From NCBI GenBank assembly GCA_947650365.1, contig OX393550.1:121646374-121710373 (forward strand): 64,000 bases of DNA, given 5' to 3'. Positions 1 through 64,000 of this stretch are shown here, piece after piece (the first letter of the stretch is position 1; each line of letters starts with the position of its first letter). A program made the position numbers and the translations under genes. This DNA comes from Chamaelirium japonicum (taxonomy: Eukaryota > Streptophyta > Magnoliopsida > Liliales > Melanthiaceae). Below the pieces are notes generated by a model. That model saw only the letters and a program-made list of their open reading frames with translations, was not told the DNA's origin and searched no databases.

Positions 1-849
1 TCGTACGAATGAATTAGAATAGATTGTGCGAATGAATTATAATGGATCGTACGAATGAATTAGAATGGATCGTACGAATGAATTAGAATGGATCGTATGA
101 ATGAATTAGAATAGATCGTGTGAATGAATTAGAATGGATCGTACGAATGAAATAGAAAGGATTCGCACGAATGTATCCATTCTAATTCATTCGTACGATC
201 CATTCTAATTCATTCATACAATCCATTCTAATTCATTCGCACGATCCATTCGCATTCACTCAAACGATCCATTCTAATTCATTCATATGATCCATTCTAA
301 TTCATTCGCACGAATGTAACCATTCTAATTCATTCGTACGATCCATTCTAATTCATTCGTACGATCCATTCTAATTCATTCGCACGATCCATTCTAATTC
401 ATGCATACGATCCAATCTAATTCATTCATACGATCCATTCTAATTCATTCGCACGAATGTATCCATTCTAATTCATTCGTACATGTATGAATGAATTAGA
501 ATGGATCGTACGAATGAATTGGAGTTGATACATTCGTGCGAATGAATTAGAATGGATCGTACGAATGAATTAGATTGGATCGTATGAATGAATTATAATG
601 GATCATGCGAATGAATTAGAATAGATCATACGAATGAATTAGAATGGATCCTACGAATGAGTTAGAATGGATACATTCGTGCAAATAAATTAGAAGGGAT
701 CATATGAATGAATCAGAATGGATCGTATGAATTAATTAGAATGGATCGTGCGAATGAATTAGAATGGATCGTGCGAATGAATTAGAATGGATCGTACGAA
801 TGAATTAGAATCGATCGTACGAATGAATTAGAAAGGATACATTCGAATT
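1..849. repeat. Satellite, three orientation blocks
   Basis: Plus-type units (GAATTAGAATGG) run to about 171, minus-type (CCATTCTAATTC) from 172 to 484, and plus-type from 485 to about 845. The flip near 483 is centred on ACATGT inside a long imperfect palindrome. The flip near 845 is at ATTCGAATTCATTCG. Confidence 0.9.
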
Positions 850-1747
850 CATTCGGACGATCCATTCTAATTCCTTCGTACGATCCATATTCTAATTCAT
901 TCGCACGATCCATTCTAATTCATTCATACGATCCATTCTAATTTATTCGCACGATCCATTCTAATTCATTCGTACGATCCATTCTAATTCATTCGCACAA
1001 TCTATTCTAATTCATTCGAACGATCCATTCTAATTCATTCATACGATCTATTCTAATTCATTCGTACGATCTATTCTATTTCATTCGTACAATCCTTTCT
1101 TACTCAATCTTATGATCCATTCTAATCTATTCGCACAATCTATTCTAATTCATTCGTACGATCCATTCTATTTCATTCGTACGATCCATTCTAATTCATA
1201 CGATCCATTCTATTTCATTCATATGATCCATTTTAATTCATTCGCACGATCCATTCTAATTCATTCATACGATCCATTCTAATTCATTTATACGATCCAT
1301 TTTAATTCATTCGCACAATCTATTCTAATTCATTCGTACGATCAATTCTAATTCATTAGCATGATCCATTCAAATTCATTCGTACGATCTATTCTATTTC
1401 ATTCGTACAATCCATTCTTACTCAATCGTATGATCCATTCTAATCGATTCACACAATCTATTCTAATTCATTCGTACGATCCATTCTATTTCATTCGTAC
1501 GATCCATTCTAATTCATACGATCCATTCTATTTCATTCATACGATCCATTTTAATTCATTCGCACGATCCATTCTAATTCATTCATACGATCCATTCTAA
1601 TTCATTCGTACGATCCATTCTAATTTCTTCGTATGATCTATTCTAATTCCTTCGTACGATCCATTCTAATTCATTCATACGATCCATTCTTACTCATTCG
1701 TACGATCCATTCTAATTCATTCACACGATCCATTCTAATTCATCCGT
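850..1747 (-). repeat. Satellite block, minus orientation
   Basis: All units read CCATTCTAATTCATTC. Several units read TATTTCATTC or TTACTCA. The right edge is a palindromic flip at CCGTACGAATG. Confidence 0.92.
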
Positions 1748-2552
1748 ACGAATGAATTAGAATGGATACATTCGTGCGAATGAATTAGAATGGATCATAT
1801 GAATGAATTAGAATGGATCGTACGATTGAGTAAGAATGGATCGTACGAATAAATTAGAATGGATTGAATTAGAATGGATCGTATGAATGAATTAGAATGG
1901 ATCGTTCGAATGAATTAGAATAGATTGTGCGAATGAATTAGAATGGATCGTATGAATGAATTAGAGTGGATCGTGCGAATAAACTAGAATGGATCGTATG
2001 AATGAATTAGAATGGATCATACGAATGAATTAGAATATGGATCGTACGAAGGAATTAGAATGGATCGTACGAATGAGTAAGAATGGATCGTATGAATGAA
2101 TTAGAATGGATTGAATTAGAATGAATCGTACGAATGAATTAGAATGGATCGTACGAATGAATTAGAATGGATCGTACGAATGAATTAGAATGGATTGAAT
2201 TAGAATGGATCGTGCGAATGAGTAAGAATGGATCGTACGATTGAATTAGAATGGATCGTACGAATGAATTAGAATGGATCGTACGAATGAATTAGAATGG
2301 ATTGAATTAGAATGAATCGTACGAATGAATTAGAATGAATCATACCGTACGAATGAATTAGAATGGATCATACGAAGGAATTAGAATGGATCGTACGAAT
2401 TAATTAGAATGGATCGTACGAATGAATTAGAATGGATCGTACGAAGGAATTAGAATGGATCGTAGGAAGGAATTAGAATAGATAGTACGAACGAATTAGA
2501 ATGGATACCTTCGTGCAAATGAATTAGAATGGATCATACGAATGAGTAAGAA
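1748..2552 (+). repeat. Satellite block, plus orientation
   Basis: Plus-type units include several 15-bp short units (GATTGAATTAGAATG). From about 1,945 this is the first copy of the 3.1-kb duplication. The flip at about 2,552 reads GTAAGAATCCATTC. Confidence 0.92.
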
Positions 2553-4880
2553 TCCATTCTATTTCCTTCGTATGATCCATTCTAATTCATTCGTACGGTA
2601 TGATTCATTCTAATTCATTCGTACGATTCATTCTAATTCAATCCATTCTAATTCATTCGTACGATCCATTCTAATTCATTCGTACGATTCATTCTAATTC
2701 AATCCATTCTAATTCATTCGTACGAATGAATTAGAATGGATCGTACGAATGAATTAGAATGGATCGTACGAATGAGTTAGAATGGATCGTACGAATAAAT
2801 TAGAATGGATCGTATGAATGAATTAGATTGGATCGTATTAATGAATTAGAATGGATCGTACGAATGAATTAGAATAGATCGTACGAATGAATTAGAATGG
2901 ATACGAATGGATCGTACGAATGAGTAAGAATGGATCGTACGAATGAAATAGAATGGATTGTATGAATGAATTAGAATGGATTGTATGAATGAATTAGAAT
3001 GGATCGTGCGAATGAATTAGAATGGATACATTCGTGCGAATGAATAAGAATGGATCGTATGAATGAATTAGATTGGATCGTATGAATGAATTAGAATGGA
3101 TTGTATGAATTAGAATGGATACCTTCGTGCAAATGAAATAGAATGGATCGTACGAATGAATTAGAGTAGATTGTGCGAATGAAATAGAATGGGTTGTACG
3201 AATGAGATAGAATGGATCGTACGAATGAATTAGAATGGATACATTCATGCGAATGAATTAGAATGGATCATACGAATGAATTAGAATGGATTCATTCGTG
3301 CGAATGAATTAGAATGGATCGTACGAACGAGTAAGAATGGATCGTACGAATGAATTAGAATGAATCGTACGAATGAATTAGAATGGATCGTACGAATGAA
3401 TTAGAATGGATCGTACGAATGAATTAGAATGGATTGAATTAGAATGGATCGTACGATAAGAATGGATCGTACGAATGAAATAGAATAGATCGTACGAATA
3501 AATGAATTTGGATCGTGCTAATGAATTAGAATGGATCGTACGAATGAATTAGAATGGATCGTACTAATGAATTAGAATAGATTGTGCGAATGAATTAGAA
3601 TGGATTGTACGAATGAATTAGAAAGGATATATTCGTGCGAATGAATTAGAATAGATCGTACGAATGAGATAGAATGGATCGTACAAATGAATTAGAATGG
3701 ATACATTCATGCGAATGAATTAGAATGGATCATACGAATGAATTAGAATGGATCGTACGAATGAAATAGAATGGATTGTACGAATGAGATAGAATGGATC
3801 GTTCGAATGAATTAGAATGGATACATTCATGCGAATGAATTAGAATGGATCATGCGAATGAATTAGAATGGATCGTGCGAATGAATTAGAATTGATCGTA
3901 CGAATGAAATAGAATGGATTGTACGAATGAGATAGAATAGATCGTACGAATGAATTAGAATGGATACATTCATGCGAATGAATTAGAATGGATCATACGA
4001 ATGAATTAGAATGGATTCATTCGTGCGAATGAATTAGAATGGATCGTACGAATGAGTAAGAATGGATCGTACGAATGAATTAGAATGGATTGAATTAGAA
4101 TGAATCGTACGAATGAATTAGAATGGATCGTATGAATGAATTAGAATGGATCGTACGAATGAATTAGAATGGATTGAATTAGAATGAATCGTACGAATGA
4201 ATTAGAATGAATCATACCGTACGAATGAATTAGAATGGATCATACGAAGGAATTAGAATGGATCGTGCGAATAAATTAGAATGGATCATATGAATGAATT
4301 AGAATAGATTGTGCGAATGAATTAGAACTGATCGTACGAATGAATTAGAATGGATACATTCGTGCGAATGAATTAGAATGGATCGTATGAATGAATTAGA
4401 ATCGATCGTATGAATGAATTAGAATGGATCATGTGAATGAATTAGAATGGATCGTGCGAATGAATTAGAATGGATCGTACGAATGAAATAGAATGCATTG
4501 TACGAATAAGATAGAATGGATCGTACGAATGAATTAGAATGGATACATTCATGCGAATGAATTAGAATGGATCATACGAATGAATTAGAATGGATTCATT
4601 CGTGCGAATGAATTAGAAGGGATCGTACGAATGAGTAAGAATGGATCGTACGAATGAATTAGAATGGATTGAATTAGAATGAATCGTACGAATGAATTAG
4701 AATGGATCGTACGAATGAATTAGAATGGATCGTACGAATGAATTAGAATGGATTGAATTAGAATGAATCGTACGAATGAATTAGAATGAATCATACCGTA
4801 CGAATGAATTAGAATGGATCATACAAAGGAATTAGAATGGATCGTACGAATGAATTAGAATGGATCGTACGAATGAATTA
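1945..4880 (+). repeat. 3.1-kb duplication, copy 1
   Basis: Matches 5,040-7,970. The offset is 3,095 bp up to about 3,350, 3,110 bp after a 15-bp unit gain in copy 2, and 3,087 bp near the end after a 23-bp unit loss. All offset changes are single monomers. Confidence 0.88.
2553..2721 (-). repeat. Short inverted satellite block
   Basis: About 170 bp of minus-type units bounded on the right by a perfect palindrome centred on CGTACG at 2,719-2,724. It recurs at 5,649-5,816. Confidence 0.9.
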
Positions 4881-5648
4881 GAGTGGATCGTGCGAATAAA
4901 TTAGAATGGATCGTATGAATGAATTAGAATGGATCATGCGAATGAATTAGAATATGGATCGTACGAAGGAATTAGAATGGATCGTACGAATGAGTAAGAA
5001 TGGATCGTATGAATGAATTAGAATGGATTGAATTAGAATGAATCGAACGAATGAATTAGAGTGGATCGTGCGAATAAATTAGAATGGATCGTATGAATGA
5101 ATTAGAATGGATCATGCGAATGAATTAGAATATGGATCGTACGAAGGAATTAGAATGGACCGTACGAATGAGTAAGAATGGATCGTATGAATGAATTAGA
5201 ATGGATTGAATTAGAATGAATCGTACGAATGAATTAGAATGGATCGTACGAATGAATTAGAATGGATCGTACGAATGAATTAGAATGGATTGAATTGGAA
5301 TGGATCGTGCGAATGAGTAAGAATGGATCGTACGATTGAATTAGAATAGATCGTACGAATGAATTAGAATGGATCGTACGAATGAATTAGAATGGATTGA
5401 ATTAGAATGAATCGTACGAATGAATTAGAATGAATCATACCGTACGAATGAATTAGAATGGATCATACGAAGGAATTAGAATGGATCGTACGAATGAATT
5501 AGAATGGATCGTACGAATGAATTAGAATGGATCGTACGAAGGAATTAGAATGGATCGTAGGAAGGAATTAGAATGGATAGTACGAATGAATTAGAATGGA
5601 TACCTTCGTGCAAATGAATTAGAATGGATCGTACGAATGAGTAAGAAT
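2722..5648 (+). repeat. Long plus-orientation satellite block
   Basis: Continuous plus-type units, with many 28-bp units (GATACATTCATGCG or GATACATTCGTGCG). A second 28-bp variant containing AATCATACCGTACG is also present. A nested duplication of about 178 bp lies at 4,880-5,160. Confidence 0.93.
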
Positions 5649-7970
5649 CCATTCTATTTCCTTCGTATGATCCATTCTAATTCATTCGTACGGTATGATT
5701 CATTCTAATTCATTCGTACGATTCATTCTAATTCAATACATTCTAATTCATTCGTACGATCCATTCTAATTCATTCGTACGATTCATTCTAATTCAATCC
5801 ATTCTAATTCATTCGTACGAATGAATTAGAATGGATCGTACGAATGAATTAGAATGGATCGTACGAATGAGTTAGAATGGATCGTACGAATAAATTAGAA
5901 TGGATCGTATAAATGAATTAGATTGGATCATATTAATGAATTAGAATGGATCGTACGAATGAATTAGAATAGATCGTACGAATGAATTAGAATGGATACA
6001 AATGGATCGTACGAATGAGTAAGAATGGATCGTACGAATGAAATAGAATGGATTGTATGAATGAATTAGAATGGATTGTATGAATGAATTAGAATGGATC
6101 GTGCGAATGAATTAGAATGGATACATTCGTGCGAATGAATTAGAATGGATCGTATGAATGAATTAGATTGGATCGTATGAATGAATTAGAATGGATTGTA
6201 TGAATTAGAATGGATACCTTCGTGCAAATGAAATAGAATGGATCGTACGAATGAATTAGAGTAGATTGTGCGAATGAAATAGAATGGGTTGTACGAATGA
6301 GATAGAATGGATCGTACGAATGAATTAGAATGGATACATTCATGCGAATGAATTAGAATGGATCATACGAATGAATTAGAATGGATTCATTCGTGCGAAT
6401 GAATTAGAATGGATCGTACGAATGAGTAAGAATGGATCGTACGAATGAATTAGAATGGATTGAATTAGAATGAATCGTACGAATGAATTAGAATGGATCG
6501 TACGAATGAATTAGAATGGATCGTACGAATGAATTAGAATGGATTGAATTAGAATGGATCGTACGATAAGAATGGATCGTACGAATGAAATAGAATAGAT
6601 CGTACGAATAAATGAATTTGGATCGTGATAATAAATTAGAATGGATCGTACGAATGAATTAGAATGGATCGTACTAATGAATTAGAATAGATTGTGCGAA
6701 TGAATTAGAATGGATCGTACGAATGAATTAGAAAGGATATATTCGTGCGAATGAATTAGAATAGATCGTACGAATGAGATAGAATGGATCGTACAAATGA
6801 ATTAGAATGGATACATTCATGCGAATGAATTAGAATGGATCATACGAATGAATTAGAATGGATCGTACGAATGAAATAGAATGGATTGTACGAATAAGAT
6901 AGAATGGATCGTACGAATGAATTAGAATGGATACATTCATGCGAATGAATTAGAATGGATCATGCGAATGAATTAGAATGGATCGTGCGAATGAATTAGA
7001 ATAGATCGTACGAATGAAATAAAATGGATTGTACGAATGAGATAGAATGGATCGTACGAATGAATTAGAATGGATACATTCATGCGAATGAATTAGAATG
7101 GATCATACGAATGAATTAGAATGGATTCATTCGTGCGAATGGATTAGAATGGATCGTACGAATGAGTAAGAATGGATCGTACGAATGAATTAGAATGGAT
7201 TGAATTAGAATGAATCGTACGAATGAATTAGAATGGATCGTATGAATCAATTAGAATGGATCGTACGAATGAATTAGAATGGATTGAATTAGAATGAATC
7301 GTACGAATGAATTAGAATGAATCATACCGTACGAATGAATTAGAATGGATCATACGAAGGAATTAGAATGGATCGTGCGAATAAATTAGAATGGATCATA
7401 TGAATGAATTAGAATAGATTGTGCGAATGAATTAGAACTGATCGTACGAATGAATTAGAATGGATACATTCATGCGAATGAATTAGAATGGATCGTATGA
7501 ATGAATTAGAATCGATCGTATGAATGAATTAGAATGGATCATGCGAATAAATTAGAATGGATCGTGCGAATGAATTAGAATGGATCGTATGAATGAAATA
7601 GAATGCATTGTACGAATGAGATAGAATGGATCGTACGAATGAATTAGAATGGATACATTCATGCGAATGAATTAGAATGGATCATACGAATGAATTAGAA
7701 TGGATTCATTCGTGCGAATGAATTAGAAGGGATCGTACGAATGAGTAAGAATGGATCGTACGAATGAATTAGAATGGATTGAATTAGAATGAATCGTACG
7801 AATGAATTAGAATGGATCGTACGAATGAATTAGAATGGATTGAATTAGAATGAATCGTACGAATGAATTAGAATGAATCATACCGTACGAATGAATTAGA
7901 ATGGATCATACGAAGGAATTAGAATGGATCGTACGAATGAATTAGAATGGATCGTACGAATGAATTAGAA
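5040..7970 (+). repeat. 3.1-kb duplication, copy 2
   Basis: Second copy including the 170-bp inverted block. Almost directly adjacent to copy 1, separated by a nested duplication of about 178 bp. Confidence 0.88.
5649..5816 (-). repeat. Short inverted satellite block (copy)
   Basis: Copy of 2,553-2,721 at a 3,095-bp offset, again ending on a CGTACG-centred palindrome (5,814-5,819). Confidence 0.9.
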
Positions 7971-8345
7971 TGGATCGTACGAAGGAATTAGAATGGATCG
8001 TACGAAGGAATTAGAATGGATAGTGCGAATGAATTAGAAGGGATACCTTCGTGCAAATGAATTAGAATGGATCGTACGAATGAGTAAAAATGGATCGTAC
8101 GAATGAAATAGAATGGATCGTATGAATGAATTAGAATGGATCGTGCGAATGAATTAGAATGGATCGTACGAATGAATTAGAATAGATTGTGCGAATGAAT
8201 TAGAATGGATCGTACGAATAAATTAGATTGGGGGAATTAGAATGGATCGTGCGAATGAATTAGAATAGATCATACGAATGAATTAGAATGGATCGTACGA
8301 AGGAATTAGAATGGATCGTACGAATGAATTAGAAAGGATACATTC
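5817..8345 (+). repeat. Plus-orientation satellite block
   Basis: Up to about 7,970 this is the second copy of the 3.1-kb duplication, then similar unduplicated units. It ends at the recurrent ATACATTCGAATTCATTCG switch. Confidence 0.93.
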
Positions 8346-10024
8346 GAATTCATTCGTACGATCCTTTCTAATTCCTTCGTACGATCCATATTCTAATTCA
8401 TTCGCACGATCTATTCTAATTCATTCATACGATCCATTCTAATTTATGCGCACGATCCATTCTAATTCATTCGTACGATCCATTCTAATTCATTCGCACA
8501 ATCTATTCTAATTCATTCGAACGATCCAATCTAATTCATTCGTACGATCCATTCTAATTCATTCGTACGATCTATTCTATTTCATTCGTACAATCCATTC
8601 TTACTCAATCGTATGATCCATTCTAATCCATTCGCACAATCTACTCTAATTCATTCGTACGATCCATTCTATTTCATTTGCACGAAGGTATCCATTCTAA
8701 TTCATTCGTACTATCCATTCTAATTCCTTCGTACGATCCATTCTAATTCATTCGTACGATCCATTCTAATTCATTCGCACGATCCATTCTAATTCATTCG
8801 CACGATCCATTCTAATTCATTCGCATGATCCATTCTAATTTATTCGTACGATCGATTCTAATTCATTCATACGATCCATTCTAATTCATTCGCACAAATG
8901 TATCCATTCTAATTCATTCGTACGATCCATTCTAATTCATTCATACGATCCATCCTAATTCATTCGCACGAATGTATCTATTCTAATTCATTCGTACAAT
9001 CCATTCTATTTCATTCGTACGATCCATTCTTACTCATTCGTACGATCCATTCGTATCCATTCTAATTCATTCGTACGATCTATTCTAATTCATTCGTACG
9101 ATCCATTCTAATTCATTAATACGATCCAATCTAATTCATTCATACGATCCATTCTAATTCATTCGTACGATCCATTCTAATTCATTCGCACGATCCATTC
9201 TAATTCACTCGCACGATCCATTCTAATTCATTCATACGATCCATTCTAATTCATTCGTACGATCCATTCTAATTCATTCATACGATCCATTCTAATTCAT
9301 TCGTACGGTATGATTCGTTCTAATTCATTCGTACGATTCATTCTAATTCAATCCATTCTATCTCATTCGTACAATCCATTCTATTTCATTCGCACAATCT
9401 ATTCTAATTCATTCATACGATCCATTCTAATTTATTAGCACGATCCATTCTAATTCATTCATACGATCCATTCTAATTCATTCGTACGATCCATTCTAAT
9501 TCATTCGTACGATCCATTCTAATTCATTCGTACGATCCATTCTAATTCATTCGTACGATCCATTCTAATTCATTCGTACGATCCATTCTAATTCATTCGT
9601 ACGATCCATTCTAATTCATTCGTACGATCCATTCTAATTCATTCGCACAATCTATTCTAATGCATTCGTACGATCCATTCTAATTCATTCGCACGATCCA
9701 TTCTAATTCATTCATACGATCTATTCTATTTCATTCGTACGATCCATTCTAATTCATTTGCACGAAGGTGTCCATTCTAATTCATTCGTACTATCCATTC
9801 TAATTCCTTCGTACGATCCATTCTAATTTATTCGTACGATCCATTCTAATTCATTCGTACGATATTCATTCGTACGATCCATTCTAATTCATTCGCACGA
9901 TCCATTCTAATTCATTCGTACGATCCATTCTAATTCATTCGTACGATCCATTCTAATTCATTCGCACGATCCATTCTAATTCATTCGCACGATCCATTCT
10001 AATTCATTAGCACGATCCATTCTT
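8346..10024 (-). repeat. Minus-orientation satellite block
   Basis: Minus-type units with a run of near-identical 23-bp copies around 9,470-9,640. This is one of the most homogeneous stretches in the window. The right flip reads CCATTCTTACGAATGAGTAAG. Confidence 0.92.
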
Positions 10025-10139
10025 ACGAATGAGTAAGAATGGATCGTACGAATGAAATAGAATGGATTGTATGAATGAATTAGAATGGATTCATTCGTGC
10101 GAATGAATTAGAATGGATCATACGAATGAATTAGAATGG

Positions 10140-10730
10140 ATCGTACGAATGAATTAGAATGGATCGTACGAATGAATTAGAATGGATCGTGTGAAAGAAT
10201 TAGAATGGATTGTATGAATGAATTAGAATGGATCGTATGAATGAATTAGAATGGATCAGACGAATGAATTAGAATGGATCGTACGAATGAATTAGAATGG
10301 ATCGTACGAATGAATTAGAATGGATACATTCGGGCGAATGAATTAGAATGGATCATACGAATGAGTAAGAATGGATCGTACGAATGAAATAGAATGGATT
10401 GTACGAATGAATTAGAATGGATCGTACGAATGAATTAGAATAGATTGTATGAATGAATTAGAATGGATACATTCGTGCGAATGAATTATAATGGATCGTA
10501 CGAATGAATTAGAATAGATCGTGCGAATGAATTAGAATGGATCGTACGAATGAATTAGAATAGATTGTGCGAATGAATTAGAATGGATCGTATGAATGAA
10601 TTAGATTATGATCCATTTTATTTCATTCGTATGATTCATTCTAATTCATTCGTACGATTCATTCTAATTCAATCCATTCTAATTTATTCGTACGATCCAT
10701 TCTAATTCATTCGTACGATCCATTCTAATT
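10140..10730 (+). repeat. 0.93-kb-offset duplication, copy 1
   Basis: Matches 11,073-11,650 at a 933-bp offset, including the flip TTAGATTATGATCCATTT (10,601 and 11,534). Limits approximate. Confidence 0.8.
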
Positions 10731-11072
10731 CATTCGTACGATTCATTCTAATTCAATCCATTATAATTCATTCATACGATCCATTCTTACTCATTCGTAC
10801 GATCCATGGATCATACGATTAAGTAAGAATGGATTGTACGAATGAAATAGAATAGATCGCACGAATAAATTAGAATGGATCATGCTAATGAATTAGAATG
10901 GATTGTACGAATGAATTATAATGGATACATTCATGCGAATGAATTAGAATGGATCATACGAATGAGTAAGAATGGATCGTACGAATAAAATAGAATGGAT
11001 TGTACGAATGAATTAGAATGGATCGTACGAATGAATTAGAATAGATTGTATGAATGAATTAGAATGGATACA

Positions 11073-11650
11073 TTCGTGCGAATGAATTAGAATGGATTGT
11101 ACGAATGAATTAGAATGGATCATGTGAAAGAATTAGAATGGATTGTATGAATGAATTAGAATGGATCGTATGAATGAATTAGAATGGATCGGACGAATGA
11201 ATTAGAATGGATCGTACGAATGAATTAGAATGGATCGTACGAATGAATTAGAATGGATACATTCGTGCGAATGAATTAGAATGGATCATACGAATGAGTA
11301 AGAATGGATCGTACGAATGAAATAGAATGGATTGTACGAATGAATTAGAATGGATCGTACGAATGAATTAGAATAGATTGTATGAATGAATTAGAATGGA
11401 TACATTCGTGCGAATGAATTAGAATGGATCGTACGAATGAATTACAATAGATCGTGCGAATGAATTAGAATGGATCGTACGAATGAATTAGAATAGATTG
11501 TGCGAATGAATTAGAATGGATCGTATGAATGAATTAGATTATGATCCATTTTATTTCATTCGTATGATTCATTCTAATTCATTCGTACGATTAAATCTAA
11601 TTCAATCCATTCTAATTCATTCGTACGATCCATTCTAATTCATTCGTACG
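11073..11650 (+). repeat. 0.93-kb-offset duplication, copy 2
   Basis: Second copy of 10,140-10,730. Limits approximate. Confidence 0.8.
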
Positions 11651-12271
11651 AATGAATTAGAATGGATCGTACGAATGAATTAGAATGGATCGTACGAAGG
11701 AATTAGAATGGATCGTACGAAGGAATTAGAATGGATACCTTCGTGCAAATGAATTAGAATGGATCGTACGAATGAGTAAGAATGGATCGTACGAATGAAA
11801 TAGAATGGATCGTATGAATGAATTAGAATGGATCGTGCGAATGAATTAGAATGGATCGTATGAATGAATTAGAATAGATTGTGCGAATGAATTAGAATGG
11901 ATCGTACGAATGAATTAGAATGGATCGTATGAATGAATTAGAATGGATCGTGCGAATGAATTAGAATGGATCGTACGAATAAAATAGAATGGATTCGCAC
12001 GAATGTATCCATTCTAATTCATTCGTACGATCCATTCTAATTCATTCGTACAATCCATTCTAATTCATTCGTACGATCCATTCACATTCACACAAACGAT
12101 CCATACTAATTCATTCATATGATCCATTCTAATTTATTCGCACGAATGTATCTATTCTAATTCATTCGTACGATCCATTCTAATTCATTTGTACGAATGT
12201 ATCCACTCTAATTCATTCATACGATCCATTCTAATTCATTTGTACGAATGTATCCAGTCTAATTCATTCGT

Positions 12272-13745
12272 ACGAATGAATTAGAATGGATCGTATGAGT
12301 GTGAATGAATTAGAATGGATCGTGCGAAGGAATTAGAATGGATCGTATTAATGAATTAGAATGGATCGTATGAATAAAATAGAATAGATCGTACGAATGA
12401 ATTAGAATGAATCGTTTGAATGAATTAGATTGGATTGTACGAATGAATTAGAATGGATTGTATGAAAAAATAAGAATAGATCGTATGAATGAATTAGAAT
12501 GGATCTTACGAATGAATTAGAATGTATCGTATGAATTAGAATGGATCGTACGAAGGAATTAGAATGGATCGTATGAATGAATTAGATTGGATCGTATTAA
12601 TGAATTTGAATGGATCGTATGAATGAATTAGATTGGATCGTATGAATGAATTAGAATGGATCGTACGAATGAGTAAGAATGGATCGTACGAATGAATTAG
12701 AATGGATTGAATTAGAATGAATCGTACGAATGAATTAGAATGGATCATACGAAGGAATTAGAATGGATCGTACGAATGAATTAGAATGGATCGTACGAAT
12801 GAATTAGAATGGATCGTACGAAGGAATTAGAATGGATAGTACGAATGAATTAGAATGGATACCTTCGTGCAAATGAATTAGAATGGATCGTACGAATGAG
12901 TAAGAATGGATCGTACGAATGAAATAGAATGGATCGTATGAATTAATTAGAATGGATCGTGCGAATGAATTAGAATGGATCGTACGAATGAATTAGAATA
13001 GATTGTGCGAATGAATTAGAATGGATCGTACGAATGAATTAGAATCGATCGTACGAATGAATTAGAATGGATCATGCGAATGAATTAGAATGGATCATGC
13101 GAATGAATTAGAATGGATCGTACGAATGAAATAGAATGGATTGTACGAATGAGATAGAATGGATCATACGAATTAATTAGAATGGATAAATTCATGCGAA
13201 TGAATTAGAATGGATCATACGAATAAATTAGAATGGATTCATTCGTGCGAATGAATTAGAATGGATCGTACGAATGAGTAAGAATGGATCGTACGAATGA
13301 ATTAGAATGGATTGAATTAGAATGAATCGTACGAATGAATTAGAATGGATCGTACGAATGAATTAGAATGGATTGTACGAATGAATTAGAATGGATTGAA
13401 TTGGAATGAATCGTACGAATGAATTAGAATGAATCATACCGTACGAATAAAGTAGAATGGATCATACGAAGGAATTAGAATGGATCGTACGAATGAATTA
13501 GAATGGATAGTACGAATGAATTAGATTGGATCGTACGAAGGAATTAGAATGGATCGTACGAAGGAATTAGAATGGATCGTATGAATGAATTAGAATGGAT
13601 CGTGCGAATGAATTAGAATGGATCGTACGAATGAATTAGAATGGATCGTATGAATGAATTAGAATGGATCGTAGTAATGAATTAGAATGGATCCTACGAA
13701 TGAATTAGAATAGATTGTGCGAATGAATTAGAATGGATCTGGATC
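12272..13745 (+). repeat. Plus-orientation satellite block
   Basis: Plus-type units with the AATCATACCGTACG 28-bp variant near 13,433. It ends at the recurrent switch TCTGGATCGTGTATCC (13,738). Confidence 0.92.
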
Positions 13746-14688
13746 GTGTATCCATTCTAATTCATTCGTACGACCCATTCTAATTCATTCGTATGATCCA
13801 TTCTAATTCATTCGCACGATCCATTCTAATTCATTCGCACGATCCATTCTAATTCATTCATATGATCCACTCTAATTCATTCGTACGATCCATTCTAATT
13901 CATTCGTACGATCAATTCTAATTCATTCGCACAATCTATTCAAATTCATTCGTACGATCCATTCTAATTCATTCGCACGATCCATTCTAATTCATTCATA
14001 CGATCCATTCTAATCCATTCACACAATCTATTCTAATTCATTCGTACGATCCATTCTAATTCATTCGCACGATCCATTCTAATTCATTCATACGATCCAT
14101 TCTAATCCATTCGCACAATCTATTCTAATTCATTCGTACGATCCATTCTATTTCATTCGTACGATCGTATGAATGAATTAGAATGGATTGTATGAAAGAA
14201 TTAGATTAGATCGTATAAATGAATTAGAATAGATCGTACGAATGAATTAGAATGGATACGAATGGATCGTACGAATGAGTAAGAATGGATCGTACGAATG
14301 AAATAGAATGGATTGTACGAATGAATTAGAATGGATCATGCTAATGAACTAGAATTGATCGTACGAATGAATTAGAATAGATTGTGCGAATGAATTAGAA
14401 TGGATCGTACGAATGAATTGGAATGGATACATTCGTGCGAATGAATTAGAATGGATCGTATGAATGAATTAGAGTGGATACATTCGTACAAATAAATTAG
14501 AATGGATCGTACGAATGAATTAGAATGGATACATTCGTACGAATGAATTAGAATGGATCATATGAATGAATTAGAATGGATCGTTTGAGTGAATGCGAAT
14601 GGATCGTGCGAATGAATTAGAATGGATTGTACGAATGAATTAGAATGGATCATACGAATGAATTAGAATGGATACATTCGTGAGAATC
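13746..14688. repeat. Satellite, minus then plus
   Basis: Minus-type to about 14,164, flip on CGATCG (14,162-14,167), plus-type to about 14,688. Confidence 0.88.
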
Positions 14689-16219
14689 CATTCTATTTCA
14701 TTCGTACGATCCATTCTAATTCATTCGCACGATCCATTCTAATTCATTCATACGATCTATTCTAATTCATTCGTACGATCCATTCTAATTTATTCGTACG
14801 ATCCATTCTAATTCATTCGCACAATCTATTCTAATTCATTCGTACGATCCATTCTAATTCATTCGCACGATCCATTCTAATTCATTCATACGATCCATTC
14901 TATTTCATTCATACGATCCATTCTTACTCATTCATACGATCCATTCTAATTCATTTGCACGAAGGTATCCATTCTAATTCCTTCGTACGATCTATTCTAA
15001 TTCCTTCGTACGATCCATTCTAATTCATTCGTACGATCCATTCTAATTCATTCGTACGATCCATTCTAATTCCTTTGTATGATCCATTCTAATTCATTTG
15101 TACGGTATGATTCATTCTAATTCATTCGTACGATTCATTCTAATTCAATTCATTCTAATTCATTCGTACGATCCATTCTAATTCATTCGTACGATCCATT
15201 CTAATTCATTCGTACGATTCATTCTAATTCAATCCATTCTAATTCATTCATACGATCCATTCTTACTCATTCGTACGATCCATTCTAATTCATTCGCACG
15301 AATGAATCTATTCTAATTCATTCGTATGATCCATTCTAATTCATTCGCATGAATGTATCCATTCTAATTCATTCTTACGATCCATTCTATCTCATTCGTA
15401 CAATCCATTCTATTTCATTCGTTCGATCCATTCTAATTCATTCGCACGATCCATTCTAATTCATTCGCATGATCCATTCTAATTCATTCGTACGATCGAT
15501 TCTAATTCATTCATACGATCCATTCTAATTCATTCGCACGAATGTATACATTCTAATTCATTCGTACGATCCATTCTAATTCAGTCGCACGATCTATTCT
15601 AATTCATTCATACGATCCATTCTAATTTATTCGCACGATCCATTCTAATTCATTCATACGATCCATTCTAATTCATTCATATGATCCATTCTAATTCATT
15701 CGCACGATCCATTCTTACTCATTCGTACGATCCATTCTAATTCATTCGCACGATCCATTCTAATTCATTAATACGATCCATTCTAATTCATTCGCACGAT
15801 CCATTCTAATTCATTCACACTCATACGATCCATTCTAATTCATTCGCACGAATGTATCCTTTCTAATTCATTCGTACGATTCATTCTAATTCAATCCATT
15901 CTAATTCATTCGTACGATCCATTCTTACTCATTCGTACGATCCATTCTAATTCATTCGCACGAATGAATCCATTCTAATTCATTCGTATGATCCATTCTA
16001 ATTCATTCGCATGAATGTATCCATTCTAATTCATTCGCACGATCCATTCTAATTCATTCGCATGATCCATTCTAATTCATTCGTACGATCGATTCTAATT
16101 CATTCATACGATCCATTCTAATTCATTCGCACGAATGTATCCATTCTAATCCATTCGTACGATCCATTCTAATTCATTCGCACAATCTATTCAAATTCAT
16201 TCATACGATCCATTCTAAT
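14689..16219 (-). repeat. Minus-orientation satellite block
   Basis: Minus-type units. From about 14,940 to 15,580 it matches 17,650-18,290 at a 2,709-bp offset. Confidence 0.92.
14940..15580 (-). repeat. 2.7-kb-offset duplication, copy 1
   Basis: Matches 17,650-18,290 at a 2,709-bp offset, checked at TACGGTATGA (15,101 and 17,810), AATGAATC (15,301 and 18,010) and AATGTAT (15,541 and 18,250). Confidence 0.8.
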
Positions 16220-16976
16220 TTAGAATTAGAATTGATCGTACGAATGAATTAGAATAGATTGTGCGAATGAATTAGAATGGATCATACGAATGAATTGGAA
16301 TGGATACATTCGTGCGAATGAATTAGAATGGATCGTATGAATGAATTAGAGTGGATACATTCGTACAAATGAATTAGAATGGATCGTACGAATGAATTAG
16401 AATGGATACATTCGTGCGAATGAATTAGAATGGATCGTATGAATTAGAATGGATCGTACGAAGGAATTAGAATGGATCGTATGAATGAATTAGATTGGAT
16501 CGTATTAATGAATTTGAATGGATCGTATGAATGAATTAGATTGGATCGTATGAATGAATTAGAATGGATCTTGCGAATGAATTAGAATGGATCGTACAAA
16601 TGAAATAGAATGGATTGTATGAATGAATTAGAATAGATCGTGCGAATTAATTAGAATGGATCGTACGAATGAATTAGAATGGATCATATGAATGAATTAG
16701 AATGGATCGTACGTATGAATTAGAATGGATCGTGTGAATGAATTAGAATGGATCGTATGAATGAATTAGAGTAGATACATTCGTACGAAGGAATTAGAAT
16801 GGATCGTACGAATGAATTAGAATGGATTATATGAATGAATTAGAATGGATCGTACGAATGAATTAGAATGGATACATTCGTGCGAATGAATTAGAATGGA
16901 TTGTACGAACAAATTAGAATGGATCGTACGAATGAATTAGAATAGATTGTACGAATGAATTAGAATGGATCGTACG
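16220..16976 (+). repeat. Plus-orientation satellite block
   Basis: Plus-type units between flips near 16,219 (TTTAGAATTAGAATTG) and 16,976 (CGTACGTCTAATTC). Confidence 0.9.
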
Positions 16977-19750
16977 TCTAATTCATTCGTACGATCCATT
17001 CTAATTCATTCATACAATCCATTCTACTTCTTTTGCATGAATGTATCCATTCTAATTCATTCGTACGATCCATTCTAATTCATTCGTACGACCCATTCAA
17101 ATTCATTCGCACGATCTATTCTAATTCATTCGTACGATCTATTCTATTTCATTCGTACAATCCATTCTAATTCATTCATACGATCCAATCTAATTCATTC
17201 ATACGATCCATTCTAATTCATTCGTACGATCTATTCTATTTCATTCATACGATCCATTCTAATTTGTTTGTACAATCCTTTCTAATTCCTTCGTATGATC
17301 CATTCTATTTCATTCGTATGACCCATTCTAATTCATAAGTACGATCCTTTCTAATTCCTTCGTACGATCCATTCTATTTCATTTGTATGACCCATTCTAA
17401 TTCATAAGTACGATCCATTCTAATTCATTCAAACGATCCATTCTAATTCATTCGTACGATCCATTCTAATTCATTCGCACGATCCATTCTAATTCATTCA
17501 TACGATCCAATCTAATTCATTCATACGATCCATTTTAATTCATTCGCACGAATGTATCCATTCTAATTCATTCGCACGATCCATTCTAATTCATTCATAC
17601 GATCCATTCTATTTCATTCGTACGATTCATTCTAATTCATTTGCAAGAAGGTATCCATTCTAATTCATTCGTACTATCCATTCTAATTCCTTCGTACGAT
17701 CCATTCTAATTCCTTCGTACGATCCATTCTAATTCATTCGTACGATCCATTCTAATTCATTCGTACGATCCATTCTAATTCCTTCGTATGATCCATTATG
17801 ATTCATTCGTACGGTATGATTCATTCTAATTCATTCGTACGATTCATTCTAATTCAATTCATTCTAATTCATTCGTACGATCCATTCTAATTCATTCGTA
17901 CGATCCATTCTAATTCATTTGTACGATTCATTCTAATTCAATCCATTCTAATTCATTCGTACGATCCATTCTTACTCATTCGTACGATCCATTCTAATTC
18001 ATTCGCACGAATGAATCCATTCTAATTCATTCGTATGATCCATTCTAATTCATTCGCATGAATGTATCCATTCTAATTCATTCGTACGATCCATTCTATC
18101 TTATTCGTACAATCCATTCTATTTCATTCGTACGATCCATTCTAATTCATTCGCACGATCCATTCTAATTCATTCGCATGATCCATTCTAATTCATTCGT
18201 ACGATCGATTCTAATTCATTCATACGATCCATTCTAATTCATTCGCACGAATGTATCCATTCTAATTCATTCGTACGATCCATTCTAATTCATTCGTACG
18301 ATCCATTCTTACTCATTCGTACGATCCATTCTAATTCATTCATACGTTCCAATCTAATTCATTCATACGATCCATTCTAATTCATTCGCACAATCTATTC
18401 TAATTCATTCATACGATCCATTCTAATTTATTCGCACGATCCATTCTAATTCATTCATACGATCCATTCTAATTCATTCATATGATCCATTCTAATTCAT
18501 TCGCACGATCCATTCTTACTCATTCGTACGATCCATTCTAATTCATTCGTACTATCCATTCTAATTCATTCATACGATCCATTCTATTTCATTCGTACGA
18601 TCCATTCTTACTCATTCGTACGATCCATTCTAATTCATTTACACGAAGGTATCCATTCTAATTCATTCGTACGATCCATTCTAATTCCTTCGTACGATCC
18701 ATTCTAATTCATTCGTACGATCCATTCTAATTCATTCGCACGATCCATTCTAATTCATTCGCACGATCCATTCTAATTCATTAGCACGATCCATTCTAAT
18801 TCATTCGTACGATCCATTCTAATTCATTTATACGATCCAATCTAATTCATTCATACGATCCATTCTAATTCTTTCGCACGAATGTATCCATTCTAATTCA
18901 TTCTAATTCAATCCATTCTAATTTATTCGTACGATCCATTCTAATTCATTCGTACAATCCATTCTAATTCATTCGCACGATCCATTCGCATTCACTCAAA
19001 CGATCCATTCTAATTCATTCATATGGTCCATTCTAATTCATTCGCACGAATGTATCCATTCTAATTCATTCGTACGATCCATTCTAATTCATTTGTACGA
19101 AATGTATCCACTCTAATTCATTCATACGATCCATTCTAATTCATTCGCACGAATGTATCCATTCCAATTCATTCGTACGATCCATTCTAATTCATTCGCA
19201 CAATCTATTCTAATTCATTCGTACGATCTATTCTAATTCATTAGCATGATCCATTCTAATTCATTCGTACGATCTATTCTATTTCATTCCTACAATCCAT
19301 TCTAATTCTTTTGCACGAATGTATCCATTCTAATTCATTCGTTCGATCCATTCTAATTCATTCGTACGATCCATTCTAATTCATTCGCACGATCCATTCT
19401 AATTCATTCGTACGATCAATTCTAATTCATTAGCACGATCCATTCGCATTCACTCAAACGATCCATTCTTACTCATTCTACGATCCATTCTAATTCATTC
19501 ACACGTTCCATTCTAATTCATTAGCACAATCTATTCTAATTCATTCGTACGATCCATTCTAATTCATTCGCACGATCCATTCTAATTCATTAATACGATC
19601 CATTCTAATTCATTCAAACGATCCATTCTAATTCATTCATACGATCCATTCTAATTCTAATTCATTCATACGATCCATTTTAATTCATTCGCACGATCCA
19701 TTCTAATTCATTCATACGATCCATTCTAATTCATTCATACGATCCATCCT
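16977..19750 (-). repeat. Longest minus-orientation satellite block
   Basis: About 2.8 kb of minus-type units, with several 28-bp units (CGCACGAATGTATCC) and units with TTCATAAGTACG. Confidence 0.93.
17650..18290 (-). repeat. 2.7-kb-offset duplication, copy 2
   Basis: Second copy of 14,940-15,580 within the same orientation family. Confidence 0.8.
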
Positions 19751-20523
19751 AATGAATTAGAATGGATACATTCGTGCGAATGAATTAGAATGGATCATAC
19801 GAATGAATTAGAGTTGATACATTCGTGTAAATGAATTAAAATGGATAATACGAATGAGTAAGAATGGATCGTAGAATTAGAATGGATCGTATGAATGAAT
19901 TAGAATGGATACATACGAATGAATTAGAATGGATCGTATGAATGAATTAGAATGGATCGTACGAATGAATTAGAATGGATCGTACGAATGAATTAGAATG
20001 GATCGTATGAATGAATTAGAATGGATCGTAGTAATGAATTAGAATGGATCCTACGAATGAATTAGAATAGATTGTGCGAATGAATTAGAATGGATCTGGA
20101 TCGTGTATCCATTCCAATTCATTCGTACGACCCATTCTAATTCATTCGCACGATCCTTTCTAATTCATTCATACGATCTATTCTATTTCATTCATACAAT
20201 CCATTCTAATTCATTCATACGATCCAATCTAATTCATTCATACGATCCATTCTAATTCATTCGTACGATCTATTATATTTCATTCATACGATCCATTCTA
20301 ATTCGTTTGTACGATCCTTTCTAATTCCTTCGTATGATCCATTCTATTTCATTCGTATGACCCATTCTAATTCATAAGTACGATCCATTCTAATTCATTC
20401 AAACGATCCATTCTAATTCATTCGTACGATCCATTCTAATTCATTCGCACGGTCCATTCTAATTCATTCATACGATCCAATCTAATTCATTCGTATGATC
20501 CATTCTAATTCATTCGTATGAAT
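19751..20523. repeat. Satellite, plus then minus
   Basis: Plus-type to about 20,106 (switch TCTGGATCGTGTATCC at 20,095), minus-type to about 20,523. Confidence 0.88.
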
Positions 20524-21953
20524 GTATTAGAATGGATCGTATGAGTGAATTAGAATGGATACGAAGGAATTAGAATGGATCGTACGAAGGAATTAGAATG
20601 GAGAATGGATCGTGCGAATGAATTAGAATGGATGTGCGATAAGAATGGATCGTACGAATGAAATAGAATAGATCGTACGGATAAATGAATTTGGATCGTG
20701 CTAATGAATTAGAATGGATCGTACGAATGAATTAGAATGGATCGTACTAATGAATTAGAATAGATTGTGCGAATGAATTAGAATGGATCGTACGAATGAA
20801 TTAGAAAGGATATATTCGTGCGAATGAATTAGAATAGATCGTATGAATGAATTCGATTGGATCGTATTAATGAATTAGAATGGATCGTGCGAATGAATTA
20901 GAATGGATCGTACGAATGAATTAGAATGGATAGATTCGTGCGAATGAATTTGAATGGATTGTACGAAGGAATTAGAACGGATCGTACGAAGGAATTAGAA
21001 TAGATCATACGAAGAAATTAGAATGGATCGTACGAATGAATTAGAATGGATCGTATGAATGAATTAGAATGGATCGTGCGAATGAATTAAAATGGATCGT
21101 ATGAATAAAATAGAATGGATCGTATGAATTAGAATGGATCGTACGAATGAAATAGAATGGATCGTACTAATGAATTAGAATAGATTGTGCGAATGGATTA
21201 GAATGGATCATACGATTGAGTAAGAATGGATTGTACGAATGAAATAGAATAGATCGTACGAATGAATTAGAATGGATCATGCTAATGAATTAGAATTGAT
21301 CGTACGAATGAATTAGAATAAATTGTGCGAATGAATTAGAATGGATCGTATGAATGAATTGGAATGGATACATTCGTGCGAATGAATTAGAATGGATCGT
21401 ATGAATGAATTAGAGTGGATACATTCGTACAAATGAATTAGAATGGATCGTACGAATGAATTAGAATGGATACATTCATGCGAAAGAATTAGAATAGATC
21501 GTATGAATGAATTAGAATGGATTGTATGAATGAAATAGAATGGATCGTACGAATGAATTAGAATGGATCGTGCGAATGAATTAGAATGGATCGTACGAAT
21601 GAATTAGAATGGATCGTACGAATGAATTAGAATGGATCGAACGAATGAATTAGAATGGATACATTCGTGCAATAGAATTAGAATGGATTGTATGAATGAA
21701 TTAGAATGGATCGTGCGAATGAATTAGAATGGATCGTACGAATGAATTAGAATGGATACATTCGTGCGAAAGAATTAGAATAGATCGTATGAATGAATTA
21801 GAATGGATCGTTTGAATGAAATAGAATGGATCGTACGAATGAATTAGAATGGATCGTGCGAATGAATTAGAATGGATCGTACGAATGAATTAGAATGGAT
21901 CGTACGAAGGAATTAGAATGGATCGTACGAATGAATTAGAAAGGATACATTCG
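20524..21953 (+). repeat. Plus-orientation satellite block
   Basis: Plus-type units ending at the ATACATTCGAATTCATTCG switch. Confidence 0.92.
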
Positions 21954-22112
21954 AATTCATTCGTACGATCCATTCTAATTCCTTCGTACGATCCATATTC
22001 TAATTCATTCGCACGATCCATTCTAATTCATTCGCACGATCCATTCTAATTCATTCATACGATCCATTCTAATTCATTCACACAATCCATTCTAATTCAT
22101 TCTAATTTATTC
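21954..22112 (-). repeat. Short inverted block before spacer
   Basis: About 160 bp of minus-type units including a 25-bp CCATATTC unit, leading into the 25-bp spacer. Confidence 0.88.
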
Positions 22113-22137
22113 GTATGTGAGTGGATCGTGTTTTTTC
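22113..22137 (+). repeat. 25-bp non-satellite spacer, copy 1
   Basis: GTATGTGAGTGG then ATCGTGTTTTTTC. It does not fit the monomer except for GGATCGTG, and it marks a minus-to-plus flip. Identical copies are at 26,434, 29,653 and 30,975. Confidence 0.9.
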
Positions 22138-23627
22138 ATGCTAATGAATTAGAATGGATCGTACGAATGAATTAGAATAAATACATTCGTGCGAAAGAAT
22201 TAGAATGAATCGTATGAATGAATTAGATTGGATCGTATAAATGAATTAGAATGGATCGTACGAATGAATTAGAATGGATCATGCTAATGAATTAGAATGG
22301 ATCGTGCGAATGAATTAGAATGGATCGTGCGAATGAATTAGAATGGATCGTACGAATGAATTAGAATGGATCGTACGAATGAATTAGAATGGATCGTTCG
22401 AATGAATTAGAATAGATTGTGCGAATGAATTAGAATGGATCGTACGAATGAATTAGAAAGGATACATTCGTGCGAATGAATTAGAATGGATCGTGCGAAT
22501 GAATTAGAATGGATCGTATTAATGAATTAGAATGGATCGTGCGAATGAATTAGAATGGATCGTACGAATGAGTAAGAATGGATCGTGCGAATAAATTAGA
22601 ATGGATCATATGAATGAATTAGAATAGATCGTATGAATGAATTAGAATAGATCGTGCGAATAAATTAGAATGGATCGTATGAATGAATTAGAATAGATTG
22701 TGCGAATGAATTAGAATGGATCGTACGAATGAATTAGAATGGATACATTCGTGCGAATGAATTAGAATGGATCGTATGAATGAATTAGAATCGATCGTAC
22801 GAATGAATTAGAATGGATCATGCGAATGAATTAGAATGGATCGTGCGAATGAATTAGAATGGATCGTACGAATGAAATAGAAAGGATTGTACGAATGAGA
22901 TAGAATGGATCGAACGAATGAATTAGAATGGATACATTCATGCGAATGAATTAGAATGGATCATACGAATGAATTAGAATGGATTCATTCGTGCGAATGA
23001 ATTAGAATGGATCGTACGAATGAGTAAGAATGGATCGTACGAATGAATTAGAATGGATTGAATTAGAATGAATCGTACGAATGAATTAGAATGGATCGTA
23101 CGAATGAATTAGAATGGATCGTACGAATGAATTAGAATGTATTGAATTAGAATGAATCGTACGAATGAATTAGAATGAATCATACCGTACGAATGAATTA
23201 GAATGGATCATACGAAGGAATAAGAATTGATCGTACGAATGAATTAGAATGGATCGTACGAATGAATTAGAATGGATCGTACGAAGGAATTAGAATGGAT
23301 CGTACGAAGGAATTAGAATGGATAGTACGAATGAATTAGAATGGATACCATCGTGCAAATGAATTAGAATGGATCATACGAATGAGTAAGAATGGATCGT
23401 ACGAATGAAATAGAATGGATCGTATGAATGAATTAGAATGGATCGTGCGAATGAATTAGAATGGATCGTACGAATGAATTAGAATAGATTGTGCGAATGA
23501 ATTAGAATGGATCGTACGAATGAATTAGAATGGATCGTACGAATGAATTAGAATCGATCGTATGAATGAATTAGAATGGATCGTGCGAATGAATTAGAAT
23601 GGATCGTACGAATGAAATAGAATAGAT
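22138..23627 (+). repeat. Plus-orientation satellite block
   Basis: Plus-type units following spacer copy 1. The unit order resembles 26,461-28,000 and 31,000-32,500. Confidence 0.92.
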
Positions 23628-25149
23628 TCGCACGAATGTATCCATTCTAATTCATTCGTACGATCCATTCTAATTCATTCGTACAATCCATTCTAATTCA
23701 TTCGCACGATCCATTCGCATTCACTCAAACGATCCATTCTAATTCATTCATATGATCCATTCTAATTTATTCGCACGAATGTATCCATTCTAATTTATTC
23801 GTACGATCCATTCTAATTCATTTGTACGAATGTATCCACTCTAATTCATTCATACGATCCATTCTAATTCATTCGCACGAATGTATCCATTCCAATTCAT
23901 TCGTACGATCCATTCTAATTCATTCGCACAATCTATTATAATTCATTCGTACGATCAATTCTAATTCATTAGCATGATCCATTCTAATTCTTTCGTACGA
24001 TCTATTCTATTTCATTCGTACAATCCATTCTTACTCAATCGTATGATCCATTCTAATCCATTCGCATAATCTATTCTAATTCATTCGTACGATCCATTCT
24101 ATTTCATTCGTACGATCCATTCTAATTCATACGATCCATTCTATTTCATTCATACGATCGTGCGAATGAATTAGAATGGATCGTATGAATGAAATAGAAT
24201 GGATCGTACGAATGAATTAGAATAGATTGTGTGAATGGATTAGAATGGATCATACGATTGAATTAGAATGGATCGTATGAATGAATTAGAATGGATCGTG
24301 CGAATGAATTAGAATGGATCGTACGAATGAAATAGAATGGATTCACACGAATGTATCCATTCTAATTCATTCGTACGATCTATTCTAATTTATTCGTACG
24401 ATCCATTCTAATTCATTAATACGATCCAATCTAATTCATTCGTACGATCCATTCTAATTCATTCGTACGATCCTTTCTAATTCATTAGAATAGATCGTAT
24501 GAATGAATTAGATTGGATCGTATGAATGAATTAGAATGGATCGTGCGAATGAATTAGAATGGATTGTACGAATGAATTAGAATGGATCGTTTGAATGAAT
24601 TAGAATGGATCGTACTTATGAATTAGAATGGGTCGTACGAATGAATTGGAATGGATACATTCGTGCGAATGAATTAGAATGGATCGTATGAATGAATTAG
24701 AGTGGATACATTCGTACAAATGAATTAGAATGGATCGTACGAATGAATTAGAATGGATACATTCGTGCGAATGAATTAGAATGGATCATATGAATGAATT
24801 AGAATGGATCGTTTGAGTTAATGCAAATGGATCGTGCGAATGAATTAGAATGGATTGTACGAATGAATTAGAATGGATCGTACGAATGAATTAGAATGGA
24901 TCGTACGAAGGAATTAGAATGGATCGTACGAAGGAATTAGAATGGATAGTACGAATGAATTAGAATAGATACCTTCGTGCAAATGAATTAGAATGGATCG
25001 TACGAATGAGTAAGAATGGATCGTATGAATGAAATAGAATGGATCGTATGAATGAATTAGAATGGATCGTGCGAATGAATTAGAATGGATCGTACAAATG
25101 AATTAGAATAGATTGTGCGAATGAATTAGAATGGATACATTCGTGCGAA
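23628..25149. repeat. Satellite with alternating blocks
   Basis: Minus to 24,157 (flip on CGATCG), plus to 24,343, minus to 24,486, plus to about 25,149. Confidence 0.88.
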
Positions 25150-25839
25150 TCCATTCTATTTCATTCATACGATCCATTCTAATTCATTCGCACGATCCAT
25201 TCTAATTCATTCATACGATCCATTCTAATTCATTCGTACGATCCATTCTAATTCATTCATACGATCCATTCTAATTCATTCGCACGATCCATTCTAATTC
25301 ATTCGTACGATCTATTCTAATTCATTCGTACGATCCATTCTAATTCATTAGCACGATCCATTCTAATTCATTCGTACGATCCATTCTATTTCATTCATAC
25401 GATCCATTCAAATTCATTCATACGATCTATTCTAATTCTTTCGCACGAATGTATCCATTCTAATTCATTCGTACGATCCATTCTAATTCTTTTGCACGAA
25501 TGGATCCATTCTAATTCATTCATACGATCCAATCTAATTCATTCATACGATCCATTCTAATTCTTTCGCACGAATGTATCCATTCTAATTCATTCGCACG
25601 ATCCATTCTAAATCATTCATACAATCCATTCTAATTCTTTTGCACGAATGTATCCTTTCTAATTCATTCGTACGATCCATTCTAATTCATTCGTATGATC
25701 TATTCTAATTCATTCGCATGATCCATTATAATTCATTCATACGATCCAATCTAATTCATTCGTACGATCCATTCTAATTCATTCGCACGAATGTATCAAC
25801 TCTAATTCATTCGTACGATCCATTCTAATTCATTCATAC
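25150..25839 (-). repeat. Minus-orientation satellite block
   Basis: Minus-type units ending on an ACATGT-centred palindrome. The last about 200 bp are repeated before 29,034. Confidence 0.9.
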
Positions 25840-26433
25840 ATGTACGAATGAATTAGAATGGATACATTCGTGCGAATGAATTAGAATGGATCGTATGAAT
25901 GAATTAGATTGGATAGTATGCATGAATTAGAATGGATCGTGCGAATAAATTAGAATGGATCGTACGAATGAATTAGAATGGATCTAACGAATGAATTAGA
26001 ATGGATACATTCGTGCAAAAGAATTAGAATGGATTGTATGAATGAATTAGAATGGATCGTGCGAATGAATTAGAATGGATCGTACGAATGAATTAGAATG
26101 GATACATTCGTGCGAAAGAATTAGAATAGATCGTATGAATAAATTAGAATGGATCGTATGAATGAAATAGAATGGATCATACGAATGAATTAGAATGGAT
26201 CGTGCGAATGAATTAGAATGGATCGTACGAATGAATTAGAATGGATCGTACGAAGGAATTAGAAGGGATCGTACGAATGAATTAGAAAGGATACATTCGA
26301 ATTCATTCGTACGATCCATTCTAATTCCTTTGTACGATCCATTCTAATTCATTCGCACGATCCATTCTAATTCATTCATACGATCCATTCTAATTCATTC
26401 ACACAATCCATTCTAATTCATTCTAATTTATTC
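25840..26433. repeat. Satellite, plus then short minus block
   Basis: Plus-type to about 26,298, then minus-type to the spacer. It matches 29,035-29,652 at an offset of about 3.2 kb. Confidence 0.88.
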
Positions 26434-26458
26434 GTATGTGAGTGGATCGTGTTTTTTC
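26434..26458 (+). repeat. 25-bp spacer, copy 2
   Basis: Same 25 bp as at 22,113, in the same position between a short minus block and a long plus block. Confidence 0.9.
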
Positions 26459-28350
26459 GTGCTAATGAATTAGAATGGATCGTACAAATGAATTAGAATG
26501 GATACATTCGAGCGAAAGAATTAGAATGGATCGTATGAATGAATTAGATTGGATCGTATAAATGAATTAGAATGGATCGTACGAATGAATTAGAATGGAT
26601 CGTGCTAATGAATTAGAATGGGTCGTGCGAATGAATTATAATGGATCGTGCGAATGAATTAGAATGGATCGTACGAATGAATTAGAATGGATCGTACGAA
26701 TGAATTAGAATGGATCGTTCGAATGAATTAGAATAGATTGTGCGAATGAATTAGAATGGATCGTACGAATGAATTAGAAAGGATACATTCTTGCGAATGA
26801 ATTAGAATGGATCGTATGAGTGTGAATGAATTAGAATGGATTGTGCGAATGAATTAGAATGGATCATATTAATGAATTAGAATGGATCGTGCGAATGAAT
26901 TAGAATGGATCGTACGAATGAGTAAGAATGGATCGTGCGAATGAATTAGAATCGATCATATGAATGAATTAGAATGGATCGTATGAATGAATTAGAATGG
27001 ATCGTGCGAATAAATTAGAATGGATCGTATGAATGAATTAGAATAGATTGTGTGAATGAATTAGAATGGATCGTACGAATGAATTAGAATGGATACATTC
27101 GTGCGAATGAATTAGAATGGATCGTATGAATGAATTAGAATCGATCGTACGAATGAATTAGAATGGATCATGCGAATGAATTAGAATGGATCGTGCGAAT
27201 GAATTAGAATGGATCGTACGAATGAAATAGAATGGATTGTACGAATGAGATAGAATGGATCGTACGAATGAATTACAATGGATACATTCATGCGAATGAA
27301 TTAGAATGGATCATACGAATGAATTAGAATGGATTCATTCGTGCGAATGAATTAGAATGGATCGTACGAATGAGTAAGAATGGATCGTAGGAATGAATTA
27401 GAATGGATTGAATTAGAATGAATCGTACGAATGAATTAGAATGGATCGTAAGAATGAATTAGAATGGATCGTACGAATGAATTAGTATGGATTGAATTAG
27501 AATGAATCGTACGAATGAATTAGAATGAATCATACCGTACGAATGAATTAGAATGGATCATACGAAGGAATTAGAATGGATCGTACGAATGAATTAGAAT
27601 GAATCGTACGAATGAATTAGAATGGATCGTACGAAGGAATTAGAATGGATCGTACGAAGGAATTAGAATGGATAGTACGAATGAATTTGAATGGATACCT
27701 TCGTGCAAATGAATTAGAATGGATCGTACGAATGAGTAAGAATGGATCGTACGAATGAAATAGAATGAATCGTATGAATGAATTAGAATGGATCGTGCGA
27801 ATGAATTAGAATGGATCGTACGAATGAATTAGAATAGATTGTGCGAATGAATTAGAATGGATCATACGAATGAAATAGAATGGATCGAACGGATGAATTA
27901 GAATGGATCGTGCGAATGAATTAGAATGGATTGTACGAATGAGTAAGAATGGATCGTATGAATGAATTAGAATGGATCGTGCGAATGAATTAAAATGGAT
28001 CGAATGAATGAAATAGAATGGATCGTATGAATTAGAATGGATCGTACCAATGAAATAGAATGGATCGTACGAATGAATTAGAATAGATTGTGCGAATGGA
28101 TTAGAATGGATCATACGATTGAGTAAGAATAGATTGTACGAATGAAATAGAATAGATCGTACGAATGAATTAGAATGGATCGTATGAATGAATTAGAATG
28201 GATCGTGCGAATGAATTAGAATGGATCGTACGAATGAATTAGAATGGATCGTATGAATGAATTAGAATGGATCGTAGTAATAAATTAGAATGGATTCTAC
28301 GAATGAATTAGAATAGATTGTGCGAATGAATTAGAATGGATCTGGATCGT
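26459..28350 (+). repeat. Plus-orientation satellite block
   Basis: Plus-type units ending at TCTGGATCGTGTATCC (28,341). It corresponds to 31,000-32,800, about 4.45-4.54 kb away. The offset change of 92 bp equals four 23-bp units. Confidence 0.92.
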
Positions 28351-29034
28351 GTATCCATTCTAATTCATTCGTACGACCCATTCTAATTCATTCGCACGAT
28401 CCATTCTAATTCATTCGTACGATCTAATCTATTTCATTCGTACAATCCATTCTAATTCATTCATACGATCCAATCTAATTCATTCATACGATCCATTCTA
28501 ATTCATTCGTACGATCTATACTATTTTATTCATACGATCCATTCTAATTCGTTTGTATAATCCTTTCTAATTCCTTCGTACGATCCATTCTATTTCATTC
28601 ATATGACCCATTCTAATTCATAAGTACGATCCATTCTAATTCATTCAAACGATCCATTCTAATTCATTCGTACGATCCATTCTAATTCATTCACACGATC
28701 CATTCTAATTCATTCATACGATCCAATCTAATTCATTCATACAATCCATTCTAATTCATTCGCACGAATGTATCCATTCTAATTCATTCGCACAATCCAT
28801 TCTAATTCATTCATACAATCCATTCTAATTCTTTTGCACGAATGTATCCATTCTAATTCATTCGTACGATCCATTCTAATTCATTCGTATGATCTATTCT
28901 AATTCATTCGCATGATCCATTATAATTCATTCATACGATCCAATCTAATTCATTCGTACGATCCATTCTAATTCATTCGCACGAATGTATCAACTCTAAT
29001 TCATTCGTACGATCCATTCTAGTTCATTCATACA
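28351..29034 (-). repeat. Minus-orientation satellite block
   Basis: Minus-type units. The start matches 32,801-33,200. The end matches 25,660-25,839 and flips on ACATGT (29,032-29,037). Confidence 0.9.
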
Positions 29035-29652
29035 TGTACGAATGAATTAGAATGGATACATTCGTGCAAATGAATTAGAATGGATCGTATGAATGAATTA
29101 GATTGGATCGTATGCATGAATTAGAATGGATCGTGCAAATGAATTAAAATGGATCGTACGAATGAATTAGAATGGATCGAACGAATGAATTAGAATGGAT
29201 ACATTCATGCAAAAGAATTAGAATGGATTGTATGAATGAATTAGAATGGATCGTGCGAATGAATTAGAATGGACCGTACGAATGAATTAGAATGGATACA
29301 TTCGTGCGAAAGAATTAGAATAGATCGTATGAATGAATTAGAATGGATCGTATGAATGAAATAGAATGGATCGTACGAATGAATTAGAATGGATCGTGCG
29401 AATGAATTAGAATGGATCGTACGAATGAATTAGAATGGATCGTACGAAGGAATTAGAATGGATCGTACGAATGAATTAGAAAGGATACATTCGAATTCAT
29501 TCGTACGATCCATTCTAATTCCTTCGTACGATCCATATTCTAATTCATTCGCACGATCCATTCTAATTCATTCGCACGATCCATTCTAATTCATTCATAC
29601 GATCCATTCTAATTCATTCACACAATCCATTCTAATTCATTCTAATTTATTT
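29035..29652. repeat. Satellite, plus then short minus block
   Basis: Repeat of 25,840-26,433. The internal flip at about 29,488 is again at ATACATTCGAATTCATTCG. Confidence 0.88.
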
Positions 29653-29677
29653 GTATGTGAGTGGATCGTGTTTTTTC
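29653..29677 (+). repeat. 25-bp spacer, copy 3
   Basis: Same 25 bp as at 22,113. The flanking satellite base just before it differs (TTTGTATG versus TTCGTATG). Confidence 0.9.
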
Positions 29678-30838
29678 TTGCTAATGAATTAGAATGGATC
29701 GTACGAATGAATTAGAAAGGATACATTCGTGCGAAAGAATTAGAATGGATCGTATGAATGAATTAGATTGGATCGTATAAATGAATTAGAATGGATCTTA
29801 CGAATGAATTAGAATGGATCGTGCTAATGAATTAGAATGGATCGTGCGAATGAATTAGAATGGATCGTGCGAATGAATTAGAATGGATCATACGAATGAA
29901 TTAGAATGGATCGTACGAATGAATTAGAATGGATCGTTCGAATGAATTAGAATAGATTGTGCGAATGAATTAGAATGGATCGTACGAATGAATTAGAAAG
30001 GATACATTCGTGCGAATGAATTAGAATGGATCGTATGAGTGTGAATGAATTAGAATGGATCGTGCGAATGAATTAGAATGGATCGTATTAATGAATTAGA
30101 ATGGATCTTGCGAATGAATTAGAATGGATCGTATGAATGAGTAAGAATGGATCGTGCGAATGAATTAGAATGGATCATATGAATGAATTAGAATGGATCG
30201 TATGAATGAATTAGAATGGATCGTGCGAATAAATTAGAATGGATCGTATGAATGAATTAGAATAGATTGTGCGAATGAATTAGAATGCATCGTACGAATG
30301 AATTAGAATGGATACATTCGTGCGAATGAATTAGAATGGATCGTATGAATGAATTAGAGTGGATACATTCGTACAAATGAATTAGAATGGAGCATACGAA
30401 TGAATTAGAATGGATACATTCATGCGAATGAATTAGAATGGATCATATGAATGAATTAGAATGGATCGTTTGAGTGAATGCGAATGGATCGTGCGAATGA
30501 ATTAGAATGGATTGTACGAATGAATTAGAATGGATCGTACGAATGAATTAGAATGGATCGTACGAATGAATTAGAATGGATCGTACGAATGAATTAGAAT
30601 GGATCGTGCGAATGAATTAGAATGAATCGTACGAATGAAATAGAATGGATCGTATGAATAAATTAGAGTAGATACATTCGTACAAATGAATTAGAATGGA
30701 TTGAATTAGAATGAATCGTACGAATGAATTAGAATGGATCGTGCGAATAAATTTGAATGGATCGTACGAATGAATTAGAATGGATCGTACGAAGGAATTA
30801 GAATGGATAGTATGAATGAATTAGAAAGGATACATTCG
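29678..30838 (+). repeat. Plus-orientation satellite block
   Basis: Plus-type units between spacer copies 3 and 4. The unit order at the start matches that after the other spacer copies. Confidence 0.92.
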
Positions 30839-30974
30839 AATTCATTCGTACGATCCATTCTAATTCCTTCGTACGATCCATATTCTAATTCATTCGCACG
30901 ATCCATGCTAATTCATTCGCACGATCCATTCTAATTCATTCATACGATCCATTCTAATTCATTCTAATTTATTC
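30839..30974 (-). repeat. Short inverted block before spacer 4
   Basis: About 136 bp of minus-type units with a CCATATTC unit, as before spacer copies 1 and 3. Confidence 0.88.
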
Positions 30975-30999
30975 GTATGTGAGTGGATCGTGTTTTTTC
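30975..30999 (+). repeat. 25-bp spacer, copy 4
   Basis: Same 25 bp as at 22,113, 1,322 bp after copy 3. Confidence 0.9.
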
Positions 31000-32800
31000 G
31001 TACTAATGAATTAGAATGAATCATACGAATGAATTAGAACGGATACATTCGTGCGAAAGAATTAGAATGGATCGTATGAATGAATTAGATTGGATCGTAT
31101 AAATGAATTAGAATGGATCGTACGAATGAATTAGAATGGATCGTGCGAATGAATTAGAATGGATCGTGCGAATGAATTAGAATGGATCGTACGAATGAAT
31201 TAGAATGGATCGTACGAATGAATTAGAATGGATCGTTCGAATGAATTAAAATAGATTGTGCGAATGAATTAGAATGGATCGTAAGAATGAATTCGAAAGG
31301 ATACATTCGTGCGAATGAATTAGAATGGATCGTATGAGTGTGAATGAATTAGAATGGATCGTGCGAATGAATTAGAATGGATCGTATTAATGAATTAGAA
31401 TGGATCGTGCGAATGAATTAGAATGGATCGTACGAATGAGTAAGAATGGATCGTGTGAATGAATTAGAATGGATCATATAAATGAATTAGAATGGATCGT
31501 ATGAATGAATTAGAATGGATCGTGCGAATAAATTAGAATGGATCGTATGAATGAATTAGAATAGATTGTGCGAATGAATTAGAATGGATCGTACGAATGA
31601 AGTAGAATGGATACATTCGTGCGAATGAATTAGAATGGATCGTATGAATGAATTAGAATCGATCGTACAAATGAATTAGAATGGATCATGCGAATGAATT
31701 AGAATGGATCGTGCGAATGAATTAGAATGGATCGTACGAATGAAATAGAATGGATTGTACGAATAAGATAGAATGGATCATACGAATGAATTAGAATGGA
31801 TACATTCATGCGAATGAATTAGAATAGATCATACGAATGAATTAGAATGGATTCATTCGTGCGAATGAATTAGAATGGATCGTACGAATGAGTAAGAATG
31901 GATCGTACGAATGAATTAGAATGGATTGAATTAGAATGAATCGTACGAATGAATTAGAATGGATCGTACGAATGAATTAGAATGGATTGAATTAGAATGA
32001 ATCGTACGAATGAATTAGAATGAATCATACCGTACGAATGAATTAGAATAGATCATACGAATGAATTAGAATGGATCGTACGAATGAATTAGAATGGATC
32101 GTACGAAGGAATTAGAATGGATAGTACGAATGAATTAGAATGGATACCTTCGTGCAAATGAATTAGAATGGATCGTACGAATGAGTAAGAATGGATCGTA
32201 CGAATGAAATAGAATGGATCGTAGGAATGAATTAGAATGGATCGTGTGAATGAATTAGAATGGATCGTACGAATGAATTAGAATAGATTGTGCGAATGAA
32301 TTAGAATGGATCGTACGAATGAAATAGAATGGATCGTACGGATGAATTAGAATGGATCGTGCGAATGAATTAGAATGGATCGTACGAATGAGTAAGAATG
32401 GATCGTATGAATGAATTAGAATGGATCATGCGAATGAATTAAAATGGATCGTATGAATGAAATAGAATGGATCGTATGAATTAGAATGGATCGTACGAAT
32501 GAAATAGAATGGATCGTACGAATGAATTAGAATAGATTGTGCGAATGGATTAGAATGGATCATACGATTGAGTAAGAATGGATTGTACGAATGAAATAGA
32601 ATAGATCGTACGAATGAATTAGAATGGATCGTATGAATGAATTAGAATGGATCATGCGAATAAATTAGAATGGATCGTACGAATGAATTAGAATGGATCG
32701 TATGAATGAATTAGAATGGATCGTAGTAATGAATTAGAATGGATCCTACGAATGAATTAGAATAGATTGTGCGAATGAATTAGAATGGATCTGGATCGTG
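31000..32800 (+). repeat. Plus-orientation satellite block
   Basis: Plus-type units ending at TCTGGATCGTGTATCC (32,790). Diverged copy of 26,459-28,350. Confidence 0.92.
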
Positions 32801-33640
32801 TATCCATTCTAATTCATTCGTACGACCCATTCTAATTCATTCGCACGATCCATTCTAATTCATTCGTACGATCTAATCTATTTCATTCGTACAATCCATT
32901 CTAATTCATTCATACGATCCAATCTAATTCATTCATACGATCCATTCTAATTCATTCGTACGATCTATTCTATTTCAATCATATAATCCATTCTAATTCG
33001 TTTGTACGATCCTTTCTAATTCCTTCGTATGATCCATTCTATTTCATTCGTATGACCCATTCTAATTCATAAGTACGATCCATTCTAATTCATTCAAACG
33101 ATCCATTCTAATTCATTCGTACGATCCATTCTAATTCATTCGCACGATCCATTCTAATTCATTCATACGATCCAATCTAATTCATTCATACGATCCATTC
33201 TAATTCATTCGTACAATCCATTCTAATTCATTCGCACGATCCATTCTAATTCATTCGTACGATTCATTCTAATTCAATCCATTCTAATTTATTCGTACGA
33301 TCCATTGATACATTCGTGCGAATGAATTAGAATGGATCGTATGAATGAATTAGAGTGGATACATTCGTACAAATGAATTAGAATGGATCGTACGAATGAA
33401 TTAGAATGGATACATTCGTGCGAATGAATTAGAATGGATCATATGAATGAATTAGAATGGATCGTTTGAGTGAATTAGAATAGATTGTGCGAATGAATTA
33501 GAATGGATCGTACGAATGAATTAGAATGGATCGTGCGAATAAATTAGAATGGATCGTATGAATGAATTAGAATGGATCATGCGAATGAATTAGAATATAG
33601 ATCGTACGAATGAATTAGAATGGATCGTACGAATGAATTC
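32801..33640. repeat. Satellite, minus then plus
   Basis: Minus-type to about 33,306 (switch CCATTGATACATTCG), then plus-type to about 33,640 (switch GAATTCGAATGTATCC). Confidence 0.88.
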
Positions 33641-35062
33641 GAATGTATCCTTTCTAATTAATTCGTACGATCCATTCTAATTCATTTGTACGATCCATTC
33701 TAATTCATTCGCACGATCCATTCTAATTCATTCGCATGATCCATTCTAATTCATTCATACAATCTATTCTAATTCTTTTGCACGAATGTATCCATTCTAA
33801 TTCATTCGTACGATCCATTCTAATTCATTCGCACAATCTATTCTAATTCAATCCATTCTAATTCATTCGTACGATCCATTCTTACTCATTCGTACGATCC
33901 ATTCTAATTCATTCGCACGAATGAATCCATTCTAATTCATTCGTATGATCCATTCTAATTCATTCACATGAATTATCCATTCTAATTCATTCGTACGATC
34001 CATTCTATCTCATTCGTACAATCCATTCTATTTTACTCGTATGATCCATTCTAATTCATTCACACGATCCATTCTAATTTATTCGCATGATCCATTCTAA
34101 TTCATTCGTACGATCGATTCTAATTCATTCGCACGAATGTATCCATTCTAATTCATTCGTACGATCCATTCTAATTCCTTCGTATCCATTCTAATTCACT
34201 CATACGATCCATTCTAATTCATTCATACGATCCATTCTAATTCATTCGCATGAATGTATCCATTCTAATTCATTCGTACGATCCATTCTAATTCATTCGC
34301 ACAATCTATTCTAATTCACTCATACGATGCATCCAAATTCATTCGCACGAATGTATCCATTCTAATTCATTCATACAATTCATTCTATTTCATTCGTACG
34401 ATCCATTCTATTTCATTCGTACAATCCATTCTTACTCAATAGTATGATCCATTCTAATCCATTCGCACAATCCATTCTAATTCATCCGTACGATCCATTC
34501 TATTTCATTAGTACGATCCATTCTAATTCATTCGCACAATCTATTCTAATTCATTCGTACATTCGATTCTAATTCATTCACACGATCCATTCGCATTCAC
34601 TCAAACGATCCATTCTAATTCATTCATACAATCCATTCTAATTCTTTTGCACGAATGTATCCATTCTAATTCATTCGTACGATCCATTCTAATTCATTCG
34701 CACGATCCATTCTAATTCATTCATACGATCCATTCTATTTCATTCGTACGATCCATTCTTACTCTTTTGTACGATCCATTCTAATTCATTTGCACGAAGG
34801 TATCCATTCTAATTCATTCGTACTATCCATTGTAATTCCTTCGTACGATCCATTCTAATTCCTTCGTACGATCCATTCTAATTCATTCGTATGATCCATT
34901 CTAATTCATTCGTACGATCCATTCTAATTCCATCGTATGATCCATTCTAATTCATTCGTACGGTATGATTCATTCTAATTCATTCGTACGATTCATTCTA
35001 ATTCAATCCATTCTAATTCATTCGTACGATCCATTCTAATTCATTCGTACGATCCATTCTAA
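33641..35062 (-). repeat. Minus-orientation satellite block
   Basis: Minus-type units. The flip at 35,062 reads CCATTCTAAGGAATTAG. Confidence 0.92.
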
Positions 35063-36234
35063 GGAATTAGAATGGATCGTACGAAGGAATTAGAATGGAT
35101 AGTACGAATGAATTAGAATGGATACCTTCGTGCAAATGAATTAGAATGGATCGTACAAATGAGTAAGAATGGATCGTACGAATGAAATATAATGGATCGT
35201 ATGAATGAATTAGAATGGATCGTGCGAATGAATTAGAATGGATCGTACGAATGAATTAGAATGGATACATTTGTGCGAATGAATTAGAATGGATCGTATG
35301 AATGAATTAGAATGGATCGTGCGAATGAATTAGAATGGATCGTACGAATGTATTAGATTGGATCATACGAATGAATTAGAATGGATCATACGAATGAATT
35401 AGAATGGATCGTGCGAATGAATTAGAATGGATCATATGAATGAATTAGAATGGATCATACGAAGGAATTAGAATGGATCGTGCGAATAAATTAGAATGGA
35501 TCGTATGAATGAATTAGAATAGATTGTGCGAATGAATTAGAATGGATCGTATGAATGAATTAGAATGGATCGTATGAGTGAATTAGAATGGATACGAAGG
35601 AATAAGAATGGATCGTACGAAGGAATTAGAATGGAGAATGGATCGTGCGAATGAATTAGAATGGATCGTGCGATAAGAATGGATCGTACAGATAAATGAA
35701 TTTGGATCGTGCTAATGAATTAGAATGGATCGTACGAATGAATTAGAATGGATCGTATGAATGAGTAAGAATGGATCGTACGAATGAAATAGAATGGATC
35801 GTATGAATGAACTAGAATGGATCGTGCGAATGAATTAGAAAGGATCGTACGAATGAATTAGAATGGATACATTCGTGCGAATGAATTAGAATGGATCATA
35901 TGAAGGAATTAGAATGGATCGTACGAATGAATTAGAATGGATCGTACGAATGAATTAGAATGGATCGTACGAATGAATTAGAATGGATACATTCGTGCGA
36001 ATGAATTAGAATGGATCATACAAATGAATTAGAGTTGATACATTCGTGTGAATGAATTAAAATGAATAATACGAATGAGTAAGAATGGATCGTAAAATTA
36101 GAATGGATCATATGAATGAATTAGAATGGATCGTACGAATGAATTAGAATGGATCGTAGTAATGAATTAGAATGGATCCTACGAATGAATTAGAATAGAT
36201 TGTGCGAATGAATTAGAATGGATCTGGATCGTGT
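35063..36234 (+). repeat. Plus-orientation satellite block
   Basis: Plus-type units ending at TCTGGATCGTGTATCC (36,223). Confidence 0.92.
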
Positions 36235-37396
36235 ATCCATTCTAATTCATTCGTACGACCCATTCTAATTCATTCGCACGACCCATTCTAATTCATTCGT
36301 ACGACCCATTCTAATTCATTCGTACGATCCATTCTAATTCATTCGTACGATCTATTCTATTTCATTCGTACAATCCATTCTAATTCATTCATACGATCCA
36401 ATCTAATTCATTCATACGATCCATTCTAATTCATTCGTACGATCCATTAGAATGGAGAATGGATTAGAATAGATCGTACGAATGAATTAGAATGGATCGT
36501 GCGAATGAATTAGAATGGGTCGTACGAATGAATTAGAATGGATACATGATCCAGATCCATTCTAATTCATTCGCACAATCTATTCTAATTCATTCGTAGG
36601 ATCCATTCTAATTCATTACTACGATCCATTCTAATTCATTCGTACGATCCATTCTAATTCATTCGCACGATCGATTCTAATTCATTCATACGATCCATTC
36701 TATTTCATTCTAATTCATTCGTACGATCTATTCTATTTCATTCGTACAATCCATTCTAATTCATTCATACGATCCAATCTATTTCATTCATACGATCCAT
36801 TCTAATTCATTCGTACGATCCATTAGAATGGAGAATGGATCGTGCGAATGAAGTAGAATGGATCGTGCGATAAGAATAGATCGTACGAATGAAATAGAAT
36901 AGATCGTACGGATAAATGAATTTGGATCGTACGAATGAGTAAGAATGGATCGTACGAATGAATTAGAATGGATTGAATTAGAATGGATCGGACGAATGAA
37001 TTAGAATGGATCGTACGAATGACTTAGAATGGATCGTTCGAATGAATTAGAATAGATTGTGCGAATGAATTAGAATGGATCGTACGAATGAATTAGAAAG
37101 GATACATTCGTGCGAATGAATTAGAATGGATCGTATGAGTGTGAATGAATTAGAATGGATTGTGCGAATGAATTAGAATGGATCGTACGAATGAATTAGA
37201 ATGGATCGTACGAATGAATTAGAATGGATACATTCGTGCAAAAGAATTAGAATGGATTGTATGAATGAATTAGAATGGATCATGCGAATGAATTAGAATG
37301 GATCGTGTGAATGAATTAGAATGGATCGTACGAATGAATTAGAATGGATCGTACGAATGAATTAGAATTGATCGTACGAATGAATTAGAAAGGATA
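36235..37396. repeat. Satellite with alternating blocks
   Basis: Minus to 36,448, plus to 36,550, minus to 36,824, plus to about 37,396. The 36,441-36,660 part recurs at 42,981-43,200. Confidence 0.88.
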
Positions 37397-38176
37397 CATT
37401 CGAATTCATTCGTACGATCCATTCTAATTCCTTCGTACGATCCATATTCTAATTCATTCGCACGATCCATTCTAATTCATTCATAAGATCCATTCTAATT
37501 TATTCGCACGATCCATTCTAATTCATTCGTACGATCCATTCTAATTTATTCGCACAATCTATTCTAATTCATTCGAACGATCCATTCTAATTCATTCATA
37601 CGATCCATTCTAATTCATTCGTACGATCTATTCTATTTCATTCGTACAATCCTTTCTTACTCAATCGTATGATCCATTCTAATCCTTTCGCACAATCTAT
37701 TCTAATTCATTCGTACGATCCATTCTATTTCATTCGTACGATCCATTCTAAGATCCATTCTAATTTATTCGCACGATCCATTCTAAATCATTCGTACGAT
37801 CCATTCTAATTCATTCGCACAATCTATTCTAATTCATTCGAACGATCCATTCTAATTCATTCATATGATCCATTCTAATTCATTCGTACGATCTATTCTA
37901 TTTCATTCGTACAATCCTTTCTTACTCAATCGTATGATCCATTCTAATCCATTCGTACGATCCATTCTAATTCATTAGTACGATCCATTCTATTTCATTC
38001 GTACGATCCATTCTTACTCATTCGTACGATCCATTCTAATTCATTTGCACGAAGGTATCCATTCTAATTCATTCGTACTATCCATTCTAATTCATTCGTA
38101 CTATCCATTCTAATTCCTTCGTACGATCCATTCTAATTCCTTTGTACGATCCATTCTAATTCATTCGTACGATCCA
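37213..38176. repeat. 0.96-kb segment copied next to the gene-bearing block
   Basis: Matches 54,920-55,883 at a constant 17,707-bp offset (checked near 37,391 and 38,041), across an orientation flip. Confidence 0.88.
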
Positions 38177-39137
38177 TTCTAATTTATTCGCATGATCCAT
38201 TCTAATTCATTCGTACGATCCATTCTAATTCATTCGCACAATCTATTCTAATTCATTCGAACGATCCATTCTAATTCATTCATACGATCCATTCTAATTC
38301 ATTCGTACGATCTATTCTATTTCATTCGTACAATCCTTTCTTACTCAATCGTATTATCCATTCTAATCCATTCGCACAATCTATTCTAATTCATTCGTAC
38401 GATCCATTCTATTTCATTCGTACGATCCATTCTAAGATCCATTCTAATTTATTCGCACGATCCATTCTAATTCATTCGTACGATCCATTCTAAATCATTC
38501 GCACAATCTATTCTAATTCATTCGAACGATCCATTCTAATTCATTCATACGATCCATTCTAATTCATTAGTACGATCTATTCTATTTCATTCGTACAATC
38601 CTTTCTTACTCAATCGTATGATCCATTCTAATCCATTCGCACAATCTATTCTAATTCATTCGTACGATCCATTCTATTTCATTCGTACGATCCATTCTAA
38701 TTCATACGATCCATTCTATTTCTTTCATACGATCCATTTTAATTCATTCGCACGATCCATTCTAATTCATTCATACGATCCATTCTAATTCATTTATACG
38801 AATCATTTTAATTCATTCGCACAATCTATTCTAATTCATTCGTACGATCAACTCTAATTCATTCGCACGATCCATTCTAATTCATTCGTATGATCCATTC
38901 TAATTCATTCGTACGATCCATTATAATTCATTCGCACGGTCCATTCTAATTCATTCGTACGATCCATTCTAATTCCTTCGTATTATCCATTCTAATTCAT
39001 TCGTACGATTCATTCTAATTCAATCCATTCTAATTCATTCGTACGATCCATTCTTACTCATTCGTACGATCCATTCTAATTCATTCGTACGATCCATTCT
39101 AATTCATTCGCACAATCTACTCTAATTCATTCGTACG
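37397..39137 (-). repeat. Minus-orientation satellite block
   Basis: Minus-type units containing the 684-bp-offset duplication (junction CTAAGATCC at about 37,749 and 38,433). Confidence 0.92.
37480..38720 (-). repeat. 684-bp-offset local duplication
   Basis: The unit series around the odd junction CCATTCTAAGATCC occurs twice, 684 bp apart (about 37,749 and 38,433). It includes ACAATCCTTTCTTACTCAATCG. Confidence 0.75.
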
Positions 39138-40182
39138 ATTGAGTAAGAATGGATTGTATGAATGAATTAGAATGGATCGTGCGAATGAATTAGAATGGAA
39201 CGTATAGATTGTACGAATGAATTAGAATGGATCGTACGAATGAGTAAGAATGGATCGTACGAATGAAATAGAATGGATCGTATGAATGAATTAGAATGGA
39301 TCGTGCGAATAAATTAGAATGGATCGTACGAATGAATTAGAATGGAAACATTCGTGCGAATGAATTAGAATGGATCGTATGAATGAATTAGAATGGATCA
39401 TACGAATGAATTAGAATGGATCGTACGAATGAATTAGAATGGATACATTCGTGCGAATGAATTAGAATGGATCATACGAATGAATTAGAGTTGATACATT
39501 CGTGTGAATGAATTAAAATGGATAATACGAATGAGTAAGAATGGATCGTAGAATTAGAATGGATCGTATGAATGAATTAGAATGGATACATACGAATGAA
39601 TTAGAATGGATCGTATGAATGAATTAGAATGGATCGTGCGAATGAATTAGAATGGATCGTATGAATGAAATAGAATGGATCGTATGAATGAATTAGAATG
39701 GATCGCTCGAATGAATTAGAATGGATCGTACGAATGAATTAGAATGGATACATTCGTGCCAATGAATTAGAATGGATCTTACGAATGAGTAAGAATGGAT
39801 CGTACGAATGAAATAGAATGGATTGTACGAATGAATTAGAATGGATTCATTCGTGCGAATGAATTAGAATGGATCGTATGAATGAATTAGAGTGGATACA
39901 TTCGTACAAATGAATTAGAATGGATCGTACGAATGAATTATAATGGATACATTCGTACAAATGAATTAGAATGGATCGTATGAATGAATTAGAATGGATC
40001 ATGCGAATAAATTAGAATGGATCGTATGAATGAATTAGAATAGATTGTGCGAATGAATTAGAATGGATCGTGCGAATAAATTAGAATGGATCGTATGAAT
40101 GAATTAGAATGGATCGTGCGAATGAATTAGAATATGGATCGTGCGAAGGAATTAGAATGGATCGTACGAATGAATTCGAATG
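39138..40182 (+). repeat. Plus-orientation satellite block
   Basis: Plus-type units ending at GAATTCGAATGTATCC. Confidence 0.92.
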
Positions 40183-40573
40183 TATCCTTTCTAATTCATT
40201 CGTACGATCCATTCTAATTCCTTCGTACGATCCATTCTAAGTCATTCACACGATCCATTCTAATTCATTCGTACGATCCAATCTAATTCATTCATACGAT
40301 CCATTCTAATTCATTAGCATGATCCATTCTAATTCATTAGCATGATCCATTCTAATTCATTCATACGATCCATTTTAATTGATTCGCACGATCTATTCTA
40401 ATTCATTCATATGATCCATTCTAATTCATTCGTACGATCCATTCTAATTTCTTCGTATGATCTATTCTAATTCCTTCGTACGATCCATTCTAATTCCTTC
40501 GTACGATCCATTCTAATCCATTCTAATTCATTCGCACGATCCATTCTAATTCATTCATACGATCCATTCTAAT
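40183..40573 (-). repeat. Minus-orientation satellite block
   Basis: Minus-type units ending at CCATTCTAATTAGAATGG, a palindromic flip on the TAATTA side of the monomer and not on CGTACG. Confidence 0.9.
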
Positions 40574-42092
40574 TAGAATGGATACATTCGTGCAAAAGAA
40601 ATAGAATGGATTGTATGAATGAGTAAGAATGGATCGTACGAATGAAATAGAATGGATCGTATGAATGAATTAGAATGGATCGAGCGAATGAATTAGAATG
40701 GATCGTACGAATGAATTAGAATAGATTGTGCGAATGAATTAGAATGGATCGTACGAATGAATTAGAATGGATCGTACGAATGAATTAGAATGGATCGTAT
40801 GAATGAATTAGAATGGATCGTGCGAATGAATTAGAATGGATCGTACGAATGAATTAGAATGGATTGAATTAGAATGAATCGTGCGAATGAATTAGAATGG
40901 ATCGTACGAATGAAATAAATTGGATCGTACGAATGAATTGGAATGGATACATTCGTGCGAATGAATTAGAATGGATCGTATGAATGAATTAGAGTGGATC
41001 GTTTGAATGAATTAGAATGGATCATACTTATGAATTAGAATGGGTCATATGAATGAAATAGAATGGATCGTACGAAGGAATTAGAAAGGATCGTACAAAC
41101 GAATTAGAATGGATCGTATGAATAAAATAGAATAGATCGTACAATTGAATTAGAATGGATCGTATGAATGAATTAGATTGGATCGTATGAATGAATTAGA
41201 ATGGATTGTACGAATGAAATAGAATAGATCGTACGAATGAATTAGAATGGATCGTGCGAATGAATTAGAATGGATCGTACGAATGAGTAAGAATGGATCA
41301 TACGAATGAATTAGAATGGATTAAATTAGAATGAATCGTACGAATGGATTAGAATGGATCGTACGAATGAATTAGAATGGATCGTACGAATGAATTAGAA
41401 TGGATCGTACGAATGAAATAGAATGGATCGTACGAAGGAATTAGAATAGATCATACGAAGAAATTAGAATGGATTGTACGAATGAATTAGAATGGATTGA
41501 ATTAGAATGAATCGTATGAATGAATTATAATGAATCATACCGTACGAATGAATTAGAATGGATCATACGAAGGAATTAGAATGTATCGTACGAATGAATT
41601 AGAATGGATCGTACGAAGGAATTAGAATGGATAGTACGAATGAATTAGAATGGATTCATTCGTGCGAACAAATTAGAATGGATCGTACGAATGAGTAATA
41701 ATGGATCGTACAAATGAATTAGAATGGATTGAATTAGAATGGATCGTACGAATGAATTAGAATGGATCGTACGAATGAATTAGAATGGATCGTACGAATG
41801 AATTAGAATGGATTGAATTAGAATGAATCGTACGAATGAATTAGAATGAATCATACCGTACGAATGAATTAGAATGGATCATACGAAGGAATTAGAATGG
41901 ATCGTACGAATGAATTAGAATGGATCGTACGAAGGAATTAGAAGGGATCGTACGAAGGAATTAGAATGGATCGTACGAATGAATTAGAATGGATCGTGCG
42001 AATGAATTAAAATGGATCGTACGAATGAATTAGAATGGATCGTACGAAGGAATTAGAATGGATCGTACGAATGAATTAGAAAGGATACATTC
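40574..42092 (+). repeat. Plus-orientation satellite block
   Basis: Plus-type units with 15-bp short units and the AATCATACCGTACG variant near 41,836. It ends at ATACATTCGAATTCATTCG. Confidence 0.92.
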
Positions 42093-42987
42093 GAATTCAT
42101 TCGTACGATCCATTCTAATTCCTTCGTACGATCCATATTCTAATTCATTCGCACGATCCATTCTAATTCATTCATACGATCCATTCTAATTTATACGCAC
42201 GATCCATTCTAATTCATTCGTACGATCCATTCTAATTCATTCGCACAATCTATTCTAATTCATTCGAACGATCCATTCTAATTCATTCGCATGATCCATT
42301 CTAATTCATTCATACGATCCATTCTATTTCATTCGTACGATCCATTCTTACTCATTCGTACGATCCATTCTAATTCATTTTCACGAAGGTATCCATTCTA
42401 ATTCATTCGTACTATCCATTCTAATTCCTTCGTACGATCCATTCTAATTCATTCGTACGATCCATTCTAATTCCTTCGTATGATCCATTCTAATTCATTA
42501 GTACGGTATGATTCATTCTAATTCATTCGTACGATTCATTCTAATTCAATCCATTCTAATTCATTCGTACGATCCATTCTAATTCATTCGTACGATTCAT
42601 TCTAAATCAATCCATTCTAATTCATTCGTAGGATCCATTCTTACTCATTCGTACGATCCATTCTAATTCATTCGCACGAATGAATCCATTCTAATTCATT
42701 CGTATGATCCATTCTAATTCATTCGCACAATCTATTCTAATTCATTCGTAGGATCCATTCTAATTCATTCGTACGATCTATTATATTTCATTCGTACAAT
42801 CCATTCTAATTCATTCATACGATCCAATCTAATTCATTCATACGATCCATTCTAATTCATTGTACGATCCATTCTAATTCATTCGTACGATCTATTCTCT
42901 TTCATTCGTACAATCCATTCTAATTCATTCATACGATCCAATCTAATTCATTCATACGATCCATTCTAATTCATTCGTACGATCCAT
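42093..42987 (-). repeat. Minus-orientation satellite block
   Basis: Minus-type units. The end (GATCCATTAGATTGGAGAATGG) matches the flip at 36,440 with one base difference. Confidence 0.92.
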
Positions 42988-43353
42988 TAGATTGGAGAAT
43001 GGATTAGAATAGATCGTACGAATGAATTTGAATGGATCGTGCGAATGAATTAGAATGGGTCGTACGAATGAATTAGAATGGATACACGATCCAGATCCAT
43101 TCTAATTCATTCGCACAATCTATTCTAATTCATTCGTAGGATCCATTCTAATTCATTACTACGATCCATTCTAATTCATTCGTACGATCCATTCTAATTC
43201 ATTCGCACGATCCATTCTAATTCATTCATACGATCCATTCTATTTCATTCTAATCCATTCGCACGATCCATTCTAATTCATGCATACAATCCAATCTAAT
43301 TCATTCATACGATCCATGCTAATTCATTCGCACGAATGTATCCATTCGTACGA
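42988..43353. repeat. Satellite, plus then minus
   Basis: Plus-type to 43,091 (switch ACACGATCCAGATCC), minus-type to a CGATCG flip at 43,351-43,356. The left limit of the 12.7-kb duplication lies at about 43,258. Confidence 0.88.
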
Positions 43354-44858
43354 TCGTGCGAATGAATTAGAATGGATACCTTTGTGCAAATGAATTAGAA
43401 TGGATCGTACGAATGAGTAAGAATGGATCGTACGAATGAAATAGAATGGATCGTATGATTGAATTAGAATGGATCGTGCGAATGAATTAGAATGGATCGT
43501 ACGAATGAATTAGAATAGATGGTGCGAATGAATTAGAGTGGATCGTGCGAAGGAATTAGAATGGATCGTACGAAGGAATTAGAATGGATCATACGAAGGA
43601 ATTAGAATGGATAGTATGAATGAATTAGAATGGATACCTTCGTGCAAATGAATTAGAATGGATCGTACGAATGAGTAAGAATGGATCGTACGAATGAAAT
43701 AGAATGGATCGTATGAATGAATTAGAATGGATCGTGCGAATGAATTAGAATGGATCGTACGAATGAATTAGAATAGATTGTGCGAATGAATTAGAATGGA
43801 TCGTGCGAATGAATTAGAATATAGATCGTACGAATGAATTAGAATGGATCGTACGAATGAATTAGAATGGAACATACGAATGAATTAGAATGGATCGTAC
43901 GAATGAATTAGAATGGATACATTCGTGCGAAAGAATTAGATTGGATCGTATTAATGAATTAGAATGGATCGTACGAATGAATTAGAATAGATCGTACGAA
44001 TGAACTAGAATGGATACGAATGGATCGTACGAATGAGTAAGAATGGATCGTACGAATGAAATAGAATGGATTGTACGAATGAATTAGAATGGATACATTC
44101 GTGCGAATGAATTAGAATGGATACATTCGTGCGAATGAATTAGAATCGATCGTACGAATGAATTAGAATGGATCATGCGAATGAATTAGAATGGATCGTG
44201 CGAATGAATTAGAATGGATCGTACGAATGAAATAGAATGGATTGTACGAATGAATTAGAATGAATCATACCGTACGAATGAATTAGAATGGATCATACGA
44301 AGGAATTAGAATGGATCGTACGAATGAATTAGAATGGATCGTACGAATGAGTAAGAATGGATCGTACGAATGAAATAGAATGGATCATATGAATGAATTA
44401 GAATGGATCGTGCGAATGAATTAGAATGGATACATTCGTGCGAATGAATTAGAATGGATCGTATGAATGAATTAGATTGGATCGTATGAATGAATTAGAA
44501 TGGATCGTGCGAATGAATTAGAATGGATCGTACGAATGAATTAGAATGGATCGTTTGAATGAATTAGAATGGATCGTACTTATGAATTAGAATGGGTCAT
44601 ACGAATGAAATAGAATGGATCGTACGAAGGAATTAGAAAGGATCGTACAAACGAATTAGAATGGATCGTATGAATGAAATAGAATAGATCGTACGAATGA
44701 ATTAGAATGGATCGTATGAATGAATTAGATTAGATCATATGAATGAATTAGAATTGATTGTACGAATGAAATAGAATAGATCGTACGAATGAATTAGAAT
44801 GGATCGTGCGAAAGAATTAGAATGGGTCGTACGAATGAATTAGAATGGATACACGATC
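43354..44858 (+). repeat. Plus-orientation satellite block (duplication copy 1)
   Basis: Plus-type units matched by 56,036-57,539 at a constant 12,682-bp offset. Confidence 0.93.
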
Positions 44859-45687
44859 CAGATCCATTCTAATTCATTCGCACAATCTATTCTAATTCAT
44901 TCGTAGGATCCATTCTAATTCATTACTACGATCCATTCTAACTCATTCATACGATCCATTCTAATTCATTCGTACGATCAATTCTAATTCATTCGAACGA
45001 TCCTTTCTAATTCATTCATACGATCCATTCTAATTCATTCGTATGTATCCATTCTAATTCATTCATACGATCCATTCTAATTCTACGATCCATTCTTACT
45101 CATTCGTATTATCCATTTTAATTCATTCACACGAATGTATCAACTCTAATTCATTCGTATGATCCATTCTAATTCATTCGCACGAATGTATTGATTCTAA
45201 TTCATTCGTACGATCCATTCTAATTCATTCGTACGATCCATTCTAATTCATTCGTACGATCCATTCAAATTCCTTCGTATGATCCATTCTAATTCATTCG
45301 CACGAATGTATCCATTCTAATTCATTCGTACGATCCATTCTAATTCATTCGTACGATCCATTCTAATTCCTTCGTATGATCCATTCTAATTCATTCGCAC
45401 GAATGTATCCATTCTAATTCATTCATACGATCCATTCTAATTCATTCATACGATCCATTCTAAATCCTACGTATGATCCATTCTAATTCATTCGTACGAT
45501 CAATTCTAATTCATACGATCCATTCTAATTCATTCGCACAATCTATTCTAATTCATTCGTACGATCCATTATAAATCATTCGCACGAATGTATCCATTCT
45601 AAATCATTCGTACGATCCATTCTAATTCATTCATACGATCCATTCAAATTCATTCGCATGAATGTATCCATTCTAATTCATTCGTAC
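44859..45687 (-). repeat. Minus-orientation satellite block (duplication copy 1)
   Basis: Minus-type units matched by 57,540-58,369. The right flip is on CGTACG. Confidence 0.93.
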
Positions 45688-48566
45688 GAAGGAATTAGAA
45701 TGGTTTGTACGAAGGAATTAGAATGGATCATACGAATGAATTAGAATGGATACATTCGTGCGAATGAATTAGAACGGATCGTACGAATGAGTAAGAATGG
45801 ATCGTACGAATGAAATAGAATGTATCGTACGGATGAATTAGAATGGATCGTGCGAATGAATTAGAATGGATCGTACGAATGAGTAAGAATGGATCGTATG
45901 AATGAATTAGAATGGATCGTGCGAATAAATTAGAATGGATCGAACGAATGAATTAGAATGGATCATACGAATGAATTAGAATAGATCGTATGAATGAATT
46001 AGAATGGATCGTGCGAATGAATTAGAATGGATTATATGAATGTAATAGAATGGATCATACGAATGAAATAGAATGGATCGTACGAAGGAATTAGAATGGA
46101 TCGTATGAATGAATTAGATTGCATACATTCGTGCGAATGAATTCGAATAGATCGTGCGAATGAATTAGAATGGATTGTACGAATGAATTAGAATGGATCG
46201 TACGAATGAAATAGAATGGATCGTACGAATGAATTAGAATAGATACATTCGTGCAAAAGAAATAGAATGGATTGTATGAATGAATTAGAATGGATCGTGT
46301 GAATGAATTAGAATGGATCATACGAATGAATTAGAATGGATACATTCGTGCGAATGAATTAGAATGGATCGTGCGAATGAATTAGAATGGATCGTACGAA
46401 TGAATTAGAATGGATCGTGCGAATGAATTAGAATGGATCGTGCGAATGAATTAGAATGGATCGTACGAATGAATTAGAATGGATCGTATGAATGAATTAG
46501 ATTGGATCGTATTAATGAATTAGAATGGATCGTACGAATGAATTAGAATAGATCGTACGAATGAATTAGAATGGATACGAATGGATCGTACGAATGAGTA
46601 AGAATGGATCGTACGAATGAAATAGAATGGATTGTACGAATGAATTAGAATGGATACATTTATGCGAATGAATTAGGATGGATCGTATGAATGAATAAGA
46701 ATAGATTGTGCGAATGAATTAGAATGGATCGTACGAATGAATTAGAATGGATACATTCATGCGAATGAATTAGAATGGATCGTATGAATGGATTAGAATG
46801 GATCGTATGAGTGAATTAGAATGGATACGAAGGAATTAGAATGGATCGTACGAAGGAATTAGAATGAAGAATTGATCGTGCGAATGAATTAGAATGGATC
46901 GTGCGATAAGAATGGATCGTACGAATGAAATAGAATAGATCGTACGGATAAATGAATTTGGATCATGCTAATGAATTAGAATGGATCGTACGAATGAATT
47001 AGAATAGATCATACTAATGAATTAGAATAGATTGTGCGAATAAATTAGAATGGATCGTACGAATGAATTAGAAAGGATATATTCGTGCGAATGAATTAGA
47101 ATAGATCGTATGAATGAATTAGATTGGATCGTATTAATGAATTAGAATGGATCGTGCGAATGAATTAGAATGGATCGTACGAATGAATTAGAATGGATCG
47201 TACGAATGAGTAAGAATGGATCGTACGAATGAAATAAAATGGATCGTATGAATGAATTAGAATGGATCGTGCGAATGAATTAGAATGGATCGTACGAATG
47301 AATTAGACTAGATTGTGCGAATGAATTAGAATGGATCGTACGAATGAATTAGAATGGATCGTACGAATGAATTAGAATGGATCGTATGAATGAATTAGAA
47401 TGGATCGTGCGAATGAATTAGAATGGATCGTACGAATGAATTAGAATGGATCGAACGAATGAATTAGAATGGATTGTATGAATGAATTAGAATGGATCAT
47501 GCGAATGAATTAGAATGGATCGTACGAATGAATTAGAATGGATACATTCGTGCGAATTAATTAGAATGGATCATACGAATGAATTAGAGTTGATACATTC
47601 GTGTGAATGAATTAAAATGGATAATACGAATGAGTAAGAATGGATCGTAGAATTAGAATGGATCGTATGAATGAATTAGAATGGATCGTACGAATGAATT
47701 AGAATGGATACATTCGTGCGAATGAATTAGAATGGATCGTACGAATGAGTAAGAATGGATCGTACGAATGAAATAGAATGGATCGTACGGATGAATTAGA
47801 ATGGATCGTGCGAATGAATTAGAATGGATCGTACGAATGAGTAAGAATGGATCGTATGAATTAATTAGAATGGATCGTGCGAATGAGTTAGAATGGATCG
47901 TACGAATGAGTAAGAATGGATCGTATGAATGAATTAGAATGGATCGTGCGAATAAATTAGAATGGATCAAACGAATGAATTAGAATGGATCATACGAATG
48001 AATTAGAATGGATCGTATGAATGAATTAGAATGGATGGTGCGAATGAATTAGAATGGATTATATGAATGAAATAGAATGGATCATACGAATGAAATAGAA
48101 TGGATCGTACGAAGGAATTAGAATAGATCCTATGAATGAATTAGAGTGGATACATTGAATGAATTAGAGTGGATACATTCGTACAAATGAATTAGAATGG
48201 ATCGTACGAATGAATTAGAATGGATTGTATGAATGAATTAGAATGGAACGTGCGAATGAATTAGAATGGATACATTCGTGCGAATGAATTAGAATGGATC
48301 GTATGAATGAATTAGATTGGATCGTATGAATGAATTAGAATGGATTGTATGAATTAGAATGGATACCTTCGTGCAAATGAAATAGAATGGATCGTACGAA
48401 TGAATTAGAGTAGATTGTGCGAATGGAATAGAATGGATCATACGATTGAGTAAGAATGGATTGTACGAATGAAATAGAATAGATCGTACGAATGAATTAG
48501 AATGGATCGTACGAATGAAATAGAATGGATCGTTCGAATGAATTAGAATAGATTGTGCGAATGAAT
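45688..48566 (+). repeat. Plus-orientation satellite block (duplication copy 1)
   Basis: Plus-type units matched by 58,370-61,278. Near 47,470 this copy lacks one 28-bp unit that copy 2 has near 60,150, which changes the offset from 12,682 to 12,710. Confidence 0.93.
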
Positions 48567-49445
48567 TCGCACGATCCATTCTAATTCATTCATACGATCC
48601 ATTCTAATTCATTCGTACAATCCATTCTAATTCATTCGTACGATCCATTCTAATTCATTCGCACAATCTATTCTAATTCATTCGTACGATCCATTCTAAT
48701 TCATTCGTACGATCCATTCTAATTCATTCGTACGATCTATTCTATTTCATTCGTACAATCCATTTGTATGATCCATTCTAATTCCTTCGTATGATCCATT
48801 CTAATTCATTCGCACGATCCATTCTAATTCATTCATACGATCCATTCTAATTCATTCATACGATCCATTCTAATTCATTCGAATGGATTCGCACGAATGT
48901 ATCCATTCTAATTCATTCGTACGATCGATTCTAATTCATTCTTACAATCCATTCTAATTCATTCGCACGATCCATTCACATTCACTCAAACGATCCATTC
49001 TAATTCATTCATACAATCCATTCTAATTCTTTTGCACGAATGTATCCATTCTAATTCATTCGTACGATCCATTCTAATTCATTCGTACGATCTATTCTAA
49101 TTCATTCGCATGATCCATTCTAATTCCTTCGTACGATCCATTTTAATTCATTCGCACGATCCATTCTAATTCATTCATACGATCCATTCTAATTCATTCG
49201 TACGATCCATTCTAATTTCTTCGTGTGATCTATTCTAATTCCTTCGTACGATCCATTCTAATTCATTCATACGATCTATTCTATTTCTTTCGCACGAATG
49301 TATCCATTCTAATTCATTCGTACGATCCATTCTAATTCCTTCGTACGATCCATATTCTAATTCATTCGTACGATCCATTCTAATTTATTCGTACAATCCA
49401 TTCTAATTCATTCGCACGAATGTATCCATTCTAATTCATTCGCAC
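48567..49445 (-). repeat. Minus-orientation satellite block (duplication copy 1)
   Basis: Minus-type units running directly into the LTR-like boundary at 49,446 in the middle of a unit (CATTCGCAC then TGTGGGGG). Confidence 0.93.
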
Positions 49446-49845
49446 TGTGGGGGAAAATCTTCGTGCCGACCCGAAGACTCTCGCAGCACCAGTCAATTGA
49501 AGTTGAAGCTGACGTCGAAGATCGTTGGTCGATCTGTTGATCGAAGTTGAAGTCTTTGATATGTAAACAGAGATGCAATCAGAGAGATTGTTGACACGAG
49601 GTGTGATCTCGGAGTTCAGCCGAAGCCTACGTCTCCGTGCTATAGGGAGCAACCCGAATTCACTAACACTTATGCTGGAATGATCTCGACAGGCCGAGTA
49701 TCACTGTAAACACTGATCTCTTCGAGAGAGAGAAGAAGATCAAAGAGAGGTGGAAGATGGGAAGTTGGAAATCCCAGAGCTCTGATTTTTAGAACTGAGA
49801 ATTCGATCTCTTTAGAATCGATCTTTTTACATTCGAAGACTCTGC
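49446..49845 (-). other. LTR-like R/U5 region
   Basis: About 400 bp of unique sequence of moderate GC content between the minus-strand TATA box and the LTR-like terminus. It would hold the transcription start, R and U5 of a minus-strand LTR. CT-rich stretches on the minus strand (around 49,720-49,760) look like a plant 5' leader. The second copy lies at 62,155-62,554. Confidence 0.5.
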
Positions 49846-49853
49846 TATTTATA
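49846..49853 (-). promoter_or_regulatory. Minus-strand TATA box
   Basis: The minus strand reads CCTATAAATAGCAGAG, a canonical plant TATA box, pointing toward the LTR-like end. This is the main evidence for a minus-strand LTR. Confidence 0.6.
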
Positions 49854-49915
49854 GGATTTTCTGGTGGTAAACGGCGGTCTCTGCTGCCGTATCCGGGGAT
49901 CCTCCAGGTAAGGCT

Positions 49916-50144
49916 GGTGGGCTCCGCTGCCGTCTTAGGGGGTCCACCAGGCAGGGCCGGTGGGTCCCGCTGTGGTATTCGGGGGCCCACCAAGCAGGGC
50001 TGGTGGGTCCCGCTGTAGTCTTCGGGGGCCCACCAGGTAGGGCCGGTGGGTCCCGCTGTGGTACTCGGGGGCCCACCAGGCAGGGCCGGTGGGTCCCGCT
50101 GTGGTACTCGGGGGCCCACCAAGCAGGGCCGGTGGGGCCCGCTG
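49916..50144. repeat. 43-bp GC-rich minisatellite
   Basis: Five full units of 43 bp (starts at 49,916, 49,959, 50,002, 50,045, 50,088) and a partial sixth at 50,131. Each begins GGTGGGTCCCGCTG and ends CCACCAGGCAGGGCC, with a weaker partial unit to the left. It creates overlapping proline/glycine-rich open frames on both strands that I do not regard as genes. It lies just upstream of the minus-strand TATA box. Confidence 0.93.
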
Positions 50145-50302
50145 TTTGCAGACTTCTTGCCAAAATTTGCACCCACAGTTACCCCCTCCAAGTTAGCTAG
50201 AGTACGTTCTGGCTGGCTTGGATTTGGTGCAAAAAACAGCAACATCCTGTCTAAAGAAGGTACAAAAGAGGCTTGCCAAGTGTTAGCGCCAAAAAAAGAT
50301 TT
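50145..50302. other. Unique spacer in LTR-like region
   Basis: About 160 bp of unique sequence between the two repeat arrays. No gene, promoter or RNA was recognised. Confidence 0.5.
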
Positions 50303-50726
50303 GATCGGTCAAATTTGACCGATCGGTCAAATTTGATCGATCGGTCAATTTTGACCGAACGGTCAATTTCAACCGGTCAAGGATCGAGTGATCGGTCAAA
50401 AAACACGGTTTTTTGACCGATCCAGTGGAATTTTGACCGATCGGTTGATTTTGACCGATCGGTCAATTTTGACCGATCGGTCAAATTTGACCGATCGGTT
50501 AAATTTGACCGAACGGTCAATTTCAACCGGTCAAGGATCGAGTGATCGGTCAAAAAACATGGTTTTTTGACCGATCCAGTGGAAATTTGACTGATCGGTT
50601 GATTTTGACCGATCGGTCAATTTTGACCGATCGGTCAAATTTGACCGATCGGTTAAAATTTGACCGAACGGTCAATTTCAACCGGTCAAGGATCGAGTGT
50701 TCGGTCAAAAAACATGGTTTTTTGGC
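50303..50726. repeat. 154-bp tandem repeats with GACCGATCGGTC palindromes
   Basis: Two units of 154-155 bp (GGTCAAAAAACAYGG recurs at about 50,394, 50,548 and 50,703) after a partial unit. They are dense in TTGACCGATCGGTCAA, a perfect 16-bp palindrome. The small plus-strand open frames here (repeats of LTDRS) are a repeat artefact. Confidence 0.92.
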
Positions 50727-51757
50727 CAGATCTAGTAGAAAATTGACCGATCGGTTGGTTTTGGCCGAACGGTTATGTTTTAACCGTTCGGCTAAAATCA
50801 GCCGGTCAGAGTTTGGGTGATCGGCAAAAACCTTCAGTTTTTTGCCAGATCTAGTAGAAAATCGACCGATCGGTTGATTTTGGCCGAACGGTCATATTTG
50901 ACCGTTCGGCTAAAATCAGCCGGTCAGGGTTTGGGTGATCGGCAAAAACCCTCAGTTTTTGGCCAGATCTAGTAGAAAATCGACCGATCGATTGATTTTG
51001 ACCGAACGGTCAAGTTTGACCGTTCGGCTAAAATCAGCCGGTTAGGGTTTGGGTGACCGGCAAAAACCTTCAGTTTTTGGCCAGATCTAGTAGAAAATCG
51101 ACCGATCGATTGATTTTGACCGAACGGTCAAGTTTGACCGTTCGGCTAAAATCAGCCGGTCAGGGTTTGGGTGATCGGCAAAAACCTTCAGTTTTTGGCC
51201 AGATCTAGTAGAAAATCGACCGATCGATTGATTTTGACCGAACGGTCAAGTTTGACCGTTCGGCTAAAATCAGCCGGTCAGGGTTTGGGTGACCGGCAAA
51301 AACCTTCAGTTTTTGGCCAGATCTAGTAGAAAATCGACCGATCGATTGATTTTGACCGAACGGTCAAGTTTGACCGTTCGGCTAAAATCAGCCGGTCAGG
51401 GTTTGGGTGATCGGCAAAAACCTTCAGTTTTTGGCCAGATCTAGTAGAAAATCGACCGATCGATTGATTTTGACCGAACGGTCCAGTTTGACCGTTCGGC
51501 TAAAATCAGCCGGTCAGGGTTTGGGTGATCGGCAAAAACCTTCAGTTTTTGGCCAGATCTAGTAGAAAATCGACCGATCGATTGATTTTGACCGAACGGT
51601 CAAGTTTGACCGTTCGGCTAAAATCAGCCGGTCAGGGTTTGGGTGATCGGCAAAAACCTTCAGTTTTTGGCCAGATCTAGTAGAAAATCGACCGATCGAT
51701 TGATTTTGACCGAACGGTCAAGTTTGACCGTTCGGCTAAAATCAGCCGGTCAGGGTT
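50727..51757. repeat. 118-bp tandem repeat array
   Basis: Nine units beginning CAGATCTAGTAGAAAA at 50,727, 50,846, 50,964, 51,082, 51,200, 51,318, 51,436, 51,554 and 51,672. Spacing is 118 bp (first 119), and the last unit is partial. Each holds GACCGAACGGTC, GACCGTTCGGC and CGACCGATCGATTG. Later units are nearly identical, implying recent expansion. The unit is a shortened, diverged relative of the adjacent 154-bp unit. Confidence 0.95.
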
Positions 51758-52208
51758 AGTTTTGAACCTGTACTTTCGAAGAAGTGGTATAGCTTGTTCT
51801 TCTCCTTTGATCTTTGGCAGTCTTGAATATTGATGGAGTTTGATTTTTTTTTTTTTCTTGCTTTTGCATCTTTGGTCTTTTTTGAATGGTTCTTCTGAAC
51901 CGGCGGTCCGGTTCACTCGGACCGGTGGTTTGCTTGGACCGTTGGTTTGCTCGGACCGGTGGTCTGACGTTTCGCCTGGTCGCGACTGTTCGCCTGGTTT
52001 TGCGCTTGCTACGGATGGATGCCACGTGTACCTACAAAAACACGCGATTTGATATGGTGAAGACACGTGTCTTCTCGATTTGCGCACCTGTTTTACCCTG
52101 GGTATATAAGTTTTACTGGCTGTCATTTTTCGCCTCACGCTTCCAAAAATTTTCGAAGTCCAGATCCTTTGCTTCCTTCTTCTTGTTCATTTCCTTTCGA
52201 TCGGTTAA
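51758..52208 (+). promoter_or_regulatory. Promoter and leader of the plus-strand gene
   Basis: Unique 450 bp between the repeat array and the ATG. It contains a run of T at about 51,844-51,856, two CACGTG G-boxes (52,023-52,028 and 52,064-52,069), a TATATAA box at 52,103-52,109 and a CT-rich leader. The expected start is about 30 bp after the TATA box, giving a leader of roughly 75 bp. CACGTG is the known core for plant bZIP and bHLH factors. That these regulate the gene is inference. Confidence 0.6.
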
Positions 52209-53502
52209 ATGGCATCTTCGGGCAGTTCAAAGAAGAGCTTTGTTCCTTCTAAGAGGAAGGGCAAGGAAGTTGTCGAGGTTTCTTCTGCTCCGAAGGGACG
52301 AGGCAAAGGCAGGGCCGAATTGATTGAGCTTGGCCAACTGGGTAAGAGGCATCAAGGAGTTGGATTTGCATCAGCCCCATCAAGGCCAGAGCAGATCCCC
52401 AAGGCGAAATTTGTTCTCTGCCCGCAGATACCTCTGGAGGCGGAGCCTGAGTTTGGGTACAATATCGGCAGTAAGCTAACAGATGCGAAGAGGGAGAAGC
52501 TGCATGAGTTGCTGTCATTCTTCACAGAGGGAAAGGCTCGACCAGCGCTTCCGGGTGTTCTCTCTGCTTTCGGTGTTGACAGGCGGACAGTCTTTGTCTC
52601 GTGGGCGAGCAAAGAGCAAGTGATGGGAACCATGATCACGATCGGCCAGCTCAACTGTGGACTGCGCCTTCCGCTACCGCCTTTCGCCGCGAGGCTGCTG
52701 AACGTTTCCGGTCTCTGTCCCGGGCAAGTGACTGGGAACTCCTGGAGGATCATCTACGCTTTCTGTCGCGTAGAGTCGGATTTCCAGAAGGAGCTCAGGG
52801 AATGCTACTCCAGCATCCCTGCAGGTGAAGAAGCCCGAATCGAACTGGGGTATTTCTTCTATCACTACCGATGGGCTTGGAGGAAGGACAGCCCGTTCTA
52901 CTACTTGACAGGTGTTACTGCCCTCCGCCCGATCTCCGATACCGTCGGTTCTGACAAGCTCTATACTGACTGGTCGTTGTCGATATCTGGTGCCTGGACT
53001 CCTATGTCTGTTCCAGAGGTTCCTCGATTCAAGGTGCACAAGGAGACTGATATATACTGCACAGGAGGAGCTCTCTCTTGGGCTCCAGAACGAGTAGGGG
53101 CCCTCGACAATCTCTTTTTGGAGTTAACGTGCGGGACCCGATCTTGGAGGCAATTCTCGAATTGCCCAGTCCGACACGGCAAGGCCAACCTCCTCCACCG
53201 ATCGAAGCTTCGATATGAAGACAATGAGGTAATCTACTCTGATTATGAGGAGGACCCTCAGTCTGGAAAAATTGTTAGGAAGCTTCGATTCGAAAAGAAG
53301 GCTTATGTAGCCAGGCGAGCGCTTCCCTCAAAGGAGAGATTGGTGATTCCAAAGGGCCCGGCGAAGAAGAAGAGAAAAATCCTCATCAGACAGGAGGATG
53401 AGGAGAAAAAGAAGGATGAAGATGAAGAAGAGGAGGTAGAGAGGGAGGAGGGCGGAGATGAGGAGGATGAAGGCACAGGCAGCGAAGGAGAAGATGGAGA
53501 GG

Positions 53503-53541
<39 letters not shown>

Positions 53542-54216
53542 GGGGTGGTGAGGAAGAGATTCCTCCCACCCCCACTGATGGTGGTCATGGACATGGGGGT
53601 GGTGAGGAAGAAATTCCTCCCACCCCCACTGATGGTGGTCATGGACATGGGGGTGGTGAGGAAGAAATTCCTCCCACCCCCACTGGTGGTGTTGACGAGG
53701 AATCGCAGCCTATCCTCATAGACGAGGGTAAGGCTCGAAGGATGGAGGGAGTTATGGACGCCACGGGAGATGGCTCCAGGGTGATTCCCACCTACGACTT
53801 TGGGGCGTTGAAGAAGAACCCCCTGCGTTTCAAGATCAGGATATCGGGGAGTGGTGGGGTTGGAAGCAACCCCACACCCCTCGATCAGATACCTCCTGAG
53901 GTTCCCCTTCTCGAAGGGGCAACAACTACAAGTGGGGGTGTGGAGGTTGAACAACCCCCACCACCCTCACGATCTCTGGCTGAAGAAGTAGCTGCCATGG
54001 TGGCAGGGCTCGACCATCCGAGCGGGCGAGAAGACGAAGTGGGAGCCTCACCTCCTCGGGATGTTCCCTCTCCTGCTCATATGGAGAGAGGAAGCCGGGT
54101 GGGTGATGCTACCCCTCAACCCTTGCCAGAGCCAACCCCCACCAAGGAGAAGTCGACCCCCAAGGGTAAGAGCTCCGATCGTGGAAAGGGAAAGGCTCCT
54201 CAGGTCGAGGCTTCAG
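52209..54216 (+). CDS. PF04195-like 'putative gypsy type transposon' protein, first exon
   Basis: Long open frame from an ATG in good plant context (TTAAATGGC), about 100 bp after a TATA box. The N-terminus (1-50) is Ser/Lys/Arg-rich. Residues about 65-320 look globular. They contain LRLPLPPFAARLLN (152-165) and NSWRIIYAF (177-185), similar in layout to plant 'putative gypsy type transposon' proteins. PAKKKRK (384-390) resembles a classical nuclear localisation signal. An acidic stretch (395-449) with 12 Asp (433-444) follows, then three GGGEEEIPPTPTDGGHGH-type repeats (445-492), then a Pro/Ser-rich tail. No catalytic motif was recognised, so function is unknown; nuclear location is inferred. 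The frame stays open to 54,239, but GT at 54,217 and AG at 54,296 suggest an 81-bp intron (inferred). It lies antisense to the presumed LTR element. Confidence 0.65.
53506..53690 (+). repeat. In-frame GAT run and 54-bp repeats
   Basis: A GAT trinucleotide run (poly-Asp) is followed by units of 54 bp at 53,541, 53,595 and 53,649 (the last is shorter). They encode GGGEEEIPPTPTDGGHGH-type repeats. Period 54 keeps the frame, and the near identity of the units suggests recent slippage. They also produce low-complexity shadow frames on the other strand. Confidence 0.9.
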
Positions 54217-54297
54217 GTACCTGTACTGACTTACCTTGATTGACTTGCCGTTGAAGCTCGAAAATATTCTAACACTTTGATCTCTCGTTGATTGCAG

Positions 54298-54434
54298 GTG
54301 CGCCTGTTGGCTCGACCCCAAAGATGAAGAGTTTGGGTGACGTTGACATCAACCACCCCACAGCCGTGATCCGGAAACTCTGCAATCTTCCAGGGGCTAC
54401 TCTGGATGAAGCTTTCGACAGGCTCGAACTGGTG
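54298..54434 (+). CDS. Probable second exon of the same gene
   Basis: Open segment of 137 bp between a TTGCAG acceptor (54,292-54,297) and a GTAAGT donor (54,435-54,440). It encodes about 46 residues including DVDINHPTAVIRKLCNLP and LDEAFDRLEL, which are helix-prone. Phase agrees with the upstream open segment. Splicing is inferred from consensus sites only. Confidence 0.55.
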
Positions 54435-54507
54435 GTAAGTGCATCTTGCTCGAAGGATCATCTGAATTGCATCTTCAGAATAATTCTAACTCTTTGTCCA
54501 TTTGCAG

Positions 54508-54924
54508 AACTCAGCTTGTTTGAAAATCGCAAGCAAGCTCTCCAGGAAGGCAGGAGAACGGGAAGCCGCCTCCGAGGTGACCCGTTTGACAGCTGAACTG
54601 AAGGCTGTGAGCGAGGAAAGAGATGGGCTGAGGGAGCTTCTGAGTTCAAAGAAACAATCTCTCAAGGCCAAGATCGAGGATCTCCGCAAGGGGAAGCTGG
54701 AGATCAAGGGGCTGCAGGATCGTTGCGAGGCGCAGAGTCACGAGCTTGAATCCTTGAAGAATCGACTCTCCAAGGTTGAGGACGTGTCCTGCGGTCGCAC
54801 TATCGAGATCAAGGAGCTGAAGGAACAACTTGCTACTCAGCACGCTGCCTTTACTGCCAGAGAGGAGACTTCCAAGAAGGCACTGGAGCATGCGCTGTCT
54901 GAATGCAAGGTTTACAAGGAATGA
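54508..54924 (+). CDS. Probable third exon: coiled-coil segment running into satellite
   Basis: Open segment after a TTTGCAG acceptor (54,501-54,507); the preceding 73-bp intron is inferred. It encodes about 138 residues rich in Lys, Glu, Leu and Arg with heptad-like spacing, for example VTRLTAELKAVSEERDGLRE and IEIKELKEQLATQHAAF. This is a long coiled coil, common at the C-terminus of this plant transposon-protein family. Gene-derived sequence stops at about 54,919 against the satellite, so the block ends here. Confidence 0.55.
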   Translation, partial: NSACLKIASKLSRKAGEREAASEVTRLTAELKAVSEERDGLRELLSSKKQSLKAKIEDLRKGKLEIKGLQDRCEAQSHELESLKNRLSKVEDVSCGRTIEIKELKEQLATQHAAFTAREETSKKALEHALSECKVYKE

Positions 54925-56035
54925 ATTAGAATGGATACATTTGTGCAAAAGAATTAGAATGGATTGTATGATTGAATTAGAATGGATCGTGCGAATGAAT
55001 TAGAATGGATCGTGCGAATGAATTAGAATGGATCGTACGAATGAATTAGAATGGATCGTACGAATGAATTAGAATGGATCGTACGAATGAATTAGAAAGG
55101 ATACATTCAAATTCATTCGTACGATCCATTCTAATTCCTTCGTACGATCCATATTCTAATTCATTCGCACGATCCATTCTAATTCATTCATACGATCCAT
55201 TCTAATTTATTCGCACGATCCATTGTAATTCATTCGTACGATCCATTCTAATTCATTCGCACAATCTATTCTAATTCATTCGAACGATCCATTCTAATTC
55301 ATTCATACGATCCATTCTAATTCATTCGTACGATCTATTCTATTTCATTCGTACAATCCTTTCTTACTCAATCGTATGATCCATTCTAATCCATTCGCAC
55401 AATCTATTCTAATTCATTCGTACGATCCATTCTATTTCATTCGTACGATCCATTCTAAGATCCATTCCAATTTATTCCCACGATCCATTCTAATTCATTC
55501 GTACGATCCATTCTAATTCATTCGCACAATCTATTCTAATTCATTCGAACGATCCATTCTAATTCATTCATACGATCCATTCTAATTCATTCGTACGATC
55601 TATTCTATTTCATTCGTACAATCCTTTCTTACTCAATCGTATGATCCATTCTAATCCATTCGTACGATCCATTCTAATTCATTAGTACGATCCATTCTAT
55701 TTCATTCGTACGATCCATTCTTACTCATTCGTACGATCCATTCTAATTCATTTGCACGAAGGTATCCATTCTAATTCATTCATACTATCCATTCTAATTC
55801 ATTCGTACTATCCATTCTAATTCCTTCGTACGATCCATTCTAATTCCTTTGTACGATCCATTCTAATTCATTCGTACGATCTAATTTAATTCATTCGTAC
55901 GATCCATTCTAATTCATTCGTACGATCCATTCTAATTCATTCGCACGATCCATTCTAATTCATGCATACGATCCAATCTAATTCATTCATACGATCAATG
56001 CTAATTCATTCGCACGAATGTATCCATTCGTACGA
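54920..56035. repeat. Satellite after the gene-bearing block
   Basis: Plus-type to about 55,106, switch at ATTCAAATTCATTCG, then minus-type to a CGATCG flip (56,033-56,038). The duplication junction is at about 55,940. Confidence 0.92.
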
Positions 56036-57539
56036 TCGTGCGAATGAATTAGAATGGATACCTTTGTGCAAATGAATTAGAATGGATCGTACGAATGAGT
56101 AAGAATGGATCGTACGAATGAAATAGAATGGATCGTATGATTGAATTAGAATGGATCGTGCGAATGAATTAGAATGGATCGTACGAATGAATTAGAATAG
56201 ATTGTGCGAATGAATTAGAGTGGATCGTGCGAAGGAATTAGAATGGATCGTACGAAGGAATTAGAATGGATCATACGAAGGAATTAGAATGGATAGTATG
56301 AATGAATTAGAATGGATACCTTCGTGCAAATGAATTAGAATGGATCGTACGAATGAGTAAGAATGGATCGTACGAATGAAATAGAATGGATCGTATGAAT
56401 GAATTAGAATGGATCGTGCGAATGAATTAGAATGGATCGTACGAATGAATTAGAATAGATTGTGCGAATGAATTAGAATGGATCGTGCGAATGAATTAGA
56501 ATATAGATCGTACGAATGAATTAGAATGGATCGTACGAATGAATTAGAATGGAATATACGAATGAATTAGAATGGATCGTACGAATGAATTAGAATGGAT
56601 ACATTCGTGCGAAAGAATTAGATTGGATCGTATTAATGAATTAGAATGGATCGTACGAATGAATTAGAATAGATCGTACGAATGAACTAGAATGGATACG
56701 AATGGATCGTACGAATGAGTAAGAATGGATCGTACGAATGAAATAGAATGGATTGTACGAATGAATTAGAATGGATACATTCGTGCGAATGAATTAGAAT
56801 GGATACATTCGTGCGAATGAATTAGAATCGATCGTACGAATGAATTAGAATGGATCATGCGAATGAATTAGAATGGATCGTGCGAATGAATTAGAATGGA
56901 TCGTACGAATGAAATAGAATGGATTGTACGAATGAATTAGAATGAATCATACCGTACGAATGAATTAGAATGGATCATACGAAGGAATTAGAATGGATCG
57001 TACGAATGAATTAGAATGGATCATACGAATGAGTAAGAATGGATCGTACGAATGAAATAGAATGGATCATATGAATGAATTAGAATGGATCGTGCGAATG
57101 AATTAGAATGGATACATTCGTGCGAATGAATTAGAATGGATCGTATGAATGAATTAGATTGGATCGTATGAATGAATTAGAATGGATCGTGCGAATGAAT
57201 TAGAATGGATCGTACGAATGAATTAGAATGGATCGTTTGAATGAATTAGAATGGATCGTACTTATGAATTAGAATGGGTCATACGAATGAAATAGAATGG
57301 ATCGTACGAAGGAATTAGAAAGGATCGTACAAACGAATTAGAATGGATCATATGAATGAAATAGAATAGATCGTACGAATGAATTAGAATGGATCGTATG
57401 AATGAATTAGATTAGATCATATGAATGAATTAGAATTGATTGTACGAATGAAATAGAATAGATCGTACGAATGAATTAGAATGGATCGTGCGAAAGAATT
57501 AGAATGGGTCGTACGAATGAATTAGAATGGATACACGAT
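56036..57539 (+). repeat. Plus-orientation satellite block (duplication copy 2)
   Basis: Matches 43,354-44,858 at a 12,682-bp offset with scattered single-base differences. Confidence 0.93.
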
Positions 57540-58369
57540 CCAGATCCATTCTAATTCATTCGCACAATCTATTCTAATTCATTCGTAGGATCCATTCTAA
57601 TTCATTACTACGATCCATTCTAACTCATTCATACGATCCATTCTAATTCATTCGTACGATCAATTCTAATTCATTCGAACGATCCTTTCTAATTCATTCA
57701 TACGATCCATTCTAATTCATTCGTATGTATCCATTCTAATTCATTCATACGATCCATTCTAATTCTACGATCCATTCTTACTCATTCGTATTATCCATTT
57801 TAATTCATTCACACGAATGTATCAACTCTAATTCATTCGTATGATCCATTCTAATTCATTCGCACGAATGTATTGATTCTAATTCATTCGTACGATCCAT
57901 TCTAATTCATTCGTACGATCCATTCTAATTCATTCGTACGATCCATTCAAATTCCTTCGTATGATCCATTCTAATTCATTCGCACGAATGTATCCATTCT
58001 AATTCATTCATACGATCCATTCTAATTCATTCGTACGATCCATTCTAATTCCTTCGTATGATCCATTCTAATTCATTCGCACGAATGTATCCATTCTAAT
58101 TCATTCATACGATCCATTCTAATTCATTCATACGATCCATTCTAAATCCTACGTATGATCCATTCTAATTCATTCGTACGATCAATTCTAATTCATACGA
58201 TCCATTCTAATTCATTCGCACAATCTATTCTAATTCATTCGTACGATCCATTATAAATCATTCGCACGAATGTATCCATTCTAAATCATTCGTACGATCC
58301 ATTCTAATTCATTCATACGATCCATTCAAATTCATTCGCATGAATGTATCCATTCTAATTCATTCGTAC
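57540..58369 (-). repeat. Minus-orientation satellite block (duplication copy 2)
   Basis: Matches 44,859-45,687, including the unusual units CTAAATCCTACG and CACGAATGTATTGATTC. Confidence 0.93.
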
Positions 58370-61278
58370 GAAGGAATTAGAATGGTTTGTACGAAGGAAT
58401 TAGAATGGATCATACGAATGAATTAGAATGGATACATTCGTGCGAATGAATTAGAACGGATCGTACGAATGAGTAAGAATGGATCGTACGAATGAAATAG
58501 AATGGATCGTACGGATGAATTAGAATGGATCGTGCGAATGAATTAGAATGGATCGTACGAATGAGTAAGAATGGATCGTATGAATGAATTAGAATGGATC
58601 GTGCGAATAAATTAGAATGGATCGAACGAATGAATTAGAATGGATCATACGAATGAATTAGAATGGATCGTATGAATGAATTAGAATGGATCGTGCGAAT
58701 GAATTAGAATGGATTATATGAATGAAATAGAATGGATCATACGAATGAAATAGAATGGATCGTACGAAGGAATTAGAATGGATCGTATGAATGAATTAGA
58801 TTGCATACATTCGTGCGAATGAATTCGAATAGATCGTGCGAATGAATTAGAATGGATTGTACGAATGAATTAGAATGGATCGTACGAATGAAATAGAATG
58901 GATCGTACGAATGAATTAAAATAGATACATTCGTGCAAAAGAAATAGAATGGATTGTATGAATGAATTAGAATGGATCGTGTGAATGAATTAGAATGGAT
59001 CATACGAATGAATTAGAATGGATACATTCGTGCGAATGAATTAGAATGGATCGTGCGAATGAATTAGAATGGATCGTACGAATGAATTAGAATGGATCGT
59101 GCGAATGAATTAGAATGGATCGTGCGAATGAATTAGAATGGATCGTACGAATGAATTAGAATGGATCGTATGAATGAATTAGATTGGATCGTATTAATGA
59201 ATTAGAATGGATCGTACGAATGAATTAGAATAGATCGTACGAATGAATTAGAATGGATACGAATGGATCGTACGAATGAATAAGAATGGATCGTACGAAT
59301 GAAATAGAATGGATTGTACGAATGAATTAGAATGGATACATTTATGCGATTGAATTAGGATGGATCGTATGAATGAATAAGAATAGATTGTGCGAATGAA
59401 TTAGAATGGATCGTACGAATGAATTAGAATGGATACATTCATGCGAATGAATTAGAATGGATCGTATGAATGGATTAGAATGGATCGTATGAGTGAATTA
59501 GAATGGATACGAAGGAATTAGAATGGATCGTACGAAGGAATTAGAATGAAGAATTGATCGTGCGAATGAATTAGAATGGATCGTGCGATAAGAATGGATC
59601 GTACGAATGAAATAGAATAGATCGTACGGATAAATGAATTTGGATCATGCTAATGAATTAGAATGGATCGTACGAATGAATTAGAATAGATCATACTAAT
59701 GAATTAGAATAGATTGTGCGAATAAATTAGAATGGATCGTACGAATGAATTAGAAAGGATATATTCGTGCGAATGAATTAGAATAGATCGTATGAATGAA
59801 TTAGATTGGATCGTATTAATGAATTAGAATGGATCGTGCGAATGAATTAGAATGGATCGTACGAATGAATTAGAATGGATCGTACGAATGAGTAATAATG
59901 GATCGTACGAATGAAATAGAATGGATCGTATGAATGAATTAGAATGGATCGTGCGAATGAATTAGAATGGATCGTACGAATGAATTAGACTAGATTGTGC
60001 GAATGAATTAGAATGGATCGTACGAATGAATTAGAATGGATCGTACGAATGAATTAGAATGGATCGTATGAATGAATTAGAATGGATCGTGCGAATGAAT
60101 TAGAATGGATCGTACGAATGAATTAGAATGGATCGAACGAATGAATTAGAATGGATACATTCGTGCAAAAGAATTAGAATGGATTGTATGAATGAATTAG
60201 AATGGATCATGCGAATGAATTAGAATGGATCGTACGAATGAATTAGAATGGATACATTCGTGCGAATTAATTAGAATGGATCATACGAATGAATTAGAGT
60301 TGATACATTCGTGTGAATGAATTAAAATGGATAATACGAATGAGTAAGAATGGATCGTAGAATTAGAATGGATCGTATGAATGAATTAGAATGGATCGTA
60401 CGAATGAATTAGAATGGATACATTCGTGCGAATGAATTAGAATGGATCGTACGAATGAGTAAGAATGGATCGTACGAATGAAATAGAATGGATCGTACGG
60501 ATGAATTAGAATGGATCGTGCGAATGAATTAGAATGGATCGTACGAATGAGTAAGAATGGATCGTATGAATGAATTAGAATGGATCGTGCGAATGAGTTA
60601 GAATGGATCGTACGAATGAGTAAGAATGGATCGTATGAATGAATTAGAATGGATCGTGCGAATAAATTAGAATGGATCAAACGAATGAATTAGAATGGAT
60701 CATACGAATGAATTAGAATGGATCGTATGAATGAATTAGAATGGATGGTGCGAATGAATTAGAATGGATTATATGAATGAAATAGAATGGATCATACGAA
60801 TGAAATAGTATGGATCGTACGAAGGAATTAGAATGGATCCTATGAATGAATTAGAGTGGATACATTGAATGAATTAGAGTGGATACATTCGTACAAATGA
60901 ATTAGAATGGATCGTACGAATGAATTAGAATGGATTGTATGAATGAATTAGAATGGAACGTGCGAATGAATTAGAATGGATACATTCGTGCGAATGAATT
61001 AGAATGGATCGTATGAATGAATTAGACTGGATCGTATGAATGAATTAGAATGGATTGCATGAATTAGAATGGATACCTTCGTGCAAATGAAATAGAATGG
61101 ATCGTACGAATGAATTAGAGTAGATTGTGCGAATGGAATAGAATGGATCATACGATTGAGTAAGAATGGATTGTACGAATGAAATAGAATAGATCGTACG
61201 AATGAATTAGAATGGATCGTACGAATGAAATAGAATGGATCGTTCGAATGAATTAGAATAGATTGTGCGAATGAATTC
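58370..61278 (+). repeat. Plus-orientation satellite block (duplication copy 2)
   Basis: Matches 45,688-48,566, with one extra 28-bp unit near 60,150. Confidence 0.93.
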
Positions 61279-62154
61279 GCACGATCCATTCTAATTCATT
61301 CATACGATCCATTCTAATTCATTCGTACAATCCATTCTAATTCATTCGTACGATCCATTCTAATTCATTCGCACAATCTATTTTAATTCATTCGTACGAT
61401 CCATTCTAATTCATTCGTACGATCCATTCTAATTCATTCGTACGATCTATTCTATTTCATTCGTACAATCCATTTGTATGATCCATTCTAATTCCTTCGT
61501 ATGATCCATTCTAATTCATTCGCACGATCCATTCTAATTCATTCATACGATCCATTCTAATTCATTCATACGATCCATTCTAATTCATTCGAATGGATTC
61601 GCACGAATGTATCCATTCTAATTCATTCGTACGATCCATTCTAATTCATTCTTACAATCCATTCTAATTCATTCGCACATCCATTCACATTCACTCAAAC
61701 GATCCATTCTAATTCATTCATACAATCCATTCTAATTCTTTTGCACGAATGTATCCATTCTAATTCATTCGTACGATCCATTCTAATTCATTCGTACGAT
61801 CTATTCTAATTCATTCGCATGATCCATTCTAATTCCTTCGTACGATCCATTTTAATTCATTCGCACGATCCATTCTAATTCATTCATACGATCCATTCTA
61901 ATTCATTCGTACGATCCATTCTAATTTCTTCGTGTGATCTATTCTAATTCCTTCGTACGATCCATTCTAATTCATTCATACGATCTATTCTAATTCTTTC
62001 GCAAGAATGTATCCATTCTAATTCATTCGTACGATCCATTCTAATTCCTTCGTACGATCCATATTCTAATTCATTCGTACGATCCATTCTAATTTATTCG
62101 TACAATCCATTCTAATTCATTCGCACGAATGTATCCATTCTAATTCATTCGCAC
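61279..62154 (-). repeat. Minus-orientation satellite block (duplication copy 2)
   Basis: Matches 48,567-49,445. A one-base difference near 61,679 sets the offset to 12,709 from there on. Confidence 0.93.
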
Positions 62155-62554
62155 TGTGGGGGAAAATCTTCGTGCCGACCCGAAGACTCTCGCAGCACCA
62201 GTCAATTGAAGTTGAAGCTGACGTCGAAGATCGTTGGTCGATCTGTTGATCGAAGTTGAAGTCTTTGATATGTAAACAGAGATGCAATCAGAGAGATTGT
62301 TGACACGAGGTGTGATCTCAGAGTTCAGCCGAAGCCTACGTCTCCGTGCTATAGGGAGCAACCCGAATTCACTAACACTTATGCTGGAATGATCTCGACA
62401 GGCCGAGTATCACTGTAAACACTGATCTCTTCGAGAGAGAGAAGAAGATCAAAGAGAGGTGGAAGATGGGAAGTTGGAAATCCCAGAGCTCTGGTTTTTA
62501 GAACTGAGAATTCGATCTCTTTAGAATCGATCTTTTTACATTCGAAGACTCTGC

Positions 62555-62562
62555 TATTTATA
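62555..62562 (-). promoter_or_regulatory. Minus-strand TATA box, second copy
   Basis: TATAAATA on the minus strand, in the same place as in the first copy. Confidence 0.55.
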
Positions 62563-62624
62563 GGATTTTCTGGTGGTAAACGGCGGTCTCTGCTGCCGTA
62601 TCTGGGGATCCTCCAGGTAAGGCT

Positions 62625-62853
62625 GGTGGGCTCCGCTGCCGTCTTAGGGGGTCCACCAGGCAGGGCCGGTGGGTCCCGCTGTGGTATTCGGGGGCCCACC
62701 AGGCAGGGCTGGTGGGTCCCACTGTAGTCTTCGGGGGCCCACCAGGTAGGGCCGGTGGGTCCCGCTGTGGTACTCGGGGGCCCACCAGGCAGGGCCGGTG
62801 GGTCCCGCTGTGGTACTCGGGGGCCCACCAGGCAGGGCCGGTGGGGCCCGCTG
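62625..62853. repeat. 43-bp GC-rich minisatellite, second copy
   Basis: The same five full units plus a partial unit as at 49,916, with a few substitutions. Unit number is unchanged since the duplication. Confidence 0.93.
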
Positions 62854-63011
62854 TTTGCAGACTTCTTGCCAAAATTTGCACCCACAGTTACCCCCTCCAA
62901 GTTAGCTAGAGTACGTTCTGGCTGGCTTGGATTTGGTGCAAAAAACAGCAACATCCTGTCTAAAGAAGGTACAAAAGAGGCTTGCCAAGTGTTAGCGCCA
63001 AACAAAAATTT

Positions 63012-63435
63012 GATCGGTCAAATTTGACCGATCGGTCAAATTTGACCGATCGGTCAATTTTGACCGAATGGTCAATTTCAACCGGTCAAGGATCGAGTGA
63101 TCGGTCAAAAAACACGGTTTTTTGACCGATCCAGTGGAATTTTGACCGATCGGTTGATTTTGACCGATCGGTCAATTTTGACCGATCGGTCAAATTTGAC
63201 CGATCGGTTAAATTTGACCGAACGGTCAATTTCAACCGGTCAAGGATCGAGTGATCGGTCAAAAAACATGGTTTTTTGACCGATCCAGTGGAAATTTGAC
63301 CGATCGGTTGATTTTGACCGATCGGTCAATTTTGACCGATCGGTCAAATTTGACCGATCGGTTAAAATTTGACCGAACGGTCAATTTCAACCGGTCAAGG
63401 ATCGAGTGTTCGGTCAAAAAACATGGATTTTTGGC
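63012..63435. repeat. 154-bp repeats, second copy
   Basis: Same unit order as 50,303-50,726. Confidence 0.92.
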
Positions 63436-64000
63436 CAGATCTAGTAGAAAATTGACCGATCGATTGGTTTTGGCCGAACGGTTATGTTTTAACCGTTCGG
63501 CTAAAATCAGCCGGTCAGAGTTTGGGTGATCGGCAAAAACCCTCAGTTTTTTGCCAGATCTAGTAGAAAATCGACCGATCGGTTGATTTTGGCCGAACGG
63601 TCATATTTGACCGTTCGGCTAAAATCAGCCGGTCAGGGTTTGGGTGATCGGCAAAAACCCTCAGTTTTTGGCCAGATCTAGTAGAAAATCGACCGATCGA
63701 TTGATTTTGACCGAACGGTCAAGTTTGACCGTTCGGCTAAAATCAGCCGGTCAGGGTTTGGGTGACCGGCAAAAACCTTCAGTTTTTGGCCAGATCTAGT
63801 AGAAAATCGACCGATCGATTGATTTTGACCGAACGGTCAAGTTTGATCGTTCGGCTAAAATCAGCCGGTCAGGGTTTGGGTGATCGGCAAAAACCTTCAG
63901 TTTTTGGCCAGATCTAGTAGAAAATCGACCGATCGATTGATTTTGACCGAACGGTCAAGTTTGACCGTTCGGCTAAAATCAGCCGGTCAGGGTTTGGGTG
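63436..64000. repeat. 118-bp repeats, second copy (partial)
   Basis: About four and a half further units before the window ends. Spacing is the same as in the first copy. Confidence 0.93.

Follow-up and report, generated by a model that had tools for sequence, protein, structure and literature searches.

A 64-kb stretch of Chio1/Chio2-type satellite in which new tail-to-tail strand switches seem to form preferentially at the TCGTACGA dyad

Holocentromeres built from very short repeats are uncommon, and the two papers on the Chionographis and Chamaelirium satellites leave open how such repeats spread along whole chromosomes (PMC10264360, PMC12722358). In Chionographis japonica, Chio arrays carry CENH3 nucleosomes in units of 0.24-4.46 Mb spread along each chromosome, and these CENH3-loaded arrays provide spindle attachment along the chromosome length (PMC10264360). 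The window, by which we mean the whole stretch of 64,000 bases analysed here, raises the question of whether it belongs to such an array and how its satellite came to alternate in orientation.

A two-strand cyclic HMM parse of the whole window attributed 56,681 of the 64,000 bases to a single satellite family (35,100 bp on the plus and 21,581 bp on the minus strand) and 7,319 bp to non-satellite DNA. Identity to the consensus was 94.5% over 56,680 aligned bases, with A and G treated as equivalent where the two variants differ, at a single position. When unit length was taken as the distance between successive phase-0 positions within one block, 1,887 of 2,280 units measured 23 bp, 241 measured 28 bp and 152 had other lengths. 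The 23-bp consensus was AATGAATTAGAATGGATCGTACG (1,887 units, 368 exact), and the 28-bp consensus, AATGAATTAGAATGGATACATTCGTGCG, was derived from the 220 of 241 units that filled all 28 phases (64 exact); loss of ACATT and one G-to-A substitution turn the longer into the shorter, the two being otherwise equal. AATGAATTAGAATG occurred 766 times on the plus and 471 times on the minus strand, and not once in any of 50 mononucleotide shuffles of the window. The 28-mers were spread over the entire array, confirming the original prediction that both lengths are interspersed throughout; adjacent pairs of them were rare (3 of 241 vs about 25 expected under free mixing). The array crosses the left window edge. 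Its last base in the parse is 62154, exactly where the prediction had ended the satellite, but the continuity assumed from position 1 did not hold, as 5,473 bp of unrelated DNA intervene at 49446-54918. Neither the orientation switches nor the copied modules described below figured in that prediction. Variability along the 23-mer was highest within CGTACG, with C-to-T changes reaching 24%, a pattern expected of methyl-CpG decay that amplified haplotypes confound; heavy CpG methylation has been published for the Chio1/Chio2 holocentromere satellite (PMC10264360).

Table 1 Features of the window
Feature	Position	Strand	Basis or remark
Chio1/Chio2-type satellite array, 60 blocks, alternating orientation	1..49445		HMM parse and unit lengths
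Chio1/Chio2-type satellite array resumed, 6 blocks	54919..62154		HMM parse
Non-satellite insert, mobile-element-like, 5,473 bp, start TGTGGGGG, 3'-truncated	49446..54918	+	
676-aa open frame	52209..54236	+	Weak PF04195 match
Second insert copy, cut by window end	62155..64000	+	
Satellite module of about 3.1 kb, two tandem copies (1745-5290, 4843-8339; 94.4%)	1745..8339	+	
Direct duplication, copy 1 (satellite and insert start)	43343..51291	+	Repeated 12.7 kb downstream
Direct duplication, copy 2, cut by window end	56025..64000	+	Pairs with 43343..51291
Satellite adjoining truncated insert	54919..56017		Ungapped 97.3% copy of 37212-38310
Tail-to-tail switch on TCGTACGA dyad axis	1729..1760		Junction parse and distinct-type clustering
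Further distinct tail-to-tail switches on TCGTACGA axis	near 2714 (copy 5809), 11640, 12264		
Further distinct tail-to-tail switches on TCGTACGA axis	near 20525, 39139, 45678 (copy 58360)		

Chio1 and Chio2 of C. japonica are 23- and 28-bp variants with Chio1 dominant, Chio1 corresponding to Chio2 minus 5 bp plus one substitution; the variants are intermingled, forward and reverse arrays are mixed, an 8-bp dyad pairs between neighbouring monomers, and three and four dyad symmetries per monomer have been published for Chio1 and Chio2, respectively (PMC10264360). The 9-mer TTCGTACGA is common to the Chio and Chama satellites (PMC12722358). The satellite studied here shares the two lengths, the dominance of the 23-mer, the ACATT and G/A difference, the 9-mer, an 8-bp dyad with a hairpin between neighbouring monomers, the intermingling and the mixed orientation. 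All 803 copies of TTCGTACGA (314 plus, 489 minus) lay inside satellite; by our own arithmetic, the chance of a given 9-mer in a random 23-bp satellite, on either strand, is about 46/4^9 = 2e-4. The 8-bp self-complementary run on one axis, TCGTACGA, occurred 14 times per kb of satellite and never in the non-satellite DNA of the window. DNA folds through this dyad reached -5.4 kcal/mol for a Chio1-Chio1 dimer (z -2.2; 5 of 200 shuffles were as good), -7.8 kcal/mol for Chio2-Chio2 (z -3.0) and -7.7 kcal/mol for Chio1-Chio2 (z -3.9). The commonest non-canonical join between units (55 of 194, in 10 distinct contexts) deletes 8 bp that cover most of the dyad.

Five 14-17-mers of the consensus were printed in no paper found by a literature text search, the published monomer being given as Fig. 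3b. Judged by the features that the papers describe in words, the window is, with strong support, part of a Chio1/Chio2 array from a holocentric Chionographis plant, most likely C. japonica itself. All text-described features that were compared thus support the original prediction, which placed the window inside one of the megabase-sized, CENH3-positive units of C. japonica with their 23- and 28-bp minisatellites. That an unrelated minisatellite of another organism shares the lengths by coincidence is scarcely credible: lengths, 5-bp and one-substitution relation, dominance, dyad, mixed orientation and TTCGTACGA all agree with Chio1/Chio2, and sequence searches, which covered viruses, prokaryotes and plasmids, returned no exact match to a 27-base consensus pattern among viral contigs or prokaryote genome contigs, nor any to a 2,001-base stretch among plasmids. 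Across the window, scans found no CENP-B box, no plant telomere repeats and no Rfam match at gathering score; the sole ARAGORN call, a 'tRNA-Pyl' at 16161-16258, lies within satellite and was taken as chance.

The insert contains internal tandem repeats of 43, 154 and 118 bp and stops abruptly within a coiled-coil-like frame. Its 676-aa frame matched Pfam PF04195 (putative gypsy type transposon) with an E-value of 6.7e-5 and 23.5 bits, under the 26.2-bit cut-off. A Pfam scan of 12 of the 41 listed frames found no reverse transcriptase or other pol domain; since the insert is truncated, its pol portion may just have gone with the missing end. A scan for a primer-binding site with nine tRNA-complement motifs gave four short matches (50133, 52988, 53771 and 54308) and no clear LTR end, and the loss of the 3' part places a second LTR beyond such a search. 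A CACTA transposon, considered for the CACTG start, was dropped as the start motif of the insert has no reverse complement anywhere in the window, which is weak evidence with the 3' part gone.

A Chio-type array broken by such an insert could lie at the flank of a unit or in an inactive section of it, covered by H3K9me2 heterochromatin instead of CENH3 and without spindle attachment of its own; imaging has shown Chio1 and CENH3 signals to overlap by only about 65%, with H3K9me2 flanking the units (PMC10264360). We regard this as improbable, however, since CENH3-enriched sites coincide with Chio arrays (PMC10264360) and the satellite resumes beyond the insert in the sole case lying fully inside the window. 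By analogy with the published C. japonica arrays, CENH3 loading and spindle attachment are predicted for this one.

The array is a mosaic of copied kilobase modules in both orientations, together with a direct duplication (Table 1). The two copies of the duplication are about 99.5% identical overall (98.4-100% per 250-bp segment) and differ by one 28-bp and one 1-bp gap. The median gap between 28-mers was 166 bp, and intervals of 2, 6, 7 and 14 units exceeded shuffles (z 3.3-4.3). Nucleosome-like spacing of the 28-mers was nevertheless dropped, because the commonest interval lengths (51, 143, 97, 120 and 166 bp) are better explained by a few copied modules; we therefore claim no phasing.

We then considered the strand switches. 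The HMM parse contained 64 orientation switches across 66 satellite blocks, most of them copies (one type occurred 11 times, another 9 times, some inverted). With copied junctions removed, at a threshold for distinct junctions set from a phase-matched null, 30 distinct types remained, 22 tail-to-tail and 8 head-to-head. Short satellites are generally difficult to assemble, and alternating orientation might be an assembly artefact; this is very improbable, as frequent alternation has been published from HiFi assembly (PMC10264360, PMC12722358) and the junctions recur here with shared private variants and within the duplication of about 99.5% identity.

The TCGTACGA dyad axis hosted 7 of the 22 distinct tail-to-tail types (7 of all 30), where about 0.7 of 22 was expected, and none of the 8 head-to-head types. 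When switches were placed at random in the window's own satellite, none of 40 simulated sets reached 7 of 22 on the axis; each recovered 63 of 63 switches, and 3.2% of the tail-to-tail ones fell on the axis. The enrichment depends on the identity threshold chosen for distinct junctions, and its scope is one stretch with 57 kb of satellite. An earlier, cruder clustering (88% over 120 bp) had put 6 of 17 types on the axis, although two axis values were merged in one of those six; it was replaced by the phase-matched-null threshold because it merged different axis values. Raw junction counts were known before the distinct-type test was designed, the axis itself being the published dyad. Judged by their enrichment in this window, new tail-to-tail switches seem to form preferentially at the TCGTACGA dyad. 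The satellite has already been published, whereas this preference is new here; we found no mention of it in the available text of PMC10264360. At head-to-head switches, the mean self-complementary run was 2.1 vs 2.05 expected (p 0.43). The same palindrome could serve head-to-head switches, yet these showed no axis preference.

As the majority of switches are copies (64 in 30 types), those on the axis might descend from one or two ancestral switches, the axis then being no hot spot. We consider this unlikely, though it carries more weight than the other alternatives: the seven axis types are not recognisable as copies of one another, since in none of the 21 pairs do the two flanks both exceed the median of the phase-matched null, whereas two known copies reach 0.987-1.0. 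Some single arms among the seven were fairly similar, rising to 0.907 in 84 comparisons (single-arm null 95th percentile 0.90, 99th 0.94).

Returning to the dyad as a preferred site of switching, we compared the arms flanking each junction. Those of the nine dyad switches were 0.58-0.87 identical without gaps, against a median of 0.77 and a 99th percentile of 0.91 for random arms in a phase-matched null; the only one of the 64 junctions above that percentile, at 16222 (0.924), lies on another axis. Since the similarity of the dyad-switch arms stays within the range of chance, simple self-foldback was rejected as the main source of these switches, and the data fit a palindrome at which different copies were joined. 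The likely starting event would be a break or a stalled fork at the dyad, after which the broken end may join a different, oppositely oriented copy and so produce the switch; the palindrome would let opposite strands share sequence at the switch point. Taken jointly, a Chio1/Chio2 array, a mosaic of copied modules and tail-to-tail switches favoured at TCGTACGA, with a break or stall and joining as the likely route, make up an account that we hold to be highly probable.

Among known systems, Chio1/Chio2 agrees in lengths, 5-bp and one-substitution relation, dominance, dyad pairing, intermingling, mixed orientation and higher-order copies, and comparison by description revealed no difference (PMC10264360). 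The Chama satellite of Chamaelirium luteum shares TTCGTACGA and dyad-rich units, but has a 60-bp monomer in a macro-monocentromere, a uniform orientation and higher-order structure that extend across several hundred kb, and identified arrays without retrotransposons (PMC12722358). Tyba of Rhynchospora pubera is likewise a repeat-based holocentromere satellite; by contrast, it has a 172-bp monomer in 15-25-kb units, 448-727 per chromosome, with Helitron-mediated dispersal suggested (all per PMC10264360). Human fold-back inverted duplications also form large inverted joins, by a fold-back mechanism named in the title of their report (PMC3907307), whereas the dyad-switch arms here are not self-copies.

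The authors of the Chionographis work propose, in general terms, a hairpin, a break and ectopic repair at a shared motif (PMC10264360, PMC12722358). The strand-switch axis offers a concrete, countable test of that idea, for which the existing assembly suffices. More tentatively, and with rather less than even confidence, we suggest that the 8-bp palindrome of the Chionographis and Chamaelirium centromere repeats may be a recombination hot spot that drives rearrangement of the array, a site at which Chio arrays break, flip and re-join with other copies, loss of the octamer giving 15-bp units. If so, the palindrome would help explain both the spread of these repeats and the alternating direction of Chio arrays.

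The window, 64,000 bp with 0 ambiguous bases, was parsed with a cyclic HMM that reads both strands and models the 28-bp unit, a 5-bp stretch of which could be skipped. This partitioned it into 35,100 bp of + satellite, 21,581 bp of - satellite and 7,319 bp of other DNA. Agreement with the consensus was 94.5% over 56,680 aligned satellite bases, with A or G accepted at the single position distinguishing the two variants. As the original prediction held, units of 23 bp (1,887) and 28 bp (241) coexist among the 2,280 measured (152 had other lengths), their consensus units being AATGAATTAGAATGGATCGTACG and AATGAATTAGAATGGATACATTCGTGCG; the core that they were said to share occurs in 1,237 copies over both strands, against zero in every one of 50 shuffles. 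The satellite span proposed, 1-62154, was exact at its endpoint by the HMM parse, but it includes non-satellite DNA at 49446-54918. The 28-mers are rarely neighbours (3/241 adjacent versus ~25 expected) and appear in a repeated order, such as 2111111121211x11x2 (1, 23-mer; 2, 28-mer), a higher-order module present in both orientations. Over the satellite as a whole the CpG observed/expected ratio is 2.3, yet variability along the 23-mer is greatest in its CGTACG bases, where changes are mainly C-to-T, G-to-A and A-to-G. ARAGORN called a tRNA-Pyl at 16161-16258, which lies inside the satellite and was taken as a false positive.

PMC10264360 describes two satellite variants in Chionographis japonica, Chio1 (23 bp, dominant) and Chio2 (28 bp). 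Chio1 lacks 5 bp of Chio2 and has one base substituted; the two are mixed in arrays in both orientations and carry an 8-bp dyad that pairs between adjacent monomers. CENH3 enrichment of the two Chio clusters in that paper was ~11-fold. PMC12722358 adds a 9-mer, TTCGTACGA, common to Chio and the Chamaelirium luteum satellite, Chama, and the window satellite has it as well. Lengths, dominance, deletion/substitution relation, intermingling, mixed orientation and dyad are likewise all present, so that the proposed match to the Chionographis minisatellites was right in every text feature compared. We therefore identify the window, with high but not complete confidence, as the already known Chio1/Chio2 satellite, compared by textual description, since the published letters are in a figure and supplementary table; five 14-17-mers of the consensus had no printed match in the searchable paper text. 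We infer the species name of the window's source. This centromere repeat is remarkable and already published, and the window is a typical piece of it.

The insert at 49446-54918 (table) resembles the 5′ portion of a plant element of gypsy or related type. It contains internal tandem repeats of 43, 154 and 118 bp, the latter two rich in GACCGATCGGTCAA. Its 676-aa frame is followed 3′ by two intron-like gaps, placed by eye, and then by a coiled-coil-like frame that stops where the satellite restarts. No Pfam match at E 0.01 was obtained for ten more frames (12 of 41 frames scanned in all). The C. luteum arrays identified in PMC12722358 are reported to lack retrotransposons.

Mobile-element-like DNA in the window
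Feature	Position	Remark
Insert, mobile-element-like	49446-54918	first bases TGTGGGGG
Second insert copy	62155-64000	duplicated together with satellite flank
676-aa frame of insert	52209-54236	PF04195 match below threshold

Among the 66 satellite blocks (mean length 859 bp) lie 64 orientation switches. At a threshold of 96.25% over 80 bp, derived from phase-matched random junctions, these grouped as 30 types, of which the three most populous have 11, 9 and 5 members, with some members inverted; many switches are thus copies of one another. Of 1,408 self-matches, the longest 70 included a direct copy (1745-5290 versus 4843-8339, 94.4%) and inverted pairs, for example 13750-16413 versus 21939-24610 (88.7%). 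Adjoining the truncated insert, 54919-56017 is an ungapped 97.3% copy of 37212-38310. Kilobase modules have therefore been copied around the array in both orientations. A further direct duplication, of 43343-51291, recurs 12.7 kb on at 56025-64000, the window end, with 98.4-100% identity per 250-bp window (mean ~99.5%) and two gaps, one of 28 bp (one Chio2 unit length) and one of 1 bp. An odd junction module with GTGAGTGGATCGTGTTTTTTC has four copies, at 22114, 26435, 29651 and 30976; its T6 accounts for four of only five A/T runs of at least 6 in the satellite, the fifth being A6 at 12465.

We then located each switch by its axis, the sum of the consensus phases on both sides, which is independent of exact switch placement. 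The consensus has one outstanding axis, the 8-bp self-complementary run TCGTACGA; every other axis has at most 4. On it lay 7 of the 22 distinct tail-to-tail types and none of the 8 head-to-head types (binomial tail at 1 in 23, 2.8e-5 for tail-to-tail and 2.5e-4 for all 30 types), in a test run after the raw junction counts were already known. Cruder junction clustering gave 6/17. We also ran 40 simulations in which switches were placed at random in satellite taken from this window, with blocks of at most 1,500 bp. The parser found 63/63 switches in every run; the share of tail-to-tail switches lying on the axis was 3.2% (of 1,240), and no simulated set had as many as 7/22 (maximum 3; tail at the 3.2% rate, 4e-6). 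No two of the seven axis types can be recognised as copies: with 150-bp flanks, 21/21 pairs were under the null median, known copies scoring 0.987-1.0, and some single arms were up to 0.907 alike. Self-complementary runs were also longer than expected at the 15 off-axis tail-to-tail types (2.6 versus 1.77, p 0.002), and not at the 8 head-to-head types (2.1 versus 2.05, p 0.43).

In the simplest hairpin model, a strand copies itself. Arms beside the axis switches were no more alike than random arms, which opposes this model: either the strand did not simply copy itself or the arms diverged long ago. The data fit better with a process in which different, oppositely oriented copies would be joined at the shared palindrome. 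The 28-mer's additional CATT lengthens the opposite-strand match on one side (CATTCGTRCGA), and from this sequence the tail-to-tail bias might arise. The switch at 16222, off the main dyad axis, is the only one of 64 with arm similarity (0.924 over 92 bp) above the random 99th percentile, and is possibly a true fold-back.

The commonest non-canonical join (55/194, in 10 distinct contexts) deletes 8 bp, CGTACGAA in 23-mer terms, leaving the 15-bp unit TGAATTAGAATGGAT at 55 sites (for example, 1864, 2111, 2195 and 2302). This loss points to instability of the dyad, and the joins may be largely inherited.

We found no earlier analysis of the strand-switch axis in the openly readable literature searched. 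The authors of PMC12722358 propose in general terms that a motif forms a hairpin, leading to a break and ectopic repair. The strand-switch axis is what the present analysis adds, and it makes that proposal testable on the whole assembly.
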